DNA of 64,000 nt. Origin: a virus. The notes below the pieces were generated by a model. It made no database searches. It saw only the letters and a program-made list of their open reading frames with translations, and was not told the origin of the DNA. The position numbers were made by a program, and so were the translations under genes. Below are positions 1 through 64,000 of this stretch, one piece after another. The stretch's first letter is position 1. Every line of letters begins with the position of its first letter. The stretch is from positions 353,621 through 417,620 of IMG/VR virus record IMGVR_UViG_3300034072_000926. One strand, given 5' to 3'.

Positions 1-88
1 CCTGTTTGTCCTGGACGCGACCCACAATCATATGTTCGCCGCCAGCTTTACTCTTAGCCAGAACCCTGATTATTTCTTTTTCTTCCAT
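1..88 (-). CDS. Partial small protein, runs off the left edge
   Basis: The reading frame starts with ATG at 88 and is still open at base 1; 29 codons are visible, beginning MEEKEIIRVLAKSK. The start lies inside the last codons of the 70-237 gene, the tight overlap typical here. The ribosome site (GGTGACGC) is weak, so the start is provisional. Function is unknown. Confidence 0.5.
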   Translation of the reverse strand, partial: MEEKEIIRVLAKSKAGGEHMIVGRVQDKQ

Positions 89-237
89 GCGTCACCGTGA
101 ATTGGATGTTCCCACCAAGGGCCTTCGTGATACCAAGTGAAAGGCTTCTTGCTCTGCTCGAGAATCTCTTCTACTCGCTTGGAACGTCTCGGCCAAATGC
201 CGAAGATACTCATGAAGCCTTCCCAGAATTCTTTCAC
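70..237 (-). CDS. Small hypothetical protein (55 aa)
   Basis: A GTG start overlaps the TGA of the 234-458 gene (GTGA), giving a 55-residue basic protein ending in four lysines. The middle is aromatic-rich (FTWYHEGPWWEH). It is the sixth gene of a run apparently transcribed from the promoter at 1330-1357. No family recognised. Confidence 0.65.
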   Translation of the reverse strand: MKEFWEGFMSIFGIWPRRSKRVEEILEQSKKPFTWYHEGPWWEHPIHGDAWKKKK

Positions 238-458
238 CTTGCGAGTTCCTGAGCCAGTTCCTCAGCGGTCATGCCGCTGTCATAGTCCAGACCAAGCTGA
301 CGCAAAGTGCGATTGTGGAGACGCATCGCTGCATCATCCTGCCCCAGTCCGGTCAGCTCTGCGATTCGATCCATTGCGAGAACGCGCCACTTTGTGAACG
401 TGGTCTCGGCTTTGCCTTGTCCGTAGGTATTGGATTCCTTGGATTCCCAGATGTTCAT
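234..458 (-). CDS. Hypothetical protein (74 aa)
   Basis: The ATG at 458 overlaps the upstream TGA (ATGA) and follows a strong ribosome site, GAGGAGGAAACG. The product is soluble, helical-looking and acidic at its C-terminus (MTAEELAQELAR). Function unknown; translational coupling to the coiled-coil gene upstream is likely. Confidence 0.8.
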   Translation of the reverse strand: MNIWESKESNTYGQGKAETTFTKWRVLAMDRIAELTGLGQDDAAMRLHNRTLRQLGLDYDSGMTAEELAQELAR

Positions 459-727
459 CGTTTCCTCCTCTTTCCGAATAGCTTGTCGAACGGTCCGTCC
501 ATCCCAAAGGGGTTCTCGAACTTCTCCTCAAACTTTCCAAACGGATCGTTCTCGGCCTCTTCTTCGAGAATACGGATTCGTTCCTTCAAACGAGCATTGT
601 CCTCTCGCACCCTCTGAACGTCAACGAGCGCATGATAGACTGCGGTAAGCCAAGCGCGCTTGACCTCGACTTTCTTGGCCTGATCGCCCGATATGGCTGC
701 TCTCAGGGCGGTTAGGTCGACTTTCAT
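455..727 (-). CDS. Hypothetical coiled-coil protein (90 aa)
   Basis: Start chosen at ATG 727, after GGAAGGAAGATCAA, rather than the further upstream ATG at 778. Residues about 35-60 (VQRVREDNARLKERIRILEEE) form a heptad-type coiled coil. A Phe/Gly-rich region (FGKFEEKFENPFGMDGPF) and a basic tail (FGKRRKR) follow. Possibly an oligomeric adaptor; function unknown. Confidence 0.8.
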   Translation of the reverse strand: MKVDLTALRAAISGDQAKKVEVKRAWLTAVYHALVDVQRVREDNARLKERIRILEEEAENDPFGKFEEKFENPFGMDGPFDKLFGKRRKR

Positions 728-882
728 TTGATCTTCCTTCCCATGAGGAACATATGGACCAACATAGCTATCATACAAGCAAGAATCGCAAATACAAAGA
801 AGCCTTCCATCGGGCCGATTTCCTTGTCACGGCGACGATGATAAGGATTAGAAGAGATTGCGACTATGGAGACCGGATTCAT
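724..882 (-). CDS. Small single-pass membrane protein (52 aa)
   Basis: ATG at 882 after GCGAAGATCAA. A basic N-terminal half (NPYHRRRDKEIG) precedes one hydrophobic helix (FFVFAILACMIAMLVHMFLM) and a short basic tail, so it should sit in the inner membrane. Overlaps both neighbours by ATGA. Function unknown. Confidence 0.75.
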   Translation of the reverse strand: MNPVSIVAISSNPYHRRRDKEIGPMEGFFVFAILACMIAMLVHMFLMGRKIK

Positions 883-1019
883 TTGATCTTCGCTGCCTGA
901 TATTCGGGAGACTTTGGACCAAAGGTCTCATAGGTGTATTGCACCCAATCGTCCATGAAATCCTGTTCATCAGTCTCGCACTCTGGCATGCGGTCGTCAG
1001 TCGATTGTTCGGTCGCCAT
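879..1019 (-). CDS. Small acidic hypothetical protein (46 aa)
   Basis: The ATG at 1019 lies inside the 3' end of the MazG-like gene, preceded by AAGGATAGCG. The protein is strongly acidic at first (ECETDEQDFMDDW) and basic at the end. Starts further upstream in this frame would run deep into the MazG-like gene, so this short form is preferred. Confidence 0.65.
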   Translation of the reverse strand: MATEQSTDDRMPECETDEQDFMDDWVQYTYETFGPKSPEYQAAKIK

Positions 1020-1323
1020 CAACGCTATCCTTATACCGGCGGGCCCACTTCTCACACTTGGCGAGCAGAATGCTGTTGATCTGTTCGTCCGTTGTCTCGG
1101 GCGCATGAAGGAAAATGATATCGAGAGCGCAAGCGATGACGTCAATGGCTTCACCCACGACACCATCCTTGCCTTCCTCGCCGCCTGCTCTAACGATTGC
1201 GATTTCCTCATTGAGTTCACGCAATTCATCCGAGGTGTGGCGACTTGCATCCTCGAGTTGGCGTCCATTCTCAATAAGAAATGAGAAGTGACGCACGATG
1301 TCGATGGGGTTCTGTGTATCCAT
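997..1323 (-). CDS. MazG-like all-alpha NTP pyrophosphohydrolase, putative
   Basis: 108 residues, all-helical in appearance. The glutamates expected of MazG-type nucleotide pyrophosphohydrolases are suggested by NEEIAIVR (about 38-45) and GEAIDVIACALDI (about 58-70). A C-terminal helix INSILLAKCEKWARR follows, as in phage MazG-like proteins. That family cleaves NTPs or alarmone-like nucleotides to monophosphates and often acts in nucleotide-pool control. First gene of the 1-1323 block. The family call rests on pattern only. Confidence 0.55.
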   Translation of the reverse strand: MDTQNPIDIVRHFSFLIENGRQLEDASRHTSDELRELNEEIAIVRAGGEEGKDGVVGEAIDVIACALDIIFLHAPETTDEQINSILLAKCEKWARRYKDSVDGDRTID

Positions 1324-1329
1324 ATCCTA

Positions 1330-1357
1330 CCTTTAGCAGAATGTGGTTAGACGTCAA
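1330..1357 (-). promoter_or_regulatory. Promoter for the 1-1323 block
   Basis: -35 TTGACG, 16-bp spacer, extended -10 TGC-TAAAGG. Leader ends AGGTAGGAT-ATG. Confidence 0.75.
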
Positions 1358-1363
1358 CCAGTT

Positions 1364-1780
1364 TTATGCCTCGGTCTTGAACTGCGAATGGCGCTGCACA
1401 TCAGTGTAGGCCCAGGTGCGGGGAGGGATGCCGCCGTTCTCAGCGACCATGCCGGCGATCCAGGGGTGGACCAGACCGTTCATCCGACAACGGAGATACA
1501 TGAAGGGGAAGTATTCATCCCCGATGTTGACCTCGCGGGGATAGAAAGCACGGAGGGCCTGGGCAGCACCATAGTAGGTCTGCGCGATGTAGTGCATCCG
1601 GTGGTTAGCGCCGTGGACGACCTTCTCGCCGTCCTCATTCTCGTGAGGGAGATCGACCATGGAGTTCAGCGCATCAATGGCCTTCCAGACCAGATCCTCG
1701 AAGACCCGGTGCGAAGCCTGGCTATCGTCGAAGATCTTGATCTGTGCGTTGGTCGCGGGGTAGTTTCCGATCTTGGCCAT
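1364..1780 (-). CDS. Hypothetical protein (138 aa)
   Basis: ATG at 1780 after AGGAGACAGCAA. Soluble mixed alpha/beta protein rich in His, Tyr and Trp (ANHRMHYIAQTYYGAA; WIAGMVAENGGIPPRTWAY). No signal peptide or membrane segment. Transcribed alone from 1807-1834. Function unknown. Confidence 0.85.
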   Translation of the reverse strand: MAKIGNYPATNAQIKIFDDSQASHRVFEDLVWKAIDALNSMVDLPHENEDGEKVVHGANHRMHYIAQTYYGAAQALRAFYPREVNIGDEYFPFMYLRCRMNGLVHPWIAGMVAENGGIPPRTWAYTDVQRHSQFKTEA

Positions 1781-1786
1781 TTGCTG

Positions 1787-1825
1787 TCTCCTGTTCCGTT
1801 ATCGCTGTAATAACAGAACAGGAGA
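1787..1825 (-). repeat. Inverted repeat enclosing a promoter -10
   Basis: Arms 1787-1802 and 1810-1825 pair over 16 bp with one mismatch around a 7-nt loop. The downstream arm covers the leader and Shine-Dalgarno sequence (GAACAGGAGA). The upstream arm lies in the -35/-10 spacer and extends across the -10. Confidence 0.85.
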
Positions 1826-1834
1826 GCAAATCAA
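1807..1834 (-). promoter_or_regulatory. Promoter for 1364-1780
   Basis: -35 TTGATT, extended -10 TGT-TATTAC; embedded in the inverted repeat at 1787-1825. Confidence 0.8.
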
Positions 1835-2343
1835 CCAGAAATTGAAGAAAAACGCCCTGATTCGATGTCATTGAAAAGATTTTCAATGATCTGTTTGGCC
1901 GAAGTCAAATCGAGTGGTTGGATCGTTTGCACTTTTGCCGGAATGAGGCTCCGTGCAATGTTTAGCTGATTTCCGATATAGAGACCAACGATAAGCGAAT
2001 CGCCGACTTTCTCTTGTTTGGTAATGATAGCAGGCGTAGAAGCAACCTGCAAATCCATTTCCCATCCGAGGTATTCTTGTTTGAAGCTCGTTGAGGTAAC
2101 ATTGACGAGATTGTTCACGTCAGACAGACCCCGCTCGCCGCCTATTTTGGGAGACTCGAAAGGCGTCCGAGGGTTGAGAGGATCGTTGGGTCCATAAACG
2201 AGTGTGAGATTTTCGCCGTCACTATCGAGTGAAACCCGAACTGAGTTATATCGATTTCGAACATTCTTGTTGAAGAACGTTGTCTCAATTCGAGTCTTCA
2301 ACTCATCAAGGAAACCGATCTTCACCGACAAAACTTCAAACAT
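1831..2343 (-). CDS. Hypothetical protein (170 aa)
   Basis: ATG at 2343 after GAGGTAGGAT. N-terminal helix (FLDELKTRIETTF), then a beta-rich body with many aliphatic residues (DSLIVGLYIGNQLNIA). Transcribed alone from the 2378-2406 promoter. No family recognised. Confidence 0.85.
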   Translation of the reverse strand: MFEVLSVKIGFLDELKTRIETTFFNKNVRNRYNSVRVSLDSDGENLTLVYGPNDPLNPRTPFESPKIGGERGLSDVNNLVNVTSTSFKQEYLGWEMDLQVASTPAIITKQEKVGDSLIVGLYIGNQLNIARSLIPAKVQTIQPLDLTSAKQIIENLFNDIESGRFSSISG

Positions 2344-2377
2344 ATCCTACCTCGTTAGTGTTTGTAATAATACAATT

Positions 2378-2406
2378 TAGATAACGCTAAATTTTCACAA
2401 TGTCAA
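2378..2406 (-). promoter_or_regulatory. Promoter for 1831-2343
   Basis: -35 TTGACA, 17-bp spacer, -10 TATCTA; a variant without the TGN extension, in an AT-rich stretch. Confidence 0.65.
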
Positions 2407-2425
2407 CCGACATTAGGAGCGAATC

Positions 2426-2725
2426 TCACCTACCCGGAAGATACCTCAGGATCCACTTGGGATAGCCCTCAGGCGTCATAATGATGTCGGGAATTGCCAC
2501 GGCATCATTGCCAGTTTCGACCCAACCGTTACCGAGACAGTGGTCACAGATCGACCGCTTGCTTCGCATACTGATCAGACATATCTCGCGGTTCCACTGC
2601 CCGTGCCCCTTGCATGTTGGACACTTTGCGTCGAGCGTCGCACCACGCGCCGCAAGTGGAATACAGGTGAACGCATGGGGATCGTCGACCCCAGTAGTGA
2701 TGTGAACTTTCGACGGGTGACTCAA
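2426..2725 (-). CDS. Zinc-finger protein with CxxCxGxG repeats (99 aa)
   Basis: TTG start at 2725 after GAGGAAACAAA, overlapping the upstream stop as TTGA. It carries CPTCKGHG and, about 27 residues later, CDHCLGNG. This pair resembles the DnaJ-type cysteine-rich zinc centre and should bind one Zn(II). No J domain is present. Role unknown. Confidence 0.75.
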   Translation of the reverse strand: MSHPSKVHITTGVDDPHAFTCIPLAARGATLDAKCPTCKGHGQWNREICLISMRSKRSICDHCLGNGWVETGNDAVAIPDIIMTPEGYPKWILRYLPGR

Positions 2726-3108
2726 TTTGTTTCCTCTTCGATAAATTCCTGCCAGAGCTCGCCGGTCCACTCATAGACGCCAGCAAGTGGTCCCTTTGGA
2801 ATCGTCAGCGTGGCACCGCGGAACATTGCTCCCTGCGACCGAACCACCAGAAACGCCCATGAATGATCCGTTACCCTTACATGCTTGAGATGTTCAGGCA
2901 TAGTGATGACGGTGCGGCCACAGTCGAACCCCAGACCCTGTTCGGGACCGATAGTGCGAGCCGGTATACGGGGCGGCGGGGGAGGTGGCGGGGGAGGAAT
3001 GTATGGCGACCGCAGCCAAATGGGACGGTATTCAGGCGAGTCGGGATGATCCGCCGAACCGTTCGTCCATCGTGGATAGTTCCAGAAATCGAGGGGTTCG
3101 GGGGTCAT
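2722..3108 (-). CDS. Hypothetical protein with a nonaproline run (128 aa)
   Basis: Starts ATGA-coupled to the 3105-3380 gene. Residues about 38-46 are nine consecutive prolines, preceded by a Tyr/Trp/Pro-rich N-terminus. A beta-rich C-terminal domain follows (SWAFLVVRSQGAMFRGATLTI). Polyproline tracts usually need EF-P for translation and act as spacers or SH3-type ligands. Function unknown. Confidence 0.75.
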   Translation of the reverse strand: MTPEPLDFWNYPRWTNGSADHPDSPEYRPIWLRSPYIPPPPPPPPPRIPARTIGPEQGLGFDCGRTVITMPEHLKHVRVTDHSWAFLVVRSQGAMFRGATLTIPKGPLAGVYEWTGELWQEFIEEETN

Positions 3109-3380
3109 TGCAGTTCAATGCCCAATTCGATCATCAGCGCATCCAATTCGGATTCGCCACCGATATAGAAGCCCGTCATGTTGCAGCCCAGGTCAGCCCA
3201 AACATTCACCTTGTCTGCGCTAATACGGAGCCCGTAGCCGCCATCGGTCATTGAAGACCGAACACCTTTGTATTCCCAGGAATCAACGCTGGGACTGGGC
3301 TTCTCAGCAAGGGAGCCTTCCCGCTTGATAAAGCGATGGATAGCTTCGACCTTTGCTGCAATGCCTGCGTCGGGAACCAT
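3105..3380 (-). CDS. Hypothetical protein (91 aa)
   Basis: ATG at 3380 after the standard leader AGGAGATCGAAC. Alpha/beta protein with a Gly/Tyr-rich centre (MTDGGYGLRISADKVNVWADLG). First of three coupled genes (3105, 2722, 2426) from one promoter. Unknown function. Confidence 0.85.
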   Translation of the reverse strand: MVPDAGIAAKVEAIHRFIKREGSLAEKPSPSVDSWEYKGVRSSMTDGGYGLRISADKVNVWADLGCNMTGFYIGGESELDALMIELGIELQ

Positions 3381-3411
3381 GTTCGATCTCCTGTTTGTGC
3401 CTATATGTTCA

Positions 3412-3438
3412 CAATAAAGGAAATAGGTGGAAAGTCAA
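3412..3438 (-). promoter_or_regulatory. Promoter for 2426-3380
   Basis: -35 TTGACT, 15-bp spacer, -10 TTATTG; the same variant spacing occurs at 8285-8311. Confidence 0.6.
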
Positions 3439-3443
3439 CACCT

Positions 3444-3662
3444 TTATTCAGTTTCTCCGAGGGCCCATTTGCTGTAAGACATGCCGCGAGCGCGGCGCAT
3501 ACGAGCAAGCTTGATGTCGGCTTCGGTCGGACCACGCGCAATTCGAGCAGCTTCGACCGCGTCCTGATGCTTCTGCAGAGCAGCAATTGCGCCATCTACG
3601 TCGCCGGTCATGATCGCATAATCCATTGCGCGAGAAATGGGGTTCCGAGTCCTACGTGCCAT
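3444..3662 (-). CDS. Small basic helical protein (72 aa)
   Basis: ATG at 3662 after AGGAGTTAACAA. Arg-rich at both ends (MARRTRNPISRAMDYA; LARMRRARGMSYSKWA) with a helical middle. Such composition fits nucleic-acid or nucleoprotein binding, but no motif is diagnostic. Confidence 0.8.
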   Translation of the reverse strand: MARRTRNPISRAMDYAIMTGDVDGAIAALQKHQDAVEAARIARGPTEADIKLARMRRARGMSYSKWALGETE

Positions 3663-3688
3663 TTGTTAACTCCTGCTGTTGTGTCTCC

Positions 3689-3716
3689 ACTTTAGCAGAA
3701 ACTGGAGAGGAGTCAA
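3689..3716 (-). promoter_or_regulatory. Promoter for 3444-3662
   Basis: -35 TTGACT, extended -10 TGC-TAAAGT, 16-bp spacing. Confidence 0.75.
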
Positions 3717-3739
3717 CACCTATTCTCCATACATCCATA

Positions 3740-4138
3740 TTATACCGCGTAGTCGGGATCCAGAGTGCAGAGATCGTGGCCGAGGTCGCGAACATAGGAA
3801 TCATTCCGATTCGCGCTGTTGATCAGCCGGGCGCAAGTCGTGCAATAATACCGCTGGGTGGAATGGTTATACCAATACGCACCAGGGGCTTGACACGCCT
3901 CACGATTGCAGTTCTTCCCCTTCTCGCCCTTGCCTTCGCCGTGGGGCTTGTCGGTCTGCAGATTGTCAATATATTCGGCCGACATATAGACGCCTTCGGG
4001 CGAAGTATATCCCTGCGTCTTTTTTGGTTCAGGTTCGCGACCGAGCCGAACATCAGGGTAGATGAATTTGGCCTTGCGATTGAGACGAGCAGCGCGCATC
4101 TGGTTGAAGGTCTTGGGCATCTTGCGAAGCTTGGCCAT
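3740..4138 (-). CDS. Zinc-finger-like protein (132 aa)
   Basis: Start placed at ATG 4138, after CAGGAGATCGT, rather than an in-frame upstream ATG. A basic N-terminus (MAKLRKMPKTFNQMRAARLNRKA) is followed by a C-terminal cysteine cluster: CNREACQAPG, then YYCTTCARLIN. This spacing fits a treble-clef or ribbon zinc site. Function unknown. Confidence 0.75.
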   Translation of the reverse strand: MAKLRKMPKTFNQMRAARLNRKAKFIYPDVRLGREPEPKKTQGYTSPEGVYMSAEYIDNLQTDKPHGEGKGEKGKNCNREACQAPGAYWYNHSTQRYYCTTCARLINSANRNDSYVRDLGHDLCTLDPDYAV

Positions 4139-4167
4139 ACGATCTCCTGTTGTTTCCTGTTGTCTTA

Positions 4168-4195
4168 CGTTTAACAGGTGTGACCCTGCTGTCAA
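4168..4195 (-). promoter_or_regulatory. Promoter for 3740-4138
   Basis: -35 TTGACA, extended -10 TGT-TAAACG. Confidence 0.75.
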
Positions 4196-4201
4196 CCAGT
4201 A

Positions 4202-4369
4202 TTAGATACGGCTGATAACCAGTTTTGCACCCGGAGGGGCGACGCTCATTTGCTTATGGATAGGACGACCCATCGCGAAATCAGTCGAGTTGTAGCGATA
4301 ATCCCAAGTCCCCCAACGATGCACGTAGGTGACCTTGTAGCCGAACAGCCTGAGAATCTTACGAAACAT
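4202..4369 (-). CDS. Small basic hypothetical protein (55 aa)
   Basis: ATG at 4369 after AAAGGAGATTTT. Sequence begins MFRKILRLFGYKVTYVHRW; basic and aromatic, ending in VISRI. It has its own promoter on the right and lies head-to-head with the plus-strand pair. Unknown function. Confidence 0.75.
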   Translation of the reverse strand: MFRKILRLFGYKVTYVHRWGTWDYRYNSTDFAMGRPIHKQMSVAPPGAKLVISRI

Positions 4370-4387
4370 AAAATCTCCTTTCCAGTT

Positions 4388-4415
4388 TTGATAACACAGG
4401 TGAGATTATAATCAA
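4388..4415 (-). promoter_or_regulatory. Promoter for 4202-4369
   Basis: -35 TTGATT, extended -10 TGT-TATCAA. Confidence 0.75.
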
Positions 4416-4459
4416 CCACATTATTGACTAGAGTAGAATGGAGGTTTTAGCAAAGATAT

Positions 4460-4846
4460 ATGAGTGATTCAAATGACCAAGCCCTAATCAAAGTCGCAAT
4501 AGAACTGCGGCAAATTGAGAATGCCATTCAGGTGGCCGGATTAGTCAAGAACATCCAGGCAAGGATAAAATCGTGTGTTGACCATATTAGGAACGGTCAT
4601 GGCAATACACCGGCCGACAATAGGGACCCTAAGAAAGCCCTCACCGATATTGTGCTATCCGACAACTGCGCGGTGCCGATGAAACACTACGTGGGCTTCC
4701 TACGTGGTTTACAAACTGATTTTGCTGAGGTGGACGAGTTTCTCGAGAAGTCGAAGGCGCGACAGCTAGAGTTGCAAAAGCTCGTAGATCTCTATACAGC
4801 AGGTCAAGATATCGTTGCTGCGAAGCTGAAAGGGCTTGACGAGTGA
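4460..4846 (+). CDS. Hypothetical helical protein, plus strand (128 aa)
   Basis: ATG at 4460 with only a weak ribosome site (AAAGATAT). Almost entirely helical, with coiled-coil-like ends (ALIKVAIELRQIENAIQ; FLEKSKARQLELQKLVDLY). One of few plus-strand genes; it overlaps the next gene by GTGA. A TTGACT at 4432-4437 may be its -35, but no clear -10 follows. Function unknown. Confidence 0.8.
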   Translation: MSDSNDQALIKVAIELRQIENAIQVAGLVKNIQARIKSCVDHIRNGHGNTPADNRDPKKALTDIVLSDNCAVPMKHYVGFLRGLQTDFAEVDEFLEKSKARQLELQKLVDLYTAGQDIVAAKLKGLDE

Positions 4847-5055
4847 ACTGGATCTATCGTGCAAATCGTTGGTATGATGACCTCGATGATACACATCCGA
4901 ATCTGCGTTTTCTCTTGTTCTTCATCCCCGCAGGCATTCTGCTAGGGATGATAACCCAATCCTATAGCATGACACTTACCTGGATTGGACTGACAGGTTT
5001 CGGTATTGGTTCAATCCTTCGTATCCTGTATTTCTACCGTCCTCGGAAGTCATAA
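4843..5055 (+). CDS. Two-pass membrane protein (70 aa)
   Basis: GTG start overlapping the previous stop. Two hydrophobic helices (about 23-42 and 45-63) follow an aromatic, acidic N-terminus; the C-terminus is basic (YFYRPRKS). Probably inner-membrane and co-expressed with the helical protein before it. Followed directly by a terminator. Confidence 0.8.
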   Translation: MNWIYRANRWYDDLDDTHPNLRFLLFFIPAGILLGMITQSYSMTLTWIGLTGFGIGSILRILYFYRPRKS

Positions 5056-5058
5056 GGA

Positions 5059-5088
5059 AACCGGGCCTAAGCCCGGTTCCCCTTTTTC
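5059..5088 (+). terminator. Rho-independent terminator
   Basis: Stem AACCGGGC/GCCCGGTT with loop CTAA, followed by CCCCTTTTT. Ends the plus-strand pair, facing the convergent gene at 5090. Confidence 0.85.
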
Positions 5089-5089
5089 C

Positions 5090-5410
5090 TTAGCGTTCCG
5101 AAACGCTGCCGCCGGCGGCCTGGGGCTTGCCCGGGACATTGATCTGCTGTTCGCAGGGGTTGAGGCGCAGCCAGCCGTGCTTGATGGGTTCGACCTTGAA
5201 GAAGCGCAGGTCACCGAGCGTTTCGGCGGACAGCGACACGCGCTTGCCGGGAATAGCCTGGCTCTTGTTGCGCAGGTCGACCAGGTCACGACCGTTCACG
5301 CGGTTCGTGGGGCGGATTTCGATCACACCGTCGACAGTGCGGAGGCGGATCTTGGTCATGCCGGTCATCAGTTCCGAAGCGGCCTTGTTGAAGTTTACAA
5401 CCTTGTTCAT
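5090..5410 (-). CDS. Hypothetical protein, paralogue of 25845-26174 (106 aa)
   Basis: ATG at 5410 after AGGAGATCGAAA. Begins NKVVNFNKAASEL and contains KHGWLRLNP. The gene at 25845 has YKTVNFNSATTSE and KYGWFTLAR at matching places, so the two are paralogues. Looks like a small beta-rich domain with conserved basic patches. Function unknown. Confidence 0.85.
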   Translation of the reverse strand: MNKVVNFNKAASELMTGMTKIRLRTVDGVIEIRPTNRVNGRDLVDLRNKSQAIPGKRVSLSAETLGDLRFFKVEPIKHGWLRLNPCEQQINVPGKPQAAGGSVSER

Positions 5411-5442
5411 TTTCGATCTCCTGTTTGCGTTTCCGATAAAAC

Positions 5443-5470
5443 AGTGATAACAGAAACTGGAAACCGATCA
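5443..5470 (-). promoter_or_regulatory. Promoter for 5090-5410
   Basis: -35 TTGATC, extended -10 TGT-TATCAC. Confidence 0.75.
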
Positions 5471-5531
5471 ACCAGAAAATCTCCAGTTATTCACTTTTAT
5501 GGGTTAACTGAAAGGGTTAATAGAAAGGCCC

Positions 5532-5555
5532 AAAAGAAAAGGGCCCGAAGGCCCT
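5532..5555 (-). terminator. Rho-independent terminator of 5560-5931
   Basis: Minus-strand stem GGGCC/GGCCC with a UUCG tetraloop, then a T-rich tail (TTTTCTTTTG). Confidence 0.85.
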
Positions 5556-5559
5556 CCCC

Positions 5560-5931
5560 TTACTTGCTGCCGAAAAGCTTGCGGAAGTTCTCCGCAGCAT
5601 TGAGGCGCTTGATGATTTCCGTCTTGGTCAGGAAGCGGACGTTCTGGCTATGGTAAGCGTCACCATAGGGCAGATGGATGAGGAAGAACTTCTCGCGCAG
5701 GTTGCTGCCGCGCGGCGCCTCGAAGACCATATAGTCTGCGGAACCGTCTGCGACGCCCTCGCTATAGACTTTGCCACTGTTGGGCCCCGTGTAGCCCTGG
5801 TCGCCGTAGAACTTCTTCAGAGCCGCTTTGTGGGCAGCTTCGGCCGCCATTTCCTTCTCCCGATTGTAGTTCATGTAGTCCACCTTCGGGGCGGGCACTT
5901 CGTCGGGAAGCCGGTAAATCTTGACTGCCAT
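5560..5931 (-). CDS. Hypothetical protein (123 aa)
   Basis: Start at ATG 5931 after GGAGATCGAAAA; longer in-frame starts lie in the promoter. Sequence MAVKIYRLPDEVPAPKVDYMN leads into an alpha/beta body with a C-terminal basic helix (KTEIIKRLNAAENFRKLF). Single-gene unit with its own promoter and terminator. Unknown. Confidence 0.85.
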   Translation of the reverse strand: MAVKIYRLPDEVPAPKVDYMNYNREKEMAAEAAHKAALKKFYGDQGYTGPNSGKVYSEGVADGSADYMVFEAPRGSNLREKFFLIHLPYGDAYHSQNVRFLTKTEIIKRLNAAENFRKLFGSK

Positions 5932-5965
5932 TTTTCGATCTCCACTTTGTTGTTCCGATAACTCT

Positions 5966-5993
5966 GTTCTAGCACCAACCAGAATAGAGTCAA
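5966..5993 (-). promoter_or_regulatory. Promoter for 5560-5931
   Basis: -35 TTGACT, extended -10 TGC-TAGAAC. Confidence 0.75.
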
Positions 5994-5997
5994 CCAC

Positions 5998-6219
5998 TCA
6001 GGCAAATTTATTTCGGATGATCCGACCGTCTTCGACCCCGGTATCATAGCGGATCGGTCGTTCATACATGCCATGTTCGTCCCGATTGACCACGATCCAA
6101 AGGCCTTGAGATGAAAGGCTCACCGACTCATTGTAGCCGATATTCACCCCAACTGGCCAATGACCAACAAGGTTTTCTGCTGCGAGTGCTTCGTTGAGGG
6201 TTGGGAACCAGTTTTTCAT
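5998..6219 (-). CDS. Hypothetical protein (73 aa)
   Basis: ATG at 6219 after GTGGAGACTGTTT. Small protein with a beta-hairpin look (SQGLWIVVNRDEHGMYERPI). Transcribed alone from 6253-6280. Unknown function. Confidence 0.8.
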   Translation of the reverse strand: MKNWFPTLNEALAAENLVGHWPVGVNIGYNESVSLSSQGLWIVVNRDEHGMYERPIRYDTGVEDGRIIRNKFA

Positions 6220-6252
6220 AAACAGTCTCCACTTTGTTGTTCTGATAAACAG

Positions 6253-6280
6253 ACAATAGCAGAAACTGGATCCTAGTCAA
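6253..6280 (-). promoter_or_regulatory. Promoter for 5998-6219
   Basis: -35 TTGACT, extended -10 TGC-TATTGT. Confidence 0.75.
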
Positions 6281-6286
6281 CCAGTT

Positions 6287-6589
6287 CTACACCAGGATAT
6301 AATCTTTTTCCCGATACTTCCGAGAATGCTTGGGATAGAGTTCAAGGAGGTCCCATTCTTCCTGGGTGAGAAGCGTCCGCAGTTTCTCCCATGCGGCTTC
6401 GGTCGGCGGATGGGTGCGGGTCTTCTTCTGTTCTGCGACGATTACCGCTTCTCGATAGTCCTCACAGAACTTTGTGCCATAGGCCTGATAGTTGCTTGCC
6501 CCACAATGTTCGCAGTAGTCTGCAGGGTCATAGCCACAGCTAGAGGCGCGCCACTTGTGTTCTGTTTTGACTTCGATTTTATCTACCAC
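6287..6589 (-). CDS. Putative zinc-binding protein (100 aa)
   Basis: GTG start at 6589 overlaps the end of the 6583 gene, after GAGGGTCACGGACA. N-terminal cysteines (SSCGYDPADYCEHCGA, plus KFCED) suggest a zinc knuckle. The C-terminal half is a charged helix (EAAWEKLRTLLTQEEWDLLELY). Third gene of a coupled trio (6936, 6583, 6287). Confidence 0.7.
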   Translation of the reverse strand: MVDKIEVKTEHKWRASSCGYDPADYCEHCGASNYQAYGTKFCEDYREAVIVAEQKKTRTHPPTEAAWEKLRTLLTQEEWDLLELYPKHSRKYREKDYILV

Positions 6590-6936
6590 TGTCCGTGACC
6601 CTCGCTGGAAAAGGGATGGATGGTCGCCTCATATTCGTGGCGAGCACAATACCATTCAATCCCGTCGGCGGTGTGAACACCGTTGATCGCGGGTTCACCA
6701 CAGGTATCGCAGACCTTGTGCTTCATCGGCGATCGACCATCGTGGCGGGGATATTTCTTGCTGGGCTTGCTGTTGCCCCTGTGACCGGGACCACTTGCGC
6801 CACCGCTCTGAACCTGTTTGATTGCTTTGCAGGACTTAGAGCAGAATAGCGCCCAACCGCGGGCACGGTCTGCTGTCCTTGCCGTGAAGGGCTTCTGACA
6901 ACCCTTGCAGATATATTGTGCGGTTGCGCCGGCCAT
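6583..6936 (-). CDS. Double zinc-ribbon protein (117 aa)
   Basis: TAATG-coupled to the 6936 gene with AGGGGAAGAAG as ribosome site. Two cysteine pairs sit near the N-terminus (ICKGCQKPF; FCSKSCKA). A second set is central and C-terminal (VCDTCGEPA; WYCARHEYEA). The linker between them is basic and Gly-rich. Likely a nucleic-acid- or protein-binding zinc protein. Confidence 0.8.
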   Translation of the reverse strand: MAGATAQYICKGCQKPFTARTADRARGWALFCSKSCKAIKQVQSGGASGPGHRGNSKPSKKYPRHDGRSPMKHKVCDTCGEPAINGVHTADGIEWYCARHEYEATIHPFSSEGHGQW

Positions 6937-7118
6937 TACTTCTTCCCCTTCACTTCGACCCAGCGAATTTCGTAGCGGTCGCGGTTGATGGACTGGAGGA
7001 ACTTTGCACCGGCGGTGCTGATCTCGTTGAATTTGTTGAAACCAAAGACCTGTTCGTCCTGCCAGGATGCTTCGTCCTGTGCGCCGAGTCTGTGTCTGGT
7101 TTGCAACATCTTCTTCAT
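6936..7118 (-). CDS. Small hypothetical protein (60 aa)
   Basis: ATG at 7118 after GGAGATCGAT. Mixed-charge protein ending RWVEVKGKK. Leads the three-gene block with two zinc proteins. Function unknown. Confidence 0.8.
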   Translation of the reverse strand: MKKMLQTRHRLGAQDEASWQDEQVFGFNKFNEISTAGAKFLQSINRDRYEIRWVEVKGKK

Positions 7119-7148
7119 ATCGATCTCCGCGTTTGCTTTGTTGTTCTC

Positions 7149-7176
7149 TTGATAACAGAATTGGCGACTAAATCAA
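7149..7176 (-). promoter_or_regulatory. Promoter for 6287-7118
   Basis: -35 TTGATT, extended -10 TGT-TATCAA. Confidence 0.75.
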
Positions 7177-7185
7177 CCTGTTTCC

Positions 7186-7587
7186 TTAGAATCCCTCCAG
7201 ATCTACCATCGAGATCCTGGTCTTGAACTTGGCGCAATCCGCTTCGTTCCAGCGTTCCCATGCCGTCAGTTCACATTCTTCTGCTTCGAACCAGGTCTTG
7301 GTCGGGAAGATCAGGATATTGCGGAAGCGCAGGGTAAAAAGCGCCTGCGAGAACCGGGACACGAAGCAAGCAAAGCCAGTCGGGCTGAGCTCTTCCATGC
7401 CGGAGACAACCGTTGCCATCTTGTCATCGAAGAGCGCGTCGTCATTGCAGTCGAGGACGCGGTGGGGAACCGAACCGAGGGCCTTGCTGATATCTTCGGG
7501 CTTCGCGCCGTCAATCGCAATCTGCATCGCGTGACCACTGGCCGTATCGGAAATCTTCTGCAGGACTTTAGCGTTGATGGTAACCAT
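7186..7587 (-). CDS. Hypothetical protein (133 aa)
   Basis: ATG at 7587 after GGAGATCGAGAA. Alpha/beta protein without membrane segments. The C-terminal part is acidic and tryptophan-containing (WFEAEECELTAWERWNEAD). Single-gene unit. Unknown. Confidence 0.85.
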   Translation of the reverse strand: MVTINAKVLQKISDTASGHAMQIAIDGAKPEDISKALGSVPHRVLDCNDDALFDDKMATVVSGMEELSPTGFACFVSRFSQALFTLRFRNILIFPTKTWFEAEECELTAWERWNEADCAKFKTRISMVDLEGF

Positions 7588-7619
7588 TTCTCGATCTCCA
7601 GTTTATTTCTGTTGTTCTC

Positions 7620-7647
7620 TTGATAACAGAAACAGGTGATATGTCAA
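7620..7647 (-). promoter_or_regulatory. Promoter for 7186-7587
   Basis: -35 TTGACA, extended -10 TGT-TATCAA. Confidence 0.75.
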
Positions 7648-7658
7648 TGTCTATTTGA

Positions 7659-7687
7659 CAAAATAAAGCCGGGCAAGGCCCGGCTTT
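7659..7687 (-). terminator. Rho-independent terminator of 7704-7985
   Basis: Stem AAAGCCGGGC/GCCCGGCTTT, 3-nt loop, then TATTTTG on the minus strand. Confidence 0.85.
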
Positions 7688-7703
7688 ACGCATGTTTAGA
7701 GCT

Positions 7704-7985
7704 TTAGTTGCAATGAGGAAGTGCAAAGCGCACAGTTTGGTAAGTGTGGTAGGGATAGAAGCAAGTTGCGTTAAAAATGCGCAAGTGAGTGAGATTCGGA
7801 ATGTCGAGTGCTGCAATTGCTGCAATTGCAGCATTATTGTCGGTAAGCTTAGGAAGCTTATAGCTTTGGTATTGCTTGCACTTGTCGGAAAAGATGCGAT
7901 TGCTATACGAGCAATTGGGATATTTGAGAAACGGTGCAATTGCTTTGCGGATTTGCTTGATTGCTGCTGCGTTGCTGTTGCGCAT
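7704..7985 (-). CDS. Hypothetical protein (93 aa)
   Basis: ATG at 7985 after GGAGAAATAAA. Tyr/Asn-rich, with an Ala/Ile stretch (NNAAIAAIAALDIPNL) resembling a leucine-rich-repeat turn. The coding DNA is repetitive (GCAATTGCTGCAATTGCAGC around 7812), so expansion of a short repeat is possible. Unknown function. Confidence 0.75.
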   Translation of the reverse strand: MRNSNAAAIKQIRKAIAPFLKYPNCSYSNRIFSDKCKQYQSYKLPKLTDNNAAIAAIAALDIPNLTHLRIFNATCFYPYHTYQTVRFALPHCN

Positions 7986-8010
7986 TTTATTTCTCCGTTT
8001 GCTGTCTACT

Positions 8011-8034
8011 CACCTGTTTTAGCACAAACAGGTG
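8011..8034 (-). repeat. Inverted repeat around a promoter -10
   Basis: CACCTGTTT (8011-8019) and AAACAGGTG (8026-8034) flank the -10 TAAAAC. The same arms recur at 9605 (one mismatch) and 22551. Confidence 0.85.
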
Positions 8035-8043
8035 AGCAATCAA
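8016..8043 (-). promoter_or_regulatory. Promoter for 7704-7985
   Basis: -35 TTGATT, extended -10 TGC-TAAAAC. Confidence 0.8.
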
Positions 8044-8075
8044 CCAGTTTTTCACCTGGATGGAGATTAAATTGA

Positions 8076-8110
8076 AACAACAATGGCTTCACATTTCTGT
8101 GAAGCCATTG
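8076..8110 (-). terminator. Hairpin terminator of the 8.1-8.28 kb transcript
   Basis: 12-bp stem CAATGGCTTCAC/GTGAAGCCATTG, 6-nt loop. The minus-strand tail (TTGTTTCAATTT) is moderately T-rich. Confidence 0.65.
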
Positions 8111-8279
8111 GGCTAGAGTGCCAATTTTGCGACCTAGGAGGCTGCCATATAGGCGCCATTCCTACCCGCCTCGCCGTTTTATCTACTCTCATATCAGGTT
8201 TCTAAATCAACGATTACAGCTTACGCACTCTTACCTCCTCTTTGTTGTTGATCCGCGTTATTGCGTTTGTGTCTACACC
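8076..8279 (-). ncRNA. Candidate small RNA or leader-only transcript
   Basis: About 200 nt between its own promoter (8285-8311) and a hairpin terminator, with no convincing gene. A strong Shine-Dalgarno (GAGGAGGTAAGA) precedes only a four-codon frame (GTG CGT AAG CTG TAA). A 40-codon frame starting near 8189 lacks a ribosome site and runs through the terminator hairpin. No tRNA cloverleaf found. Could be a regulatory RNA or a degraded gene. Confidence 0.4.
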
Positions 8280-8284
8280 CTGGA

Positions 8285-8311
8285 CAATAAAGGTTTAGCC
8301 CAGGGTGTCAA
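8285..8311 (-). promoter_or_regulatory. Promoter of the candidate small RNA
   Basis: -35 TTGACA, 15-bp spacer, -10 TTATTG. Flanked by 9-bp arms ACACCCTGG (8275-8283) and CCAGGGTGT (8300-8308), unlike the arms of other promoters. Confidence 0.65.
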
Positions 8312-8315
8312 CCAC

Positions 8316-8660
8316 TTAATTTGCCGTCTGTGAGAAAAATCGCAGGGTGCGCTGGAACTGGTCAGCCCAGTCCTTGTGGACGACCAGTTCCTTGCGGAGA
8401 ACCAGCACCAGCGTTTCCTGATCCTGCAAGCGGCGGATCCATGTGCGCGGGATACGAGCACCTGCCTGCGTCTTGCCGATCATCTTCTTGATCAGGTCGT
8501 AGGTGTCGATGGCGGTCTGACGGAGTTCCTGGCTTTCCAGGCCGTTGTCCTTGACCATCTTGCCATCCTCGACCTTATAGTGGGGATAGTTTGCAACGAC
8601 CGCAAAGCACATCTTGGCCTGGTTCAGCATGTAGGGAACGTAGGTGCCTTCGAACTGCAT
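8316..8660 (-). CDS. Hypothetical protein (114 aa)
   Basis: Start at ATG 8660 after GGAGATCGAAA. Helical protein with a basic middle (GARIPRTWIRRLQDQETLVLVLRK). Single-gene unit. No family recognised. Confidence 0.85.
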   Translation of the reverse strand: MQFEGTYVPYMLNQAKMCFAVVANYPHYKVEDGKMVKDNGLESQELRQTAIDTYDLIKKMIGKTQAGARIPRTWIRRLQDQETLVLVLRKELVVHKDWADQFQRTLRFFSQTAN

Positions 8661-8692
8661 TTTCGATCTCCGTATTGTGTTCCGATGTTCTG

Positions 8693-8720
8693 ATCTTACA
8701 CTCTGGTGAGATAATGTCAA
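8693..8720 (-). promoter_or_regulatory. Promoter for 8316-8660
   Basis: -35 TTGACA, 16-bp spacer, -10 TAAGAT directly preceded by TG. Confidence 0.7.
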
Positions 8721-9052
8721 CCAGAGTTACGACAGAAAGCGGGAAGTTTTTCCTTCAGCAGGTCGACCAGGACAGGGTCCATGCGCTCATATTCATCAGG
8801 AACCCCGAGAACGACCTGTCGCTTGCCGTGCAGGGCCCTCTTCAAAGCCCGGCGACCGGTTGCAGTGTTGCGATGGTGCGTTTCCATGAACACTACCACG
8901 TCTGCCCATTCGACCAGATCAGGGGAAAGAACGACCACTGCATCGAGATCAGTGCCTGCACTTTTCGTTTCCACTTTTTCGGAGCGGAAAACCTCTTCAC
9001 CAGTCTTGCTGCGAAGCTTGTTCTGGCTGCATACAAAGAGAAGTTTGGTCAT
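8717..9052 (-). CDS. Low-molecular-weight protein tyrosine phosphatase-like protein
   Basis: 111 residues. The N-terminal LLFVCSQNKLRSKTGEE carries the CX5R phosphate loop (Cys8-Arg14). A VLGVPDEYERMDP segment supplies the expected acid and the family-typical tail. It resembles the short COG4551-type phosphatases found in bacteria and phages. Expected to hydrolyse a phosphomonoester through a cysteinyl-phosphate; substrate unknown. ATG follows AGGAGGCAAGT. Possible dephosphorylation of host signalling proteins is inference. Confidence 0.8.
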   Translation of the reverse strand: MTKLLFVCSQNKLRSKTGEEVFRSEKVETKSAGTDLDAVVVLSPDLVEWADVVVFMETHHRNTATGRRALKRALHGKRQVVLGVPDEYERMDPVLVDLLKEKLPAFCRNSG

Positions 9053-9082
9053 ACTTGCCTCCTGTTTTGTTCCGATAATCCT

Positions 9083-9110
9083 GGATTAGCAGAAACAGGA
9101 AAGGAGTCAA
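9083..9110 (-). promoter_or_regulatory. Promoter for 8717-9052
   Basis: -35 TTGACT, extended -10 TGC-TAATCC. Confidence 0.75.
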
Positions 9111-9121
9111 CCAGTTTTCAG

Positions 9122-9159
9122 AAAAAGAAAGCTTCCCATTTTCACGAGAAGCTTTCTTT
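9122..9159 (-). terminator. Rho-independent terminator of 9181-9468
   Basis: 12-bp stem AAAGAAAGCTTC/GAAGCTTTCTTT, then TTCTG; the U-run is part of the stem. Confidence 0.8.
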
Positions 9160-9180
9160 GACTTGAAAGGATCGTTGCCG

Positions 9181-9468
9181 TTAATCCTCCCGATGATACT
9201 TCCGGGTGAGGGCAATTGCAGCATCCAGATCGAGAACCTTTCCGACTTCCCAGCCCTCGATCGTGCCCTTGGAGAGGACGACCTTCCGGTCAGGGGTAAA
9301 GTCGATATGGATGACCGGAGCGGTCATGTTGTAAATTTCAACATGACGGGCAATGCTGCCCTTGTCGAAATAGCTGCGGAGCATGAAGCGCATCGCTGCC
9401 GGGACAGTCTTGAACGAGCGATCCGAATAATCGCCGTAGGGGCTATTGGGTGCGGTCAGAATCTGCAT
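9181..9468 (-). CDS. Hypothetical protein with structured mRNA leader (95 aa)
   Basis: ATG at 9468 after GAGGAGATCGAAAC. Alpha/beta protein (SYFDKGSIARHVEIYNM; VIHIDFTPDRKVVLSKG). Its mRNA should carry a leader of roughly 130 nt closed by a 24-bp stem (see 9486-9599). No other gene here has such a leader. It also has its own terminator. Function unknown. Confidence 0.85.
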   Translation of the reverse strand: MQILTAPNSPYGDYSDRSFKTVPAAMRFMLRSYFDKGSIARHVEIYNMTAPVIHIDFTPDRKVVLSKGTIEGWEVGKVLDLDAAIALTRKYHRED

Positions 9469-9485
9469 GTTTCGATCTCCTCTTT

Positions 9486-9599
9486 ACAGCGCATAATTGA
9501 CTACCGAGAACCACGTGGACCCTAACCGAACGCATTGTCCAGTTCGTCTGCTTTACTCCGGACTCTAACCGGGCGTCTCGGTAGTCAACTATGCGCTGT
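9486..9599 (-). promoter_or_regulatory. Structured 5' leader with a 24-bp closing stem
   Basis: Arms 9486-9509 and 9576-9599 pair over 24 bp with a single G-U. They enclose smaller hairpins (CCGG...CCGG; CGAAC...GTTCG). Predicted transcription starts at about the outer end of the stem, and the stem ends 3 nt before GAGGAGATC. May be an RNase III site, a 5'-protecting structure or a ligand-binding leader. Confidence 0.75.
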
Positions 9600-9609
9600 C
9601 TACTCACCT

Positions 9610-9637
9610 GTTTTAGCACAAACAGGCGAGCAGTCAA
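9610..9637 (-). promoter_or_regulatory. Promoter for 9181-9468
   Basis: -35 TTGACT, extended -10 TGC-TAAAAC, with CACCTGTTT-type inverted arms. Confidence 0.8.
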
Positions 9638-9649
9638 CCAGTTTTTGGA

Positions 9650-10354
9650 TTATTTCTCACCTGATTTTTCAGGTGACTTCCTTGGGTATTTGGCCAGCAT
9701 CGCTTTCTGGAGGGCTTTGTGATGTTCCTGTCCAGCAAAGTCAGAATATTTGAAGGAAGCCTTATAGGCAACGCGATCCTCTTCGCTCATGCTTTCAAGC
9801 CAATCCTTGTAAACTTGAGCAGACTGAGCACGCAGGAATTGCTGATCCACAATTTCCTGCATCCACGCGGGGAGTTTGACCTCAGGTGCTTTGTCCACAT
9901 AAGTCTCGTAGATCTCCATCAGAACTGCACGACTGACATCCTTGTCGGAAATTCCACGCCAAATCTCGTATATGGATTTCTTGGCTGCATCACGGGCTGC
10001 ACGTCTATCCTCTGGCGTGCTGTAACGCTCAGCAATAGACTTCATATCATGTTCTATAACGCAGATGCGTCGCAGGTCTTGGCCACCCTTAGAGGGCAGC
10101 GACGGGCGTCTGAGATGTGCTGGATTCTGACAGGCTTCTGTCTCGGTAAACGGGATGAAACTGTAGAGGCTTCCATCCAAACGTGTGGCGAAAACAGTGT
10201 TCATACCATAATGATAGAACCTGCTACCAGGCTTGGTATGGTTTCGGAAAACCTCCTTCAAGGATTCCGGCTGAGCTTCCCATGAGGGCGGGGGACCACC
10301 GGGCTTGCCCGAGTCCCCACCCAATGCTTCGAAGAGTTTCTGTGCGCTTTCCAT
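9650..10354 (-). CDS. Hypothetical protein (234 aa)
   Basis: The ATG at 10354 has no Shine-Dalgarno; it lies at the 3' edge of a hairpin (10355-10385). Pro/Gly-rich N-terminus (GDSGKPGGPPPSWEAQP), an alpha/beta middle and a charged helical C-terminal half ending KYPRKSPEKSGEK. Expression may come by readthrough from 10391 or as a leaderless mRNA. No family recognised. Confidence 0.8.
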   Translation of the reverse strand: MESAQKLFEALGGDSGKPGGPPPSWEAQPESLKEVFRNHTKPGSRFYHYGMNTVFATRLDGSLYSFIPFTETEACQNPAHLRRPSLPSKGGQDLRRICVIEHDMKSIAERYSTPEDRRAARDAAKKSIYEIWRGISDKDVSRAVLMEIYETYVDKAPEVKLPAWMQEIVDQQFLRAQSAQVYKDWLESMSEEDRVAYKASFKYSDFAGQEHHKALQKAMLAKYPRKSPEKSGEK

Positions 10355-10385
10355 AAACGTGGCTTAGCGACTTCTTGCCACGTTT
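10355..10385 (-). terminator. Hairpin between two genes, possible weak terminator
   Basis: AAACGTGGC/GCCACGTTT, 13-nt loop, followed by ATGG rather than a T-run. May terminate 10391-10732 or control the start at 10354. Confidence 0.5.
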
Positions 10386-10390
10386 GCAAC

Positions 10391-10732
10391 TTACTTTGCG
10401 ATAAGCTGGCAAGTCGGTTCGAGCATCAGCAGCGCGTCGGTCGGAGTTTCGACCATTGCCTTTGCCAGGGTGTAATTGTTCTTCTGCACCATGAACATCT
10501 GCTTCTTATAGTGGATGATCACCACCTTCTGACCGTTGACGAATTCGCCTTTGCAATCCTTGCTCACAAGGGTCTGCGGACCATTCTTGCCGACCAGCGT
10601 GACCATGCCGAACTTGTAATCGATGATCGTAGCGTCCACTGCCCTTGCATCAGAAACTTTTGCTTCAGCGGCCTTGACAACCGAGGGAGTGATCAGTGCG
10701 AGGGTTGCAATTGCGAGAGCCAGCTTCTTCAT
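10391..10732 (-). CDS. Exported hypothetical protein (113 aa)
   Basis: ATG at 10732 after GGAGATCGAACACA. Residues 1-21 form a classical Sec signal peptide (KK, hydrophobic core, cut near VVKA-AEA). The mature part is a small beta-rich domain (FGMVTLVGKNGPQTLVSKD; KVVIIHY) with two cysteines, so a periplasmic protein is likely. Function unknown. Confidence 0.85.
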   Translation of the reverse strand: MKKLALAIATLALITPSVVKAAEAKVSDARAVDATIIDYKFGMVTLVGKNGPQTLVSKDCKGEFVNGQKVVIIHYKKQMFMVQKNNYTLAKAMVETPTDALLMLEPTCQLIAK

Positions 10733-10768
10733 TGTGTTCGATCTCCGTAGTGCGTTTGTCTTGTTCCC

Positions 10769-10796
10769 ACACTAACAGGATAGGTGAACATGTCAA
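10769..10796 (-). promoter_or_regulatory. Promoter for 10391-10732
   Basis: -35 TTGACA, extended -10 TGT-TAGTGT. Confidence 0.75.
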
Positions 10797-11023
10797 CCCT
10801 CTTTATCACCTGTTTGATATCTTTTCAGTTCGAACTCTAGGAGACGTCGTTGTTCCTCTAGACGTTCCGCATGGGTCCGAGTATCTGGTTCGTAGTCGGC
10901 CATCATGTCCCATTCATCAAGATAGCCTGGTCCATGGAACTCTCTATGGGTGAGCTGATGATAGACAATCAGCACGATAGCTATGAACAGGATACCGCCT
11001 AGGATGGATGCGACTATCTCCAC
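10793..11023 (-). CDS. Membrane-anchored small protein (76 aa)
   Basis: GTG start at 11023 after AGAGGATCATTC. Residues about 4-22 are a membrane helix. A cytoplasm-type tail with a charged coiled coil follows (HAERLEEQRRLLEFELKRY). Function unknown. Confidence 0.75.
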   Translation of the reverse strand: MEIVASILGGILFIAIVLIVYHQLTHREFHGPGYLDEWDMMADYEPDTRTHAERLEEQRRLLEFELKRYQTGDKEG

Positions 11024-11069
11024 GAATGATCCTCTATATTAAAAGCTACTTTGCTTGTAACTAATTGGA

Positions 11070-11075
11070 ATTATA
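11070..11075 (-). promoter_or_regulatory. Perfect TATAAT upstream of 10793-11023
   Basis: TATAAT preceded by TG; the best -35 upstream (TAGACA) is spaced too closely, so this may be a different promoter class. A TACCCGC/GCGGGTA hairpin lies at about 11099-11115. Otherwise 11024-11164 holds no gene. Confidence 0.4.
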
Positions 11076-11164
11076 CAGATATGCAGGTTGTCTAGATGTA
11101 CCCGCCCAGCGGGTATACCCAGATAACATGAATTTCGGAATATTTCAAATAAGAAACAAACCAA

Positions 11165-11198
11165 AGGCGCACGTTCTTCCCTCAGGACGGAAGAACGT
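11165..11198 (-). terminator. Hairpin at the end of the M23 peptidase gene
   Basis: ACGTTCTTCC/GGAAGAACGT with an 8-nt loop, overlapping the last codons and followed by GCGCCTTTGGTTTG. Confidence 0.55.
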
Positions 11199-11724
11199 AC
11201 GAGAGAGGTAGGAGGAAATGCGGCGTCGGATCGAGCAAGGAAGCCGGTTTCTCGTCCAGCCATTCACTCGTCTGCCTCGTCCCATGCTCGTGCAATTCCA
11301 AATGTAGCATGGACATAGGGCGACCCTTATCCTTCTTCAACACTTGAATCACGTAGCCCAGCAGGTCGCCTGCTTTGACCTCATATCCGGGTTCTCGAAT
11401 GCTTGTGATTTCCCCGTAGACGACCACTCCCGAGGCTCCCTCAACGAGTAGTGCCTCGGTATCCATCCACCATGGACTAGGTGGTGTGGCTTCTGTGCCG
11501 GTGAACTTTTCCAAGGCGACCACAATCCCATCCTCGACGGCACGAACAGGTGTGCCCTCAGGAACATAAAGGTCAATACCCTCATGTATGTGGTTCTTCC
11601 GCTTCACTCCGAAGGCTCCGGGATGGCTTCCGACAGGAAGACCCACTTCGTCTTCCTCCTCAAAGTTAAAGGAGTTTGGATCCTCAGTTGGGACTATGCG
11701 ATAGGGGAGAGGATTGCGCCACAT
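11182..11724 (-). CDS. M23-family zinc metallopeptidase
   Basis: 180 residues. The zinc ligands of M23 (lysostaphin/LytM) peptidases are visible: H-x3-D in IHEGIDLYVP and HxH in LHLELHEHG. Between them lie the usual strands (GTPVRAVEDGIVVALE). These enzymes cut peptide cross-links in peptidoglycan. No signal peptide, so it could be an endolysin needing a holin or a virion-associated lysin. Only 6 nt separate the -10 (TATATT) from ATG, so the mRNA is predicted leaderless. Confidence 0.85.
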   Translation of the reverse strand: MWRNPLPYRIVPTEDPNSFNFEEEDEVGLPVGSHPGAFGVKRKNHIHEGIDLYVPEGTPVRAVEDGIVVALEKFTGTEATPPSPWWMDTEALLVEGASGVVVYGEITSIREPGYEVKAGDLLGYVIQVLKKDKGRPMSMLHLELHEHGTRQTSEWLDEKPASLLDPTPHFLLPLSYVLPS

Positions 11725-11730
11725 GCCCGC

Positions 11731-11758
11731 AATATAAGGCAGGCTTAGAAGAAATCAA
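11731..11758 (-). promoter_or_regulatory. Promoter of M23 gene, leaderless class
   Basis: -35 TTGATT, 16-bp spacer, -10 TATATT, 6 nt to ATG. Confidence 0.7.
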
Positions 11759-12107
11759 CCGATGGCGTGCGGTATTGCATCACATAATATTTGTGGTCGA
11801 AGAACAGGCTGGTCATAAGGGGCGAGGCAAACTGCGGAATCCCACCAATGCTACGCTCTGCCCAACCCCGTCGCCGGTAGAGATTGGCAAGATCCTTATT
11901 GAGGACTTGCTCGGCGATGAATGGGATTGTGGCTTCATACTTCTTAAGGAAACGCCAATAACCCAGCCCCTTGTCAGCGGTCGCAGAGCAGTTGGCCAGC
12001 TCTATCACGCCAGGATATATGAACGATTTCCTGACGTAATAGGAGAGACCCGGTTCCTCAATGTAGAGGTTAGTCTCGTTGCTGTCGATGAATTCAAGAA
12101 GGTTCAA
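11745..12107 (-). CDS. Hypothetical protein (120 aa)
   Basis: TTG start at 12107, chosen because it follows the standard leader AGGAGATCGAC; in-frame ATG codons lie upstream in the promoter. Arg- and aromatic-rich (LANLYRRRGWAERSIGGIP; FFDHKYYVMQYR). Its 3' end overlaps the promoter of the M23 gene. Unknown. Confidence 0.8.
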   Translation of the reverse strand: MNLLEFIDSNETNLYIEEPGLSYYVRKSFIYPGVIELANCSATADKGLGYWRFLKKYEATIPFIAEQVLNKDLANLYRRRGWAERSIGGIPQFASPLMTSLFFDHKYYVMQYRTPSVDFF

Positions 12108-12127
12108 GTCGATCTCCTGTTTGTTCG

Positions 12128-12155
12128 ACACTAACAGGATTCTCGACCCTTTCAA
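12128..12155 (-). promoter_or_regulatory. Promoter for 11745-12107
   Basis: -35 TTGAAA, extended -10 TGT-TAGTGT. Confidence 0.7.
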
Positions 12156-12156
12156 C

Positions 12157-13029
12157 CTAATTCTTGAGCTTCTCCATCATAAGCTTTTGACTCAGGATTT
12201 CGTTCTTGTCGAATTTCATCAGCGCACGATTGACGCGATTGTTCTTTGTCTGACCAATGCTGTATTCGCCCTGCAGGCTAACCTCACGACCCTCGACAAT
12301 CAGCTTGCCCACAATATATCCAGACGCAGAGACACGAAGCAATTTAGCGATGATGAGTTCGTCCCTACGACTGTAGATGAACAGATCACCTGCTGCCAGT
12401 TTGTTGCCGAACATGTCGATGGGTGTGTAGGCCATCTCACTCAGCTTGGCTTTCTTTTCCGCAGCTTTATCGGCGGCAGATTTGCTGGTTGCCCGATTGA
12501 ACACGAACACAGTTGGCCCAGTATAATCGGGAAGGATTTCCATATAGCCAACATCGTCATAGTTGGCCTTGACTGAATTGCGACCATCAAAGTCGAAATA
12601 AGGCAGATCGCTGCTACGTTCGATTTCGATCAATTCCTTAAAACCCACACAGATTTGGGTCATCCGTGACCCAAAAAGGCTATCAGTCCTGCGATAAGCC
12701 TTAGCGATCAGATTAGGTCGAGAGGGATCCGAATAGGTCGAAAGCACCTGGATGCTGAAACCGCCACGGGTCTCGTCATCGGAAACTTGCTTATCCGAGA
12801 CGGTCTTTAGCTTTACTCGACCAGGATTGAGACGCGCAATCGAACCGGCACGGGCGCCGGTAGTGATCTTCACATAGATCTGGTTGCCCGCATGGTAGAG
12901 AGCAACCAGTTTATTCATTGCCTCAATAGCAGGCAAATAGTCATGGAGGGCTTGCTTGTAACATTGATCCAGAGAATTTCCATTGTGGAAATGAAAAATA
13001 TTCTTAAGATCAGCAAACCGAATCGACAT
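12157..13029 (-). CDS. Paralogous family member A (290 aa)
   Basis: Start ATG 13029, overlapping the upstream TGA; a TTG at 13032 is the alternative. Shares an arrangement with 21114-21926 and 48136-48900. A basic GxxxGSI(A/I/F)R motif comes near residue 60-70 (GARAGSIARLNPGR). A DYxGPTVFVFN strand follows near 170. Then comes a C-terminal beta-barrel-like part (NKLAAGDLFIYSRRDELIIAKLLRV). The last resembles KOW/SH3-type folds. Function unknown. Confidence 0.85.
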   Translation of the reverse strand: MSIRFADLKNIFHFHNGNSLDQCYKQALHDYLPAIEAMNKLVALYHAGNQIYVKITTGARAGSIARLNPGRVKLKTVSDKQVSDDETRGGFSIQVLSTYSDPSRPNLIAKAYRRTDSLFGSRMTQICVGFKELIEIERSSDLPYFDFDGRNSVKANYDDVGYMEILPDYTGPTVFVFNRATSKSAADKAAEKKAKLSEMAYTPIDMFGNKLAAGDLFIYSRRDELIIAKLLRVSASGYIVGKLIVEGREVSLQGEYSIGQTKNNRVNRALMKFDKNEILSQKLMMEKLKN

Positions 13030-13730
13030 CAATCTTCGTCCTCATCATAACCGTTGTCGTTGCCGCCCTCATAATAGAGGTATGCGCGCATTTCTTCAAG
13101 ACATTCCTGCAGGGTGCCAGTCAAGCGAGCAGTAGCGGTGCGCCAGGGCTTGCAGGAGTAGGAATCGAAGATGGTCCAGCGATCCTCGGAAATATATGCG
13201 AGGTTCCAGTTATAGGATTCACCGCATCCGCGATCGAAGATGTCGAAGACCTTGCAATCGTGCAGGTCGATTTCCTCATCCTTGCTCAGCTTGATCTTCG
13301 TGCCGGGCTTGAACTGGCCGCTCTTGATCACATCGATGATTTCGAGGATTTTCTCAGCTTGAACCTTGAGTTCAGCCTCACCCCAGCGATAGTCGGACCA
13401 GACCGTCATCACGTATTGGTTGGTGTCAGACCACTGGCTGCCGTTGTGGCGCAGACCAGTCTTGTGCCAGTCGCCCTTCCAGGACTTTTCCTGGAGCCAG
13501 TTATATCCACGAGTGTTCTCGCCGGAAGCGATACGGGCAACCAGGGCGCTCTCGAGGGTCAACTCGGTGCGGCTCTCCAGTTCAATCTGAACCTTGCGAT
13601 ACTTTGCCAGGGCTGCATTACGCTTCTGGATTGCTGCCTCAGCAACCTTGATGGTTGCCTCATATGCTGCCAAGAGCTTTGCGCTCGAGGCTTCCAACTC
13701 TTCAGTTGTAATGGTCTTGAGGTTCTTCAT
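13029..13730 (-). CDS. Hypothetical protein (233 aa)
   Basis: AT-G start at 13730 after AGGAGATCGAC. Residues 1-60 are a long Ala-rich helix or coiled coil. A Trp/Tyr-rich alpha/beta domain follows (GYNWLQEKSWKGDWHKTG; YNWNLAYISEDRWTIFDSY) with an acidic tail (NGYDEDED). Co-transcribed with paralogue A. Unknown. Confidence 0.85.
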   Translation of the reverse strand: MKNLKTITTEELEASSAKLLAAYEATIKVAEAAIQKRNAALAKYRKVQIELESRTELTLESALVARIASGENTRGYNWLQEKSWKGDWHKTGLRHNGSQWSDTNQYVMTVWSDYRWGEAELKVQAEKILEIIDVIKSGQFKPGTKIKLSKDEEIDLHDCKVFDIFDRGCGESYNWNLAYISEDRWTIFDSYSCKPWRTATARLTGTLQECLEEMRAYLYYEGGNDNGYDEDED

Positions 13731-13755
13731 GTCGATCTCCTGTTCTGTTGTCCTC

Positions 13756-13783
13756 TTGATAACAGGAAACAGGTGATTGTCAA
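13756..13783 (-). promoter_or_regulatory. Promoter for 12157-13730
   Basis: -35 TTGACA, extended -10 TGT-TATCAA. Confidence 0.75.
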
Positions 13784-13797
13784 CACCTTATTCGAGG

Positions 13798-14007
13798 TTA
13801 ATTGAAGTTCACTCCGACCGAGAAGGGAATGACCTTGAACATTGCGATGAAGCCGAAAACGGCGACGATGCAAATGCACCAGCAGATGATATGACCGGGC
13901 TTGCCGCGCCCGGTAAACATACGATCGACAATGGGCATGACAAAGGTCGCGAGAGCGATACACCCGATGATGGCCTGACAGAGGAGCCAACCAATAACTG
14001 CAAACAT
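13798..14007 (-). CDS. Two-pass membrane protein (69 aa)
   Basis: ATG after AGGGAGATCGACT. Two hydrophobic helices (about 2-25 and 40-58) joined by a basic loop (DRMFTGRGKPGH), a holin-like topology of class II. Holin function is only a possibility: nothing diagnostic is present, and the M23 gene is 2 kb away in another unit. Confidence 0.8.
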   Translation of the reverse strand: MFAVIGWLLCQAIIGCIALATFVMPIVDRMFTGRGKPGHIICWCICIVAVFGFIAMFKVIPFSVGVNFN

Positions 14008-14019
14008 AGTCGATCTCCC

Positions 14020-14301
14020 TTAATCGTTGAAGATGATAATGCGGGGACCTTCAATGCCGCGCCCGAAGCCATCAACGGGGCGGAACTTCCAGCCCTGGAT
14101 GTCACCGGTTTCGAACCGGCTCTCTTCGCGCATCAGTCCGTAGAAGCAATACTTCCGCGTCTCGCGTTCGCCGACCACTTCGAAGGTTTCGTAGTTGAGG
14201 AGGGGACCCATATTGATAAGGTGTCGCAGGTCCGACTCTTCGGCCGAGAGAACCTGGGTTTCTTTGTTCCAATGGAATGCTCGAACCGGAATCTGCTGCA
14301 T
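14020..14301 (-). CDS. Hypothetical protein (93 aa)
   Basis: ATG after AGGAGATCACG. Beta-rich, soluble, ending in GRGIEGPRIIIFND. First gene of a two-gene unit with the membrane protein at 13798. Unknown. Confidence 0.8.
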   Translation of the reverse strand: MQQIPVRAFHWNKETQVLSAEESDLRHLINMGPLLNYETFEVVGERETRKYCFYGLMREESRFETGDIQGWKFRPVDGFGRGIEGPRIIIFND

Positions 14302-14316
14302 CGTGATCTCCTCTGT

Positions 14317-14865
14317 TTACTCCACCAGTTTTAGCACCTTATTTCGGAGCGTCAACCAGAATCCATCCTGTTTTGGCGCGCGGTTGAGATATTCTCCAAT
14401 TTCCTTCAGACGATCCTGGTCAGGGATAGGCCTCTCAACCTTCGTGAGATCGAAGCGAGTGCGGAAATGATCCTCGGTCTCCTCCCAAATCTCCCGGCCT
14501 TGCTTCAATTGCATCGCTCGGCTGATTGGGTTATTCTTTCGGAAGCCACTGCGGACTTCCTCGAAGTCCCATGACTTCCAAACCGATGTGCAGACTTCCC
14601 ACAGAGCCCCGTAGATGCCCCTCCGACGCCACGCGGGTGCCGTGTAAGCCCCGACGATCGTAACGCGCTTGTCGTGGGCGATAGGGGCATAGAAGACGCA
14701 ACTGATCAGCTCATTGTCGAGGAAGAATGCTGCGTAATGATATTGTTCGCTGCGCGGCCATTTTGAGGACCGACCAACTCTGTCCAGTTCGGCCTTGTAT
14801 TCATCCCAGACGCCAAGCATCTCAGGCTTTTTACGGATTTGTTGGGTTTGAAAGGTGAAGTCCAT
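14317..14865 (-). CDS. GNAT-family acetyltransferase
   Basis: Start at ATG 14865 after AGGGTAGCT. Residues about 65-110 match the GNAT acetyl-CoA core: strand VTIVGAYTAP, then the pyrophosphate loop WRRRGIYGALWE (Q/RxxGxG/A type). The C-terminal part (ISRAMQLKQGREIWEE) fits the later GNAT helices. It should transfer an acetyl group to an amine; target unknown. The -10 lies 8 nt from ATG. Confidence 0.75.
   Translation of the reverse strand: MDFTFQTQQIRKKPEMLGVWDEYKAELDRVGRSSKWPRSEQYHYAAFFLDNELISCVFYAPIAHDKRVTIVGAYTAPAWRRRGIYGALWEVCTSVWKSWDFEEVRSGFRKNNPISRAMQLKQGREIWEETEDHFRTRFDLTKVERPIPDQDRLKEIGEYLNRAPKQDGFWLTLRNKVLKLVE
14328..14355 (-). promoter_or_regulatory. Promoter for 13798-14301
   Basis: -35 TTGACG, extended -10 TGC-TAAAAC; lies inside the 3' end of the acetyltransferase gene. 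Confidence 0.75.
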
Positions 14866-14873
14866 AGCTACCC

Positions 14874-14901
14874 TATTAAGGCGACTATGGACTTGTGTCA
14901 A
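14874..14901 (-). promoter_or_regulatory. Promoter of the acetyltransferase gene
   Basis: -35 TTGACA, 16-bp spacer, -10 TTAATA, 8 nt to ATG; CCATAG/CTATGG arms flank the -10 and include the start codon. Confidence 0.65.
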
Positions 14902-14904
14902 CAT

Positions 14905-15522
14905 TTAGAGAAAGGAAACGCTCACCTTTTTGTCCAAACCCGCAGCTTTCAGAGGAATTTCGAACAAGGATTGGATCGACTGTCGGGCATTCTGTTCGGC
15001 TAGTCCACGTAGGTTTTCCGACTGTGACTTGAAGCTGGCTTGGATCTTGATCGTATTCGCCCTCATAAGCTCTGCACGGGTATCAGAGTTTACACTGAAC
15101 AGCCACGAATTGTTATCGTAGGTCTCGTGGGTATTGGCCGGCATACGGTCGAGGATCATAAGATCACGTGGCAAAGTGATTGAAAGACCCTGCTGATCAC
15201 TCTTGACCATCCCAGCATTGACACGGCTCAGGTCAACGCGATACTGAATGTCGGCGGACACGATATCGGTTTGCTTTGCGTCCATTCCCATGCGCGAGAC
15301 ATCTGAGGTCGCAACACCGTTGAGCTTGCTCGTCATCACCAGCAATTGGTTCTGAGCTTGGATTGAGCTGATGCTCGTCCTGATCACAGTCTCGACATCT
15401 GGTCCTACAACCTTGGTCTTTGTGACGACCTTCTCCTCAGGAACTTTCATGCAACCTGAGAGTTGAAGCAACCCACAGAAGGTGACCGCTCCGAGTAGAG
15501 CAATCGTTGTGCGCTTGTTCAC
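14905..15522 (-). CDS. DUF4230-like lipoprotein (205 aa)
   Basis: GTG start overlapping the upstream stop (GTGA). Signal peptide ending in lipobox LLQLSGC (Cys about 23), so a lipid-anchored periplasmic-side protein. Downstream, IQYRVDLSRVNAGMV, then SITLPRDLMILDRMP, then a conserved-looking amphipathic helix near RGLAEQNARQSIQSL match the DUF4230 pattern as I remember it. Biochemical role unknown. Coupled to the large exported protein. Confidence 0.75.
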   Translation of the reverse strand: MNKRTTIALLGAVTFCGLLQLSGCMKVPEEKVVTKTKVVGPDVETVIRTSISSIQAQNQLLVMTSKLNGVATSDVSRMGMDAKQTDIVSADIQYRVDLSRVNAGMVKSDQQGLSITLPRDLMILDRMPANTHETYDNNSWLFSVNSDTRAELMRANTIKIQASFKSQSENLRGLAEQNARQSIQSLFEIPLKAAGLDKKVSVSFL

Positions 15523-16691
15523 AGCTTCTCCTCTAGGGCTTCGAGGTTGTTCTTCGTCTTGGACGCATATTCGCGAAGGTGCGGGCCCATGTAATCCACG
15601 ATGGGCTTCTTGCAACCGGCCTTGATCCAGTTCTTCGCTCGCTTAATTGCCTCGCTGGGCATGTGATGTGCCGTTGCCATAAACTGAGTGAGGTCAGTAG
15701 TCTGACATGCCCCGCTCTCCAACAGTTGCGCATCTTTCTTGTTGAGCTTCTTCATGAGTCGTGCCATATTGTAGGTCACGAAATAGAATGCTGCTCGATG
15801 ATGTTCGGCGCCTTGAAGTGATACCACGCTGCCAGGAATCTTTGCCGCTGGGTCAACTACGAAGCGATTGACCATCGACGCGCCTTCATTGCTGTTCACG
15901 CTGTAGATCGCATAGCTGGTGAACTGATAAAACCCGAGACTCAACAACTTGTCGCCCAATGCCGGAATGCTCTGGATGTAAGATTCGCCAGCATTGCGAA
16001 GCAAGGTATCGAGCATCACATAATTGAACTTGCCGTTGAAACTCGGCATGATCTCGGTCATACCGTAAGCCGCCAACTGTCGACCTTTGATTCGACCCGT
16101 TACATCGCGCAGGACATAACACTGGAAATCGTCGACATTCAGCTTGTCGCACAAGCTGACAAAATCGATATTCGAGTGAGCGAATTGTGCCTGGGTATTG
16201 ATTTCGGTTACGAAAGTCTTGATACCCTTGATGTCAGGATTGCCTTCCTGATAGCGATGGACGATATAGTCGGCGTTCTTCTGCGTGGCACCGCTCACAC
16301 CCTTGATTGCCAGTTTCCGATCCCACAGAACTCGAAGATTCTGAACGAAATTGACCTCGGCGTTATCAGGCAGTGGGATGATATTTCCCTTGTCATCCTT
16401 CGGCTTATGACCGAGCATCGTTGCCGCAAGACCGCCGACCTTGGCGTTATTGAGGTATTTGAAGTCCACGTTCATCGGCATCGTTTTGGATAGGTTGGTC
16501 GCGAAGACCGGCACATCGTTAGCCGTTGAGATTGTGGTCGTGAGTGTCTTCGTTCCCATCGGTGCCGCTGCAACGGGCTGAACCGTCGGGGAGAGGAAGT
16601 ATCCTGCGGGGATCGCCAGTGCAAAGACCGTGGTCATCACAGGGTTCCGCACCGCGTATGCCTTTATCTTATTCTGCAAATTCGTAATCAA
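15519..16691 (-). CDS. Large exported protein (390 aa)
   Basis: TTG start at 16691 chosen after GGGGGAGACCACTT; the ATG upstream lies in the promoter. A basic N-terminus precedes a hydrophobic segment (VMTTVFALAIPAGYFL) with likely cleavage after VAAA. The mature part is helical with a LLSLGFYQFTSYAIY segment reminiscent of lytic transglycosylases. No catalytic pattern is complete, so that is weak. Two Cys pairs suggest a periplasmic location. Coupled with the DUF4230-like lipoprotein. Confidence 0.8.
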   Translation of the reverse strand: MITNLQNKIKAYAVRNPVMTTVFALAIPAGYFLSPTVQPVAAAPMGTKTLTTTISTANDVPVFATNLSKTMPMNVDFKYLNNAKVGGLAATMLGHKPKDDKGNIIPLPDNAEVNFVQNLRVLWDRKLAIKGVSGATQKNADYIVHRYQEGNPDIKGIKTFVTEINTQAQFAHSNIDFVSLCDKLNVDDFQCYVLRDVTGRIKGRQLAAYGMTEIMPSFNGKFNYVMLDTLLRNAGESYIQSIPALGDKLLSLGFYQFTSYAIYSVNSNEGASMVNRFVVDPAAKIPGSVVSLQGAEHHRAAFYFVTYNMARLMKKLNKKDAQLLESGACQTTDLTQFMATAHHMPSEAIKRAKNWIKAGCKKPIVDYMGPHLREYASKTKNNLEALEEKL

Positions 16692-16724
16692 AAGTGGTCT
16701 CCCCCTATTGCGTTCACATCCTGG

Positions 16725-16751
16725 ATGTAAAGGGTTAAGAGTTAATGTCAA
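16725..16751 (-). promoter_or_regulatory. Promoter for 14905-16691
   Basis: -35 TTGACA, 15-bp spacer, -10 TTACAT. Confidence 0.6.
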
Positions 16752-16793
16752 CCACTTAGTTCACGGTATTGAAATCTTAGAGTAAAGAATAAG

Positions 16794-17564
16794 TTAATGG
16801 GCTTTTAACTTAAGGGCAACTTTTGATTGCACAATAATATTGCGCCAGCCCATCGAAACCTTCCAATCCTTGCTGAGGATCTTTTCGATCTCCTCGAAGG
16901 TGTAGAGTTCCTTCTCTTTCGCGACAATCATCATTGCCCGCGATTCCTGATTGATAACCTCAGGAATATGGCTGCGCTTGTTCTTAACGTAACCGCGCCG
17001 GTTGAGGAACTTCTCGCGCCATTCCTCGGCTGCATCCCAGTCCTTTTGGAACTTGTGCTTATCGGTTGAGGTTATGACCAATCGGACAGCCTTTTTACCC
17101 GACTTAACATCCTGATGACCGAATTGCCATCCGTGCTGTTTGGCGAGTTCCGTGAATGCTGCTAAATCGGCTTTATTCTGTTCCTTGAGGGATTTCTGCT
17201 GGTCTTTGAAGACATTAGCGTTCTGCAGAATATCGTCCTGGACCTTTTCGTCCCACCGCAGGAAGTCAGTCGTTTTGATCTTGCGTCCGTGAATGATCAC
17301 GTGATTTTGACCGGCGCCGTAAGAGCCGCTTTCGTATTTGTGCCAGACCAAAGGTTCGGAGATTGCGCGAAAGGTAACAAACTTCGCGTTGCTACCTTGA
17401 TTGCGCTTGAATTTTGCGGGGACGACGCGGATCACCATTTCGGTGAACTTGAAGCCGTTCCTCAGGAGGGCCTTTGCAATCCCTTGGAAGTTTTCGGTTT
17501 GACGTCCAAAATCGTGATGGAGGATCTCACCAACACTCAATACGCGCTCACCAAACTTTTCCAA
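16794..17564 (-). CDS. Hypothetical protein (256 aa)
   Basis: TTG start at 17564 after the standard AGGAGATCGACC. Rich in Lys (KKAVRLVITSTDKHKFQKDW). The C-terminal third (YTFEEIEKILSKDWKVSMGWRN) looks like a helix-turn-helix. Nucleic-acid binding is plausible but unproven. Single-gene unit. Confidence 0.85.
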   Translation of the reverse strand: MEKFGERVLSVGEILHHDFGRQTENFQGIAKALLRNGFKFTEMVIRVVPAKFKRNQGSNAKFVTFRAISEPLVWHKYESGSYGAGQNHVIIHGRKIKTTDFLRWDEKVQDDILQNANVFKDQQKSLKEQNKADLAAFTELAKQHGWQFGHQDVKSGKKAVRLVITSTDKHKFQKDWDAAEEWREKFLNRRGYVKNKRSHIPEVINQESRAMMIVAKEKELYTFEEIEKILSKDWKVSMGWRNIIVQSKVALKLKAH

Positions 17565-17568
17565 GGTC

Positions 17569-17611
17569 GATCTCCTGTTGCTACCTAGTCACAGTAGCAG
17601 AACAGGAGATC
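17569..17611 (-). repeat. Inverted repeat spanning promoter and Shine-Dalgarno
   Basis: 17569-17584 and 17594-17611 pair as GATCTCCTGTT plus GCTAC, with a 2-nt bulge. One arm lies in the promoter spacer, the other is the leader GAACAGGAGATC. Confidence 0.85.
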
Positions 17612-17618
17612 ATGTCAA
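17591..17618 (-). promoter_or_regulatory. Promoter for 16794-17564
   Basis: -35 TTGACA, extended -10 TGC-TACTGT. Confidence 0.8.
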
Positions 17619-17624
17619 CCAGTT

Positions 17625-17876
17625 TTAGAAGTGGAATTCGCCGATCTGTTGCTTGAGCTGCTGAATTCCCTGCGGGGTGAGCTTGTATTCGCGCCCCGTT
17701 TCAGCAATGCGAGTCACATAACCTTTTTCAAGGAGACAACCGAGCGCATTCTGATCTAGGGAAGCTCTATTGACAGCCCAGTGCCAATAGTTTTTCTTGG
17801 CCTTCATAGAAGTTCCGCGAAGGCCGATGATCCGCATAGCAAGCTTGACCTGCTCTTGATTCATGGTGTGGTTCAT
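17625..17876 (-). CDS. Winged-helix-like protein (83 aa)
   Basis: ATG after GAAAGGCTTCTA, overlapping the upstream TAA. Two helices precede ALGCLLEKGYVTRIAETGRE and YKLTPQGIQQL, the recognition helix and wing pattern of small winged-helix DNA-binding proteins. May be a transcription regulator; operator unknown. Confidence 0.7.
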   Translation of the reverse strand: MNHTMNQEQVKLAMRIIGLRGTSMKAKKNYWHWAVNRASLDQNALGCLLEKGYVTRIAETGREYKLTPQGIQQLKQQIGEFHF

Positions 17877-18046
17877 TAGAAGCCTTTCAGCTGGAGAGTG
17901 AAGTTGCGCTTCTTCTGATTGGCCTTTTCGACCATCGAAGCCGGGAGATCATAATAATGAGCAACCCAGTGACCACGACGGATAGTTTCCACCTTGCGCT
18001 CGATCTTGCCCTTGTCTTTGCCGCGGGTAATGGTGCGCGTAGTCAC
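17876..18046 (-). CDS. Basic protein or 3' part of a frameshifted gene (56 aa)
   Basis: Apparent GTG start overlaps the TGA of the gene upstream (GTGA). Very basic (TTRTITRGKDKGKIERKVETIRRG). The same frame stays open about 78 nt further upstream and reads well (AVRLFTLEKFRRKTKV), but has no start there. The unit may really continue the 18043-18297 reading frame after a frameshift. Confidence 0.55.
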   Translation of the reverse strand: MTTRTITRGKDKGKIERKVETIRRGHWVAHYYDLPASMVEKANQKKRNFTLQLKGF

Positions 18047-18297
18047 CTTGGTCTTGCGACGGAACTTCTCCAGCGTGAACAGCCGAACCGCTTCCGATCC
18101 TTGCTCCGGATCTCGAAATGCTTGCTTTCATCCTGACGATTCTGTTCGTCATGTTCTTCCAGCTTTTGCTTGAGGGCATAGTAGAGAGGGCCGCACTTGT
18201 CCCAGCTGGCATCATATTCGATACGTGTGAGCAATTGACGAATCGCCCCGGCCGTTGCCTTGATTTCGAGGCTTGCCATATCGCTGTCATGTGCCAT
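18043..18297 (-). CDS. Hypothetical protein, possibly frameshifted (84 aa)
   Basis: ATG at 18297 after AGGAGATCGAAG. The first 60 residues are a natural helical sequence (IRQLLTRIEYDASWDKCG). The last 25 (RKRFGCSRWRSSVARPR) look out of frame, while the frame used by 17876-18046 reads better over the same DNA. Confidence 0.75.
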   Translation of the reverse strand: MAHDSDMASLEIKATAGAIRQLLTRIEYDASWDKCGPLYYALKQKLEEHDEQNRQDESKHFEIRSKDRKRFGCSRWRSSVARPR

Positions 18298-18325
18298 CTT
18301 CGATCTCCTTATTGCCTATAACCCT

Positions 18326-18353
18326 GTTTTAACACATAGGTGGACAGCGTCAA
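18326..18353 (-). promoter_or_regulatory. Promoter for 17625-18297
   Basis: -35 TTGACG, extended -10 TGT-TAAAAC. Confidence 0.75.
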
Positions 18354-18356
18354 CCA

Positions 18357-18755
18357 TTATTTCCGCATGCGAGCGATCAGGTCAGCCTTTGCCTGTGCGC
18401 TCTGTTGGCGACGCTCCTGCCAGGTCGGCTTGGGCTTTTGCTTTGCAGGAATAGGAACCAGATCCAACAAGCCGTCATCATCGCGACTGAACAGCTTGTA
18501 TTCGCCGACACGACGATCCATCAGCATTTGATGGAGGGCTTCATGACGGAGAGCGATCATCTTCGACTCGTCGCTCATTTCCTCGACCATCTCTCGAATG
18601 TTGACCGGGATCGAAATCGCCGACAACGTGATTGACATTGCGGGCTTGTAATAGTCAGTGAGGGCAAGGATCCGACCGATCCGATCGTTTATTTTCGGAT
18701 CCTTGAGCATTGCTTCCACTTGGGCGTCCATGGCCTTGTTGAATTCCTCGCTCAT
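18357..18755 (-). CDS. Hypothetical protein (132 aa)
   Basis: ATG at 18755, TAATG-coupled, after GAGGGAGTCGTGC. Central segment contains MIALRHEALHQMLMD, an HExxH-like but degenerate pattern (HEALH). This hints at a minimal metallopeptidase-type site, but other supporting residues are not evident. The C-terminus is basic. Function unassigned. Confidence 0.8.
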   Translation of the reverse strand: MSEEFNKAMDAQVEAMLKDPKINDRIGRILALTDYYKPAMSITLSAISIPVNIREMVEEMSDESKMIALRHEALHQMLMDRRVGEYKLFSRDDDGLLDLVPIPAKQKPKPTWQERRQQSAQAKADLIARMRK

Positions 18756-19018
18756 TAGCACGACTCCCTCTGTTCGAATTGGATATAGTCCGCAGCATCG
18801 TAGAGGCCGAGGCGATTGAGCACCGCACGGGCATCAGCGAGCTGTTCATCCAGTGGGCGCTGCGTCTGTGCATATGCGGGAATGGACTTCAGATCTTCGA
18901 AGATCGAGAACGCCTTGTTTTCCGTGCCGAAAAGCGCACGAGCGACCATTCGATCCTTCGCTTGTGCGATGGCTTCGTCCTTGGATCCTGCTTCGTAGCT
19001 GCTGGGTGCGGTCTGCAT
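18755..19018 (-). CDS. Hypothetical protein (87 aa)
   Basis: ATG after GGAGATCGAAA. Ala-rich helical protein (DEAIAQAKDRMVARALFG; DARAVLNRLGLYDAADYI). Leads the two-gene unit with 18357. Unknown. Confidence 0.8.
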   Translation of the reverse strand: MQTAPSSYEAGSKDEAIAQAKDRMVARALFGTENKAFSIFEDLKSIPAYAQTQRPLDEQLADARAVLNRLGLYDAADYIQFEQRESC

Positions 19019-19048
19019 TTTCGATCTCCGTTTATTGCCTACTCACCT

Positions 19049-19076
19049 GTTTTAACAGATTACTGGGTAGGGTCAA
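19049..19076 (-). promoter_or_regulatory. Promoter for 18357-19018
   Basis: -35 TTGACC, extended -10 TGT-TAAAAC. Confidence 0.75.
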
Positions 19077-19281
19077 CCAGAATTTCACATTCTTTTGGCA
19101 AAACAAGGAATGTCTCTCCCTGATATTCGCCCTCGGTGATCCTTATGTAGAAATACCGCGTATCGTATTCTTCGCCATCCCAGAAGTAGCCATCGAATAC
19201 TGCATTGGCTTCGACTGCACCGGTCCAAGGAGTAGAAAACGTGGCGCGCAGTTTGTCGCCCTTTTTGAGTTCATTCTGCAT
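19060..19281 (-). CDS. Small beta-rich protein (73 aa)
   Basis: Start at ATG 19281 after GAGGAGGCAGTG. Begins MQNELKKGDKLRATF and has the look of a small OB/SH3-type barrel (YFYIRITEGEYQGETFLVLP). The stop lies inside the promoter of the next unit. Unknown. Confidence 0.75.
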   Translation of the reverse strand: MQNELKKGDKLRATFSTPWTGAVEANAVFDGYFWDGEEYDTRYFYIRITEGEYQGETFLVLPKECEILVDPTQ

Positions 19282-19291
19282 CACTGCCTCC

Positions 19292-19480
19292 TCAATATTC
19301 GACATGGAGTTCGACACTCTGCAGACTTCCCTTGATGTCATAGATGACATCAGTGACAGTGAAATATCCCTCAGGGGTTCTGATGCGTTCGCCGACACGA
19401 GGAACATGACAGCTCTGATACTGCGCGATTTCCGTCCAGCAGCTATACCGTTCCCGGTAGACAGTGATTGTCAGTTCCAT
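19292..19480 (-). CDS. Small hypothetical protein (62 aa)
   Basis: ATG at 19480 after AGGAGATCGAAC. Beta-rich (LTITVYRERYSCW; GYFTVTDVIYDIKGS). First of two genes from 19508-19535. Unknown. Confidence 0.8.
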   Translation of the reverse strand: MELTITVYRERYSCWTEIAQYQSCHVPRVGERIRTPEGYFTVTDVIYDIKGSLQSVELHVEY

Positions 19481-19507
19481 GTTCGATCTCCTGTTTCTGT
19501 TGTCCAC

Positions 19508-19535
19508 AGTTTAGCAGGATAGGTGAACAAGTCAA
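19508..19535 (-). promoter_or_regulatory. Promoter for 19060-19480
   Basis: -35 TTGACT, extended -10 TGC-TAAACT. Confidence 0.75.
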
Positions 19536-19540
19536 CCAAT

Positions 19541-19571
19541 AAAAAAGGGAAGTGTTTCCACTTCCCTTTTT
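19541..19571 (-). terminator. Strong rho-independent terminator
   Basis: 13-bp stem AAAAAGGGAAGTG/CACTTCCCTTTTT, GAAA tetraloop, then TTTTTTATT on the minus strand. Confidence 0.9.
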
Positions 19572-19744
19572 GATCTTTCATCAGCTTCACGGCATTATCC
19601 CGTCTTCAGCACCCTTATCCGAGCCGTGTTAACTTCCTTGAGTATGCAATGATATCATAACAACGGAACACTCAAGGTTTGCAGCTGATGCTTCCTAGCC
19701 CATGATCTGCGGACTACAAAAGGAGCCGGGGGCACCGAATCTGT
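19541..19744 (-). ncRNA. Candidate structured small RNA
   Basis: A gene-free stretch of about 200 nt between a promoter and a strong terminator. Read on the minus strand, GCATCAGCT and AGCTGATG form a closing stem. It encloses hairpins CCTTGAGT/ACTCAAGG (with inner ATGATATCAT) and CACGGC/GCCGTG, giving a three-way junction just before the terminator. No reading frame has a ribosome site. Function unknown. Confidence 0.6.
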
Positions 19745-19750
19745 TTCTAG

Positions 19751-19778
19751 AACTTAACTCCTAACCATAAAGAGTCAA
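19751..19778 (-). promoter_or_regulatory. Promoter of the candidate small RNA
   Basis: -35 TTGACT, 16-bp spacer, -10 TAAGTT, but AG instead of TG before it. Confidence 0.55.
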
Positions 19779-19782
19779 GCTA

Positions 19783-20226
19783 TTATTTTGCGGATTTCAA
19801 CAATTCCTCAAGGGAGATACGCTCCACAAACCGTGCGCTAGGCATGTGGAAGAGAATCTGGGTTTCGCCCTTCTTCGTCTTCTTGCCGTTGACCTCGTAG
19901 ATGCTCAGAGCCATCGAATCATTTGCACGATCGGCCAAGACCTTCAAGTCCTCGATGGACTGTCTTGGGAACCATTCAAAGACCTGGGCCATTGATTCAA
20001 AACCGAAATACCATTCCCGGCGATCCCGATGAACCCATTCGTATGTGGCCTTCTTGCCCTTACCCTTGCCTTCCCACCAGTCCTTGAGCAGCGGATCCAG
20101 TTCCGGACCAACGTGAACAGTAGGAGGAACATCTCCGCGCTCGATAGCCGCTTCGCTGATCTTGAACCCAAAGCCCCGGCTGTAAATGCCTTCGTCCTTG
20201 TTGTTCTCGAACCGGAAAATGAGCAT
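19783..20226 (-). CDS. Hypothetical protein (147 aa)
   Basis: ATG after AGGAGATCGAA. Charged alpha/beta protein with a Lys/Gly-rich stretch (WWEGKGKGKKATYEWVHRD) and an amphipathic C-terminus (ARFVERISLEELLKSAK). Single-gene unit, possibly also read into the small RNA. Unknown. Confidence 0.85.
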   Translation of the reverse strand: MLIFRFENNKDEGIYSRGFGFKISEAAIERGDVPPTVHVGPELDPLLKDWWEGKGKGKKATYEWVHRDRREWYFGFESMAQVFEWFPRQSIEDLKVLADRANDSMALSIYEVNGKKTKKGETQILFHMPSARFVERISLEELLKSAK

Positions 20227-20252
20227 TTCGATCTCCTCTTGCTTACCTGTTC

Positions 20253-20280
20253 ATTTTAGCAGAATAGGTGAGCAAATCAA
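20253..20280 (-). promoter_or_regulatory. Promoter for 19783-20226
   Basis: -35 TTGATT, extended -10 TGC-TAAAAT; arms TTGCTTACCT and AGGTGAGCAA flank it (9/10 pairing). Confidence 0.8.
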
Positions 20281-20594
20281 CCGATCTTTTTCAGTTTCAG
20301 AGCATTGATCTTGTCGGCCTCGATGCAGCCGACCCTGATCGAGAAGACGTCACTGTTCTCATATACCGCCAAGGTGAGCGAGGCATCACCGTTAACCCAA
20401 AGCTCAGTTTCTGAGGGTTGGAATACTTCCTTGAGAGAAAAGCCGAACGTGGCGAGGATATTTGCGCGATCCTCCCACTTTGCTTGATTTGACGAGTAGC
20501 AGATCTTGTCGCCGGTCATAGGAAGCGACCACGCATTCCGGCCTATGTTGCTGAGCCCGTCAAATGCTTTGCGAAGCTTGGTCATGTTGGACAT
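20277..20594 (-). CDS. Hypothetical protein (105 aa)
   Basis: ATG after GGAGATCGAT. Alpha then beta: helix MTKLRKAFDGLSNIGRN, then strands (TELWVNGDASLTLAVYEN; VFSIRVGCIEAD). Single-gene unit. Unknown. Confidence 0.85.
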   Translation of the reverse strand: MSNMTKLRKAFDGLSNIGRNAWSLPMTGDKICYSSNQAKWEDRANILATFGFSLKEVFQPSETELWVNGDASLTLAVYENSDVFSIRVGCIEADKINALKLKKIG

Positions 20595-20619
20595 ATCGAT
20601 CTCCTCTGTTTACCAAATC

Positions 20620-20647
20620 GGTGTAGCAGATATGGTGATAACGTCAA
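20620..20647 (-). promoter_or_regulatory. Promoter for 20277-20594
   Basis: -35 TTGACG, extended -10 TGC-TACACC. Confidence 0.7.
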
Positions 20648-20648
20648 C

Positions 20649-20888
20649 CTATTTTGCACCAAATGGTCGAGGGAAACCGAGAATCTGCTCGATAGCAATG
20701 TCGAGGTATTTGCTTGCTTCGCGCAAGCTCATGTTCATCTTTGACAGGTCAGTTTCCGACGGAAGATGAATCTCAGGAAGACCTACCTTATACGCGAGAA
20801 GCCGCGCAGCATCTTCATCAAGACCTTGAAACGCCCCGGCATCCTTATGCAGCTGGATTATGGCATTGGCCGTCTCTTGAATGTTCAT
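20649..20888 (-). CDS. Hypothetical helical protein (79 aa)
   Basis: ATG 20888, TAATG-coupled after AAGGTGTCCAAG. Three predicted helices, ending AIEQILGFPRPFGAK. Unknown. Confidence 0.8.
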   Translation of the reverse strand: MNIQETANAIIQLHKDAGAFQGLDEDAARLLAYKVGLPEIHLPSETDLSKMNMSLREASKYLDIAIEQILGFPRPFGAK

Positions 20889-21049
20889 TACTTGGACACC
20901 TTGTTGCAATTGCCGAACGGAGCGCAGTAGGGTTCGCCGTCATCGCCGGTTGCGTAGACAATTCCTTCAACGACCTCATCGACGAAAGCGGCGACGATCA
21001 CACCGGGCTGAATCTCCATCAATACTTCGTCACCGACATAGAGCTGCAT
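20888..21049 (-). CDS. Small acidic protein (53 aa)
   Basis: ATG 21049 after AGGAGATCGAAC. Acidic beta-rich protein (MQLYVGDEVLMEIQPG) with two cysteines near the end (YCAPFGNCNKVSK). Too short to assign. Leads the unit with 20649. Confidence 0.8.
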   Translation of the reverse strand: MQLYVGDEVLMEIQPGVIVAAFVDEVVEGIVYATGDDGEPYCAPFGNCNKVSK

Positions 21050-21065
21050 GTTCGATCTCCTTTTG

Positions 21066-21103
21066 CTGCCTACTCACCTGTTTTAGCACAAGTAAGTAGG
21101 CAG
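21066..21103 (-). repeat. Inverted repeat around promoter with variant arms
   Basis: CTGCCTACTCAC (21066-21077) versus GTAAGTAGGCAG (21092-21103): 11 of 12 pair, although the sequence differs from the common CACCTGTTT arms. Confidence 0.8.
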
Positions 21104-21107
21104 TCAA
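21080..21107 (-). promoter_or_regulatory. Promoter for 20649-21049
   Basis: -35 TTGACT, extended -10 TGC-TAAAAC. Confidence 0.8.
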
Positions 21108-21113
21108 CCTCTT

Positions 21114-21926
21114 TTAGGCGTCCAGCTTCTTTGCTGCAATGCGCTGGGACAGCTTATTGTCGACCTTGACCATAACGTCCTTGTAGGGTGCCATGATCCG
21201 CACTTCCTTGCCCTCAAATGTGGTCACCGACACGCCACCCGAAGGGAAGTAGCGCGAGACTGTTCCGAACGCAATACCGGCGCCCGTCATGCACTGGCTG
21301 CTGTATTCCTTGTGCGTGAACATCACAGTATCGCCGACCTCGACCGTCTGACCGAGTTGGTCGACGAACTTCTTGACATTCGCCATCACTGCTTCGCGTT
21401 CGGCCGCTGCCTGACCCTTTGCCTTCTTCGTGAACTTCAGTTCGGTTGGACCATCATAGTCGAGCAGGACAGTAAGGGCAGCATATCCGCCCAGTTTCTT
21501 GCTAACATCGGTGCCATCGTCGAGGATGAACCGATATTCCGGATTCTGGTAGCTGCTGGCTTCCAATTGACCGCCAATGCACTGGCAGTCAACAACCATT
21601 TTCTTGTACGAATCCCACATCTGGTAGTGATGAATTACAGGAGTGTCGCAGTCGACCTTCTTGTATTGATTAACAAAGCCGCCCTTCTGGTCATCTTCGT
21701 TTGTCATTTCGCTGAATTCGAGACGTTTGCGCTTGAATGCAGCGAGATTGAATCGGATGATCGAACCATTTCGCGCCCCTCCGTCGATCCGAATTGCGAA
21801 GGGCTTCTCACCAAGCTGGTAGGGCTCCAGCTTCTTGATCATCTCCATCTGTATTTCTTTCGAAGCAAGCAGATCAACCCAGCGCCCGTCGAAGAAAGTC
21901 CGCAGTTCAATTTCGGTGTAGGTCAT
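21114..21926 (-). CDS. Paralogous family member B (270 aa)
   Basis: ATG after GGAGATCGAAAC. Contains GGARNGSIIRFNLAAFKRKR near residue 50-70, LDYDGPTELKFTKK near 165, and a barrel-like end (QLGQTVEVGDTVMFTHKEY; FGTVSRYFPSGGVSVTTFEG). The same order of motifs occurs in 12157 and 48136. The basic N-terminal motif suggests binding to nucleic acid or a phosphate-bearing ligand. Function unknown. Confidence 0.85.
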   Translation of the reverse strand: MTYTEIELRTFFDGRWVDLLASKEIQMEMIKKLEPYQLGEKPFAIRIDGGARNGSIIRFNLAAFKRKRLEFSEMTNEDDQKGGFVNQYKKVDCDTPVIHHYQMWDSYKKMVVDCQCIGGQLEASSYQNPEYRFILDDGTDVSKKLGGYAALTVLLDYDGPTELKFTKKAKGQAAAEREAVMANVKKFVDQLGQTVEVGDTVMFTHKEYSSQCMTGAGIAFGTVSRYFPSGGVSVTTFEGKEVRIMAPYKDVMVKVDNKLSQRIAAKKLDA

Positions 21927-21962
21927 GTTTCGATCTCCGTATTGTTTGCTTCTGTTGTCCTC

Positions 21963-21990
21963 AACTTAGCAGAAATAGGTGAAGCGTCAA
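21963..21990 (-). promoter_or_regulatory. Promoter for 21114-21926
   Basis: -35 TTGACG, extended -10 TGC-TAAGTT. Confidence 0.75.
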
Positions 21991-21994
21991 CCGC

Positions 21995-22525
21995 TTATTC
22001 ACCTATTTTGTGAAAATCCTTGACCTCCCCTGCGCGACGTTCCGCTGCGGTCGTCCGTCGCCAGCCCAGTTCCTTCATCTTCGCAGTCTGTTCCTTGCCG
22101 CGCAAGTAGGCAAACTGGTTCCGCTCCTTGTCGAGTTCCCGCTGACGCTCTACGGCGTTCTTGTGCGCGAGGCTGTCTGCGTCGTGAGCCATATTCAGCG
22201 TGGCCGAGAAGCTGTTCTCATAGGCTACTGCGCCGTAGTGCCAGTTGGTCGAGAAGGTGTGGCCATCGGGGTGCATCAGCTTGTCGCCGTAGTTGACGTG
22301 ACTGCCGTCCGGCGTAATGCGGTCATGTTTGTCGACGGGGCGGAAACCCAACGCGATAGCGCGGTCGTGCATACGATGCAGCATATTGGAACCGCCGTGC
22401 CCGCCGCGCTTATAGAATCTCGCAGAAGCCGGATAGACCATCTTGCCCTCATGGAAATGAGCTTCCTGGAAATCGACGTTCTGGCCGCTTCCGAGGATCT
22501 TCTTTGCGAGCTTCTGAAATTCCAT
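21995..22525 (-). CDS. His-rich hypothetical protein (176 aa)
   Basis: ATG after AGGAGATCGAAC. Many histidines (EAHFHEGKMVYPASARFY; GGHGGSNMLHRMHDRA) suggest a metal site. The C-terminal third is a charged helix (NAVERQRELDKERNQFAYL). No family recognised. Confidence 0.85.
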   Translation of the reverse strand: MEFQKLAKKILGSGQNVDFQEAHFHEGKMVYPASARFYKRGGHGGSNMLHRMHDRAIALGFRPVDKHDRITPDGSHVNYGDKLMHPDGHTFSTNWHYGAVAYENSFSATLNMAHDADSLAHKNAVERQRELDKERNQFAYLRGKEQTAKMKELGWRRTTAAERRAGEVKDFHKIGE

Positions 22526-22555
22526 GTTCGATCTCCGTTTGCTGTCTACTCACCT

Positions 22556-22583
22556 GTTTTAACACAAACAGGTGAGCAATCAA
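22556..22583 (-). promoter_or_regulatory. Promoter for 21995-22525
   Basis: -35 TTGATT, extended -10 TGT-TAAAAC, in a CACCTGTTT/AAACAGGTG inverted repeat. Confidence 0.8.
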
Positions 22584-22586
22584 CCA

Positions 22587-22913
22587 CTAAATGATCATTC
22601 GGGCAATTTCTTCCAGCTTCTGCCGGTCGCGGGTGAAGGAGATCATATCGTAGCCGCGCTTGGGATCGGTCACCGCGTAGCAGGCCTTGGCTTGCATCTG
22701 CGACTTGGGAATCGATCCGATTTCGATCCAAGCAAGCGTTTCCTGATGCTGGACCTGGACGACCGCGAAGGACTGCTCCTCGTAGGCGTTACGGCGGATG
22801 ACCATTCGCAGCTTGCGACCCTTGTAGGAGAAGTGCTGCTTCATATACCAGGATTGCGACTGGTTGTAAAAGTTGGCCTGGTCGAGTGCCTTGAACGAGG
22901 AACGTGCTACCAT
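22587..22913 (-). CDS. Hypothetical protein (108 aa)
   Basis: Start ATG 22913 after GGAGATCGAAA. Basic, aromatic, mostly beta (SWYMKQHFSYKGRKLRMVIR; FAVVQVQHQETLAWIEIG). A C-terminal helix follows. Unknown. Confidence 0.85.
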   Translation of the reverse strand: MVARSSFKALDQANFYNQSQSWYMKQHFSYKGRKLRMVIRRNAYEEQSFAVVQVQHQETLAWIEIGSIPKSQMQAKACYAVTDPKRGYDMISFTRDRQKLEEIARMII

Positions 22914-22944
22914 TTTCGATCTCCATGTTTGCTTTGTTGTCCTC

Positions 22945-22972
22945 AACTTAGCAGAATAGGTGAAAGTGTCAA
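22945..22972 (-). promoter_or_regulatory. Promoter for 22587-22913
   Basis: -35 TTGACA, extended -10 TGC-TAAGTT. Confidence 0.75.
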
Positions 22973-22977
22973 CCAGT

Positions 22978-23070
22978 TTATACGATAAAAACAACAAATA
23001 GCACGATTGCGAAAACCGCGCTACTCATTACCAGACCAACGAGTCCGTTAGCATTTGTGCCCTTACTCAC
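22978..23070 (-). CDS. Micro membrane protein (30 aa)
   Basis: GTG start overlapping the upstream TAA, after GGGAGGCAGAG. Sequence starts MSKGTNANGLVGLV; the rest is one hydrophobic helix (SSAVFAIVLFVVFIV). Very small, but the coupling and ribosome site support it. Confidence 0.55.
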   Translation of the reverse strand: MSKGTNANGLVGLVMSSAVFAIVLFVVFIV

Positions 23071-23653
23071 CCTCTGCCTCCCGTAGCACCACAACACGGA
23101 TATATTTACCCGTCGGATGCGCCCCCTGGGTGTAGGTGCCCTCAATGACGCGGAAACCCAGCTGTTCCATGTCGTGTTCGTCGAGGCGGGAAACATTCTT
23201 CCACCCTGCGCGGATCATTTCCGACTTGATATCGGCGAGACGGTTTGCGATGAATACCTTACCATTTCGGTCAGCATATCGCACCGGCCAATCCTCGAGC
23301 GCTTTTTTGACGCCGGCGATGAGCTTGAGGGTGCGCTCATTTTCGTCGACGATTTCGCGAGCTTTCCGACCCATATTTCGGAAGGCATTCGGATTCTCGC
23401 GGAAGAAATCTGCGACCGCCTGATTTTCGGCGATGATTTTCTCGGTTTCGCGCTGCTGGTGCTTGGCGAACAATTCATTTGCCAATTCTAAGTTAACGGG
23501 CGTTAACCCATTTGGGTAGACGGCCTTGAACCGCTGGAGGAGGAATTCAGGGTTAACATTGTAAAAAGGAGCAACTTCGGCTGCGACCTCCTCCGGAGTG
23601 CCTCCCTTGCGGAGTTCCTGGATAAAGTCGTCGAACGCTTCTGCCTTGCTCAT
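23063..23653 (-). CDS. Hypothetical protein (196 aa)
   Basis: ATG 23653 after AGGAGATCGAAG. N-terminal two-thirds helical (AFDDFIQELRKGGTPEEVA; KAREIVDENERTLKLIAGV). The C-terminus is beta-rich (LGFRVIEGTYTQGAHPTG; YIRVVVLRE). Unknown. Confidence 0.85.
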   Translation of the reverse strand: MSKAEAFDDFIQELRKGGTPEEVAAEVAPFYNVNPEFLLQRFKAVYPNGLTPVNLELANELFAKHQQRETEKIIAENQAVADFFRENPNAFRNMGRKAREIVDENERTLKLIAGVKKALEDWPVRYADRNGKVFIANRLADIKSEMIRAGWKNVSRLDEHDMEQLGFRVIEGTYTQGAHPTGKYIRVVVLREAEGE

Positions 23654-23685
23654 CTTCGATCTCCTGCGCTGCATTTCGTGTCACC

Positions 23686-23713
23686 ACTTTAGCAGAACAG
23701 GAGACTGAGTCAA
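23686..23713 (-). promoter_or_regulatory. Promoter for 22978-23653
   Basis: -35 TTGACT, extended -10 TGC-TAAAGT. Confidence 0.75.
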
Positions 23714-23907
23714 CCAGTTTTCTGGTAGTCTGTGGATTTTCCATCCAGGATCTTGATCGTATCCCTATCTTGTAGGCCACGATTGGCCATGGCGCTGACC
23801 TCGTCGGCTAGCCGACGTTCTGATCCGGGACCGTCCGGGACAAAGCGGCAATCAATGTTGCCGCTTCCGTTATTGAGGATGACCCAAGTTCCATTGTCCT
23901 TGTCCAT
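23710..23907 (-). CDS. Hypothetical protein (65 aa)
   Basis: ATG 23907, TAATG-coupled to 23907-24302; a TTG at 23925 is an alternative. Sequence MDKDNGTWVILNNGSGNIDC leads into a charged helix. Unknown. Confidence 0.75.
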   Translation of the reverse strand: MDKDNGTWVILNNGSGNIDCRFVPDGPGSERRLADEVSAMANRGLQDRDTIKILDGKSTDYQKTG

Positions 23908-24302
23908 TAGTAGAACAATTCCCAATCGCTAGCCAGTTCGGCATAGAAGGCCGCCTCAAAGCGCGCCATGTTGTTGGACATGAAGGACGTCGACTGATTG
24001 GTGAACCGAGCCTTGTCGATTGCGGTCTTGACGATGAAGTTGTAGAGCCGGGTAACAGCTTCTTCCTCAGTCTCGGGCAGTTCTTCGCCGGCATGGCTGG
24101 CGCGCTTGTCTTCCCATCCCTGGATGCTTGCGAGGTAATAGCCGGCGACCTGCTTCTGTGCGGCCGCCTTCATGGCATCTTCGCCCCAGATGAAAGCGTG
24201 GACGGGATTCTGAGCCAGCTCTTCCTTGAACTTGTCGAGTTCACGATCGGCCTGTGCAACGATGCTCTCGAACTTCTTTTTGATCTGCTGCATGGTGGGC
24301 AT
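23907..24302 (-). CDS. Hypothetical helical protein (131 aa)
   Basis: ATG 24302 after AGGAGATCGAAT. Almost fully helical (MQQIKKKFESIVAQADREL; VTRLYNFIVKTAIDKARF). Likely a soluble oligomer. Unknown. Confidence 0.85.
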   Translation of the reverse strand: MPTMQQIKKKFESIVAQADRELDKFKEELAQNPVHAFIWGEDAMKAAAQKQVAGYYLASIQGWEDKRASHAGEELPETEEEAVTRLYNFIVKTAIDKARFTNQSTSFMSNNMARFEAAFYAELASDWELFY

Positions 24303-24306
24303 ATTC

Positions 24307-24354
24307 GATCTCCTGTTTGCTTCTGTTGTTCTCAACATAGCAGAACAGGAGATC
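24307..24354 (-). repeat. Inverted repeat spanning promoter and leader
   Basis: GATCTCCTGTT (24307-24317) pairs exactly with AACAGGAGATC (24344-24354). The first lies in the transcribed leader next to the Shine-Dalgarno, the second in the promoter spacer. Confidence 0.85.
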
Positions 24355-24361
24355 ATGTCAA
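24334..24361 (-). promoter_or_regulatory. Promoter for 23710-24302
   Basis: -35 TTGACA, extended -10 TGC-TATGTT. Confidence 0.75.
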
Positions 24362-24369
24362 CCAGTTTC

Positions 24370-24852
24370 TTACTTGGTTGCCTTAGCAGCCCAAGATTGC
24401 GACATGCCGTAGATATCACCCAATGCGCGCTGCGACATCTTGCCACCGGAGGCTTTGACGATATCGGCAATCTGCTTCACAGCATCGATGGGCTTGATCC
24501 GACCACATGCCGGCTTCGACGTCTTCAGTGTTGCAAGCGCGTCAATGTCGGCCTGCGTGATAACATTCGAGCGAAGAAGCTGCTCGAGAATGTTGGACGA
24601 AATGACCTTGACCTTTGCTGAAGTCTTAGCAGGCTTCATAGCCTGCTTCATCTTATGATGATCGCCTTTGGCTCGGATAGTAACACCGGCCAGAGCAAGA
24701 TTATCACGTACCTGCTTCGGAGAAACCTTGTAAGTCTCTGCGAGATCTCGCAGAGACTCGCCACTCTGATATCGACGCTGCGCTTCTCCATCGAAAATGG
24801 CCTTACCGAGAAGACCGGGAATGGTGAGGTTCTTGAAAGCTGCGATAGTCAT
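24370..24852 (-). CDS. Helix-turn-helix protein, putative regulator (160 aa)
   Basis: ATG 24852 preceded by AAAGGA at 11 nt. Residues about 25-50 (RYQSGESLRDLAETYKVS, then PKQVRDNLALAG) form a classic helix-turn-helix. A second HTH-like pattern ends the protein (KMSQRALGDIYGMSQSWAAK). A basic linker joins them. Likely a DNA-binding regulator. Its long leader and unique promoter palindrome suggest autoregulation or special timing. Confidence 0.75.
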   Translation of the reverse strand: MTIAAFKNLTIPGLLGKAIFDGEAQRRYQSGESLRDLAETYKVSPKQVRDNLALAGVTIRAKGDHHKMKQAMKPAKTSAKVKVISSNILEQLLRSNVITQADIDALATLKTSKPACGRIKPIDAVKQIADIVKASGGKMSQRALGDIYGMSQSWAAKATK

Positions 24853-24873
24853 AAAATCACAAGTCCTTTGTTG

Positions 24874-24897
24874 CACTAAAGCATTTTGCTTTTAGTG
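24874..24897 (-). promoter_or_regulatory. Leader hairpin next to the ribosome site of the HTH gene
   Basis: CACTAAA-AGC and GCT-TTAGTG form a stem (one bulge) just upstream of AAAGGA. It could occlude or expose the ribosome site. Confidence 0.5.
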
Positions 24898-24959
24898 TTT
24901 GTTTGTTTGTGCATTGCTGCGTTTGTTTAACTGCCCTTTAAGAGCACGTTACCTATTCT

Positions 24960-24988
24960 ATATACGGGAATAGGTAACGCCGCGTCAA
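24960..24988 (-). promoter_or_regulatory. Promoter of the HTH gene
   Basis: -35 TTGACG, -10 region TATATA (17-18 bp). Flanked by exact 12-bp arms CGTTACCTATTC (24947-24958) and GAATAGGTAACG (24968-24979). Confidence 0.7.
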
Positions 24989-24992
24989 CCTA

Positions 24993-25484
24993 TTAAAAAG
25001 GTTCGACACAGAAATTTGGCACGAAAAGAACAAGGCTCGGAAGGTCTGCAAATCCGAGTGGTTTGCCCTTGAAGCGAACAGGAATACAGTTCTCAGGAAT
25101 TTGCGATTTGCTGTAGCTGTCAAGCCGAGCATAGGTTCCATGTTGGCCGACTTTGAGGGGCTCTTCCCCGACCCTGACATTACGCTTGATACGAAGCTTT
25201 GTCCCGACCTTGAATGCCTTTGGATGCTGCTCAGAGAGCAGCGCACGGGTGGCCTCCCACGTGTTCAAAGTCTTCAGGGCGTCCTGCATTGCCGCAAGCT
25301 CGTCCTCAAACTCTTTGATCTCCTCAGGGGAGAAAGGACCAGGGTGTTCGCTATTGCAGAGCAATATCAGCTCACATGTCTTGATCGACGATGTGAACGA
25401 TTCGCGATAACGCTCATAGTCGCGAAGGGAGGTCGCAATGCCTCCCTCCATGAAATTCTCGATGACCGTTTTGTAGAGTCTCAT
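24993..25484 (-). CDS. Hypothetical protein (163 aa)
   Basis: ATGA-coupled to 25481. Helical N-terminal half with a hairpin of charged helices (SPEEIKEFEDELAAMQDAL). A beta-rich C-terminal half follows (KVGTKLRIKRNVRVGEEPLK). Last gene of a four-gene unit. Unknown. Confidence 0.8.
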   Translation of the reverse strand: MRLYKTVIENFMEGGIATSLRDYERYRESFTSSIKTCELILLCNSEHPGPFSPEEIKEFEDELAAMQDALKTLNTWEATRALLSEQHPKAFKVGTKLRIKRNVRVGEEPLKVGQHGTYARLDSYSKSQIPENCIPVRFKGKPLGFADLPSLVLFVPNFCVEPF

Positions 25485-25687
25485 CGAAATGCAGCCCGTC
25501 CCAGCTTATAGAGAATGAACAGACCGACCAGCGTAGGAAGGATGATCATGCCCGCCGATGTCAGGACATAGAGGGTTGCGCCGACCACCCAGAGGATGAA
25601 CAGAAGGATTTTCACAGCCATTGCACCCACTGCTAGGATGCAGCAAATGATGATCAGGAACAGTAGACAACCCAACATTTCATTCAT
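25481..25687 (-). CDS. Hydrophobic membrane protein (68 aa)
   Basis: ATG after GGAGGATCGAAGA. Two to three membrane helices fill nearly the whole chain (CLLFLIIICCILAVGAMA; LLFILWVVGATLYVL). Basic C-terminus. Holin-like in size and topology, but without supporting context. Confidence 0.8.
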   Translation of the reverse strand: MNEMLGCLLFLIIICCILAVGAMAVKILLFILWVVGATLYVLTSAGMIILPTLVGLFILYKLGRAAFR

Positions 25688-25845
25688 TCTTCGATCCTCC
25701 AGATCACGACCTTGTCGAACATTGCCGACTTTGCGGAGATCACACTGGCCCGCTTGATGGGGTCAGTGGCCTCTTCCGTAGTTATCTCGAACGGGTGTTC
25801 CTTACGGTGACGCCCGTTCTTGGTCGTGATGATCAGCTTTGCCAT
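25684..25845 (-). CDS. Small hypothetical protein (53 aa)
   Basis: ATG 25845, overlapping the upstream TAA and ending as ATGA into the membrane protein. Sequence starts MAKLIITTKNGRHRKEHPF and looks beta-rich. Unknown. Confidence 0.7.
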   Translation of the reverse strand: MAKLIITTKNGRHRKEHPFEITTEEATDPIKRASVISAKSAMFDKVVIWRIEE

Positions 25846-26174
25846 TAGGCGCTGACCGAGCCGGCGAGCAGCGAAGCGTTGGTTGCTTCGGTGAAGCGCG
25901 CCAGGGTGAACCAGCCATACTTGCCGGGGATCAGCGCAACCTTGGCGCCCGGTTCCGGCAGATGGTCAGCGATTGCGCTGGGCAGGCCGATCCGACGACC
26001 CGAACCCTTGACGCTCAGGTTCTTGAGCAGCTGGTCGTCCGAGAGGTTGGCATCGCTGGTGCGTTCGGTGAACCGGATCATGACGCGACCTTCCTTGACG
26101 GTCACGCGAGCCTTGGTGTTCTGGCCGATCTTTTCCGACGTCGTAGCTGAATTGAAATTCACAGTCTTATACAT
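25845..26174 (-). CDS. Paralogue of 5090-5410 (109 aa)
   Basis: ATG 26174 after AAGGAGATACTC. Shares NFN-S/K-A near the N-terminus and K(Y/H)GW(F/L) near residue 85 with 5090-5410, at similar length. Leads the 24993-26174 unit. Function unknown. Confidence 0.85.
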   Translation of the reverse strand: MYKTVNFNSATTSEKIGQNTKARVTVKEGRVMIRFTERTSDANLSDDQLLKNLSVKGSGRRIGLPSAIADHLPEPGAKVALIPGKYGWFTLARFTEATNASLLAGSVSA

Positions 26175-26224
26175 GAGTATCTCCTTGTTCTCTTCGGAGC
26201 ACCATTGCCCCGCTTCATACTCTG

Positions 26225-26252
26225 AAACTAGCACCAGGTTTAGAACTGTCAA
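26225..26252 (-). promoter_or_regulatory. Promoter for 24993-26174
   Basis: -35 TTGACA, extended -10 TGC-TAGTTT; leader about 45 nt, longer than usual. Confidence 0.75.
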
Positions 26253-26320
26253 CCAGGTTTTTCATATTAGGAAGTAAATCTATTAGAAAATGACCAGTAT
26301 CGAGATAGGTTTGTTACTCA

Positions 26321-26363
26321 AAAGAAAAGATGGTTTGCGGTCATCGCAAACCATCTTTTCTTT
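26321..26363 (-). terminator. 19-bp stem terminator of 26376-26711
   Basis: AAAGAAAAGATGGTTTGCG (26321-26339) pairs fully with 26345-26363 around a 5-nt loop. T-runs on both strands could make it bidirectional. The rest of 26253-26375 holds no gene. Confidence 0.85.
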
Positions 26364-26375
26364 GAAATGGAATGT

Positions 26376-26711
26376 TTAGGCAACGAGTCCGTAGGTCTCG
26401 CGCTCTTCACGTTCATCTGCGGTCATCATCTTCCCCAGCGCGTGGAGGTAGCCGAAGCGAGCAGCCTGACGCCATGCGCCGTTCTCGTCGCCCTTCATTG
26501 CGAACAGCTTGACCGCATCGCTGTTGGTCAGATCATTGTCTTCGCTGTCGAGACCGTTGCCGTTGAAAACTGCGAAGAAATCGCTCTCGATGGGCTGGCA
26601 TACGGTGACCAGAACTTCGTCGCCGCAATAGATTTGGATGAGATGTTCGCAATCGAAAGTTGCAGTCGTCAGCGCATAGTTGCGACGTGCGATCTCGTTT
26701 TCGATGGACAT
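26376..26711 (-). CDS. Hypothetical protein (111 aa)
   Basis: ATG after AGGAGTTTCCAA. Acidic protein with a beta-rich centre (HLIQIYCGDEVLVTVCQPI). It ends in a charged helix (KMMTADEREERETYG). Single-gene unit. Unknown. Confidence 0.85.
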   Translation of the reverse strand: MSIENEIARRNYALTTATFDCEHLIQIYCGDEVLVTVCQPIESDFFAVFNGNGLDSEDNDLTNSDAVKLFAMKGDENGAWRQAARFGYLHALGKMMTADEREERETYGLVA

Positions 26712-26745
26712 TTGGAAACTCCTGTTTGTGTCTTTGTATCACCTA

Positions 26746-26773
26746 AATAGAGTAGATCTAGGTGAGGGTCAAC
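26746..26773 (-). promoter_or_regulatory. Promoter for 26376-26711
   Basis: -35 TTGACC, 16-bp spacer, -10 TCTATT; TCACCTA/TAGGTGA arms. Confidence 0.65.
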
Positions 26774-26780
26774 ATCTTTT

Positions 26781-27014
26781 TCAGAACTTTTTCAGGATTT
26801 TATCCATCTCTGCGATCTTTGCCTTGAGGTCATCAAGGAGGGCTTGATTGCGACGGTCCACTTCTTCCCGCTCCTTCCCGAATACCGGCATCTGCACGAT
26901 GATAGCGAGCTCGGACTTAGTGACCATTTTGACGAACTCGTTCCGCAACGAGAGCGCCATCTTCTGGTTCAGCTTGTCGCGGTTATCCCACCACTGTTTG
27001 ACGGGGACTGTCAT
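26781..27014 (-). CDS. Coiled-coil protein (77 aa)
   Basis: ATGA-coupled after GGTGAGGGG. The last 35 residues form a coiled coil (VDRRNQALLDDLKAKIAEMDK). Unknown. Confidence 0.8.
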   Translation of the reverse strand: MTVPVKQWWDNRDKLNQKMALSLRNEFVKMVTKSELAIIVQMPVFGKEREEVDRRNQALLDDLKAKIAEMDKILKKF

Positions 27015-27379
27015 CCCCTCACCGCCGCTGCATCGGCTTTTGCGGGATTGGCCTTTGCTTCTTCGGCCCAGCCAACATAGGCTTCGTAGACACGCACCAC
27101 TAGCGCATCACATGCCTGCGTGAGGGTAAGCTGACGGGACTCGAAGCCGAGAACTTCCTGGACGAACATGCCGACCACTTCGTCCTTCATTGCCAACCAG
27201 GCATCAGAGGTGCGCGTCGTGTTCGGCGAAATCGTCTTTGCCAGTTCGTGTGCCGGCGTCGAGACCTGCTGAACCAGCAGAATTGCGAGACTGCCGAGAC
27301 CACGGAATTCAGTTCCGCCGCGAACCAGCTGACGAACCGCATAGTCCTTGGCCCAAAGCCTTGCTTCGTTGATATCCAT
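27011..27379 (-). CDS. Hypothetical protein (122 aa)
   Basis: ATG after GGAGATCGAAC. Helical and Ala-rich (GSLAILLVQQVSTPAHELA; LTQACDALVVRVYEAYVGW). Leads the unit with 26781. Unknown. Confidence 0.85.
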   Translation of the reverse strand: MDINEARLWAKDYAVRQLVRGGTEFRGLGSLAILLVQQVSTPAHELAKTISPNTTRTSDAWLAMKDEVVGMFVQEVLGFESRQLTLTQACDALVVRVYEAYVGWAEEAKANPAKADAAAVRG

Positions 27380-27396
27380 GTTCGATCTCCTTATTG

Positions 27397-27422
27397 CCTA
27401 TGTGCCTATTTTAGCACATAGG
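27397..27422 (-). repeat. Inverted repeat around promoter with variant arms
   Basis: CCTATGTGC (27397-27405) and GCACATAGG (27414-27422) pair exactly across the -10. Confidence 0.8.
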
Positions 27423-27435
27423 TGGATAGAGTCAA
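27408..27435 (-). promoter_or_regulatory. Promoter for 26781-27379
   Basis: -35 TTGACT, extended -10 TGC-TAAAAT. Confidence 0.8.
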
Positions 27436-27436
27436 C

Positions 27437-29344
27437 CTAATATTTCCGGCCCCGCATACGAGAGTATTCCATCTTCCGCTGCTCTTGTTCAGCTTGTTCG
27501 CGATCCGCCATATATTTGCGGAGAACCGCCTTCGAGTCGGCCTTGACCTTCTCGGCCTTCATAGCTTCTGCACGTGCCTTTTCATCCGCTATGGCTTTTT
27601 TCCGAATCTTGTTGTTTAGATTAAGCAAAAACAGCTGGGCTTCGGTTTGAGTTTCGAACCGGTGCATTTCATCTTCGGTTCGGACTATGAATTGTCCGAG
27701 ATTATTTTCTTTGTTGTAGCCGGACTTTGGACCCGCAATCTTCAACTGATTACAGATATCCTGGATAAGATCCTCGAATGACTCGTAATCACAGAGGCCA
27801 TAGACTTTGACCTTCCATTCATTGTTAATGAGCATGATCAACTCAATCTCATCCTGTCCACCAATGACTTGGTAAATGTCTTCATTGAGACTAAAATCGC
27901 TATAAACGATTTCCTGACAGAAGTGATTGACTTGGTCAAAGACATCCTGCCATGTTTCTCCTCTCAGACAAAGGATATTTGATTGAGCAGTCGGCTCATA
28001 GGCATCCTCGAGGTATCGTTCCTTCATCTTATTCATTTTGCGCTCATAGCGATCCTCGGCGAGAAACATATCTCGCAAGGATTCTATGTCGTCATTCTCT
28101 TGTTCCTTATTCTCAAGAGGAACAATCTCAGCCTTCTTTGTTGGTGGTGCAAGCAAACTCTGTGCCACAACATCATCGGCCTGTAACTGGCGTAGATGAC
28201 GCATTGAAGCGGGCATATAGTTCTCAGGCTTCGTCCACCATTCGGGCGCTGGCAATGCCTCGGCCAACGGTCCGTTAGGATTGAGGAAGAATGCTTTGCC
28301 TTCGCTCATCCAGTAATGGTCGTTCATTTCCCGCTGCTGTTCAACAGTCCAGAAATTGTTCGAGACAGCCGGAGGACCCTCGGCTTCCAACTGACGAGCA
28401 ACGCGCTGTTCGCTTGTCTGAATGAGGACCAGGTTCTTCTCGATAGCTTCCTGATTTGCTGCATAGTCGTTCAACTGGGCTTCGAGGCGCTGTTGCCTGA
28501 TGGCTTCCCGATTGGCAATGATCCACCAAATTTTGCTCGCCGTGATCATGAGGCCGTCTCGACCCAAGTTGATATCCTGATGGTGCTGGAAGACGGCGGG
28601 GAGACTTGCTTTCACTTCGTTTGCTGTCGGATAGAAGTTCCTCAGTTCATAGAACAGTTTCAAACCCTTTTCAGTCAACCACCAACGTGGCGAACCCTTC
28701 TCCCAAGTGTGGCCATTCGATATAAGCCCTTGCTTGGTCAGGTTATCAATTATGGACTTGTGATATCCGCTTATGCCAATTGAGTGAATCCTGTTCGGAT
28801 TCAAGCATAGGTTGGGTTGCTTTGACTCTTGGATTCCTCGAACTGCACCCTCAATTTCATTGAGCTCGGCGACATTTATGGAATACTTCTCTGCCAGTTT
28901 GTCCTTGAAATCATAGACCTGACGATTAAACTCGGAAATGGTCAGACGTGCCGACTTACCAGTGCTTGCTGTGTAGCAGGTATGAAGATGGGCTTGGAGG
29001 TGCTGTCCCTTGTCAGTCAGGAAATAATATCCGAACTGTTCAAAGACGATATTCTTCCTCATGAGGGTTTTGATACCCTCATGATGTTGATCTGGCCAAA
29101 GTGGATCAGGACGGTGCGCAAGCCTCATACCTGAGAATTGCTTGTGAGATGCGCCGGAACCGTCAGGATCGATAAGTGTGATCTCTTCGGCCTGACGGAT
29201 CATCATGCAGCTATACTGAGTGATACCTCGACCTTCAAGCGTCGCAACTGCCTTCGGGTATTTCATTCCTCGGATAAGATCATGAAGTTCCATTGAGCTT
29301 TCCCGAAGGTCCCTTTCTAAGGCTTGTGCGGCTCCAAATATCAT
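27437..29344 (-). CDS. Large hypothetical protein with winged-helix-like repeats (635 aa)
   Basis: The longest minus-strand gene here. Winged-helix-like patterns recur near residues 95-120 (VFEQFGYYFLTDKGQHLQAHL) and 205-240 (NLTKQGLISNGHTW, then SPRWWLTEKGLKLFYEL). A Pro-rich linker, an alpha/beta segment and a long Lys/Ala/Glu coiled coil (about 575-630) follow. ATG 29344 sits 6 nt after the -10 (leaderless); ATG 29293 is an alternative. Possibly a DNA-binding scaffold. Function unknown. Confidence 0.85.
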   Translation of the reverse strand: MIFGAAQALERDLRESSMELHDLIRGMKYPKAVATLEGRGITQYSCMMIRQAEEITLIDPDGSGASHKQFSGMRLAHRPDPLWPDQHHEGIKTLMRKNIVFEQFGYYFLTDKGQHLQAHLHTCYTASTGKSARLTISEFNRQVYDFKDKLAEKYSINVAELNEIEGAVRGIQESKQPNLCLNPNRIHSIGISGYHKSIIDNLTKQGLISNGHTWEKGSPRWWLTEKGLKLFYELRNFYPTANEVKASLPAVFQHHQDINLGRDGLMITASKIWWIIANREAIRQQRLEAQLNDYAANQEAIEKNLVLIQTSEQRVARQLEAEGPPAVSNNFWTVEQQREMNDHYWMSEGKAFFLNPNGPLAEALPAPEWWTKPENYMPASMRHLRQLQADDVVAQSLLAPPTKKAEIVPLENKEQENDDIESLRDMFLAEDRYERKMNKMKERYLEDAYEPTAQSNILCLRGETWQDVFDQVNHFCQEIVYSDFSLNEDIYQVIGGQDEIELIMLINNEWKVKVYGLCDYESFEDLIQDICNQLKIAGPKSGYNKENNLGQFIVRTEDEMHRFETQTEAQLFLLNLNNKIRKKAIADEKARAEAMKAEKVKADSKAVLRKYMADREQAEQEQRKMEYSRMRGRKY

Positions 29345-29350
29345 ACCGCA

Positions 29351-29378
29351 ACACTACACCTATTTAGGTGAACGTCAA
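29351..29378 (-). promoter_or_regulatory. Promoter of the 635-aa gene, leaderless class
   Basis: -35 TTGACG, 16-bp spacer holding the palindrome CACCTAAATAGGTG, -10 TAGTGT, 6 nt to ATG. Confidence 0.7.
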
Positions 29379-30037
29379 GCGAAGAACACAAGGTCCAAGC
29401 GCGGAACCAAATCTTCCTGTCCAATTCCACGAATGAGCTGTAGAACTTTGTCCTCGACACCCTTGTATTTGGCATGGAGAACACTGACGACTTTCTCACC
29501 AGTTACAGGTGCCTCGGTGAGACGAACAATAGACGCCTCAGGAAACTCGCAGACGCCCGCTCGACATAGGCTCCATGCTGCACTAAGCAGGGCGCAAGTG
29601 TGTTCCTCATAGTTCTCATAGACGCTCTTAAGCCCTATACGACTACCGTCATCAGCAAGATAGCTGAGCACTCGCTTACCTTGTTTGCTGAACTTCTGCC
29701 AATCGAGTCTATCTTCTGGCAAGCTCGCAATAATCTGCTCAGCAACCGGCCCAAGTCGTCCCTCAAAGACAACATGATCGGGAGCAAGACCACGACGTAG
29801 GATGCAACGGATGAACTCGTTAACGTCCAGGGTATTCTGCTCGACATGCAGATCGTCAATGAGGATCGCGGCAACAACCAAGCTATCGGCGGTGCTCTCC
29901 CGATCCAGATATTCCTTCATGACAGTCAGAGATTCGTCCTGTTCATCAGAGAAGATGGAGTCAGCGTAGATGTGCGCAAACTCAACAAACATCTCCGGGC
30001 GAGGGAGGTTAGGATTATCGGGAAGATGACTGCCCAC
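29375..30037 (-). CDS. Hypothetical protein (220 aa)
   Basis: GTG start at 30037 after AGGAGATCTAA. Acidic, helical, with a Val/Ile-rich segment (DSLVVAAILIDDLHVEQ). Its 3' end overlaps the -35 of the next promoter. No family recognised. Confidence 0.85.
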   Translation of the reverse strand: MGSHLPDNPNLPRPEMFVEFAHIYADSIFSDEQDESLTVMKEYLDRESTADSLVVAAILIDDLHVEQNTLDVNEFIRCILRRGLAPDHVVFEGRLGPVAEQIIASLPEDRLDWQKFSKQGKRVLSYLADDGSRIGLKSVYENYEEHTCALLSAAWSLCRAGVCEFPEASIVRLTEAPVTGEKVVSVLHAKYKGVEDKVLQLIRGIGQEDLVPRLDLVFFA

Positions 30038-30061
30038 TTAGATCTCCTGTTTCTTGTCCTC

Positions 30062-30089
30062 TCGATAACAGGAACGGTGAACAAGTCAA
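30062..30089 (-). promoter_or_regulatory. Promoter for 29375-30037
   Basis: -35 TTGACT, extended -10 TGT-TATCGA. Confidence 0.75.
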
Positions 30090-30388
30090 CCAGTTTGTTT
30101 GGATTGGCAAAACTCACGAATAAACTGAGACCAACGAAGCTTGAACAGCATTGCATCGTCCTTCGATTTTATCCAATAAGTTCGCCAAGGCTGATGGTGC
30201 CCTATGCCCAACCAAGTCCAGCTATGGTTGAGGTTTTCGGAACCCCAGGCAACGATTTCATCATGAAGACCACGACGATCATCCTCATGCGAATATCGAT
30301 TGGATCGGATGCTATAGGTCTTAATGAATTGGATCTTAAATCCAAACCATTGTTCGGTATCAGCTTGAGGAGGGCAAGGACCAACCAT
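30086..30388 (-). CDS. DAMLFKLxW family member 3 (100 aa)
   Basis: TGATG-coupled to 30388. Ends with TYWIKSKDDAMLFKLRWSQF, matching the ends of the next two genes. Trp/His-rich middle (SWTWLGIGHHQPWRTYW). Part of a tandem triplication. Function unknown. Confidence 0.8.
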   Translation of the reverse strand: MVGPCPPQADTEQWFGFKIQFIKTYSIRSNRYSHEDDRRGLHDEIVAWGSENLNHSWTWLGIGHHQPWRTYWIKSKDDAMLFKLRWSQFIREFCQSKQTG

Positions 30389-30666
30389 CAGAAGCGAAAG
30401 TCCAGCTTGACCGTGCTATCAGACCAGGCTAGTTTGAACAACATTGCGTCTTGTTTGTCCTTGATGAACACGGGAATTGATACACCGCTTGGGACACTTC
30501 TCGCGAGTGCCCATTTGCCCTTAACATTCTCCTTGAGCCAGGTCAAGATAGCAGAGTTGTCTATCTTAACAGACATTAGCTTATTAGTGTCATAGTAATA
30601 ACCCCCTGGCATACGAAAGGTGTACCATTCCAAACAGCTCATCGTCCAGACAACAGGATTGCTCAC
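30388..30666 (-). CDS. DAMLFKLxW family member 2 (92 aa)
   Basis: GTG start at 30666 after GGGGAGGAGCCCT, overlapping the upstream stop. Contains CLEWYTFRMPGG and ends with IKDKQDAMLFKLAWSDS. Homologous to its two neighbours. Unknown. Confidence 0.8.
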   Translation of the reverse strand: MSNPVVWTMSCLEWYTFRMPGGYYYDTNKLMSVKIDNSAILTWLKENVKGKWALARSVPSGVSIPVFIKDKQDAMLFKLAWSDSTVKLDFRF

Positions 30667-30926
30667 AGGGCTCCTCCCCACGCGAGCTTGAACAGCATCG
30701 CATCTTCGTCTTCTTCAATGTAGAAGAATACCGCTGCGCTTTGGTCAGCCCTAAACGTCCATCTGCCACGAGTCATTTCGCCACACCAACGTCCGGCGTT
30801 CCCGCCATTGGGACTTACTATCCGAAAGGTGTGCCAGTCTCTAAAGCCCAAGGTGCTCTTATTGCTGACTGGTCTGTTTCGCTCGAGGAGTTGGACGATA
30901 GGTCCGATAGGGCTAGGCTGACTCAT
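30663..30926 (-). CDS. DAMLFKLxW family member 1 (87 aa)
   Basis: ATG 30926 with AGGTGA directly before it and the -10 six nt upstream. Contains RDWHTFRIVSPNGG and ends EDEDAMLFKLAWGGAL. A 56280 protein ends similarly (AAWFKLTWNDHF), perhaps distantly related. Unknown. Confidence 0.8.
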   Translation of the reverse strand: MSQPSPIGPIVQLLERNRPVSNKSTLGFRDWHTFRIVSPNGGNAGRWCGEMTRGRWTFRADQSAAVFFYIEEDEDAMLFKLAWGGAL

Positions 30927-30932
30927 TCACCT

Positions 30933-30961
30933 CGAGTAGCATAACCCTTTCCCCGTTTCAA
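30933..30961 (-). promoter_or_regulatory. Promoter for the tandem family, leaderless class
   Basis: -35 TTGAAA, 17-bp spacer, -10 TACTCG preceded by TGC, 6 nt to ATG. Confidence 0.55.
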
Positions 30962-30973
30962 AAGAAAAGCGAA

Positions 30974-31348
30974 TTACAGAGCGCCATGCTCCCATGCTTC
31001 GATTGCGGGCAGCGGCGAACCCCGACGATTGAATTCGGCCTTGTGAGCTTGCTGCTCGATCCGGGCCGCATTTTCGCGTTCCCATGCTTCGGCGGCGCGA
31101 CGGTCCTGTTCGCTGTAATAATGCGACCAGTTGCGGTATTCGATACCGTCGCGCTCACTGTTGCGCTTGAGAAGGGCAGCTTCGCGCTCCTCTTCCTCCT
31201 TGAAGGCGGCTTCATAGTTGTTCATGAAGAACACTTGAGCCTCTGGCGTGCGCGGGCAGGCCGACCGAGTGCCGTAGAGTCCCTTGGCGAGGTCGGAAAT
31301 GATGTCCTGGACTTCGTGGATGTTTTCCAGAGTGTAAACGTGCGTCAT
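30974..31348 (-). CDS. Charged coiled-coil protein (124 aa)
   Basis: ATG after GAGGAGATCGGAA. Middle section is a Glu/Arg-rich coiled coil (AAFKEEEEREAALLKRNSE; DRRAAEAWERENAARIEQQ). Unknown. Confidence 0.85.
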   Translation of the reverse strand: MTHVYTLENIHEVQDIISDLAKGLYGTRSACPRTPEAQVFFMNNYEAAFKEEEEREAALLKRNSERDGIEYRNWSHYYSEQDRRAAEAWERENAARIEQQAHKAEFNRRGSPLPAIEAWEHGAL

Positions 31349-31379
31349 TTCCGATCTCCTCGTTGCTGCCTACTCACCT

Positions 31380-31407
31380 GTTTTAGCACTCTGGAAAACA
31401 AAGTCAA
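31380..31407 (-). promoter_or_regulatory. Promoter for 30974-31348
   Basis: -35 TTGACT, extended -10 TGC-TAAAAC; the -35 is also the 3' arm of a terminator. Confidence 0.8.
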
Positions 31408-31427
31408 CCAGGTTTTTGCTGGTTGAC
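31392..31427 (-). terminator. Terminator whose arm doubles as a -35 box
   Basis: Minus strand: GTCAACCAG, 7-nt loop, CTGGTTGAC, then TTTGTTTT. The TTGAC of the right arm is the -35 of the next promoter. Confidence 0.75.
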
Positions 31428-31441
31428 GATTTTGTTGTCTG

Positions 31442-31801
31442 TTAGAGCTTTTCCTCCCAGCGTTTGATCTCAGCTTCGATGCGAGCTTTCTCGCTGTAGA
31501 GTTCCTTGAGACGATGCTGGGCAATGAGGAAGTTCTTCCGCTTGTAGAACGCATCGGCGAATTCGGTGCCGAACATATCCTCGAGGGTGTTGATACCCTG
31601 TGCATCACATTGGGCCTCGCCCAACGTCGTGTATGCGTTGAACTCGAACGCGGTCATTTGCTCGGCACGGTCGAAGACCCCGAAGAGACTCTGGACCTCA
31701 CGGACCGGAATGCTTGACAGGGTTTTGCTGTAACGCATCTCCTTGACCGTGTTCTCGTCATCAGTGAGGACGATCATGTCCATGTTGCGCGGTTCGATCA
31801 T
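31442..31801 (-). CDS. Hypothetical protein (119 aa)
   Basis: ATG 31801 after AAGGAGAAAAGCAA. Acidic N-terminus and a C-terminal coiled coil (RLKELYSEKARIEAEIKRW). Third gene of the 32642-31442 unit. Unknown. Confidence 0.8.
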   Translation of the reverse strand: MIEPRNMDMIVLTDDENTVKEMRYSKTLSSIPVREVQSLFGVFDRAEQMTAFEFNAYTTLGEAQCDAQGINTLEDMFGTEFADAFYKRKNFLIAQHRLKELYSEKARIEAEIKRWEEKL

Positions 31802-31814
31802 TTGCTTTTCTCCT

Positions 31815-32258
31815 TCAGCGGCGAGGGGTGCGGATACCGGTGAAATAACCAGTGGAAACCTTGCAATTCTGGTAGGGTTGCGATGGACGATGGTATCCGA
31901 GGTCAGTTGCCTCACGCGCATCATAGTAGGACCGGCGCTCTGACCACCCTTCACGGGCTTCCGCGATTGCATCGACCTTACTGGCGAGACGTCTCGATTC
32001 TCCATTGGTCAGTCGACCATCCCTCATTGCAAAGCTGACCTCGCGGCGGAGAATTTTGCAGTTCTCCATGATGAACGCAACGTCTTCGTAATCGCGCGGC
32101 GGCGCTTCCTCGTCGGATGGTCCGCGAGTCATTGCCCATTCTGCAGCTTTGTTTCGTTGTTCCTTCGAACCGAATGAATGTGCCCGATTGGTGTTTCCTC
32201 CTCCACAAGCCACAAGGCCGACCGAGAGGGCCATAGCGAGGATAATGTGATTCTTCAT
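31815..32258 (-). CDS. Lipoprotein (147 aa)
   Basis: ATG after AAGGAGATCGATCA. Signal peptide with lipobox LVAC (Cys18) followed by GGG, so lipid-modified. The mature part is basic and helical with two further cysteines (ENCKILRR; YQNCKVS). Could be an exclusion-type or lysis lipoprotein; no family recognised. Confidence 0.85.
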   Translation of the reverse strand: MKNHIILAMALSVGLVACGGGNTNRAHSFGSKEQRNKAAEWAMTRGPSDEEAPPRDYEDVAFIMENCKILRREVSFAMRDGRLTNGESRRLASKVDAIAEAREGWSERRSYYDAREATDLGYHRPSQPYQNCKVSTGYFTGIRTPRR

Positions 32259-32270
32259 TGATCGATCTCC

Positions 32271-32642
32271 TTAGGCCGCGAGGACCATCTTAACATCAAA
32301 ATCCAAGGGTGCCCGATTGCTGTCAGTCATGCGCTCGTTGACGATGAAACCGGGGCTGCAGGGGCACGACGAGCAACCCGCATAGGTCGAGAAGCGCAGC
32401 TTGCCCTTAAACTCCGGGAAAGCGTCCTCGATCATCTTGCGCGCTGCATTGATCTGCTGGCGGAAAGAGAGTTCGCCGAACACGCTCTGGTCGATGTTGA
32501 TGTAGAGGCGCGATGCCTTGTCCCAGTCGCGCATCGTATAGCGGCGATCATATGCGGTCTTGCTGGTCGACCAGTGTCGACGGGCGCGCTGCGAGAGAGT
32601 TGCGTTGAACGTTCCGAACTTCGTTTCGCAAACCTGGCACAT
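32271..32642 (-). CDS. Cysteine-containing hypothetical protein (123 aa)
   Basis: ATG 32642 after AGGAGATCGAGT. N-terminal CQVCET and central YAGCSSCPCSPGF give six cysteines, suggesting a zinc or iron-sulfur site. Basic elsewhere (RARRHWSTSKTAYDRRY). Leads the unit with the lipoprotein. Confidence 0.8.
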   Translation of the reverse strand: MCQVCETKFGTFNATLSQRARRHWSTSKTAYDRRYTMRDWDKASRLYINIDQSVFGELSFRQQINAARKMIEDAFPEFKGKLRFSTYAGCSSCPCSPGFIVNERMTDSNRAPLDFDVKMVLAA

Positions 32643-32674
32643 ACTCGATCTCCTTTGCTGCATTTCGTGTCACC

Positions 32675-32702
32675 ACTTTAGCAGAACAGGAGATCAAGTC
32701 AA
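32675..32702 (-). promoter_or_regulatory. Promoter for 31442-32642
   Basis: -35 TTGACT, extended -10 TGC-TAAAGT; AGGAGATC/GATCTCCT arms. Confidence 0.8.
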
Positions 32703-32709
32703 CCACTTT

Positions 32710-34419
32710 TTATGCGCTTGCAGTCTCCAGGAGGTAATTCAAATACTTTTGGCAAAAGTCCTCAACTGTATCATCGGGGTGCCATCCCAAGGAATAAGAA
32801 AAGTTTGCGAAGCCGATGTTGCAGTCTCTGATCTTAATACCAGTGTTCTTGAAGAACGTGATATTTGCCTGCCAGATAATCCGACTTAGTTCCATCTCAA
32901 TATTGGCCGGAACTTTTGCACGAGTTTGCAAGTTGACAAAGGGAAGGATGTAGGGAACCCGTCCCCTCGTTTTATCGGGAAGGATTACTGAAAGCCCGCC
33001 ATGTTTCGAACCGACAATGAAGTCTCTCAGGTCGACCACATCGTAATATTCAGTGCCCGCATAGTCGGCGAAGTCGCTGAGGATAACCTGTCCCTTAATC
33101 TTCACACTAGGTGGGAGATTGTTGCGGACTGCATTGATCGTTTCGCCCGTCACGGTATCGTCCTCGACCAACAGATATTCACCCTCAGGGATCTTATCAA
33201 ACTGGTCTGCGAGTTCCTCTGCCCCAGGACGCGCTGCACGATAGAGGGGCTTGTATTGGGGGCCGTAGGGCGTGAAATAGCGGGTCGAATCAATCCGATA
33301 AGTGCCTGAGAAGAAGGGATCCAATGAGATTGTCTTCTGATCGCCGATGACCTTTTTGGCCTCGCTAATCTGTTTCGTAACGTCCAGGAGGTGGACTTTG
33401 TTCTTCATGCCCGAGAGCTTGAATAGTTGGGCAAATCCAAGGCGAATCGCATTTTGGAGAGCGAGGCGACGACGATCAAGAACCTCTTTGCTCTCGAAAT
33501 ACCGCTCCCAATGACCGACAGTCATGTCCTCTTCGTTACGGATCAAGTAGGGGAGTTCGCCCGTATCGGTCTTTCCGATGCCCTCGAAGTATTCGCGCAC
33601 CTTCGGATCTAGGTGATCCAAGTTGCCTTCTCGAACAGCTTTGCTCGAAATATTCGAGCGCTCGACCATGACGGTATGACCTGGGAGAGCTGCACTGAAG
33701 CCAGCATTGTCGCTGCCATGCACGTAGAATATTTGAACGGGGCCACTGTATTGTTTCAAGAAGCGACGATAAATGTCCGTGAAGTTGATCTCCGCAGGCA
33801 TGTAGCGAGCAGCCCAAGGATCGCAAGATAACCAATCACTGTCCTGGACTGCCAGTTCGACCATCGCACACCGATCCGCTGCACTGATTGCAGCCGTGCC
33901 GTTATACTTCTTGCTCACATAACTATCATGTCCGGGGCAGAAATAACCAGCTACGACGGAGAAACCTTTATCTTCCAATTGTTTGCGAGCGTTTTCCATC
34001 ATTGCAATGTGGCCGTTATGGATAGGGGCCATCCCGCCAGTTGTGAACAAGACTGCAACATTGCGGGTATTGTGATCAATCTCATTGTAATTGGAAACAA
34101 GCTTATGATCTGACACACATGAGAAATCAGTGTCAAAGAGGAGATAGTCCTCTACCAGTTTCTCGAGCCCGTCATCGAAGAAGCCAGCATCGTAGAGCGC
34201 TTCGGTTGTCCGGGTTTTATTGTAGAGTGCATTGTAATAGGGATCAGAGAGAGCCTTCCACGCATAGCGGACGTCTGCGGAGAAATCCTCAGATTTACGA
34301 CGATGATTGCCGTGCATACCGCAGGTCACAAAATCTGAACCCCGAGGGACTTCTAGGATGTCGTAGAGGTCACCTTCGGGACGGTGCATCTCAATGCCAC
34401 ATGCGTAGGTGTCGACCAT
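32710..34419 (-). CDS. J-like / NMN-NaMN adenylyltransferase / phosphoribosyltransferase fusion (569 aa)
   Basis: Residues about 17-80 resemble a J domain (DLYDILEVP; WKALSDPYYNALYNK) but lack HPD. Residues 122-290 are a nucleotidyltransferase of the NadD/NMNAT type: GGMAPIHNGH (128-137) and the ISSKAVREG motif near 280. The C-terminal part has the type I phosphoribosyltransferase PRPP loop LLVEDDTVTGET near 415. Predicted to adenylylate NMN or NaMN and to use PRPP, so a NAD-synthesis enzyme. Start ATG after AAGGGATCCACA. NAD synthetase lies at 46.4 kb. Confidence 0.8.
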   Translation of the reverse strand: MVDTYACGIEMHRPEGDLYDILEVPRGSDFVTCGMHGNHRRKSEDFSADVRYAWKALSDPYYNALYNKTRTTEALYDAGFFDDGLEKLVEDYLLFDTDFSCVSDHKLVSNYNEIDHNTRNVAVLFTTGGMAPIHNGHIAMMENARKQLEDKGFSVVAGYFCPGHDSYVSKKYNGTAAISAADRCAMVELAVQDSDWLSCDPWAARYMPAEINFTDIYRRFLKQYSGPVQIFYVHGSDNAGFSAALPGHTVMVERSNISSKAVREGNLDHLDPKVREYFEGIGKTDTGELPYLIRNEEDMTVGHWERYFESKEVLDRRRLALQNAIRLGFAQLFKLSGMKNKVHLLDVTKQISEAKKVIGDQKTISLDPFFSGTYRIDSTRYFTPYGPQYKPLYRAARPGAEELADQFDKIPEGEYLLVEDDTVTGETINAVRNNLPPSVKIKGQVILSDFADYAGTEYYDVVDLRDFIVGSKHGGLSVILPDKTRGRVPYILPFVNLQTRAKVPANIEMELSRIIWQANITFFKNTGIKIRDCNIGFANFSYSLGWHPDDTVEDFCQKYLNYLLETASA

Positions 34420-34429
34420 TGTGGATCCC

Positions 34430-34600
34430 TTACTTGGCGGCTTTTGCGGCTTCAGCTTTCCAGCCGGCGATCCATTTCACGCCGCCTGCAGATTCCCCAT
34501 AGGGATTCGCATCCACATCCAGACCAGCGCGGAAAGCCTTACGACCTTCTTCGGTCGAGGGACAAAAATTGATGGGCAATTCCCAGATGGGCTTCGGCAT
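34430..34600 (-). CDS. Ribosome modulation factor-like protein (56 aa)
   Basis: ATG 34600 after AGGAGATTAGTT. The pattern AFRAGLDVDANPYGE followed by VKWIAGWKAEAA resembles RMF (G-x2-AG..., PY, W-x2-GW). RMF dimerises 70S ribosomes into inactive 100S particles in gammaproteobacteria. A phage copy might idle or tag ribosomes. Shortness limits certainty. Shares a unit with the NAD fusion protein. Confidence 0.55.
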   Translation of the reverse strand: MPKPIWELPINFCPSTEEGRKAFRAGLDVDANPYGESAGGVKWIAGWKAEAAKAAK

Positions 34601-34626
34601 AACTAATCTCCTGTTGTCTTATCACC

Positions 34627-34654
34627 ACTTTACAGGAAATAGGTTAGTTGTCAA
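34627..34654 (-). promoter_or_regulatory. Promoter for 32710-34600
   Basis: -35 TTGACA, 16-bp spacer, -10 TAAAGT directly preceded by TG. Confidence 0.7.
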
Positions 34655-34826
34655 GCTCTTCGCCGCACTCTTTCTGGCACTTGCATTCACACGCCTCGGA
34701 GATCGTAGGCGCGAGCAATAATCCAACAAAGAGGAACCAGCCCCAGCCGCCCGACCCGTTATAGGCCAGGACAGTGGCTGCTAGGATGCAGAATGTGATG
34801 GGCAAGAATGCAAGGAAACGTGTCAT
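34644..34826 (-). CDS. Membrane protein with Cys-rich tail (60 aa)
   Basis: ATG 34826 after AAAGAGGTT. Two hydrophobic segments (FLAFLPITFCILAATVLAY; WFLFVGLLLAPTI) and a tail ACECKCQKECGEELDN with four cysteines. The start codon and ribosome site lie inside a perfect 13-bp inverted repeat. Function unknown. Confidence 0.75.
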   Translation of the reverse strand: MTRFLAFLPITFCILAATVLAYNGSGGWGWFLFVGLLLAPTISEACECKCQKECGEELDN

Positions 34827-34853
34827 AACCTCTTTGTAGCAGGTTATGACACG
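34819..34853 (-). repeat. Perfect 13-bp inverted repeat over start codon and promoter
   Basis: 34819-34831 and 34841-34853 pair exactly (AGGTTATGACACG and its complement). One arm holds Shine-Dalgarno plus ATG, the other lies upstream of the -10. Confidence 0.9.
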
Positions 34854-34862
34854 CCTTGTCAG
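34833..34862 (-). promoter_or_regulatory. Promoter for 34644-34826
   Basis: -35 CTGACA, 18-bp spacer, -10 TACAAA preceded by TGC; only a 6-nt stretch to ATG. Confidence 0.55.
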
Positions 34863-35104
34863 TAATCTTTCAGCGCCTTCATCATCAGCTCATAGACGCG
34901 AGCCTGCGGCGAATCGGGATAGGCCAGGTTGACTGCCATCCCGCACCGGCCGGTCGTATGACACAGGGCCGACCACATTGCGGTGTGAAGCATCTGCTGC
35001 CCAACACTCTGATCCTCAGCCGACGGCGAGAATGCTTCTCCGCCGCGATTCAGCCGGGCATAGAGGTTGGTCAGTTCCTCACGCTCTTCCTTTGTCAGGC
35101 TCAT
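34859..35104 (-). CDS. Hypothetical protein (81 aa)
   Basis: ATGA-coupled after AGGGGATGAAAA. Helical (MSLTKEEREELTNLYARLN; ARVYELMMKALKDY) with two cysteines. Last gene of a four-gene unit. Unknown. Confidence 0.8.
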   Translation of the reverse strand: MSLTKEEREELTNLYARLNRGGEAFSPSAEDQSVGQQMLHTAMWSALCHTTGRCGMAVNLAYPDSPQARVYELMMKALKDY

Positions 35105-35415
35105 TTTTCATCCCCTGGAATCTTGAAGCAGAGTTGACTCTGAACCCCGTCCTTTTCCCGCATACGAGGCACGACCGAGACATTGTTGCCGTAATACTTG
35201 GTCATGAGGTATTGACAGCCGGTCGTAACGTCACGGAAAGTCGTGACGGAGATCACGCCTGGATCGATTTCGTTGAAAGCAATGACATGCACGGCTTTCG
35301 GCCACTTCGAATAGCCTTCAGCCGTCGAAGCCACCGACTGTTGGGTTTCTCGAATCGGAGCACCACAACCGGCCAGCAGCGCGATTCCCATAAGGGTGAC
35401 GATTGAACGCTTCAT
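35101..35415 (-). CDS. Lipoprotein (104 aa)
   Basis: ATG 35415 after GGAGGAAATT. Signal peptide with lipobox LLAGC (Cys17). Mature part is beta-rich with two cysteines (TTGCQYLMTKYYG; SQLCFKIPG), probably a disulfide. Periplasmic or surface lipoprotein of unknown role. Confidence 0.85.
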   Translation of the reverse strand: MKRSIVTLMGIALLAGCGAPIRETQQSVASTAEGYSKWPKAVHVIAFNEIDPGVISVTTFRDVTTGCQYLMTKYYGNNVSVVPRMREKDGVQSQLCFKIPGDEK

Positions 35416-35615
35416 AATTTCCTCCACACTGTCTCACCTTTGCGTGTGAGCTCAAAGTTCATTCCGGGTTTATCGCTCGAGGTGGACCAATGGATCAGTC
35501 CTGCGTCAAATAACCGGTCCACCCTTCGAGCAAACACTGGACCCCAGCGGCGAACATAGAATCCTGTCCGAGGCTTAATGCGCCGGAAGAATTCCATATC
35601 CTTACTGCTGATCAT
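35412..35615 (-). CDS. Winged-helix-like protein (67 aa)
   Basis: ATG 35615, TGATG-coupled. VFARRVDRLFDAGLIHW is a recognition-helix pattern and NFELTRKGETVW the wing. Small DNA-binding protein likely. Compare 17625-17876. Confidence 0.7.
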   Translation of the reverse strand: MISSKDMEFFRRIKPRTGFYVRRWGPVFARRVDRLFDAGLIHWSTSSDKPGMNFELTRKGETVWRKL

Positions 35616-35890
35616 CACAGGATCTTCGTGCCGTCGGCGTAGGTCCAAAGCGAACCCAGCTTTTCCTTCATCTCCATGATCCGCAAGGACTGTTCGTTCG
35701 AGAAACCCTTGCCCCGCACATCATAGAGGTTCTCGCCGTCGAGCAGGTCGCAGAATGCGTTGATGAGTTCCTGAACCGAAATGTCAGTGCCACCGGCAGC
35801 GGTCAGGATTTCGGCCCGGTTCGCCATGCTGTCGGCGATCTTGATATCGAGGCCGTAGGTTTCGTTCCGGGCGTCCAAATAGTTGCTCAT
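35615..35890 (-). CDS. Hypothetical protein (91 aa)
   Basis: ATG after GGAGATCGAAAG. Helical and acidic (AEILTAAGGTDISVQELI). Leads the four-gene unit 34859-35890. Unknown. Confidence 0.85.
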   Translation of the reverse strand: MSNYLDARNETYGLDIKIADSMANRAEILTAAGGTDISVQELINAFCDLLDGENLYDVRGKGFSNEQSLRIMEMKEKLGSLWTYADGTKIL

Positions 35891-35921
35891 CTTTCGATCT
35901 CCTTTGTTCGCCTATGTCACA

Positions 35922-35949
35922 CTGATAGCATGAATAGGTGAACAATCAA
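35922..35949 (-). promoter_or_regulatory. Promoter for 34859-35890
   Basis: -35 TTGATT, extended -10 TGC-TATCAG; arms GTTCGCCTAT/ATAGGTGAAC (one mismatch). Confidence 0.8.
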
Positions 35950-35956
35950 GTCCTTT

Positions 35957-36397
35957 TTAACCTAATTCGACGATCAGTGCGAATCTTTCCCGTCCCTCAG
36001 GAAACTCAGCGAGAACCATAGGCGCCCACCAGTCCTCAGTATCGCTGAAGCTGTATTTCTGCGATGCCGAAGTATCGACGTCCTTGCTCTCAGGGTTCCG
36101 GAGACGCTCTTTGAGAACACGCTCGAGAAGTGTGTCCACATACCCGATCGCAAAGTCGTCGATCTTGTCGAGGTGCTCAATGTCGAAGATGGCTGAATAG
36201 CTGCGACTGTGGAGAACATGCCCCCATCCATCGTCGTCATTGTCGCGAATCTCGAGACTTTCTGAGACGTCGAGGATTGGATAGCAGCCGAACACTTCAA
36301 GGAACTTGGCCTTGATCGCTGCACCGATATTCTCCTCAATGTCCTCGAACATTGGCTTCTCGCCGAAGTGATGGCCGCCGTGTCGATCACGCCACAT
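35957..36397 (-). CDS. Hypothetical protein (146 aa)
   Basis: Start at ATG 36397 after AAGGGCAAACTCG, overlapping the previous gene by 11 nt. Acidic alpha/beta protein (IFDIEHLDKIDDFAIGYVD; APMVLAEFPEGRERFALIV). Unknown. Confidence 0.8.
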   Translation of the reverse strand: MWRDRHGGHHFGEKPMFEDIEENIGAAIKAKFLEVFGCYPILDVSESLEIRDNDDDGWGHVLHSRSYSAIFDIEHLDKIDDFAIGYVDTLLERVLKERLRNPESKDVDTSASQKYSFSDTEDWWAPMVLAEFPEGRERFALIVELG

Positions 36398-36587
36398 CGA
36401 GTTTGCCCTTATACCAGGACCAGATTGCAGGGTCGATTTCGTTCATAGTTCCCATGAACTTGCGGACAGCCTGTTTGGCTTCGACTTCGGGAACCAGTCC
36501 GTCATTGCCCATTGCTGCTGCATAGGCACGACTGTAGACATCGGCGATCATCTTCTGCACTTCGATCTTCGTTTCAAAGGAACCCAT
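36387..36587 (-). CDS. Hypothetical protein (66 aa)
   Basis: ATG after AGGAGATCGAAC. Helical (VQKMIADVYSRAYAAAMG). Co-transcribed with 35957. Unknown. Confidence 0.8.
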   Translation of the reverse strand: MGSFETKIEVQKMIADVYSRAYAAAMGNDGLVPEVEAKQAVRKFMGTMNEIDPAIWSWYKGKLDVA

Positions 36588-36614
36588 GTTCGATCTCCTG
36601 TTTCTGTTATCTAC

Positions 36615-36642
36615 GGTTTAGCAGATATGGGAATGGAGTCAA
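36615..36642 (-). promoter_or_regulatory. Promoter for 35957-36587
   Basis: -35 TTGACT, extended -10 TGC-TAAACC. Confidence 0.75.
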
Positions 36643-36664
36643 CCATTTAGGTGACTCCAAATCC

Positions 36665-36829
36665 TTAAACGATGATTTCGACGATACCGGTGCAGACTTC
36701 GATCTCAACATCCTTGGCATTGCCGGTTTGGTCACTGTCGGTCCAGAGGACGCCCACGGGCTGGTCCAGCTGGTGCTCCGGGATGGAGTTCATCCTATCC
36801 CGGAGTTCACGGTTGGTGAGGTAGCTCAC
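36665..36829 (-). CDS. Small acidic protein (54 aa)
   Basis: GTG 36829 overlapping the upstream stop (GTGA). Begins MSYLTNRELRDRMNSIPEHQL; beta-rich acidic tail. Unknown. Confidence 0.7.
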   Translation of the reverse strand: MSYLTNRELRDRMNSIPEHQLDQPVGVLWTDSDQTGNAKDVEIEVCTGIVEIIV

Positions 36830-37014
36830 CGGTTCGAGATGTCGTCGACTGCGACATAGCTGGGGTTGCTGAGCATCGCCTGGCACTGGTATGCCTTGTG
36901 CCCGTCGGCGCGACATTCCCGATAGAGGGAATAGTTCCAGAGCGCGCTGGCGATCATCAGGAGCGGCACGATAATGAACATGCCGCCGACGAAGATGAAA
37001 AGAAGCTTCCGCAT
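36826..37014 (-). CDS. Single-pass membrane protein (62 aa)
   Basis: ATG 37014 after GGGAGGGCACA. N-terminal membrane helix (LLFIFVGGMFIIVPLLMIA), then a short Cys-containing outside or inside tail. Middle gene of three. Unknown. Confidence 0.8.
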   Translation of the reverse strand: MRKLLFIFVGGMFIIVPLLMIASALWNYSLYRECRADGHKAYQCQAMLSNPSYVAVDDISNR

Positions 37015-37025
37015 TGTGCCCTCCC

Positions 37026-37355
37026 TTAGTGGCGAGTGTTGAGCTGACCGCGCGACATGGCGGAGTAATACTGAGAGGGCATTGCCGACTTCAGCGTCGG
37101 AGCAAATGCAGCCTGGTAATTGTTGCCCATCAGCTCGTAACCCTTGATCAGCTTCTCACGGAGCAGATCATGCGGCATGCCGTTGATTTCGGTCTTGAAG
37201 CTGAGCTTGCCGTTCCGACGACCCCAGAAGCGAACCATCGTATTGCCGACCTTCGCAATGCCCCAGACCTTATCATTCTGGGCTGCGCCGCCGCGGCGAC
37301 CACGGGCACCTGCTTCATAGTAGTGGGCTGCTGCGAGAATCTCTACCTGTGCCAT
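37026..37355 (-). CDS. WGR-domain-like protein (109 aa)
   Basis: ATG after AGGAGATCGAAC. KVWGIAKVGNTMVRFWGRR at about 29-47, then SFKTE and EKLIKGYE, follow the WGR-domain pattern (W-G-R motif, trailing K-GY). WGR domains bind nucleic acids in PARPs and bacterial regulators. Leads a unit with two small membrane or acidic proteins. Confidence 0.65.
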   Translation of the reverse strand: MAQVEILAAAHYYEAGARGRRGGAAQNDKVWGIAKVGNTMVRFWGRRNGKLSFKTEINGMPHDLLREKLIKGYELMGNNYQAAFAPTLKSAMPSQYYSAMSRGQLNTRH

Positions 37356-37388
37356 GTTCGATCTCCTGTATGTTGTTCCGATAAAACA

Positions 37389-37416
37389 ATCATAGCAGAA
37401 ATAGGCGAAGCGTCAA
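37389..37416 (-). promoter_or_regulatory. Promoter for 36665-37355
   Basis: -35 TTGACG, extended -10 TGC-TATGAT. Confidence 0.75.
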
Positions 37417-37433
37417 CCGCTTTTTCACCTATT

Positions 37434-37805
37434 TTACCTGAAATTTGCCCGGATATTTGCGATCAGCTTGTCTGCTTCAGTTGTCGCTTTCGGGAGCGGA
37501 GTGCTAACAGTCGGCTTCTCGCTTTCTGTCATGTCTACAACGTGATAGGAGCGATCATACGCCTTAGCGGCTTTAATAGCCGCTTTGAGGGTCGGCCAAT
37601 AGCCGCGCTGCTGCGAGTGCCACCAGCGATTCACCACAACTTCGCGCGGGCCGGTGAACGACATTCCCTTGTGACAGGAAACAACATCAAACTTGCCCTC
37701 AGCAAGCATCTGGATCTCCGTCCAGTAAGTCTCAAATCCGGAGATCTTATCAACTACAAGGCGCTTGTAATCGTTGCGCGAAAGAGGCTTATTGTGGTTG
37801 CGCAT
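37434..37805 (-). CDS. Hypothetical protein (123 aa)
   Basis: ATG after GGAGATCGGAAT. Basic N-terminus (NHNKPLSRNDYKRLVVDK) and an Ala/Lys helix (LKAAIKAAKAYDRSYHVVD). Unknown. Confidence 0.85.
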   Translation of the reverse strand: MRNHNKPLSRNDYKRLVVDKISGFETYWTEIQMLAEGKFDVVSCHKGMSFTGPREVVVNRWWHSQQRGYWPTLKAAIKAAKAYDRSYHVVDMTESEKPTVSTPLPKATTEADKLIANIRANFR

Positions 37806-37836
37806 ATTCCGATCTCCGTGTTGTTCCGATAAACAG

Positions 37837-37864
37837 ACACTAGCAGGAAATAGGAACCATGCAA
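37837..37864 (-). promoter_or_regulatory. Promoter for 37434-37805
   Basis: -35 TTGCAT, extended -10 TGC-TAGTGT. Confidence 0.65.
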
Positions 37865-37872
37865 CCAGTTTT

Positions 37873-38289
37873 TCACCTGTTTTCGAGTCTGTTTAGAATT
37901 GCATCCCAATCACATTCGGGATCGAATCCGGCCTTGTCGTCGAGGAGGATGCTGAAGTAGAACTTGCTCTCGAAATTACCTGACGCGGTATTTTCGATTT
38001 CTGGATTCTCGTTGAAATAATCGACCTTGATCCCATGATGGGCGAGGAAGTCGATGATGGCCTTGTATTCCTCCGGGTGACACGACGACCAGAGGATCAG
38101 TCGATAATCCGAGTCCTCAGAGATATAACGAAGCGTAGTGATTGCGCTCGGATGGGTGAACGTATAGCCGCCCTGTTCATAGTTGGAGCGGAACACCACC
38201 CCATGCAGATCGACCGCCCAATAGATTATTGGTTCATTGCGCTCTTCTGCATTACGGAGTGCTCGCTCGATGCCCTTCAGAATGCTCAC
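37873..38289 (-). CDS. HAD-like hydrolase (138 aa)
   Basis: GTG start at 38289 after GAGGGGTCAC. YWAVDLHGVVF near residue 25 matches HAD motif I except that the second aspartate is His (DxH). LILWSSC (motif II) and ILLDDKAGF (motif III) follow. Overall like short phage HAD phosphatases. The changed motif I residue may alter or abolish activity. Confidence 0.7.
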   Translation of the reverse strand: MSILKGIERALRNAEERNEPIIYWAVDLHGVVFRSNYEQGGYTFTHPSAITTLRYISEDSDYRLILWSSCHPEEYKAIIDFLAHHGIKVDYFNENPEIENTASGNFESKFYFSILLDDKAGFDPECDWDAILNRLENR

Positions 38290-38297
38290 GTGACCCC

Positions 38298-38618
38298 TCA
38301 GAAAGCCTTGATTGCGGATTCGGCAGTGGGATGGGCCTTATAGAAGGCTGCATATTCTGCCGGTTGATTGTCATGTCCCTTGCGGGAAAAGTCGGTGATG
38401 CCGAACCGCTTCATGACCTCTTCGACCTTCCGAAGCTTCTCATCCTCGGCAACTTCGTAGGCCTTGAATTCTTCCTCGGTCGCGAGGGAGTAGATGCCGT
38501 TGCCGATTGGGGCCTTCCAAGCACCGACCCAGACTTCGCCGTTTTCCTCGATGGCAACCTGGACGCGGTAATAGTTTTCGACCTTGTTGTCGGTCTTCAA
38601 ATACACCATGCGTTCCAT
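38298..38618 (-). CDS. Hypothetical protein (106 aa)
   Basis: ATG 38618 after AGGAGATCGAAC. Beta hairpins then a charged helix (EEFKAYEVAEDEKLRKVEE). Co-transcribed with the HAD-like gene. Unknown. Confidence 0.85.
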   Translation of the reverse strand: MERMVYLKTDNKVENYYRVQVAIEENGEVWVGAWKAPIGNGIYSLATEEEFKAYEVAEDEKLRKVEEVMKRFGITDFSRKGHDNQPAEYAAFYKAHPTAESAIKAF

Positions 38619-38646
38619 GTTCGATCTCCCTTGTTCCGATAAAACG

Positions 38647-38674
38647 ACCATAGCAGAAACAGGTGAGCAGTCAA
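38647..38674 (-). promoter_or_regulatory. Promoter for 37873-38618
   Basis: -35 TTGACT, extended -10 TGC-TATGGT. Confidence 0.75.
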
Positions 38675-38940
38675 CCTGTTTGTAGGGCGAGGAATCGTTT
38701 TCTGGCTTCCTTCATCAGGCCGGCCATGAATGGCGAACTCTTACCCAACAATTCGTCATAGGCTGCATCATCGAAGGGTTCCCAACCCTCAGGAATATCG
38801 TAGGGCTTCCCGCCGAGCGCCAAATCGAAACGTCGAAGGTCTGCCTGAGTCTTGGTCTTGACCTGCTCGCCATTGTTCTCATTGACGATGGTAAGCAGAG
38901 ACCAAAACTCAAGGTCGGACATTTCGTGGAACTTAGGCAA
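38671..38940 (-). CDS. Hypothetical protein (89 aa)
   Basis: TTG start at 38940 after AAGGGGTTGACC, overlapping the upstream stop; ATG 38922 is an alternative. Helical and acidic. Unknown. Confidence 0.7.
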   Translation of the reverse strand: MPKFHEMSDLEFWSLLTIVNENNGEQVKTKTQADLRRFDLALGGKPYDIPEGWEPFDDAAYDELLGKSSPFMAGLMKEARKRFLALQTG

Positions 38941-39211
38941 AGGTCAACCCCTTGCTAAATGCCGATCCGTAGAAATCGGTAGCAATGTAGCGCTCGAGGA
39001 AGGTCTGGATCTCAAAGTCCTGATTGACCATCGAGTTATGTGCATCTTCGCACGACTTGGGCGGTTTCAGGCCAACCCAACGACCGCCTTTCACTGCCTT
39101 GTAGCGGCAACCATTGGTTACCTGATTGGTCCAGATTTTCTTGCGGAAGTTCCAGACCAAGTGACCACCGACGAAATCGGGGTTCGGCTTTACAATAATA
39201 TAATTATCCAC
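38933..39211 (-). CDS. Hypothetical protein (92 aa)
   Basis: GTG start at 39211 after the standard AGGAGATCGAAC. Begins MDNYIIVKPNPDFVGGHLVW; Trp- and Lys-rich middle. Leads the unit with 38671. Unknown. Confidence 0.8.
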   Translation of the reverse strand: MDNYIIVKPNPDFVGGHLVWNFRKKIWTNQVTNGCRYKAVKGGRWVGLKPPKSCEDAHNSMVNQDFEIQTFLERYIATDFYGSAFSKGLTFA

Positions 39212-39237
39212 GTTCGATCTCCTGTTGTGTTGTGTCC

Positions 39238-39265
39238 ACAATAACAGAATAGGTGAGTTAGTCAA
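39238..39265 (-). promoter_or_regulatory. Promoter for 38671-39211
   Basis: -35 TTGACT, extended -10 TGT-TATTGT. Confidence 0.75.
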
Positions 39266-39272
39266 CCGCTTT

Positions 39273-39476
39273 TTAGCGGGAAAACCCTTCCTTGATCGAC
39301 TTGATCTTGATCCCTTTGCAGAGGCGACGAATTTCGGTCGGGGTGGTGTTACGCGCCTGCACAAAGTTCTGGCGGGCTTCGAAAACTTCGATACCTGCAT
39401 CCTTGAGCGCACCCGAGACTGCGGCACGATCACCTGCATCCCAATTGTTGAGAATGATTTCTAGGCTACGCTTCAT
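39273..39476 (-). CDS. Small basic protein (67 aa)
   Basis: ATG 39476 after GGAGATCGACA. Alpha/beta with basic C-terminus (RRLCKGIKIKSIKEGFSR). Possibly nucleic-acid binding. Unknown. Confidence 0.8.
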   Translation of the reverse strand: MKRSLEIILNNWDAGDRAAVSGALKDAGIEVFEARQNFVQARNTTPTEIRRLCKGIKIKSIKEGFSR

Positions 39477-39503
39477 TGTCGATCTCCTCTTGTTCACCTG
39501 TCC

Positions 39504-39531
39504 ATAATAACAGGACTGGTTGACATGTCAA
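39504..39531 (-). promoter_or_regulatory. Promoter for 39273-39476
   Basis: -35 TTGACA, extended -10 TGT-TATTAT, one of the best matches. The -35 is part of a palindrome GGTTGACATGTCAACC, so a plus-strand -35 is also present. Confidence 0.8.
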
Positions 39532-39792
39532 CCAGTTTCTTTACTCAATATTGCTTTCGAGCAAAGTGAGAAAGCCAAGATTCGTGAGCAACAAAAGCGA
39601 GAAAACGGCTGGAAAATGTCGGAAGATGCTAAAAAACGTTCGCTCGAAACACGTATGGCTAGAATAGCTACAGGCGAGATAAAAGCCTATTCCGAAAGTG
39701 CTTTAAGGAAGTTAGTCGAAAGTAGAAAAGGTTCCAAACGAGTTTATAGACCCGATGGAACCTTTTATTATTCGAAGGATACTGGAGTCTAA
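39520..39792 (+). pseudogene. Plus-strand remnant, possibly of a homing-endonuclease gene
   Basis: The frame is open from a TTG in the shared -35 to 39792, but no ATG with a ribosome site begins it; the first in-frame ATG is at 39616. The readable part is basic (EKAKIREQQKRENGWKMSED; KRVYRPDGTFYYSK), with a look of NUMOD/HNH-type homing proteins. It is AT-richer than its neighbours and flipped in strand. Most likely a truncated insertion. Confidence 0.5.
39726..39770 (+). terminator. Hairpin at the end of the plus-strand remnant
   Basis: AAAAGGTTCCA/TGGAACCTTTT, 19-nt loop, then ATTATT; overlaps the coding end. Confidence 0.6.
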
Positions 39793-40133
39793 GAGCACCA
39801 GTAGCTTTCCGAGGCCACCGAGCAAGCGAAGGGCGTTCCTTCAGCTTCCTGAGTATAGCCGCCGAACCGAGCATTGCGGACCCACTTGTAACCTTCCCGA
39901 GCCGGCGGAAGATCTTCGAACTTGGTGCCCTCCGGCATGTTCATCGGGCTGACCTTGCGGTCAATGTCGATGCAGGAAATGTTGTAGAACTTGCCCTCAG
40001 CATACTTCTCCCAACGCTGGAAGGTCTTCACGTTCGTGAACTCCCGAGTGCGCTCGATCATGCGCGACGGCGTCGAATAGTGGGCGGTGATCTTTTCGAC
40101 GGTTTCGGGATTTTCGATCTTCGTCAGTTCCAT
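39789..40133 (-). CDS. Hypothetical protein (114 aa)
   Basis: ATG 40133 after AGGAGATCGAAC. Helical start, then beta (YAEGKFYNISCIDIDRKVS); Ser/Tyr/Trp/Cys-rich end. Unknown. Confidence 0.85.
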   Translation of the reverse strand: MELTKIENPETVEKITAHYSTPSRMIERTREFTNVKTFQRWEKYAEGKFYNISCIDIDRKVSPMNMPEGTKFEDLPPAREGYKWVRNARFGGYTQEAEGTPFACSVASESYWCS

Positions 40134-40164
40134 GTTCGATCTCCTGTTTGCTTCTGTTGTCCTC

Positions 40165-40192
40165 ACAATAGCAGAAAGAGGTGAAGCGTCAA
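40165..40192 (-). promoter_or_regulatory. Promoter for 39789-40133
   Basis: -35 TTGACG, extended -10 TGC-TATTGT. Confidence 0.75.
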
Positions 40193-40214
40193 CAGGAGAT
40201 TTCACCTATTATGA

Positions 40215-40514
40215 CTAAGCGGCCTCTTTTTCGATCCACTCCTCTTTGAGGATCAGAACCGGCTCACCTTGCCGGCCGCCATCGAGCATCCGGCAAAAGC
40301 CGAAGTTGCCCATCCAGTGCCATCCGCGACCACATTCGGTGCAATGGCTCTGCTCGACCGAATCACAGGACCAGATGTCCGGTCCGATGCACCCGCAGGG
40401 AAGCTGCCAGGTCGTCGGAATGCGCTTCCATTCAGTCTCGGTAGTTGTGGTCAATGTGATGACCATCCGCTCCTGAGTGACGTTCGACGGGAATAGTTCG
40501 TAACCCTTCTTCAT
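40215..40514 (-). CDS. Zinc-ribbon-like protein (99 aa)
   Basis: ATGA-coupled after GGAGGAGAAGGC. Cysteines LPCGCIGPDIWSCDS and SHCTECGRGW form a zinc ribbon; FCRML follows. Third gene of three. Unknown target. Confidence 0.75.
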   Translation of the reverse strand: MKKGYELFPSNVTQERMVITLTTTTETEWKRIPTTWQLPCGCIGPDIWSCDSVEQSHCTECGRGWHWMGNFGFCRMLDGGRQGEPVLILKEEWIEKEAA

Positions 40515-40882
40515 GCCTTCTCCTCCTCCTGTCTCACATATTCCTTCCAGGGATCCTCGAACATTGCCGCCGGGCAAATGTCATCCTCCCCGTATTTGCA
40601 ACTGAAGCGACTGCCTTCGTGACCTAACGGAGGATCGTCATCGAGCCCGTAACAATGGCGCATGTGGACACCATAATGATCATCGCCGCGCTTAAGACGT
40701 TTGTCTGCTGTCAGTCGAGCATCGGCTGCACGAACTGCATCCCTGAGCTCCATCTGAATATTGACCATTGCAGTCTTGATCCGAATCGCTGCATCACGCT
40801 GTTCGCGCAAAGCATCAACACCCTCACCGATCGTAATGGCACCCGTAGCCACCTGCAGATCACGGAGAAGATCGCTGCACAT
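40511..40882 (-). CDS. Hypothetical protein (123 aa)
   Basis: ATG 40882, TAATG-coupled after GGAGGGTCCCG. Helical N-terminus (RIKTAMVNIQMELRDAVRA). A Cys/His-rich end (HMRHCYGLDDDPP; SCKYGEDDICPA) suggests a metal site. Unknown. Confidence 0.8.
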   Translation of the reverse strand: MCSDLLRDLQVATGAITIGEGVDALREQRDAAIRIKTAMVNIQMELRDAVRAADARLTADKRLKRGDDHYGVHMRHCYGLDDDPPLGHEGSRFSCKYGEDDICPAAMFEDPWKEYVRQEEEKA

Positions 40883-41433
40883 TAGCGGGACCCTCCATCC
40901 TGATATGCCTTGTAGCGGCGCTCGAATTCGTCCATATCGTCGCGATGGATGCGAATGCTGTGGTAATCGCCTGTATCGAGATCGCGGATCTGACCGCTGT
41001 ATCCACGCCCGTTGTTGAAGCGCAAGCCCTCGCCGAGATTGGGATAACCCTCGAGCCGTCCGTCGATATAGCGAGAGCCGTATTGGCATTGCTGACGGAG
41101 ACGTGTCCGACAAAAGTCGCCGAAGCTGCTGAACCCACCGTCATTGTAGAGGGGATGGACGATGTTGCAGAGGATGGCCATACCTTCCTCGCTTTCATTG
41201 GTGTCGATGGTTTCGCCGGTCGCTTCGACAATCTTCGCCTCAACGAGGATTGGAACGAATTCTGCGAGAATCCAGGACTGATTGAAGCCTGGCTTGGGAT
41301 CACGTGCCGAGACATACGCTTCGATCTCGCCCTCGCCATGTTTGCGGGTCGATTCGAAGACGATGGAGTTGTTGAATTCGCTGAGGACGACCGAGACTGG
41401 ATCGCCATTGTAAATGACTTGAACGGTTTTCAT
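40882..41433 (-). CDS. Hypothetical protein (183 aa)
   Basis: ATG after AGGAGATCGAAC. Beta-rich N-terminal half (VQVIYNGDPVSVVLSEF). A Gly/Arg/Tyr-rich C-terminal half with three cysteines follows (FCRTRLRQQCQYGSRY). Leads the three-gene unit. Unknown. Confidence 0.85.
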   Translation of the reverse strand: MKTVQVIYNGDPVSVVLSEFNNSIVFESTRKHGEGEIEAYVSARDPKPGFNQSWILAEFVPILVEAKIVEATGETIDTNESEEGMAILCNIVHPLYNDGGFSSFGDFCRTRLRQQCQYGSRYIDGRLEGYPNLGEGLRFNNGRGYSGQIRDLDTGDYHSIRIHRDDMDEFERRYKAYQDGGSR

Positions 41434-41439
41434 GTTCGA

Positions 41440-41478
41440 TCTCCTGTTGTTATGTGCCTATGATAGCAGAACAGGAGA
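41440..41478 (-). repeat. Inverted repeat spanning promoter and leader
   Basis: TCTCCTGTT (41440-41448) pairs with AACAGGAGA (41470-41478). Confidence 0.8.
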
Positions 41479-41487
41479 CCGTGTCAA
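41460..41487 (-). promoter_or_regulatory. Promoter for 40215-41433
   Basis: -35 TTGACA, extended -10 TGC-TATCAT. Confidence 0.8.
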
Positions 41488-41488
41488 C

Positions 41489-41851
41489 CTATTTCTCGAA
41501 CACGATATTGATTGCTTTGTTGTAACTGGTTTGGAAGTCGAAGTTGTCCGGATCAGCCAGCTTGTCTGCTTCGACCAACTTCATAACCGCCTTCTTTGTT
41601 GCTTCTATCGAGAAACGCCAGTCGAGCGTCTTGATCACACGCTTGGGAAAACGATCAGAGAACTCGATGACGCGCATCTGTTTGCCATCATGCTTGAGGT
41701 GGAGTTCATGGTAGCGATCGTTGAAGGGAACGCGGAGACGATATTCCTTCTGATCCTCAATGGTTTCAAGGATCTCGACCTTCGGAATACCCGACTGGAA
41801 GAGACCATTCCAGGTATCGTAGGGAAGCTTGAGGAGTTCAGGGTTGTTCAC
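41489..41851 (-). CDS. Hypothetical protein (120 aa)
   Basis: GTG start (GTGA overlap) after GGAGAAGATTC. Alpha/beta (RVPFNDRYHELHLKHDGKQ; SIEATKKAVMKLVEADKLA). Fourth of four coupled genes. Unknown. Confidence 0.8.
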   Translation of the reverse strand: MNNPELLKLPYDTWNGLFQSGIPKVEILETIEDQKEYRLRVPFNDRYHELHLKHDGKQMRVIEFSDRFPKRVIKTLDWRFSIEATKKAVMKLVEADKLADPDNFDFQTSYNKAINIVFEK

Positions 41852-42132
41852 GAATCTTCTCCAGCTGCATCAAAGCCCTGACGGAATGCCCCAAAGCGCC
41901 CCTTCCATTCGTCCCGCATTGGAACGCCGTCCATATGAAACTGGACGCCCGCATCATAGCCTTCGCGGTATTCATCCTGCTCACGTTCCCAGCCCTTGAT
42001 ATCATCCTCCAGGGCATCAATGTCACTCTGGTAGTTGTTGATATCCTCTTCCGAGAGGTCACCGACCATGATCGCGAATTGCTTCTCTTCGATCTCCTCG
42101 CGGGCTTGTGCGATGGATTGATAATGGATCAC
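41848..42132 (-). CDS. Acidic coiled-coil protein (94 aa)
   Basis: GTG start (GTGA overlap) after GGAAGGACGAACT. Glu/Asp-rich helices (DINNYQSDIDALEDDIKGW) then EYREGYDAG and FGAFRQGFDAA, a repeated G(Y/F)DAG-type motif. Unknown. Confidence 0.8.
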   Translation of the reverse strand: MIHYQSIAQAREEIEEKQFAIMVGDLSEEDINNYQSDIDALEDDIKGWEREQDEYREGYDAGVQFHMDGVPMRDEWKGRFGAFRQGFDAAGEDS

Positions 42133-42365
42133 AGTTCGTCCTTCCGCTCGTAAAGCCAGCCCATAATGAGCTCAATATCGATTGCACGAAATGCTTCCAT
42201 TTCCAAGCAATTCTTGAGGTAGGAGAGGAAGCGAACTTCGTCATCCATGATCTGCGGCATACGCTTCAGCGCCCAGAGGATGCTGTTAGCCTTCCATTCC
42301 TTCAGGAAACCTATGCCGAAAGAATTGGAATAGTTCTTGAAGTCCTGAACCAACTGGCCGTCCAT
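42129..42365 (-). CDS. Hypothetical protein (78 aa)
   Basis: ATG after GGGAGGTTAAT. Helical, hydrophobic-rich (FRAIDIELIMGWLYERKDEL). Unknown. Confidence 0.8.
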   Translation of the reverse strand: MDGQLVQDFKNYSNSFGIGFLKEWKANSILWALKRMPQIMDDEVRFLSYLKNCLEMEAFRAIDIELIMGWLYERKDEL

Positions 42366-42366
42366 A

Positions 42367-42573
42367 TTAACCTCCCTGGCTCATCATTCGGATGTAAGCA
42401 GGATCGAACTGCTCGACCGGTTCAGTCCGAACGGGACGGACACTTGCGATGGTCGCCCAGCTGTTCGAGACCCGACGGACTTCGGTCACGGGATCCTGAT
42501 CATCGGCAATGGTGATCCGGCTCAGACCACTTGCGTCTGCGTATCCCTTCGGCCAATATTCAACGATCTGCAT
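42367..42573 (-). CDS. Hypothetical protein (68 aa)
   Basis: ATG 42573 after AGGAGATCGAAC. Beta-rich, few lysines (SNSWATIASVRPVRTEPVE). Leads the four-gene unit 41489-42573. Unknown. Confidence 0.8.
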   Translation of the reverse strand: MQIVEYWPKGYADASGLSRITIADDQDPVTEVRRVSNSWATIASVRPVRTEPVEQFDPAYIRMMSQGG

Positions 42574-42599
42574 GTTCGATCTCCTGCTATTGTGTCTCC

Positions 42600-42627
42600 A
42601 CTTTAGCAGAATAGGTGAGCTTGTCAA
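42600..42627 (-). promoter_or_regulatory. Promoter for 41489-42573
   Basis: -35 TTGACA, extended -10 TGC-TAAAGT. Confidence 0.75.
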
Positions 42628-43025
42628 GCCTGTTTGTGATATTTCATCCAGGTTTTACGCTGTTGCGCTGACATACTCGTGATGCGACTTTCTGGGACAT
42701 TTATGAGCTTCTCACGATCAAGGCTCTTCAGGATCACGTATTTCTCACCATCCCATTTACCAAGCGCCCATTTGCGATTGTTCTGCACTGGCACATTGGT
42801 CAGGCAATGAATTTTGCCGTGACTGGAAAAGTTCCAGTGGTCGCTAATCCTGAGACTACCGAGAGGGGTAGTATCCCAATCCTTTTCACCGGCGTTGAGA
42901 TTGTAATAGGAATGGCTGTAGGGAGACTTGCACTTCTTATCCCACGACATGATCTCCGCAACCAATTCAGCTGGCATATGCCAGGGAATGTTGTTCTCAT
43001 GCACGACTTGTTTGGGATTGCTCAA
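42624..43025 (-). CDS. Hypothetical protein (133 aa)
   Basis: TTG start at 43025 after AGGAGACTACAG. His/Trp/Lys-rich (ENNIPWHMPAELVAEIMSW; KWALGKWDGEKYVILKSL). Unknown. Confidence 0.8.
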   Translation of the reverse strand: MSNPKQVVHENNIPWHMPAELVAEIMSWDKKCKSPYSHSYYNLNAGEKDWDTTPLGSLRISDHWNFSSHGKIHCLTNVPVQNNRKWALGKWDGEKYVILKSLDREKLINVPESRITSMSAQQRKTWMKYHKQA

Positions 43026-43049
43026 CTGTAGTCTCCTGTAATTTCACCT

Positions 43050-43077
43050 ATTTTAGCAAGACAGGTGAGCTTGTCAA
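43050..43077 (-). promoter_or_regulatory. Promoter for 42624-43025
   Basis: -35 TTGACA, extended -10 TGC-TAAAAT. Confidence 0.75.
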
Positions 43078-43082
43078 CCACA

Positions 43083-43116
43083 TAAAGGCGAAGCCGGAAA
43101 GTTTCCCTTCCGGCTC
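43083..43116 (-). terminator. Hairpin terminator
   Basis: AGCCGGAA/TTCCGGCT, 8-nt loop, then TCGCCTTTATG. Confidence 0.65.
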
Positions 43117-43197
43117 CCATCCAACGTCGGGCAGATATATCGTTTCACCGTCGCCTTATCCCAGTAGCTTCATCTTACAAGCCATTGGTCTGGAATA
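43083..43197 (-). ncRNA. Candidate small RNA or structured 3' UTR
   Basis: About 115 nt without a gene between 43218 and the terminator. Minus strand: CCAG...CTGG encloses a GGCTT/AAGC(T) hairpin, followed by GGATAAGG and the terminator stem. A weak promoter at 43204-43231 may start it; alternatively it is a processed 3' UTR of 43218-43400. Confidence 0.4.
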
Positions 43198-43203
43198 CCT
43201 ATC

Positions 43204-43231
43204 TGTTATGACCAGTCTTATTTGCTGTCAA
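43204..43231 (-). promoter_or_regulatory. Possible promoter for the candidate RNA
   Basis: -35 TTGACA, 16-bp spacer, poor -10 ATAACA. Confidence 0.35.
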
Positions 43232-43400
43232 GCAATTTCTTATTTTCTACTCGGATAAAAACATCTCGTTCTTTCTGAGCCTTTCGACGATTCGCCTGGT
43301 ATTGTTGTTCATCCTTCGAATATTTTACGGGAAAGCCCTTGATAAGATCAGGACTCTGTGCCCAATATGAACCACGATCATAACCGCCACGAACCCACAT
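43218..43400 (-). CDS. Small basic protein (60 aa)
   Basis: ATG after AGGAGATCGATT. Basic coiled coil (SKDEQQYQANRRKAQKERD). Unknown. Confidence 0.8.
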   Translation of the reverse strand: MWVRGGYDRGSYWAQSPDLIKGFPVKYSKDEQQYQANRRKAQKERDVFIRVENKKLLDSK

Positions 43401-43426
43401 AATCGATCTCCTGTTGTTACATCTCT

Positions 43427-43454
43427 ACCATATAGAAAACAGGTGAGATATCAA
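43427..43454 (-). promoter_or_regulatory. Promoter for 43218-43400
   Basis: -35 TTGATA, 16-bp spacer, -10 TATGGT without TG. Confidence 0.6.
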
Positions 43455-43460
43455 CCCTCA

Positions 43461-44666
43461 TTAAAAGGAAAATGCACAACCCAACTGCTCGAGGACTTCT
43501 TCGGCTTCATCGAAGTCCATGTCGAACTCGTCGACCAGAAGGAACAACGTGGGTTGCTTGCCCTGCAATTGTGCGCGGATCTTGTCCAGCTTGGTCGTCG
43601 GAGCAGCTACCTTAGGGGCCGGGGCAACCAAGCTCTTACGGGCTTCTACGATGCGCTGGACAGCTTCATCGCTAACAAAGGCACCGTGGACGCGCCGCAG
43701 GTTGCTGCCCTCCATGAGCAGCATGTCACCCTTGCCTAGGAGGTTCTCTGCACCTTCTTCGCCGATAATCGTCCGGCTGTCGAAATTGCTTGCAACTCGG
43801 AAGCTAATCCGAGTGGGGAGGTTCGCCTTGAGAACACCCGTCACAACGTCCACAGACGGCCGCTGAGTAGCCATAATAAGATGGATGCCCGCTGCTCGCG
43901 CTTTCTGTGCAATGCGCTGCACAAGCCCTTCAAGGGCTTTGCCGGCCATCGAGATCAGATCAGCAAATTCATCAATGACCACAACAATGTAGGGCAGCTT
44001 GTTGGCGTGCTTTTCATTGTAGTTCGCAATGTTGCGAACCTTTGCATCGCTGAGCAGTCGGTAACGATCCTCCATGGTCTGGACAATCTCACCCAGTGCC
44101 TCAATGGCTTCCTTGGGATCGGTAATCGTCGGGCGCAGCAAATGCGGGATGCCATCATATATGGACAGTTCCAGCATCTTCGGATCGATAAAGAGGAACT
44201 TGCATTCCTCTGCCGAAAACTTGGAAAGCAGGCTGAGGATCATGCTGTTCACGCCCACGCTCTTGCCCGATCCGGTGGTGCCCGCGACGAGCAAGTGGGG
44301 CATGGTAGCGAGGTCGCTCACGACGGCCTCCCCAGTGATTGCACGACCGAGGATGATGGGCAATGCCGCGTTGCTCTTCTGGAACTCCGGGGCAACCAAG
44401 AGGTCATCGAAGGAGATCATCTGGCGGTTCTCATTGGGAACCTCGACCGACATTGTGTTGCTTCCCTGCGTGGGAAGGATACGAATGCCCTGCACGCCAA
44501 TGCAGCGCGCAATATCGTTGGTCAGACCGATGACCTTATTGGAACGGACACCGCGCTCCAATTCGATTTCGTAGGTGGAAACCAGCGGGCCGCTCTTGAC
44601 CGAAACGACTTCGACTTTGAAGCCGAAATCTTCGAAAGCTTGTTCCAGTGCAACGGTGCGGTTCAT
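43461..44666 (-). CDS. FtsK/SpoIIIE-type DNA translocase motor (401 aa)
   Basis: ATG after AGGAGATCGAAG. Residues 20-110 match the FtsK alpha domain (GPLVSTYEIELERGV). Walker A GTTGSGKS is at 129-136 and Walker B YIVVVIDEFADLIS near 230. IHLIMATQRPSVDVVTG, PTRISFRVASNFDSRTI and LLGKGDMLL complete the beta domain. No membrane domain and no gamma (KOPS-reading) domain; an acidic tail replaces it. Predicted hexameric double-stranded DNA pump, perhaps for moving or segregating phage DNA. Confidence 0.93.
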   Translation of the reverse strand: MNRTVALEQAFEDFGFKVEVVSVKSGPLVSTYEIELERGVRSNKVIGLTNDIARCIGVQGIRILPTQGSNTMSVEVPNENRQMISFDDLLVAPEFQKSNAALPIILGRAITGEAVVSDLATMPHLLVAGTTGSGKSVGVNSMILSLLSKFSAEECKFLFIDPKMLELSIYDGIPHLLRPTITDPKEAIEALGEIVQTMEDRYRLLSDAKVRNIANYNEKHANKLPYIVVVIDEFADLISMAGKALEGLVQRIAQKARAAGIHLIMATQRPSVDVVTGVLKANLPTRISFRVASNFDSRTIIGEEGAENLLGKGDMLLMEGSNLRRVHGAFVSDEAVQRIVEARKSLVAPAPKVAAPTTKLDKIRAQLQGKQPTLFLLVDEFDMDFDEAEEVLEQLGCAFSF

Positions 44667-44691
44667 CTTCGATCTCCTGTTTGTTGTCCTC

Positions 44692-44719
44692 GTTTTAGCA
44701 GGAAACAGGTGAACGTCAA
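44692..44719 (-). promoter_or_regulatory. Promoter of the FtsK-type gene
   Basis: -35 TTGACG, extended -10 TGC-TAAAAC. Confidence 0.75.
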
Positions 44720-44723
44720 CCGA

Positions 44724-44873
44724 TTATTTGTTGGGATTCTCGATCACGCAGATCTTGTCGCCGTTCATCACGCAACCAATCTCTTTGAATTCCTGGGAGA
44801 CCGCATTGCCGACAAAGGACACGATAGTCATGATTGCCAGCGCGATGCCGACCCACATAAGACCCTTTTCCAT
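44724..44873 (-). CDS. Small membrane-anchored protein (49 aa)
   Basis: ATG 44873 after AAAGGAGGACACG. Membrane helix (GLMWVGIALAIMTIVSFVG), then a short tail with a Cys pair (GCVMNGDKICVIEN) likely disulfide-bonded outside the cytoplasm. Unknown. Confidence 0.75.
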   Translation of the reverse strand: MEKGLMWVGIALAIMTIVSFVGNAVSQEFKEIGCVMNGDKICVIENPNK

Positions 44874-44900
44874 CGTGTCCTCCTTTCCTTGACTCTTGCG

Positions 44901-44928
44901 AGCTTAACACAGGAACGACACTTGTCAA
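44901..44928 (-). promoter_or_regulatory. Promoter for 44724-44873
   Basis: -35 TTGACA, extended -10 TGT-TAAGCT; CTTGAC/GTCAAG arms. Confidence 0.75.
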
Positions 44929-44929
44929 G

Positions 44930-45286
44930 TCAGTCCTCGGATGCATCTCCAAAATACTGATCCTCGATGCTCTGGTTAGCATCTTTGCAGTAGAGACGCC
45001 GGGCTTTAGCCATCTGTTCCCACGCGGGCCAGGTCAGACTAAGCTCAAGGAAATCGCCTAGTCCGTCTTTATCCGTTGTGCTTCGAGTCATAATGTGATG
45101 CTCGTCACACTCGATGACCTTCATGTCGTGATTAGGACCAGAGAAGCCGGCCTCACGCCATAGCTGACCAACAGCTGGCTCAACCTCAGGTGCCCGATGC
45201 CATTGCCACAAGCGGATCGGTACGCGCCAGAACTTCCATGCCATCCCGGCTCCGGCTACAATTGCACCTGTGGAAATCAGAGGCAT
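44930..45286 (-). CDS. Hypothetical protein with N-terminal anchor (118 aa)
   Basis: TAATG-coupled. Weakly hydrophobic N-terminus (LISTGAIVAGAGMAWKFW) then an acidic soluble domain (HDMKVIECDEHHIMTR). Last gene of the NadE unit. Unknown. Confidence 0.75.
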   Translation of the reverse strand: MPLISTGAIVAGAGMAWKFWRVPIRLWQWHRAPEVEPAVGQLWREAGFSGPNHDMKVIECDEHHIMTRSTTDKDGLGDFLELSLTWPAWEQMAKARRLYCKDANQSIEDQYFGDASED

Positions 45287-45450
45287 TAGTCGATGATGTC
45301 ACAGCCGTGGATCAGACCGACAATAATCAGTGCGACCAACGTCGGCATTGCGACCCAGAGCCATGCAAAGTCCGGAATGACTGCGAACTTGAGGATCATG
45401 AGGACGAACGAAATGAACAGTCCAGCAACAAAGATAAAGAGTTCACCCAT
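45286..45450 (-). CDS. Two-pass membrane protein (54 aa)
   Basis: ATG 45450 overlapping the upstream TAA. Two hydrophobic helices (FIFVAGLFISFVLMIL; LVALIIVGLIHG). Part of the NadE unit. Unknown. Confidence 0.75.
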   Translation of the reverse strand: MGELFIFVAGLFISFVLMILKFAVIPDFAWLWVAMPTLVALIIVGLIHGCDIID

Positions 45451-46235
45451 TAGTTAACCTTTTCGAATACGATATCTGTGCGGATGATGATCTTCTCGCT
45501 GTTCCAAGGCTTTTCAACAGCCTTGACATACGGAGCGCCATCATGGAGTAGTCGATGATCGAACAGCAAGGCTGATCCGGCCATCGGCTTGTTAGAGAAC
45601 AGGACTTCATCATCGTTGCCGACGCGGTCCCAATCACTGAAATCCATGTCGGACATTGCGAATCCGGCCTGTGGATCTTTGAGGAAACGAGTAGCACCAC
45701 TTTCGTTGCTCGTCAAGTAAATCACAAGACTCATCAGCGTTCGCTGGGTTTCCGTCTTCGCATAGGTGCCATCGTAATGGGCGACCAAGAGGCTTTCGTC
45801 CTCATAGCGAATGAAGCGCATCAACGGGTTAACGCCGATGGGACGCCATAGTTCGTGACCATCATGGTCAGTCGGCGTGAACGGATTGCAGACTCGAACC
45901 TCCGGCAACAGTGGCTTTATCCGGCGCCACAGAACATCTGCGAGTCCCTCGTTGTAGTTGGACAGCCGATAGTTGCCGATTTTGTCGTAGAGCTTGTTTG
46001 CGTAGCCGTCCGTGCCAACGGCCTGCCAAGCATTCTGTCGCAGACCTTGGAGCAGGACGCTGATGATGCCGGCTGGAATGAGATTGTCGATGGTGATTGC
46101 CTCGTGACCATCGCCGATGTCATGTGTCTCGTGCCTCCAGATCGGAGCGCAGAGATAGTTGCCGCCGAAATGACTACCCGAAATGATCTTGTTCGAATAG
46201 TCTGAATATTCGAAGGAGTTGACGAAGCCGCTCAT
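45450..46235 (-). CDS. 2-oxoglutarate/Fe(II)-dependent oxygenase (261 aa)
   Basis: Start ATG 46235 (ATGA overlap). Iron ligands: HYDGTY (H-x-D) about residue 155 and distal His in LLHDGAPY about 234, with IIIRTDIVF supplying the 2-oxoglutarate-binding Arg. Closest in style to prolyl-4-hydroxylase/PKHD-like enzymes. Such enzymes hydroxylate protein or nucleic-acid side chains; substrate unknown. Lies in one unit with NadE. Confidence 0.85.
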   Translation of the reverse strand: MSGFVNSFEYSDYSNKIISGSHFGGNYLCAPIWRHETHDIGDGHEAITIDNLIPAGIISVLLQGLRQNAWQAVGTDGYANKLYDKIGNYRLSNYNEGLADVLWRRIKPLLPEVRVCNPFTPTDHDGHELWRPIGVNPLMRFIRYEDESLLVAHYDGTYAKTETQRTLMSLVIYLTSNESGATRFLKDPQAGFAMSDMDFSDWDRVGNDDEVLFSNKPMAGSALLFDHRLLHDGAPYVKAVEKPWNSEKIIIRTDIVFEKVN

Positions 46236-46408
46236 CGGTCGCTCAGTTTCCCGATCGGACTCGTCATACCACAGAGGCGGAGCCATCCTGCATGATTGCG
46301 TCGACGTTCTGCATCCTGGGCTTCCAGCTGCTCGCGCTTTTTCTCTGCCCAGTAGCGATCGTTCTCCGTGAGGTCCAGCCCACGCCGGCCGTCATTGTGG
46401 TAGGTCAT
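46232..46408 (-). CDS. Small basic protein (58 aa)
   Basis: ATG 46408, ATGA-coupled after GGAGGCCCGCAG. Charged helix (YWAEKKREQLEAQDAERRR). Between NadE and the oxygenase. Unknown. Confidence 0.7.
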   Translation of the reverse strand: MTYHNDGRRGLDLTENDRYWAEKKREQLEAQDAERRRNHAGWLRLCGMTSPIGKLSDR

Positions 46409-47412
46409 TCTGCGGGCCTCCATGCTGGATTGTCCCAACCATCTTTAACACCACTTTGGAGAATGTCAAGATGGACTGCGGGCGACCGGCCCAGATATTT
46501 GTGGGCATTGTAGCGGTGCATCCGCTCCAGATTGTCGCGATATTCGTCATATTGCGCACGATCCTCAGCGGTGCCATAATCGGAGACCATGCCGTCCACA
46601 AATGCAGCGCACAGGTCGCTCCACTTGGTATGCGTGAAGATCTCCACGAAATCGTAGGGCGCACCGAAGACGACCTCATCCGTGGTCGCGTCGAACATGT
46701 CGCCTGTTGGTGCGCGAGTGAGAACCTCTTCCGGAACCCCGAGGAAACGACCGACCTCGTAGACTTCCGATTTGAACAGGTCGCTGATCAGCTGGAGATC
46801 GACCATGCCGTCAGAAGCTTTGCCGAAATAGCCGAGGTAGCCACCCTCGCTGAGATTGGTCGTGCCGATGACCAGACCGGGCATTCCCTGTGCTGCGAGA
46901 ACGCTGGTCACATAATAGTAGACTGGAGTCCGAGCGTAGCTGGTGATCTGACCACGACACCAGTCCGCTTTGTCCTCATTGGGTGCACCGAGACCGCTGA
47001 ACAGTTCCACGTCCTGTATGATCTGCTTTGTGATCAGACTCATGTTGATTTCGTAGAACTTAACACCGAACGTCCGGCAGACCTGCTCCGCGAGATTAGC
47101 TGCGTCGTCCTGTCCCGTTACGCCGTGATTCTCACGATCTGGCAGGGTGATGGCAACAATACGTTCGATCGGACTGTCCTCTGCCCGGCTGGCCATTTCG
47201 ACCAGACCCAGGACCACCGCACTGTCGATGCCACCGGAGATCGCAACCACTGCGCTCTTGAGGCCGGCTTGTCGGTAATAGGCGTTGAGCAGCTTGATCT
47301 TTTCCTCGACCACCGTCTCAACATTGAACCCACGTTCCTGTCGGACATGAGCGAGAGCCTGTCGGAGCGGCGCACTGAGGACCATGTTGGTCGAGTGGTT
47401 GCGGATTTCCAT
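46405..47412 (-). CDS. nadE: Ammonia-dependent NAD synthetase
   Basis: 335 residues. ATP-pyrophosphatase P-loop SGGIDSA at 59-65; GTTNLSEGGYLGYFGKASDG and LFKSEVYEVGRFLGVP match the substrate and ATP regions of NadE. No N-terminal glutaminase domain, so NH3 is the likely donor. Converts nicotinate adenine dinucleotide to NAD at the expense of ATP. With the adenylyltransferase at 32.7 kb it would complete NaMN to NAD. ATG after AAGGGGCAACCAGC. Confidence 0.95.
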   Translation of the reverse strand: MEIRNHSTNMVLSAPLRQALAHVRQERGFNVETVVEEKIKLLNAYYRQAGLKSAVVAISGGIDSAVVLGLVEMASRAEDSPIERIVAITLPDRENHGVTGQDDAANLAEQVCRTFGVKFYEINMSLITKQIIQDVELFSGLGAPNEDKADWCRGQITSYARTPVYYYVTSVLAAQGMPGLVIGTTNLSEGGYLGYFGKASDGMVDLQLISDLFKSEVYEVGRFLGVPEEVLTRAPTGDMFDATTDEVVFGAPYDFVEIFTHTKWSDLCAAFVDGMVSDYGTAEDRAQYDEYRDNLERMHRYNAHKYLGRSPAVHLDILQSGVKDGWDNPAWRPAE

Positions 47413-47424
47413 GCTGGTTGCCCC

Positions 47425-47598
47425 TTACTTGCTCTCGTAGCGACGGATTGCAGCTTCGGCGCGGGCTTTGCTAACATAGCCCCAACCGTTGTTGGCCGGG
47501 CTGTTGAAGCCGGAAAAACCACACCGGATATACCAGCGACCGTGCTTTTCCTCGACCGCATCTGCTTCATTAGCGCGGGTAATGTGGTTGTAAAACAT
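47425..47598 (-). CDS. Small protein upstream of nadE (57 aa)
   Basis: ATG 47598 after AGGAGATCGAGC. WYIRCGFSGFNSPANNGWGY and KARAEAAIRRYESK; looks like a small alpha/beta domain. Leads the six-gene NAD/oxygenase unit. Unknown. Confidence 0.8.
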   Translation of the reverse strand: MFYNHITRANEADAVEEKHGRWYIRCGFSGFNSPANNGWGYVSKARAEAAIRRYESK

Positions 47599-47605
47599 GC
47601 TCGAT

Positions 47606-47649
47606 CTCCTGTTTGCTTCTGTTGTTTTCACACTAGCAGCAAACAGGAG
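47606..47649 (-). repeat. Perfect 11-bp inverted repeat spanning promoter and leader
   Basis: CTCCTGTTTGC (47606-47616) and GCAAACAGGAG (47639-47649). Confidence 0.85.
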
Positions 47650-47657
47650 GGAGTCAA
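47630..47657 (-). promoter_or_regulatory. Promoter of the nadE unit (44930-47598)
   Basis: -35 TTGACT, extended -10 TGC-TAGTGT. Confidence 0.8.
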
Positions 47658-47662
47658 CCTGT

Positions 47663-48025
47663 TTATTCGGAACACCAGCTTATTAACATCAAAGTCTTAA
47701 TTTGCTTCAAATGCTCTTTCGTTACCTTAATTTCTGGCGCATAATGATTCCAGCCGTCACCGCCAACGCCGCCGACACCTCCGCCAATCCGCACCATCGA
47801 TCGATCTCCTAGCATCTTTAGCAAATCGATGTCATTAACCACCCCTAAAGTATTGCTTTCGAAATTATTTCCTTTGCTCTCATATTTTACGGGAATCACG
47901 CTGCTAACCAATAAACGTCGGTTATTGCTATATCTGATCGATATACCGTAATGGTCACGCAGCAGCTTGTTAATAACCCGGAGACCGGCATTATCAATAA
48001 TTCGGGCTTCAATGCGCTTATCCAT
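47663..48025 (-). CDS. Hypothetical protein (120 aa)
   Basis: ATG after GGAGATCGAAAA. Contains a Gly-rich loop VRIGGGVGGVGGDGW near residue 80-94. Basic N-terminal half. Unknown. Confidence 0.85.
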   Translation of the reverse strand: MDKRIEARIIDNAGLRVINKLLRDHYGISIRYSNNRRLLVSSVIPVKYESKGNNFESNTLGVVNDIDLLKMLGDRSMVRIGGGVGGVGGDGWNHYAPEIKVTKEHLKQIKTLMLISWCSE

Positions 48026-48062
48026 TTTTCGATCTCCAGTTTGCTTTATTGCCTATAAAAAG

Positions 48063-48090
48063 ACAATAGCACAAACTGGATTTCGTGCAA
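48063..48090 (-). promoter_or_regulatory. Promoter for 47663-48025
   Basis: -35 TTGCAC, extended -10 TGC-TATTGT. Confidence 0.65.
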
Positions 48091-48135
48091 CCAAAAAGTC
48101 ACCAAAACTCAATAAAAACGGAAAGATTTTGATGT

Positions 48136-48900
48136 TTATCGGGAGCCTGAGAGCTTCATCATGAGCGCCGTGTCCTTCAGGGTCATGGGCATTTTCATGA
48201 TCTTCTGGGTCGAGTTTTCCTCAAGCGGAATGCGGAGCATTTCGCCATCACCACAAGCTTCAACCAATACCCGGATCTCATCCGCGTAACCCTTGACTAC
48301 ACCTACATCGAGACCCTCGCCATAGAGCTTCGCAACGACCACAAGGTCGCCAATGTTGACTTCCTGATCGAGTCGATCAAAGAACGTCAATGGACGAACG
48401 TCCTCATTGAATGCGTAGACTTCACCACCCTGGTAATCGATCAGGATGGAAACAGAATCGTCCACACCACTAGCCATATAGCCGGGATAGATCGTGCCGT
48501 CCATCATGCGAATCGGAGTAGATCCTGAAAAGGAATACCACCGCAAATAGCGAGGCGCACGAGTATAAGCGTATTTCTTAGACTTGTTATAGGTTTCCCA
48601 CGAGGAAAGGTGATAGTTGGTATTTTGAATGGTGACTTCGTTGACCAAGAAACGCCAACCAGTATGGTCTTTGTCATTTGTCGTGGCACGGAATATCGAA
48701 CCCTTGTTGATCCCCCGATTGAGTTTCAGCCACACAAAGGGCTTCTTAACCTCTGCGATAAGGAGATCGATATTTGCTTCGCGCTCGGCCAGCTTCTTCA
48801 GATCACCCGCAGTAAGGGGATTATTGTTTGATAACGTGGAGGGGATAACGTCGTCATCGAAAGCGAATACGCTAGTGGATTTGAGCTTGATTTCTTTCAT
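48136..48900 (-). CDS. Paralogous family member C (254 aa)
   Basis: Start MKEIKLK at 48900; an upstream ATG at 48936 lies in the promoter. Motifs as in 12157 and 21114: LNRGINKGSIFRATT near 60-75, LIDYQGGEVYAFN near 165, DQEVNIGDLVVVAK near 190. No Shine-Dalgarno: CCCACCTAT precedes ATG and the -10 ends 9 nt before it, so the mRNA is predicted leaderless. Function unknown. Confidence 0.85.
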   Translation of the reverse strand: MKEIKLKSTSVFAFDDDVIPSTLSNNNPLTAGDLKKLAEREANIDLLIAEVKKPFVWLKLNRGINKGSIFRATTNDKDHTGWRFLVNEVTIQNTNYHLSSWETYNKSKKYAYTRAPRYLRWYSFSGSTPIRMMDGTIYPGYMASGVDDSVSILIDYQGGEVYAFNEDVRPLTFFDRLDQEVNIGDLVVVAKLYGEGLDVGVVKGYADEIRVLVEACGDGEMLRIPLEENSTQKIMKMPMTLKDTALMMKLSGSR

Positions 48901-48931
48901 ATAGGTGGGATAATAGGCTACCCCACCTATA
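48900..48931 (-). repeat. 10-bp inverted repeat around a leaderless promoter
   Basis: TATAGGTGGG (48900-48909) and CCCACCTATA (48922-48931) pair exactly around the -10 TATTAT. Confidence 0.85.
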
Positions 48932-48936
48932 GTCAA
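48910..48936 (-). promoter_or_regulatory. Promoter of paralogue C, leaderless class
   Basis: -35 TTGACT, 15-bp spacer, -10 TATTAT. Confidence 0.7.
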
Positions 48937-48944
48937 TATTCACA

Positions 48945-49613
48945 TCATTTGGGTTCGAGACGGAAGTCCGGATCGCCAAATTCGTTGTAGAAATGAATGC
49001 CCCAGGTATCCAGCTCACTCTCAGGAATGAGCTCAAATGACTTCTTAGAGTCAACATAGCGATGATAGGAAGGACGACCATCGGCATTAAAGTCAGTGCG
49101 CTTCTTAAACGCTATCCGACTGATTTCTGTATTGGCTCTTGCCTTTCGAGCCTCGAGGATCCGTGCCTTTGCCGGTTCAAGATCAGTTCCTGGTTCGACA
49201 TAGAATCCATAATGAAGACCCTCTCGACAACCCTCCGGTTGCCAATAGACCATTTCATATTTAGGAGGCCAAGGCAATCCCGCTTCTAACCTTTCAGCCT
49301 TCATCTTCGCAACTTCAAGGTGTCGCTCGACACGATGCTCAGGAAGCTGGAAGTTATATCGTTTGGCAACCTTGATAGCTGCGCCATAGTTGGCGTAACT
49401 TCCAAAGGAGGTCACGGACATAGCCTCGTTGACTTCCCGGTCCTCTTGGCTGATCCCGTGTGGGTCGACTTTCGCTCGATGCGCGTAATATTCTGGCCAG
49501 GTCATCGGTGGCAGCTTTTCGGGCTGCGACTTCGCGAGCGATTCGTTCTCGCCCTTTGATGGTTTTGGCTTTGCGGGCTTTCCGCTTGAGTCGTTCGGGT
49601 TCTCTTTCGTCAT
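48945..49613 (-). CDS. Hypothetical protein (222 aa), long overlap with upstream gene
   Basis: ATG 49613 with a weak ribosome site (AATGGT). Lys/Pro/Ser-rich N-terminus (SGKPAKPKPSKGENES), then a helical domain and a charged C-terminus. The first 260 bp overlap 49354-49947 in another frame. ATG 49505 (MTWPEYYAHRAKV) is an alternative that shortens the overlap. Unknown. Confidence 0.7.
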   Translation of the reverse strand: MTKENPNDSSGKPAKPKPSKGENESLAKSQPEKLPPMTWPEYYAHRAKVDPHGISQEDREVNEAMSVTSFGSYANYGAAIKVAKRYNFQLPEHRVERHLEVAKMKAERLEAGLPWPPKYEMVYWQPEGCREGLHYGFYVEPGTDLEPAKARILEARKARANTEISRIAFKKRTDFNADGRPSYHRYVDSKKSFELIPESELDTWGIHFYNEFGDPDFRLEPK

Positions 49614-49947
49614 ACCATTTCATAACTTTTGGGTTAATATCTGTCAAGCCGAGATACTTGCGAGCCCGGCCATCCTTCTCGATCGCTGACTCTAGGAACT
49701 CAAGAGGCATGACTGTGAAGAAGAATCTCTTGTCCGAGTTGTAGAACGCGAGAACTTTACCCTTAGACGTATCAAGAAGCCACCATGTCTTAGTCAGCGA
49801 TTTACGTCCAATGAATCCCTTCCCACTTGTTATGAGGTCCGGTAGGGCTTTCCATTCTTCATGAGAGATTACAAAATTATATCGCTGGAAGATTCGTTCG
49901 TTAAAATGCCGCCATGCTGATTTAGAGGTCCATCCTTTACCGGGCAT
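49354..49947 (-). CDS. Hypothetical protein (197 aa)
   Basis: ATG 49947 chosen after GAGTGGGGTT; TTG 49977 would overlap more. N-terminal two-thirds natural alpha/beta (FNERIFQRYNFVISHEEW; FFFTVMPLEFLESAIEKDG). The last 60 residues are Arg-rich where the two frames overlap. Unknown. Confidence 0.75.
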   Translation of the reverse strand: MPGKGWTSKSAWRHFNERIFQRYNFVISHEEWKALPDLITSGKGFIGRKSLTKTWWLLDTSKGKVLAFYNSDKRFFFTVMPLEFLESAIEKDGRARKYLGLTDINPKVMKWYDEREPERLKRKARKAKTIKGRERIAREVAARKAATDDLARILRASSESRPTRDQPRGPGSQRGYVRDLLWKLRQLWRSYQGCQTI

Positions 49948-50338
49948 AACCCCACTCATCATAAGAGTTTGCTTCAACGCAGGAACGATCCTGATCGAGT
50001 TGCCATCCCTTTACGGGGAGAATGAAGCCATAGTGGGGAGAAGCTGTTCGATCGTCAATTCGATAACGAGTAGCATTGGAAGGAAAGAAGTCCCAGAACT
50101 TCAAGGATCGCTCTTCGCCGTGGAACCGACAGATCAAATCGGCCAACATGAGGAAGCTGCGGGCATTTTGCCCCGAGACGCCCCTGTGACGCTCTCTGAG
50201 CTGATACGCATAGTCTGCGTAGGGCGTGGGCGCCCGACCGATCATTGCGTTCTTATAGGCCGTCTCTGCTGCTTCGAAGGATGGCGAATCCCATCCACTC
50301 CGAGGCATTGCATCTTCTATGTATTTTTGCGAAGTCAT
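49937..50338 (-). CDS. Hypothetical protein (133 aa)
   Basis: ATG after TTGAGGACTGC, ATGA-coupled. Aromatic-rich (RSLKFWDFFPSNATRYRID; HYGFILPVKGWQLDQD). Unknown. Confidence 0.8.
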   Translation of the reverse strand: MTSQKYIEDAMPRSGWDSPSFEAAETAYKNAMIGRAPTPYADYAYQLRERHRGVSGQNARSFLMLADLICRFHGEERSLKFWDFFPSNATRYRIDDRTASPHYGFILPVKGWQLDQDRSCVEANSYDEWGYAR

Positions 50339-50415
50339 GCAGTCCTCAAGTCTGGTATCACAACTCCATATAGGACAAATACACCAAGGACAAGAGTAAG
50401 AATAGACCCAATCAT
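50335..50415 (-). CDS. Micro membrane protein (26 aa)
   Basis: ATG 50415 after TAGGAGTTCGGT. One hydrophobic helix (SILTLVLGVFVLYGVVI) and a short tail, overlapping the next start (ATGA). Its promoter is unclear. Confidence 0.6.
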   Translation of the reverse strand: MIGSILTLVLGVFVLYGVVIPDLRTA

Positions 50416-50429
50416 ACCGAACTCCTAAA

Positions 50430-50458
50430 GTGACAAATTACCACCTATCCTGTAAACT
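50430..50458 (+). promoter_or_regulatory. Plus-strand promoter of the exonuclease gene
   Basis: -35 GTGACA, 17-bp spacer, -10 TAAACT preceded by TG; 6 nt (GGCAGG) to ATG. Confidence 0.6.
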
Positions 50459-50464
50459 GGCAGG

Positions 50465-51028
50465 ATGTCTAAGTGGGAATATGTTCTGTTCGATCTGGAG
50501 TGCAACGGGTTCAAGCCAGATAAGATTTGGGTCATCTGTATGATTGACCTAATCACCCGTGAGCGCAAGAGCTTCGTTGGTATGGAAGCCATAGCAGAAG
50601 CTATCATGATCTTGCAAGACGCAAAGTTACTCGTCGGCCACAATATCAAGACCTTCGACGTTAGGGTGATTGAGAAGATCATGGAGGGCGCAGTGTCGTT
50701 TGACCGCGATCGTGTTCTCGATACACTCTATTTGAGCAAGGCGCTTGTGAAGATGGACAATCATCGCCTCGAGGCATGGGGCGAGATCCTAGGCGTGCCA
50801 AAACTTGATACGCCGTTTGGATGGTTCAAGTTTGATCCACGTATGGTTCCCTATTGCGAACGCGACGTGGATCTAAACCTTGAGGTGTTCTTGGCTCTTT
50901 GGGCCCTAATGGAACAGAGACACGGTCAGAAAATACCACCTAAGTGGAAGATGTTGACCGAGTTTAAGGAATCAGTTGCGGCTCATCAATCCCAAGCCGC
51001 CGGAGATCTTGCCGTCCTTAAGGGTTAA
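50465..51028 (+). CDS. DEDDy 3'-5' exonuclease, T7 polymerase-like (187 aa)
   Basis: Exo I VLFDLECNG (Asp10, Glu12), Exo II LLVGHNIKTFDV, and Exo III YCERDVDLN (Y-x3-D) give the full DEDDy set. VLDTLYLSKALV and HRLEAWGEILGVPKLD closely follow the proofreading domain of T7-type DNA polymerase I. No polymerase domain follows, so it is a stand-alone nuclease for DNA repair, processing or host DNA breakdown. Plus strand, predicted nearly leaderless; 3' end overlaps 50972 convergently. Confidence 0.88.
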   Translation: MSKWEYVLFDLECNGFKPDKIWVICMIDLITRERKSFVGMEAIAEAIMILQDAKLLVGHNIKTFDVRVIEKIMEGAVSFDRDRVLDTLYLSKALVKMDNHRLEAWGEILGVPKLDTPFGWFKFDPRMVPYCERDVDLNLEVFLALWALMEQRHGQKIPPKWKMLTEFKESVAAHQSQAAGDLAVLKG

Positions 51029-51382
51029 ATCCTGCAGACGGGCAGGTCGCCACGAATTGTGCTGATATGCTCCGTCGTAGACCATCAGGACGAGTTGCCA
51101 TCCGAACATACTGCGGCGAGGAGCAAAGCAGATAGGAAGTTCTCCAGCCTCTTTGGGTTCAAGCAGAGTGGACAGGCTCATCGTGCTCAGATGCTCGAGA
51201 GTCACATTGTGCCAGTTCTTCCCAATCTCAACCCATTTACTCGGAGACATGAAGAAGGTTTTGTATTCTTCGACCTTCTTCTCAGCCTGAAGGATGATGA
51301 CCGGATCCTTGAACCAGCGAGACTTGAGGGCGAAACGATACCGACCAGTGTGAGTGGAACGATAGTTAGAACCTTCAGACAT
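50972..51382 (-). CDS. Hypothetical protein (136 aa)
   Basis: ATG 51382 overlaps the previous gene by 8 nt; no clear ribosome site. Basic beta-rich protein (GRYRFALKSRWFKDPVIIL; MFGWQLVLMVYDG). Its 3' end overlaps the exonuclease gene by 57 bp on the other strand. Unknown. Confidence 0.75.
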   Translation of the reverse strand: MSEGSNYRSTHTGRYRFALKSRWFKDPVIILQAEKKVEEYKTFFMSPSKWVEIGKNWHNVTLEHLSTMSLSTLLEPKEAGELPICFAPRRSMFGWQLVLMVYDGAYQHNSWRPARLQDLTLKDGKISGGLGLMSRN

Positions 51383-51758
51383 TGTCGTCTGCCAGTGTCA
51401 ACATTGCAGCGCGCTGCTCTTCGGTCAGATTGTGATCCTTGACGAGAGTGTTGAGACGATCCCAGATGTTTCGCTGGATCTCGTAAACGCTCTGAACGAA
51501 CCGTCCGCCCTCCTTCAGAACGATAGATTCCCACCACATGAAATCGGTCACGGTGAGTTCCAGACGATATTCCTTCTCGACCTTGTTCCCAACTGTGGTC
51601 GGGACACTGATGCTCTTGAAGCTCTTGGCCACATCGTCAGGGACGATCTTGACCAGTTCACGGTAAAATTCCATGAACTGCTGGTGTTCCTCAGTCTCCT
51701 TCTGGCGAGCACCGGTGATGATGGCAATGAGGGACTTAAAAGCATTGAAGGGAATCAT
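51375..51758 (-). CDS. Hypothetical protein (127 aa)
   Basis: ATGA-coupled after GTGGAGATTGTTGA. Helical (EEHQQFMEFYRELVKIVPD) with a beta segment (EKEYRLELTVTDFMWWESI). Unknown. Confidence 0.8.
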   Translation of the reverse strand: MIPFNAFKSLIAIITGARQKETEEHQQFMEFYRELVKIVPDDVAKSFKSISVPTTVGNKVEKEYRLELTVTDFMWWESIVLKEGGRFVQSVYEIQRNIWDRLNTLVKDHNLTEEQRAAMLTLADDNV

Positions 51759-52351
51759 TCAACAATCTCCACAATGGCGCGCTTCTTACGAGGGCCAAGT
51801 TCGTGTCTACCAAGTTCGAGGGGCTTATCCCAACCGTTCTTGCGAGCCTGAGCCACAGACGGGAAGAAACCCAAGTCCACCATGAGGTGAGCCATTAGGG
51901 TCTTGTTCTGCGCCTGCATGTCCGCGATGCTGATACGGTCGGCTTTGCGCTGGGGATCGCCGTTGCTGTCAATATCCCACCAGCCTATCTTCTCACCACG
52001 TTTGATGCCCTCGCGAGCCTGTAGCTTGACTTGACCGAGCCAATCTTCTTTGGTTCGAGGCTCTCCGGATTGGAACCAACCCCAAAAACCCCAGTCATCA
52101 TCGCGGATAACCTCGAAGGTCTTGTCGCCGAATGTGAACTGACCGCGCAATGGCATAAAGTCGCCATCTTCCACGATAGTTTCATCCACACCTGGATCGG
52201 GAACAATCACACCGTGGGACTCGTGAATCTCATGGACCTTCGTCTCAATGAGATGACCCATCCACCACACTTCTTCCTCTTCAAGACGAAGGGTCTTGAA
52301 TTCAACGAAGCCGGGCTGAATAGCCGTGCCGGAAGGGAATAGAACTTTCAT
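51755..52351 (-). CDS. Hypothetical protein (198 aa)
   Basis: ATG after AGGGCAGACAT. Acidic beta-rich N-terminal half with Trp clusters (WGFWGWFQSG). The C-terminal segment (FFPSVAQARKNGWDKPLELG) has the look of a small recognition helix pair. Leads a three-gene unit. Unknown. Confidence 0.8.
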   Translation of the reverse strand: MKVLFPSGTAIQPGFVEFKTLRLEEEEVWWMGHLIETKVHEIHESHGVIVPDPGVDETIVEDGDFMPLRGQFTFGDKTFEVIRDDDWGFWGWFQSGEPRTKEDWLGQVKLQAREGIKRGEKIGWWDIDSNGDPQRKADRISIADMQAQNKTLMAHLMVDLGFFPSVAQARKNGWDKPLELGRHELGPRKKRAIVEIVE

Positions 52352-52361
52352 ATGTCTGCCC

Positions 52362-52388
52362 TATAGTTAAGCAGGTGAGATGTCAACC
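52362..52388 (-). promoter_or_regulatory. Promoter for 50972-52351
   Basis: -35 TTGACA, 15-bp spacer, -10 TATAGG, 10 nt to ATG. Confidence 0.65.
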
Positions 52389-52390
52389 GA

Positions 52391-52759
52391 TTAAATCCAG
52401 GGCTTGAGACCCTTAAGGATGTCTTCACGATCCTTTGGATCAATAGGTCCGATGCCAAGTGCGGTAATCATCGGGCGAGGGAAGACAGTCTTCCCTGCAT
52501 CCTTAATAAGAGCCACACCATATTTGTCCTTGTAGAGACGACTCAGCTTGTGGAGGGTTTCTTCATCGGCAACGAGACAAACCTTGGCTACTATGCCAGA
52601 GTCCCGATAAGCCTTGACAACATCTGGGAAGCGATCCAAAGCGTCAAAGACAGCCTCAGTGTAGGCGTGCCCGATCTGAGCACCCATCTTGCCACGATTG
52701 CCCTTGGACTCCTGAACAGCTTCCTTGCTCACAATACAGTAGAGTTTAAGTTCAGACAT
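52391..52759 (-). CDS. Peptidyl-tRNA hydrolase, PTH2 type (122 aa)
   Basis: GKMGAQIGHAYTEAVFDAL (about 23-41), VCLVADEETLHKLSRLYKD, VALIKDAGKT and ITALGIGPIDP follow the archaeal/eukaryotic Pth2 signature (GK-x-AQ-x-(S/G)HA, DAG(R/K)T, (T/A)-x-(L)GIGP). Predicted to free tRNA from stalled peptidyl-tRNA. Full family length. Overlaps the upstream gene by 8 nt. Unusual in a bacterial virus. Confidence 0.85.
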   Translation of the reverse strand: MSELKLYCIVSKEAVQESKGNRGKMGAQIGHAYTEAVFDALDRFPDVVKAYRDSGIVAKVCLVADEETLHKLSRLYKDKYGVALIKDAGKTVFPRPMITALGIGPIDPKDREDILKGLKPWI

Positions 52760-53054
52760 TCTCTAATTTCCATACCATTGCTGCTGCTCGACCGTTATCT
52801 CTAGCCAGCACATAAATGGTGGTATAGAAGATAGCTTCGTTGGTTGCCTTCATGATACGGCCGAGTTTCGAGTCTCCTTGGCGAATAATATCCGCTTCGG
52901 GAAAAATCCCAAAAGTTGCTAAGAAATCATCGAGACTTCCTTGAATAGCAAGCTCATGAGTATCCGAAAACGTGAATCCCTGACTATTATTGGTGAGAGA
53001 TTTCACATAATCGCGCTTCTTTTCGGCACGATCTTCAAGTTCTGATAGTGTCAT
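52752..53054 (-). CDS. Hypothetical protein (100 aa)
   Basis: ATG 53054 after TAAGGC; the -10 TATAGT ends 5 nt before ATG. Charged N-terminus (SELEDRAEKKRDYVKSLT) and a beta/alpha body (EAIFYTTIYVLARDNGRAA). Co-transcribed with Pth2. Unknown. Confidence 0.8.
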   Translation of the reverse strand: MTLSELEDRAEKKRDYVKSLTNNSQGFTFSDTHELAIQGSLDDFLATFGIFPEADIIRQGDSKLGRIMKATNEAIFYTTIYVLARDNGRAAAMVWKLENV

Positions 53055-53059
53055 GCCTT

Positions 53060-53089
53060 ACTATAGCGCAAGGTAGAACAGTTAATCAA
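53060..53089 (-). promoter_or_regulatory. Promoter of the Pth2 unit, leaderless class
   Basis: -35 TTGATT, 18-bp spacer, -10 TATAGT, 5 nt to ATG. Confidence 0.6.
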
Positions 53090-53241
53090 TTTTTAAGGAA
53101 GGCACAAGCTATCTTGCAACAGGAGCCACACTTGACTGCGCAGCCGAGGATCGAATATGCTTCATGAGGGCTTTTGGCGCCTGCTGCCTTAGCCTTTGCG
53201 AGTTTCGTTTCGTTGATATTATTGCAGGAACAAACGATCAT
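53086..53241 (-). CDS. Bfd-like [2Fe-2S] ferredoxin (51 aa)
   Basis: ATG 53241 after GAGGTGAAT. MIVCSCNNINETKLAKAK supplies C-x-C and GCAVKCGSCCKIA the C-x2-C pair, the pattern of bacterioferritin-associated ferredoxin and BFD domains. KAAGAKSPHEAYSILG matches the helical linker. Bfd binds a [2Fe-2S] cluster and helps release iron from bacterioferritin; here it may tap host iron or serve an electron-transfer role. Single-gene unit. Confidence 0.85.
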   Translation of the reverse strand: MIVCSCNNINETKLAKAKAAGAKSPHEAYSILGCAVKCGSCCKIACAFLKN

Positions 53242-53256
53242 ATTCACCTCATCTCA

Positions 53257-53286
53257 TATTTACATGAAATGAAAGGTGGTTGTCAA
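53257..53286 (-). promoter_or_regulatory. Promoter of the Bfd-like gene
   Basis: -35 TTGACA, 18-bp spacer, -10 TAAATA preceded by TG; partial CACCT/AGGTG arms. Confidence 0.6.
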
Positions 53287-53570
53287 GCCAAGGTAAGGCG
53301 CAAAAGAACAGCTGATTGAACACCGTGCTTCTTCGCGTGATAGAACACCTGCCCGTCACGCTCGAACTGTTCGATGAGTGCGTGGTATTCACTCTCAAAG
53401 CGTTGCCAAGACCTATTGCCCGGATCGCCGAAACCAGTCATGTAGTCATGTGCAAGAGTCCACGTCTCTCGCATATTGCGATCGGTTGCACGATGTCCCA
53501 TTTTGATATGATACATCTTAAGAGCTTCGAATGATGCCTTCATTCGTTCCCGTAGATCGTCAATAGTCAT
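53283..53570 (-). CDS. VFYHAKKHG family copy 2 (95 aa)
   Basis: Overlaps the previous gene by 11 nt. N-terminal DDLRERMKASFEALKMY and C-terminal GQVFYHAKKHGVQSAVLLRL align with copy 1 next door. Helical. Unknown. Confidence 0.8.
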   Translation of the reverse strand: MTIDDLRERMKASFEALKMYHIKMGHRATDRNMRETWTLAHDYMTGFGDPGNRSWQRFESEYHALIEQFERDGQVFYHAKKHGVQSAVLLRLTLA

Positions 53571-53835
53571 TGGAAAGCTTCAACAGCATAGCTGATTGCA
53601 ACCCATGCTTCTTTGCATGATAGAAGACGTCTCCGGCACGAACAAGTCGTGTCGCAATGTCTCGATACTGGGCGGTAATATTTGGCGACTTTACAACAAC
53701 CTTCTTGCAAAAGGCATAATGCTCACGCATTGATTTATTGCGTACGCCATTTGGAGGATTCATCGACTCACGATAAGCGGAATACTCAGCAAAGACCCTC
53801 TTGAGGTCCTCACGTAGATCATTCAGGGTCGTCAT
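53560..53835 (-). CDS. VFYHAKKHG family copy 1 (91 aa)
   Basis: ATGA-coupled to 53832. NDLREDLKRVFAEYSAY and GDVFYHAKKHGLQSAMLLKL mirror copy 2, so this is a tandem duplication. Unknown. Confidence 0.8.
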   Translation of the reverse strand: MTTLNDLREDLKRVFAEYSAYRESMNPPNGVRNKSMREHYAFCKKVVVKSPNITAQYRDIATRLVRAGDVFYHAKKHGLQSAMLLKLSNDY

Positions 53836-54119
53836 AGTTTGCCAGTCATCCTTAGACGCTTGGCACGACGATAGGCCCAGGAACGAAACTTCTTCAGCTT
53901 TGCATCACGAGCAATCCAGTTCTTAGTCAGTCGGACCTTCTCACGATCATACGGGAAGGTTGCCTGCTTCACTCTCTCATATTCTTCCTTAGAAGGGAAG
54001 GCGCAGCTATAACGACCGTGGGGACGACGTTCCTCGACAATCTTCCAGAACCGCCGGAGATAGTCCTGTCGATTCCACCGAATTAAAGTCTGAGCAATCG
54101 AAAGCGGTGTAAGCGTCAC
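53832..54119 (-). CDS. Highly basic protein (95 aa)
   Basis: GTG start at 54119 after ACGGATAAATCT. Arg/Lys-rich throughout (LIRWNRQDYLRRFWKIVEER; KKFRSWAYRRAKRLRM). Probably nucleic-acid or ribosome binding. Unknown. Confidence 0.75.
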   Translation of the reverse strand: MTLTPLSIAQTLIRWNRQDYLRRFWKIVEERRPHGRYSCAFPSKEEYERVKQATFPYDREKVRLTKNWIARDAKLKKFRSWAYRRAKRLRMTGKL

Positions 54120-54123
54120 AGAT

Positions 54124-54333
54124 TTATCCGTCTAATTTATGGGCCAATACATCAGCTTGTTCAGCCAGATTGAGCGCACCGAACTTTGTCCATAGCGCGG
54201 CCTTCTGAAGCGAGTCAACACCTTTTTGACCCATCTTCTCAAGTTCAGACATGGGAAGATTGCGAATGCTCGCAATGATCACGCCTTCACTATCAAGGGT
54301 CAAATCGATCGTTATGACGGGTTTATCGCTCAC
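54124..54333 (-). CDS. Hypothetical protein (69 aa)
   Basis: GTG start (GTGA overlap) after AAGGATAAGAA. Short beta start (PVITIDLTLDSEGVIIAS), helical end. Unknown. Confidence 0.8.
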   Translation of the reverse strand: MSDKPVITIDLTLDSEGVIIASIRNLPMSELEKMGQKGVDSLQKAALWTKFGALNLAEQADVLAHKLDG

Positions 54334-54599
54334 TTCTTATCCTTCGCTCTAGCCTGCCTGTCAGACTTCACAGCCTGCACTATAGCGTGATAGAGGAACT
54401 TCTCCAAGCCTGCACGTGGCGCATCCTTGAAGCCGTCTCGGATGGCCCTCTTTACCTCATCTGGAATACCATCCTCACCGAATTTTGCACCCTTGGATAC
54501 CCAGGCCGCATACTCGATCTGAGCAATCGCAACATCAAGGAGATCAGCGTCTGGCTTATCTTGGAAGCCTTCGAGCAAAGGATGGTCGCGATATTCCAT
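54330..54599 (-). CDS. Hypothetical helical protein (89 aa)
   Basis: ATG (TAATG) after AATAAGGCTCGG. Helical with basic tail (VKSDRQARAKDKK). Unknown. Confidence 0.8.
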   Translation of the reverse strand: MEYRDHPLLEGFQDKPDADLLDVAIAQIEYAAWVSKGAKFGEDGIPDEVKRAIRDGFKDAPRAGLEKFLYHAIVQAVKSDRQARAKDKK

Positions 54600-54811
54600 T
54601 ACCGAGCCTTATTCTTGAGCATCGTTTCGAGGAACTGGATCTTCAGCTTCGGAGCGCGAGCCGGCGTAGCCATCTTGGGCTTGCTGGAGACCACCGGACG
54701 GATGCGAGCAGTCATCCCGGTCGCGTAAGCGTCTTCCATCAACTGGGCGCGCTCTGCTGCGGTCATCGGGGCCAGGGTTGCTGCGGCTGCTGCAATCACG
54801 ATCGAAAACAT
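54599..54811 (-). CDS. Small possibly exported protein (70 aa)
   Basis: ATG 54811 after AAGGAGATACAG. Ala-rich hydrophobic N-terminus (FSIVIAAAAATLAPMTAAE) could be a signal peptide. The rest is basic (KMATPARAPKLKIQFLE). Leads the six-gene 53283-54811 unit. Confidence 0.75.
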   Translation of the reverse strand: MFSIVIAAAAATLAPMTAAERAQLMEDAYATGMTARIRPVVSSKPKMATPARAPKLKIQFLETMLKNKAR

Positions 54812-54817
54812 CTGTAT

Positions 54818-54862
54818 CTCCTTGTTGTCTTGCAACCTGGTATATAGGTTTTCAACAAGGAG
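54818..54862 (-). repeat. 10-bp inverted repeat with gene-specific arms
   Basis: CTCCTTGTTG (54818-54827) and CAACAAGGAG (54853-54862). One is the leader with Shine-Dalgarno, the other the promoter spacer. Confidence 0.85.
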
Positions 54863-54866
54863 TCAA
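54839..54866 (-). promoter_or_regulatory. Promoter for 53283-54811
   Basis: -35 TTGACT, -10 region TATATACC at 14-16 bp. Confidence 0.65.
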
Positions 54867-54882
54867 CACCTAATCTCCTGAA

Positions 54883-55107
54883 TCACGCATAGATGGTTTC
54901 GCTGACCGTCCAGTCGTTTTCGTTGCACCACTGTTCTGCCTCAGCAAGATCACCTGCCTTGTAGAGATAGTCGTAATTGTCGTCCTTGAGACCATAGCGG
55001 AGATTCTCAAGTGAATCGTCCTCCTCCATGATGTCCTCAAATACGTTTGAGAACAGGACGAATACCGCGCCGTCACAATCGACAAGGGTCGCAGGTTTAT
55101 CCGACAT
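54883..55107 (-). CDS. Small acidic protein (74 aa)
   Basis: ATG after GAGGAGAACGTGA. Strongly acidic (FEDIMEEDDSLENLRYG; EAEQWCNENDWTVSE), the kind of composition seen in DNA mimics, though unproven. Last gene of the HD unit. Confidence 0.75.
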   Translation of the reverse strand: MSDKPATLVDCDGAVFVLFSNVFEDIMEEDDSLENLRYGLKDDNYDYLYKAGDLAEAEQWCNENDWTVSETIYA

Positions 55108-55606
55108 TCACGTTCTCCTCAAAGAACTGGTTCGCGTCCTCGACATAGCGGAAAGCATAGAGGATGCCATTTGCGGCGCGCCAGGTGTATCGATGTTCGC
55201 TTATCACTTCACTCGGTATCATATCGAAATGCGGAATGAACACACAATACCAAGTTGATGCCGAACCTGAACGAGTCGTGACCATACGTTCGGCCCACTT
55301 CGGAAGTGAAGCATTTCGCTTCAGATAATCCGACACGCATTCACCATGGTGAACGTCGTCCGTTGACAGATTGTCGAGAACTTCCATACGCTCGATTTCA
55401 GACTGGACGACGCGCTTGGTAATCTCGAGAGCATTTGGATTAGAATGCTCGAGGAACTTCAGCGCAACGGTGTCGGAATTGTAGGGATAGAGTTGAATTC
55501 GACGCTGACGATGCAAACGAATGAGCTGAATCGGAGCATCAAAGGAAAGATGATATGCGCCTGACCATTTCGATTTGGCTTTTACGCGCTTGTTCAGAAG
55601 AATCAT
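55097..55606 (-). CDS. Hypothetical protein (169 aa)
   Basis: ATG 55606 (ATGA) after GGGAGTTGGT. Basic N-terminal half (LIRLHRQRRIQLYPYNSD), alpha/beta C-terminal half with an acidic end. Unknown. Confidence 0.8.
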   Translation of the reverse strand: MILLNKRVKAKSKWSGAYHLSFDAPIQLIRLHRQRRIQLYPYNSDTVALKFLEHSNPNALEITKRVVQSEIERMEVLDNLSTDDVHHGECVSDYLKRNASLPKWAERMVTTRSGSASTWYCVFIPHFDMIPSEVISEHRYTWRAANGILYAFRYVEDANQFFEENVNVG

Positions 55607-56238
55607 ACCAACTCCCAATCAGAATCCTTAACATCCAGGCGAGCCGAGAACTTCTCGATCATCACGCTAACATCCTGGAACAACTGCTCGTCACCATCCT
55701 TCAGACCGGGCAGCACATCAGCCTTTTCCTGCACCCACTTGCGGGCAAAACCGGGGTCATTGGCAACAATGCTGGGCATGTTGGACTTGATGTCGGCGAG
55801 CTTGACAGTCTGCCGCTCCGGCGTTGCCCGCCAGGCATGCTCCTTGTCAATGTCCTTCCGAACCTTGCGATTCCCGTCGGACAGCTGACTCACGTCAGTT
55901 ACCTCGTAGACACCGGTCACAATCTGGCTCGCGACATCATCGCCAAACCTCTTGCCGAACGCCTCACGGATATCACCGAGTCCCTTGTGGGTATCCTCAA
56001 CCACGTCATGCAACAGCGCAACAGCAATCGTCACGGAATCGTTGTGCTTGGACAACGACACCATCTTTGCAACTTGGATAGGATGAACCTCATAGTGGGC
56101 ACCACTATACTTGCGACGCTGGCCTCCCAGCTCAGGGTCAGGCTTCAGCGCATGATTGCGATGTGCGTCGATCATGAACTCCATCGCAAAAATCACGATG
56201 GAATCCTGCATCACGTCATATGTGGTCTCGTTTGTCAT
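55603..56238 (-). CDS. HD-domain (p)ppGpp hydrolase-like protein (211 aa)
   Basis: HPIQVAKMV, LLHDVVEDT (HD-x2-ED) and VKLADIKSNM match the hydrolase domain of RelA/SpoT and small alarmone hydrolases (MESH1-like). No synthetase domain. Predicted Mn-dependent removal of pyrophosphate from (p)ppGpp or a related nucleotide, which would counter the stringent response. -10 TATGCA ends 6 nt before ATG: leaderless. Confidence 0.85.
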   Translation of the reverse strand: MTNETTYDVMQDSIVIFAMEFMIDAHRNHALKPDPELGGQRRKYSGAHYEVHPIQVAKMVSLSKHNDSVTIAVALLHDVVEDTHKGLGDIREAFGKRFGDDVASQIVTGVYEVTDVSQLSDGNRKVRKDIDKEHAWRATPERQTVKLADIKSNMPSIVANDPGFARKWVQEKADVLPGLKDGDEQLFQDVSVMIEKFSARLDVKDSDWELV

Positions 56239-56244
56239 GCTCTG

Positions 56245-56272
56245 TGCATAACATAGGTGACCTGTTTGTCAA
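56245..56272 (-). promoter_or_regulatory. Promoter of the HD unit, leaderless class
   Basis: -35 TTGACA, extended -10 TGT-TATGCA, 6 nt to ATG. Confidence 0.7.
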
Positions 56273-56279
56273 CCAAAAG

Positions 56280-56702
56280 TTATCCGACGATTTTCAGGAA
56301 ATGGTCATTCCATGTCAACTTGAACCAAGCTGCGGTGCTCTTGTCAAACAATCGTATAATAATGACATGCTGCGATATCACGGGAGCCTTTGCTCCTAAA
56401 GCGACAAGATACGAATCCTTGAACTCAACCTCTCGTTTGTCGACTTTAACCTCAAAGAGAATGTTCATCCCATTAAGCCAAGCAATCGAGGGATGCTTCT
56501 TTGCCGCGACTAACCGAGCCCTGTCCCAGCCCTCGGGATTTGTTTCAAGACTTCTGATACGACGCAACTCCTCAGAAGCATCGGCTAGCGGCATATTGAG
56601 ATACTTTGCCTTCTTAAGGAAGTCTCTCTCGAGTTTTTCGATCTTAACTTTGGGCGGTGGTTTGACGACCGACGAATCTAGGGCGAGAGCAAATTCTATC
56701 AT
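56280..56702 (-). CDS. Hypothetical protein (140 aa)
   Basis: ATG 56702 after TTGGAGGCGCTA. Helical N-terminus, then beta (MNILFEVKVDKREVEFKDSY; HVIIIRLFDKSTAAWFKL). The end resembles the DAMLFKLxW family at 30 kb. Unknown. Confidence 0.8.
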   Translation of the reverse strand: MIEFALALDSSVVKPPPKVKIEKLERDFLKKAKYLNMPLADASEELRRIRSLETNPEGWDRARLVAAKKHPSIAWLNGMNILFEVKVDKREVEFKDSYLVALGAKAPVISQHVIIIRLFDKSTAAWFKLTWNDHFLKIVG

Positions 56703-56776
56703 TAGCGCCTCCAAGACACGACACAAATCCTTCCAGAGAAGCTTATCTGTGCGCTTTGAGTCAAGGTCATCTTCCT

Positions 56777-56805
56777 TAAATACAGCGTTGCCAGTCTAGA
56801 GTCAA
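56777..56805 (-). promoter_or_regulatory. Promoter for 56280-56702
   Basis: -35 TTGACT, 17-bp spacer, -10 TATTTA; leader about 70 nt. A second TTGACT lies at 56758-56763. Confidence 0.6.
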
Positions 56806-56816
56806 GCTGGTAAGAT
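56788..56816 (+). promoter_or_regulatory. Plus-strand promoter for 56827-57387
   Basis: -35 TTGCCA, 17-bp spacer, extended -10 TGG-TAAGAT; overlaps the divergent minus promoter. Confidence 0.6.
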
Positions 56817-56826
56817 CGGAGGCATA

Positions 56827-57387
56827 GTGAAGAAGCTCGTCCTTGCAGCTTGTTTGTTTCTGACTGGATGCGCTACCGCATCACGCGATACCTATCCTAT
56901 TCGTTCCGCCACTGAAGAGATGCTCATCAGCGAAGCCGCAGAAGATGCAGCTCGTCAGATAATCATCACGATTCCCAAGGGACGACGCTGCTATCTTGAT
57001 ACCACAAACTTCGAGGGACTCGATGGTCGTTATGCAGTCTCGGCCGTGCGACAGAAGCTCTTAGAGCAAGGAATCGCACTTATGGAAACAAGGTTAGAAG
57101 CTGACACAATCATTGAGATAAGGACTGGCGTTCTCTCCATCGACAGCATCGGCAAGAGCATCATGATCCCCGCCATTCCAATTGGACAGATCATCCCTCA
57201 GATCACCACACCACTATCCTATAACCAGTGGTCGCGTCGCCGAGACGAGGGTATCGCCAAGATCAGTGCCTTTGCGTATGACAAGAAGACTGGAACCCTC
57301 TTGAGCGTAGCTGAGTCTGTTATTGGCAGGTCACATCGTCGCCGAATTAACGGACAACAGGTCGTCGTCTCTAAACAAGCGAACTGA
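56827..57387 (+). CDS. Lipoprotein, DUF6655-like (186 aa)
   Basis: GTG start after GGAGGCATA. Signal peptide with lipobox FLTGC (Cys about 15). YLDTTNFEGLDGRYAVSAVR, DTIIEIRTGVLSID and AKISAFAYDKKTGTLL recall a lipoprotein family of alphaproteobacteria (DUF6655-like, from memory). Probably acquired from a host. Role unknown. 3' end overlaps the convergent HD gene by 17 bp. Confidence 0.8.
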   Translation: MKKLVLAACLFLTGCATASRDTYPIRSATEEMLISEAAEDAARQIIITIPKGRRCYLDTTNFEGLDGRYAVSAVRQKLLEQGIALMETRLEADTIIEIRTGVLSIDSIGKSIMIPAIPIGQIIPQITTPLSYNQWSRRRDEGIAKISAFAYDKKTGTLLSVAESVIGRSHRRRINGQQVVVSKQAN

Positions 57388-58039
57388 CGATCTTCTCCGG
57401 ATCAGAGGTCAAAATCGTCCTCTCCAGATCCAAATTAGCCTTAGCATGTTTCACCAGTCGTTTTGCCTGGTGGGTATAGAACATGAGTGCTGGATCAATT
57501 GTGGAAAGGAACTTGAGCCTATTCTCCACATAGACGTCCTTGCCGTAGATACTATATTCGCGCCAGATGTTCTTGGCATATTCCAAATAATGATGGTCAG
57601 GGCACAGAAAGATGTGCATATCCGCATCGCTCATCATCTTGTAGATCAGCGATGCATCAGCATCCGGCTTATGGTTTGCGGTCATTCGAATGAGACTGGC
57701 GACCAGATTGCTCTTTGCAACGATCTTCTGATAAATCCCGCTTGCCTTGCTATATACCTCCCATTGCTGGGCCGACATTTCCTCATTGTCCTTGCGCATA
57801 ACATAATAGACAACGTCATGATAGAACAGTGCAAACTTGACCAGAACAGCATCTTCGCCGTTGCCATAATGACGATTCACAAAACGGATGCACTCAGCAA
57901 TGTGCTGGAATGTATGATAGAACCGTCCAGGCTCACTGTAAGCAGTGCGAAGACGGAAGAACTCTTTCAGAGACGGACGAACACCCACGGCCAAGTGGAT
58001 GGACACCCATTCCTTGAATAGAAACAAATCGTTCTTCAT
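57371..58039 (-). CDS. HD-superfamily phosphohydrolase, COG4339-like (222 aa)
   Basis: FYHTFQHIAECIRF, FALFYHDVVY, MTANHKPDAD and MSDADMHIFLCPD give the H...HD...H...D metal ligands. Their spacing is that of the predicted metal-dependent HD hydrolases with the (R)YH-x3-H start. ATG after AGAGAGGACGT. Likely hydrolyses a nucleotide phosphate; substrate unknown. Second HD hydrolase within 2 kb. Confidence 0.85.
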   Translation of the reverse strand: MKNDLFLFKEWVSIHLAVGVRPSLKEFFRLRTAYSEPGRFYHTFQHIAECIRFVNRHYGNGEDAVLVKFALFYHDVVYYVMRKDNEEMSAQQWEVYSKASGIYQKIVAKSNLVASLIRMTANHKPDADASLIYKMMSDADMHIFLCPDHHYLEYAKNIWREYSIYGKDVYVENRLKFLSTIDPALMFYTHQAKRLVKHAKANLDLERTILTSDPEKIVSSLV

Positions 58040-58053
58040 ACGTCCTCTCTACC

Positions 58054-58081
58054 ACTATACAGGATTATTGCTTCAAATCAA
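58054..58081 (-). promoter_or_regulatory. Promoter for 57371-58039
   Basis: -35 TTGATT, 16-bp spacer, -10 TATAGT preceded by TG. Confidence 0.75.
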
Positions 58082-58418
58082 CAGGAGTTATTTCCTTTGG
58101 AGCATCCGGACGAGTCTCGCCGATGCTCTTCAGCTTTTCGTCCTGTTCTTTCTGTAGTTCTGCCTCTCGTTGCGCAGCATTCATGTCCATCAGGTCATTG
58201 CATTCGCCCCTCGTGAACACGCCATCGGCTTTAGATTTCAGAATGAAGATCCTGAAATTGGGATGGGTTTCATAGAAGGACTCGAACAGACTGTAGCAGG
58301 AATCTGAGGCACGTTCGTTGTCACGATGGTGGTTCATGTAATAGGGAAAGCCTACCCCAAAACCCACTATCACTGCACAACATGAAGCGAACAGTAAAGC
58401 TGATGATCGATTAGACAA
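58065..58418 (-). CDS. Membrane-anchored protein (117 aa)
   Basis: TTG 58418 after GAGGAGGAAGAGA, inside the end of the LysRS gene. Signal-anchor (ALLFASCCAVIVGFGVGFPY), then a soluble helical domain with Cys and acidic residues. Co-transcribed with LysRS. Unknown. Confidence 0.75.
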   Translation of the reverse strand: MSNRSSALLFASCCAVIVGFGVGFPYYMNHHRDNERASDSCYSLFESFYETHPNFRIFILKSKADGVFTRGECNDLMDMNAAQREAELQKEQDEKLKSIGETRPDAPKEITPVDLKQ

Positions 58419-60048
58419 TCTCTTCCTCCTCAATCAACACGCCTGCTCGAATCCTCAAAATGTTGATGCAGTTCTCAAGACCATACGCCTCAATGAATGC
58501 ACCGAACCGAGGACCATCACTGGATCCCAACAGGCACTCGTATAGCGCCTGGAACCAAGAACGCAAAGGTTCAAATCCATGTGCCTTGCCAACCTCATAT
58601 ACCTGATACTGGTAATGATCAGCCGTCATGTTGGGCAGCATTGCCTCAAGGCGAGTAGCAAGGTCGATGAACGCATCAGCTTCCTGAACCGTTGGTTCCC
58701 GACATTCACGATCATACAGACCACGCTCAGTCGCGTAGCGGATGACCTTGTTGGCCTTGATGAGAACCTGCAACCGCTGCTGGAAGTCAAGTGGTCGAGA
58801 CTGTTCGAGGTAGCTGACCAGCGTTTCAGCGTCCGAAGCCTGGCTGACCACGCTCAAGTTGAGCAATAGGCTATACGCCACATCGACGATCGGTTCGGCG
58901 ATCCCATTCTCAGTGAAGAACCACGCAGCATCGTTCGGAGTGAGCGGTCGCCCAAGCATCTTCAGATAGTCGTCTTCCATCTTGGGAACAAGATCGATAT
59001 GAATCGGCTTAGATGCAGTCGGCTTCTGGAACAGGAAGAGCATGAGCGATTCCTTAGAGCCATAGGACAACCAGTCCTCAATCGAAAAGCCATTGCCCTT
59101 CGACTTGCTGATCTTCTTGCCCTCTGCGTCGAGGAAGAGTTCATAGGTCATGCCAACTGGAGGTGTCCCGCCGATTGCACGACAGATCTTCCGAGAAGCC
59201 GTAACCGAATCAATGAGATCCTTGCCGGACATTTCGTAGTCCACATCAAAGTGAGCCCAGCGCATTGCCCAGTCCACCTTCCACTGAAGCTTGGAGCGAC
59301 CATTACCCGTTGGGCTCGTCACCGCCGTGACATCATCCCTTCCGGTTTCCCACGTGAGCTGGCGCCCGGGGATCACCATTTCGCGCGAGACACCCTCATT
59401 GAGGAGTCGTCCCTCAAAAAGCGGCATGAATGGACTGTAGGTTGCGCGGCGCTCCTCACCCAGTGTGGGCAGCATCACGCCCTGAATGGCATCGTAATTG
59501 TCCCAGATGCGATCCAGCATTTCGTTGAACTTGCCCGACCGGTAATAGTCAGAGGAGCTCACGAAGGATACGCGACTCCGATCCGGCGAGCTGCCGACCA
59601 CCGAGCCATCGTAGGTCTTGAGAATGTCGTCAACAAACCGCACCAGACGATCGTTGTTAGCGCCCGCAAAGCTGCCTGCATACTGGTCGGCATCGTTGGC
59701 CACGCACTCGTCCATTTCCGGATAAGGATTTGGAACCGTGCTCAGCGGCTTGCCCAGATAATCCTGCATCCACGCGGGCATCCCATCAGGAACCTTCCGC
59801 ATCGCGTCGTAGTCGTCGCTGAACATGATAAGTCGAGTCTGATACGCCTTGTCAGTCAGCGTATCAAATGCCTTCATAACCCAAAGGGTGCGAACAACTT
59901 CTGCGAACGTGCCGATATGCGGCGCACCCGAGGGACCATAGCCGGTCTCGAACGTCACGACATCACCAGGCTTCTTCCCCTTCTTCTCAATATGCTTGAG
60001 AAGTGAACGGGCCTCTTGGAAGGGCCAGCTCTTTGCCTGAGTAGTCAC
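58411..60048 (-). CDS. lysK: Class I lysyl-tRNA synthetase
   Basis: GTG 60048 after AAGGAGGCATAC, giving 545 residues, the usual length of LysRS-I. GYGPSGAPHIGTFAEV (36-51) is the class I HIGH motif in its LysRS-I form; KKISKSKGNG near 311 is KMSKS. RQLTWETGRDDVTAV and WKVDWAMRWAHFDVDYEMSG match LysRS-I core segments. Charges tRNA-Lys with lysine. Class I enzymes occur in archaea, alphaproteobacteria and spirochaetes, which hints at the host. Rare in phages. Confidence 0.93.
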   Translation of the reverse strand: MTTQAKSWPFQEARSLLKHIEKKGKKPGDVVTFETGYGPSGAPHIGTFAEVVRTLWVMKAFDTLTDKAYQTRLIMFSDDYDAMRKVPDGMPAWMQDYLGKPLSTVPNPYPEMDECVANDADQYAGSFAGANNDRLVRFVDDILKTYDGSVVGSSPDRSRVSFVSSSDYYRSGKFNEMLDRIWDNYDAIQGVMLPTLGEERRATYSPFMPLFEGRLLNEGVSREMVIPGRQLTWETGRDDVTAVTSPTGNGRSKLQWKVDWAMRWAHFDVDYEMSGKDLIDSVTASRKICRAIGGTPPVGMTYELFLDAEGKKISKSKGNGFSIEDWLSYGSKESLMLFLFQKPTASKPIHIDLVPKMEDDYLKMLGRPLTPNDAAWFFTENGIAEPIVDVAYSLLLNLSVVSQASDAETLVSYLEQSRPLDFQQRLQVLIKANKVIRYATERGLYDRECREPTVQEADAFIDLATRLEAMLPNMTADHYQYQVYEVGKAHGFEPLRSWFQALYECLLGSSDGPRFGAFIEAYGLENCINILRIRAGVLIEEEEIV

Positions 60049-60077
60049 GTATGCCTCCTTGAATACTATCAAGCTGC

Positions 60078-60105
60078 AACGTATAGACAATCACACAGGT
60101 GTCAA
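60078..60105 (-). promoter_or_regulatory. Promoter of the LysRS unit
   Basis: -35 TTGACA, -10 region TATACG/TACGTT at 14-16 bp. Confidence 0.55.
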
Positions 60106-60120
60106 CCTATTTAGGAGGAC

Positions 60121-60573
60121 TCAAAGATATCGGCTATTCACACCACGGAATTTGAGACCTCGCATCCTACGAACTTTCACAGTCTTCTTGAAAGCCATCA
60201 TCTCTTTAACCGTATAGTTGATCTCAGGCCATTTGGCCATACGTCCATAGATATACTCACTTCGACGAGCAATGTGATTACGGTAATATACCTCGGTGCG
60301 ACTGAGATTATTAACATTCTTCTTGAAAATAAGAATGTTGTTATGACGGCGCTTCATAAACGCCGTATATTCTGTATCAGTTGGATTGAGCTGTCGTAGG
60401 CGTTGATTGCGATCACGAACAGTCGTTGCATGATAACGCTTCATCGACAGATAGCCTGCCATTTCTCCATTTAGACTGGAGATCTTAGCCCGTGCATGTT
60501 CCATCCCAGCTTCCTCATAGAGCTTGATGAAGAACTCAGGGTTGCTGTAGAGATGTTCAATCGTAGGTTTCAT
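60121..60573 (-). CDS. Very basic hypothetical protein (150 aa)
   Basis: TAATG-coupled after CAAGGTCGCG. Arg/Lys/Tyr-rich helical protein (MKRYHATTVRDRNQRLRQL; MAFKKTVKVRRMRGLKFRG). Likely binds nucleic acid. Unknown. Confidence 0.8.
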   Translation of the reverse strand: MKPTIEHLYSNPEFFIKLYEEAGMEHARAKISSLNGEMAGYLSMKRYHATTVRDRNQRLRQLNPTDTEYTAFMKRRHNNILIFKKNVNNLSRTEVYYRNHIARRSEYIYGRMAKWPEINYTVKEMMAFKKTVKVRRMRGLKFRGVNSRYL

Positions 60574-60869
60574 TACGCGACCTTGGTGAGAATGCCGTAG
60601 ATGTTCTTTATTGTCGTCCAGCCATTCACATGACCATGGTTATTTGAGATCTGAAACTGATCCCCGCGCACCGCAGAGACAAGATGAAGGTATTGATTAC
60701 CCCTGACCTTGCATAGCACAATGTCACCCTTTTGCGGGGGAGACGAGACAGGTGCAACGGTGCAAAGCTGTCCCGAGGAGATCCTTCCAGTCATGGAGTT
60801 ACCACGGGGACGAAACTCAATAGTCTCGCCAGCTTCTAGCTTCTTGATATATTGGGTAGCCCAGCTCAT
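60573..60869 (-). CDS. S24/LexA-type peptidase-like domain protein (98 aa)
   Basis: EFRPRGNSMTGRISSGQLCTVAPV carries the GNSM nucleophile box of S24 peptidases; KGDIVLCKVRGNQYLHLVSAVRG follows the fold. The usual catalytic Lys position reads His, and no DNA-binding domain is present. May be an inactive or minimal signal-peptidase/LexA fold. Predicted leaderless. Confidence 0.7.
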   Translation of the reverse strand: MSWATQYIKKLEAGETIEFRPRGNSMTGRISSGQLCTVAPVSSPPQKGDIVLCKVRGNQYLHLVSAVRGDQFQISNNHGHVNGWTTIKNIYGILTKVA

Positions 60870-60874
60870 AAGCC

Positions 60875-60904
60875 ACGTTACAGAGTGGCATTACCTGTAG
60901 TCAA
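60875..60904 (-). promoter_or_regulatory. Promoter of the S24-like gene, leaderless class
   Basis: -35 TTGACT, 18-bp spacer, -10 TAACGT preceded by TG, 5 nt to ATG; GCCAC/GTGGC arms. Confidence 0.55.
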
Positions 60905-60954
60905 GATGTTCCTGAAGGGCATTACGAATGCCACGCCGTATGACATCCTTTTTA

Positions 60955-60984
60955 TTGCAGTTATCGAATCTATTACTGTATAAA
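60955..60984 (+). promoter_or_regulatory. Plus-strand promoter of the tail-fibre-like gene
   Basis: -35 TTGCAG, 18-bp spacer, -10 TATAAA; differs from the minus-strand consensus and may be a late promoter. A GGCATT/AATGCC hairpin lies at about 60917-60932. Confidence 0.5.
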
Positions 60985-61016
60985 AAGGGTTAATAAAAAC
61001 AGAACTGGAGAATGGT

Positions 61017-62480
61017 ATGCTGGCGCCAAAACAGCTAGACACGACCAAAGACCTTACAATGAAAGGCGGCAGAATCTATCTAGTCGATGGCGACGCGTCA
61101 TCTGTAAGCCTAGGGTTCCGTGACCATCCCAATACTGGCTTTTACCGATCGAGTGATGGCTCCATGGGCTTTGCACAGAACGGCGTTAGTCGTCTGCATA
61201 TCAATCCCTTGGGTGTTATCTCAGGTGCGTTTTCCGGCTCTATAACAGGGTCTGCTGATACAGCAGTCAAGCTATCAAGTTCAAGGACTTTCTCACTCAC
61301 AGGGGATGCAACAGCATCTGTGACTAGCGATTTGGCAACTGGTGTGAGTCTAGCCGTTACCTTGAAAGATATCGTTGGTTTAACACCTGGAACTTATAAT
61401 TCCTTGACTGTTGATCAGAAAGGTCGCATTACTAGCGGCACTGTCATCAGTTTCACAAAGTCCCTTGTTGGACTTGGTAATGCAGATAACACCTCAGATG
61501 CCCTAAAACCAATCAGCAATGCAACTCAGGCTGCACTGAACCTCAAGCTCAACAGTAGCGCATTCGTGCCTGTTGGCAATACGAGCGAAGTCATCTATAA
61601 CAATGCCGGTGCTTGGGGATCGGCATCTAATTTGATGGTAGAGGGTGGCTATCTCAAACTCGCTGCCAGTCTTCCTACAATTGCAACCAACGGTGTCATA
61701 CTAGGTGCTAAGGATCATGCGGGTCGAACAATGCCTGCATGGGTCGACAGCAACGGTCTTGATATAACACCCCAGCCGCATATTGGTAGGAATTGTGTAA
61801 GTCAATGGACTCCACAATTCGGCGCTACAACACTCAGCATATGGGGCATGTCAACCGCAACTGCAACTGGCACGGCAACTGCAAGAAGTCCAGCAAACAC
61901 AAGTCTCCTTGCAAGCTTGCGTCGCACTGGCTTTGTGAGTGCAGGAACAAGCGGTAGCCTTTGTGGCTATCGTCAACCCACTGCCCAATGGTGGAGGGGT
62001 AATGTCGCGGGCGCTGGTGGCTTCCATTATATCCACACCTTCGGCATCTCAGATGCTTCCACGTTGAGCACGGCTAAGATGTTTGTGGGATTATCAGCTT
62101 CGACCGCGGCGCCCACCAACGTAGAGCCCAATACTCTAGTCAATAGTGTTGGACTTGGAAAGATGTCAACGTCCGCGAACCTCTGCATCATCACAAACGA
62201 TGCAACGACAGGCTTCACTCCAATTGATCTCGGAGTCAACTTCCCAGGGACCGTGGTAGGTGACATCTATACCTTGACCTTATTTGCTCCACCCAACGGT
62301 AGCTTTATCGGATATAAGGTCGAGAGAGTGACAACAGGTATGAGTGTATCGGGCACACTTACCACAGACCTACCGGTTAACACCACATTCCTCACCTTAC
62401 AGTCATGGCGAACAAATAGCACCATTTTGGCCGCCGCTGGACTGGACCTCATTAGTCTCTATATCGAAACTGATAATTGA
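61017..62480 (+). CDS. Tail fibre/structural protein (487 aa)
   Basis: ATG after ACTGGAGAATGGT. N-terminal GGRIYLVDGDA and HPNTGFYRSSDGSMGFAQNG form the phage fibre module common in tail-fibre and neck proteins. SSSRTFSLTGDATASVTSD and VGLGNADNTSDALKPISN are typical beta-repeat fibre segments. The C-terminal 250 residues are Thr/Ser/Asn-rich beta sheet, probably the receptor-binding or capping part. No chaperone gene seen. Only clear virion gene in the window. Confidence 0.85.
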   Translation: MLAPKQLDTTKDLTMKGGRIYLVDGDASSVSLGFRDHPNTGFYRSSDGSMGFAQNGVSRLHINPLGVISGAFSGSITGSADTAVKLSSSRTFSLTGDATASVTSDLATGVSLAVTLKDIVGLTPGTYNSLTVDQKGRITSGTVISFTKSLVGLGNADNTSDALKPISNATQAALNLKLNSSAFVPVGNTSEVIYNNAGAWGSASNLMVEGGYLKLAASLPTIATNGVILGAKDHAGRTMPAWVDSNGLDITPQPHIGRNCVSQWTPQFGATTLSIWGMSTATATGTATARSPANTSLLASLRRTGFVSAGTSGSLCGYRQPTAQWWRGNVAGAGGFHYIHTFGISDASTLSTAKMFVGLSASTAAPTNVEPNTLVNSVGLGKMSTSANLCIITNDATTGFTPIDLGVNFPGTVVGDIYTLTLFAPPNGSFIGYKVERVTTGMSVSGTLTTDLPVNTTFLTLQSWRTNSTILAAAGLDLISLYIETDN

Positions 62481-62517
62481 CTCACCGGCGTAAGCCAAAG
62501 CCTTCCCCCGAATACAG

Positions 62518-62555
62518 GTAAAGGGGACTCTTCCGGTATTGAAGAGTCCCCTAGT
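62518..62555. terminator. Bidirectional terminator between convergent genes
   Basis: 12-bp stem AGGGGACTCTTC/GAAGAGTCCCCT, 7-nt loop; TTTACC follows on the minus strand. Confidence 0.7.
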
Positions 62556-62599
62556 TCGGGCGGCTTATTGGATTGGCTGTGGGGTTGGATGCGCGGCAG

Positions 62600-62935
62600 T
62601 TAGCTGTTCTTTTTCGTCCACTTATCCAGATATTTCGTCAGTTCGGGACTGGCCTTACCCGTTCCGAAAACTCGATTTATTGCGAGTGCCTGTTGCAGAT
62701 CCTGAGCGTTCATCGGCTGCGCGAACGGCTTGTTCTGTGACAGCTTGCGGAAACAGGCGTTCAGTGCGCCCTGTTCGGTCGTGAAGTCGATGCCGTTGAG
62801 CCAGCTCTTGTCCGGCTTCTCGCACAGGAATTCGTAGGTGTCGTCATCGTGATGGATGAGGCAGATCTTCATCTGGGTCAGGAAATCTGCGAAACGAGGA
62901 TGGGTCAGGCTTTCAAGCTTCGTGAAGGACTTCAT
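62600..62935 (-). CDS. Hypothetical protein (111 aa)
   Basis: ATG after AAGGAGATACC. Helical with a beta hairpin (MKICLIHHDDDTYEFLCEK). Co-transcribed with 62945. Unknown. Confidence 0.8.
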   Translation of the reverse strand: MKSFTKLESLTHPRFADFLTQMKICLIHHDDDTYEFLCEKPDKSWLNGIDFTTEQGALNACFRKLSQNKPFAQPMNAQDLQQALAINRVFGTGKASPELTKYLDKWTKKNS

Positions 62936-62944
62936 GGTATCTCC

Positions 62945-63454
62945 TTAAAAGGTATTGCGGTCCTTGTCGAAGGTAACTTCGCGGACATTCATTTGGACGA
63001 GAGTGTGGGCGCTCTGCGGCAATTCCTGCGTGTCGAAGGACACGTTGATGTTATCACGGAAAAGGAATCCGGGGCCGTGGTGAAGGGTAACGAATACCGG
63101 CGTCGTAGCAAGGGCCTGACATTCCGTCATCGTTGCATATTCGTTCGGGCATTCGTAGAGGATGGCATCGACCGTCATCTTCTCCATGAAGTCCTGGCTA
63201 TTGTTCCGGACTTGAACGTCCATCGTGAACGCCGGATTGAACTGGCCGTTGTCACGTTGGATGTTGTCGATGGTGATGCTGTAGGAGGGGTCCAGACCAG
63301 TGACCGTATAGTCACTCTGCCAATCCTTGACCCACTGCACGGCGAGCCAGAGCCCCAAAGCGATCATGAACAAGCGGAAGAGTTTGAACTGAAACATCAG
63401 AGCGAAAATGGCACCGAAAATTACAAATCCGCTAATGCCTCCACTCTTCTGCAT
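62945..63454 (-). CDS. Membrane protein with periplasmic-type domain (169 aa)
   Basis: ATG after GGAGATCGAAC. Two hydrophobic stretches (GFVIFGAIFALMFQF; LFMIALGLWLAVQWV). A beta-sandwich-like domain follows, with FTMDVQVRNNSQDF and two cysteines (LYECPNEY; TECQAL). Resembles a FxLYD-type domain; that is uncertain. Confidence 0.8.
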   Translation of the reverse strand: MQKSGGISGFVIFGAIFALMFQFKLFRLFMIALGLWLAVQWVKDWQSDYTVTGLDPSYSITIDNIQRDNGQFNPAFTMDVQVRNNSQDFMEKMTVDAILYECPNEYATMTECQALATTPVFVTLHHGPGFLFRDNINVSFDTQELPQSAHTLVQMNVREVTFDKDRNTF

Positions 63455-63481
63455 GTTCGATCTCCTTGTTGCCTAATCACA

Positions 63482-63509
63482 CGGATAGCAGAAATAGGAG
63501 ACAAGTCAA
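63482..63509 (-). promoter_or_regulatory. Promoter for 62600-63454
   Basis: -35 TTGACT, extended -10 TGC-TATCCG. Confidence 0.75.
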
Positions 63510-63518
63510 CCAGAATTT

Positions 63519-64000
63519 TCAGATATATCGAAGACTGGATATAACGCTGAGATTCGTGAGCTGCCCGCCAAATACCGAATAGGGAATTGCGAGGATACCC
63601 TTGTCTAAGAGTTCCTCCCAGCTATAGGGAACAACCTGCAAGTAGGAAACTTGCTGGTCACTGATGTAGAAATTGATCTGAAAATCTCGATGCAATTCCC
63701 GTTGCATATTCAACCGAGACGTGAGTATCTGGGAACCGTATGTCATGCAAGCAAAGCGTTCCTTCCGAAGAAGAAACTCAGCTTTGCGGAAATTCTCCTT
63801 ATCATCTTCCCAAGTCAATGCCCGGAAGGTAGGAGTGTAGAGGGAAATGTCCTCACTGGGAACCATGCAGACTCCCATCATCTTCTCAGAAATGAAGCTC
63901 TTAGAGAGGCTATGGAGGAAGATAGCCTGGCCGGTATCCCAGAGACTTTGGGTCAGCTCGTCCATGTCGAAATAGTTGTAGACGCCGTCGATGACGATGC
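63519..64000 (-). CDS. Hypothetical protein, 5' end beyond the window
   Basis: The frame stays open to base 64000 and reads naturally upstream of the internal ATG at 63965 (IVIDGVYNYFDMDELTQ), so the true start is outside. Alpha/beta protein with many aromatic residues (HRDFQINFYISDQQVSYLQ). Unknown. Confidence 0.8.
   Translation of the reverse strand, partial: IVIDGVYNYFDMDELTQSLWDTGQAIFLHSLSKSFISEKMMGVCMVPSEDISLYTPTFRALTWEDDKENFRKAEFLLRKERFACMTYGSQILTSRLNMQRELHRDFQINFYISDQQVSYLQVVPYSWEELLDKGILAIPYSVFGGQLTNLSVISSLRYI

Follow-up and report, generated by a model that had tools for sequence, protein, structure and literature searches.

The 64,000-nucleotide stretch analysed here (the window) comprises bases 353621-417620 of a virus record of 465,259 bases (IMG/VR record IMGVR_UViG_3300034072_000926), and it raises the question of why promoters should be built into inverted repeats that also take in the leader of the gene they serve. 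A preliminary description of the sequence held that the upstream arm, present only in readthrough RNA, would fold over the ribosome site, and that each gene would thereby be translated only from its own promoter. The present analysis favours a narrower answer, to which a probability of roughly 60% is given: in a subset of promoters, the early promoter may double as the 5' arm of a hairpin which, according to the folding models, hides the Shine-Dalgarno sequence (SD) in readthrough RNA. This answer draws on computed results, namely the repeats, their co-variation promoter by promoter, the costs of opening the SD, and the turnover of arms at denV with SD locking kept.

According to this mechanism, an early sigma-70-type promoter would form the 5' arm of a hairpin existing only in transcripts that arrive from upstream. 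The left arm would lie in the spacer between the -35 and -10 boxes (in some relatives, in the -10 box and discriminator) and would thus precede the inferred start site; the leader would supply the right arm, which in the commonest form takes in the SD. Transcripts initiated at the gene's own promoter would lack the left arm and leave the SD open, while readthrough RNA would fold and hide it. With early genes closely packed on one strand and few terminators between them, each such gene would depend mainly on its own promoter for translation. The amount of readthrough and the reduction in translation are quantities that we infer, and the benefit would presumably lie in a separate dose and timing for each gene.

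Among named phages, the portal and terminase of the record are nearest to those of Sinorhizobium phage Phosso and Agrobacterium phage Atu_ph07, and its portal matches the T4 portal model at 3e-104; the record is therefore assigned to a giant T4-related phage. Five giant phages were compared: that of the window's record (G000), G001 (462 kb, with an FtsK-like protein 81% identical), G002 (436 kb) and G003 (417 kb), both with portals at 80-82%, and the cultured Phosso. The dozens of minus-strand promoters reported earlier are indeed there, as the pattern TTGAC-N(11-15)-TGYTA has 45 matches in the window, 43 of them on the minus strand, and shuffled sequences give an expectation of 0.7. Over the whole record the pattern occurs 83 times in reverse and 15 times in forward orientation (2 and 6 for the reversed-pattern control), with its peak density at about 352-417 kb of the record. 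Some matches look intragenic, for example 30546 and 45716. G001, G002, G003 and Phosso are also rich in TTGAC-N14-TGYTA, and a search of viral_contigs for the exact promoter pattern returned none. AAACTGG usually precedes the TTGAC-N14-TGYTA promoters of the window; motifs of this type are conserved and abut the -35 box at most TTGAC boxes of the window and likewise in G001-G003, and in several G002 promoters the motif is itself complementary to the spacer.

All six inverted repeats cited in the preliminary description are present, with folds at z -4.4 to -8.7 against mononucleotide shuffles, and further ones accompany other promoters (Table 1). The repeat at 1787-1825, upstream of the ORF at 1364-1780, had been credited with one mismatch; there is a single non-Watson-Crick position, which is seen in the sequence to be a U.G wobble in RNA. 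This repeat (-35 TTGATT at 1829-1834) and that at 54818-54862 (-35 TTGAC at 54862-54866, -10 TATATA at 54841-54846) fall outside the TTGAC/TGYTA family, on account of the TTGATT and the plain TATATA, respectively.

Table 1. Promoter family and inverted repeats of the window. In class B repeats the SD lies beyond the stem; opening costs are given for readthrough RNA, RNA with scrambled spacer and promoter-started RNA, in that order.
Feature	Promoter	Positions	Strand	Arms	SD	Fold	SD opening cost	Remarks
TTGAC-N14-TGYTA early-type promoter family		1334..63509	-					43 pattern matches, 39 with called start codon; shuffle-tested search
Inverted repeat		1787..1825	-	TCTCCTGTTCTGTTAT / ATAACGGAACAGGAGA	in right arm	-24.3 kcal/mol, z -8.7		
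Inverted repeat	6280	6225..6268	-		within stem	-18.9 vs -12.4 with exchanged arms		
Inverted repeat	17618	17569..17611	-	GATCTCCTGTT / AACAGGAGATC	in right arm (SD of TTG-start ORF 16794-17564)	-24.4 kcal/mol, z -6.9		
Class B repeat around -10	21107	21066..21103	-	CTGCCTACTTACTTGT / ACAGGTGAGTAGGCAG	outside stem, 6 nt downstream (about 21060)	-29.1 vs -14.3 exchanged		own arm ranks best of all
Inverted repeat	23713	23658..23706 (approximate limits)	-		in right arm		12.2; 3.4; 2.8	
Inverted repeat	24361	24307..24354	-	GATCTCCTGTT / AACAGGAGATC	in right arm	-25.9 kcal/mol, z -7.4	13.5; 4.8; 3.0	
Class B repeat	27435	27397..27422	-	CCTATGTGCT / GGCACATAGG (one wobble)	outside	-21.3 vs -11.7		own arm best of all arms
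Inverted repeat	32702	32643..32699	-	ACTTGATCTCCTGTTCTGC / GCAGCAAAGGAGATCGAGT	in right arm		13.9; 4.6; 5.0	
Inverted repeat	41487	41440..41478	-	TCTCCTGTT / AACAGGAGA	in right arm	-13.2 kcal/mol, z -4.4		longer fold: own -20.1 vs exchanged -10.7
Inverted repeat	47657	47606..47649	-	CTCCTGTTTGCTGCT / AGAAGCAAACAGGAG	in right arm	-22.5 kcal/mol, z -7.0	11.6; 6.3; 0.3	
Inverted repeat, unrelated arm sequence		54818..54862	-	CTCCTTGTTG / CAACAAGGAG		-16.5 kcal/mol, z -5.4		

The specificity of the pairing was assessed by joining every promoter core (spacer plus -10) to the leader of every other promoter and comparing the fold energies. Own against exchanged pairs give z of -7.7 in G000, -8.7 in G001, -5.8 in G002, -6.3 in G003 and -6.2 in Phosso (-6.1 and -8.1 in an earlier run on two genomes), single values being approximate because several settings for pattern, arm limits and scoring were explored and not preset, with promoters and gene starts called by simple rules and promoters within one genome not fully independent. 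Random positions put through the same test have a mean of about -1 and a standard deviation of about 1, the lowest of 84 draws being -3.6. Tests by pairs of segments place the excess mainly between core and leader; leader with leader and upstream with leader are null, upstream with core is weak (-3.0), and upstream with upstream reaches -4.6, perhaps through terminators. Leaders avoid pairing with the start of their own ORF. Promoterless gene starts no more than 25 nt from the previous gene, a restriction that keeps spurious ORFs out, give about 0 in 13 phages; at larger gaps the signal persists in several phages, probably owing to missed promoters. Other sigma-70 promoters of the five phages show a Stouffer value of -2.7, but with only 2-5 promoters per phage, and in E. 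coli intergenic starts range from -1.6 to 0.1, the promoter control there having few hits.

The same own-specific pairing is common to several T4-related phages, the early promoters of T4 giving z -9.4 (n=30), RB69 -8.3 and RB49 -5.8. Atu_ph07 (-3.7), FelixO1 (-3.4) and PA5oct (-2.9) carry a weak signal, KVP40 (-2.1) no clear one, and the late promoters of T4 as a group (n=17) none; a uniform promoter scan yielded too few promoters to score in G003 and SPO1. Thus, the arms co-vary promoter by promoter across related phages, as in the compensating change between CCTGTT/AACAGG at 13783 of G000 and CCTCTT/AAGAGG at 78797 of G001. The arms of orthologues in the giant phages are often quite different and their class is sometimes switched, which may reflect swapping of whole promoter modules or change in place. 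Within the window, 11 of 39 promoters have an own arm that falls in the top 10% when all left arms are ranked against the leader (3.9 expected). The statement that many promoters lie within an inverted repeat therefore holds in that own-matched stems exceed expectation, and is to be limited to a clear subset.

The relation of these stems to the SD is more divided. Any left arm pairs with the SD core to about the same extent, since many spacers resemble an anti-SD (CACCT/CTCCT); the pairing probability of the SD, which is not raised in own relative to exchanged pairs, was accordingly dropped as a test by itself, and the cost of opening the SD was used instead. The own-specific excess sits in the part of the leader that precedes the SD, and the SD is therefore costlier to open in a promoter's own readthrough RNA. 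In the folding models, the opening cost in own readthrough RNA exceeds that with exchanged arms (Stouffer 7.0 over the five giant phages, the effect being weak in G002 and G003 and weakest in G003), and promoter-started RNA has the lowest cost, at 1.5-1.9 kcal/mol in the giant phages. The costs are 4.4 for own, 3.3 for exchanged and 1.1 for promoter-started RNA in T4, and 3.7, 3.0 and 1.2 in RB69, so that G000, G001, Phosso, T4 and RB69 are the phages in which the cost is specifically raised. The comparison of readthrough with promoter-initiated RNA that the preliminary description had called for comes out, in these models and for many promoters, as it predicted.

The 37 strongest repeats divide into 18 whose stem takes in the SD (class A) and 19 that leave it outside (class B, found mainly in G002 and G003). 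The claim that the spacer is often complementary to the SD itself is upheld by the former and not by the latter; folding over the ribosome site likewise agrees with the raised opening costs and does not extend to class B or to the dyads of RB49, where own pairs have the lower cost (z -3.0) and the dyads, situated within the spacer or about the -10 box, avoid the SD. Many early promoters of RB49 (NC_005066) have palindromes that fill the spacer, for example TTGACA-GGGGATCGGTGATCCCC-TATACT, and the variants keep the symmetry. Translation of each gene from its own promoter, genome-wide, is accordingly too strong a claim, because only 11 of the 39 window promoters are clearly own-matched, and 19 of the 37 strongest repeats do not enclose the SD.

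The clearest case for SD hiding is the denV gene, where 30 distinct leaders, taken from T4-like contigs, were amenable to scoring. In 26 of the 30, which are related by descent and so do not represent 26 independent events, the predicted fold of readthrough RNA locks the SD by no less than 6 kcal/mol (0 in own transcripts), and the stems that lock it are mutually unrelated, the left arm in some being the -10 box and discriminator. The arms, whose conservation in relatives had been proposed as a check, thus turn over in sequence at denV with SD locking retained; at a second T4 gene (promoter 62797), relatives also keep SD-locking stems despite changed arms. The remaining four leaders, from phages of 345-378 kb, have an intrinsic terminator that encloses the -35 box and extends with its U tract into the -10 box. 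The fusion lies upstream of denV in L146, L148, L149 and L154, with the TTGAC -35 in the terminator stem (GGGTTGACTTCGGTCAGCCCTTTTTTG-TATAAT). The four records together contain 22 copies of the motif, that of L148 alone 13, and the reversed control gives 0.

For a large subset of promoters, and most strongly at denV, the results are best explained if readthrough RNA hides the SD. The class B repeats and the spacer dyads of RB49 go beyond it and need another or an added role. One alternative is that the hairpin acts in readthrough RNA mainly in some other way, by protecting or marking the upstream mRNA at its 3' end, by offering a cut site to a double-strand RNase, or by hindering ribosome standby. 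The left arm lies in the spacer or -10 box in every listed case and, in all classes, upstream of the start inferred from the position of the -10 box, so that the hairpin would be absent from promoter-started RNA throughout; a role of this kind would cover class A, class B and the RB49 dyads alike, including the half or so of the strong repeats that leave the SD outside. It has a counterpart in seg43 of Aeromonas phage 25, where a hairpin stands just upstream of the ribosome-binding site (RBS) and does not cover it (PMC2988022). Such a role has no need of the raised SD opening costs in G000, G001, Phosso, T4 and RB69, nor of SD locking kept at denV through a complete change of stem, and as the main function it is considered unlikely.

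A second alternative places the symmetry in the DNA, as operators of a phage regulator or as cruciform-prone promoter DNA, with complementarity to the SD a by-product. A palindrome, GGGGATC-N3-GATCCCC, recurs almost unchanged in the RB49 spacers, which are nearer to fixed than other arms; RB69 has recurring arms centred on the -10 box, CTGG/CCAG cores recur at several positions in G002 and G003, and scoring by Watson-Crick pairs only already yields strong signals. An operator would have a fixed half-site and spacing, which these repeats lack, because the arms differ widely between promoters and their centre shifts from -6 to +9, about 15 nt. Allowing G.U on the sense strand also raises the signal, whereas allowing the antisense equivalent lowers it (asymmetry 2.9 pooled over 11 phages, negative in G002), and this wobble bias gives moderate support to RNA over a DNA dyad. 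The bias does not separate the classes and is not specific to class A, and its use as proof of RNA for one class only was dropped. With SD costs and denV conservation left unexplained as well, a DNA-level origin appears improbable. Least credible are functionless palindromes from template switching at short repeats, which could leave non-coding DNA with repeats that are long, variable and nearly symmetric and would not account for their absence from leader-internal or upstream-by-leader segments and from promoterless starts, or for the SD locking kept at denV by unrelated stems in many phages.

The hairpins described here are also distinct from intrinsic terminators, which have a GC-rich hairpin and a U tract and likewise insulate from readthrough. 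In the folds examined, the stems lack the following U tract and lead into the SD/start region or mixed sequence; only the fused elements of the four 345-378 kb relatives, in which a terminator is joined to the promoter, have that structure. Terminator-like sites stand upstream of 33 of 216 promoters (51 of 600 in the control), and hairpin strength has no link with the absence of an upstream terminator. Two terminator-like hairpins of the window, at 19542-19571 and 31403-31427, lie directly upstream of or overlap promoters 19535 and 31407. It is conceivable, at slightly less than even odds, that a widespread design rule of T4-related phages is involved, whereby early promoters co-evolve with their leaders, many early genes would be translated only from their own start site, and a terminator around the -35 box would substitute where the hairpin is missing.

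In T4, genes e, soc, 49 and I-TevI have an RBS-sequestering hairpin in long early transcripts that is absent from transcripts of their own promoters, with about 100-fold repression reported for e (PMC3014915, PMC2988022). The promoters studied here resemble them in having the left arm at the own promoter, where it would lie upstream of the start so that only longer transcripts would form the hairpin, and the SD or AUG in the right arm, an arrangement that occurs in a subset and is lacking in class B and RB49. The T4 cases are single late or intron-borne genes silenced early, whereas here dozens of early sigma-70-type promoters in several phages are concerned; repression of e was measured, whereas these promoters are known from sequence and computed folds. 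Class B resembles seg43, a single case in which a very stable hairpin leaves the RBS uncovered (PMC2988022), in that the SD lies just outside the stem, yet class B recurs and co-varies. T4-type early promoters, of the same sigma-70 class, are described without repeats or hairpins in the portions available of two accounts (PMC2988021, PMC1524935), and own-matched repeats are found here in T4, RB69 and RB49. Word searches of the open literature gave no description of early-promoter repeats; older subscription literature was outside their scope. If SD hiding holds, the well-studied T4 carries a little-noticed layer of control, in which it also depends on the promoter sequence whether transcripts begun elsewhere are translatable. 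This would explain the separate doses of tightly packed early genes with few terminators, and would change annotation and the reuse of phage promoters and leaders in synthetic biology.

Apart from the repeats, the minus strand of the window at 9440-9605 encodes a leader RNA, downstream of promoter 9637, with a strong fold (24-bp closing stem, -61.6 kcal/mol, z -4.6) that stops just short of the SD and ATG. It has no Rfam match, and elsewhere in the compared sequences only its SD/start end recurs. Elsewhere in the window, an FtsK/SpoIIIE-like protein is encoded at 43461-44666 (minus strand) and an NAD synthetase-like protein at 46405-47412, also on the minus strand, the other genes being mostly without assignment.
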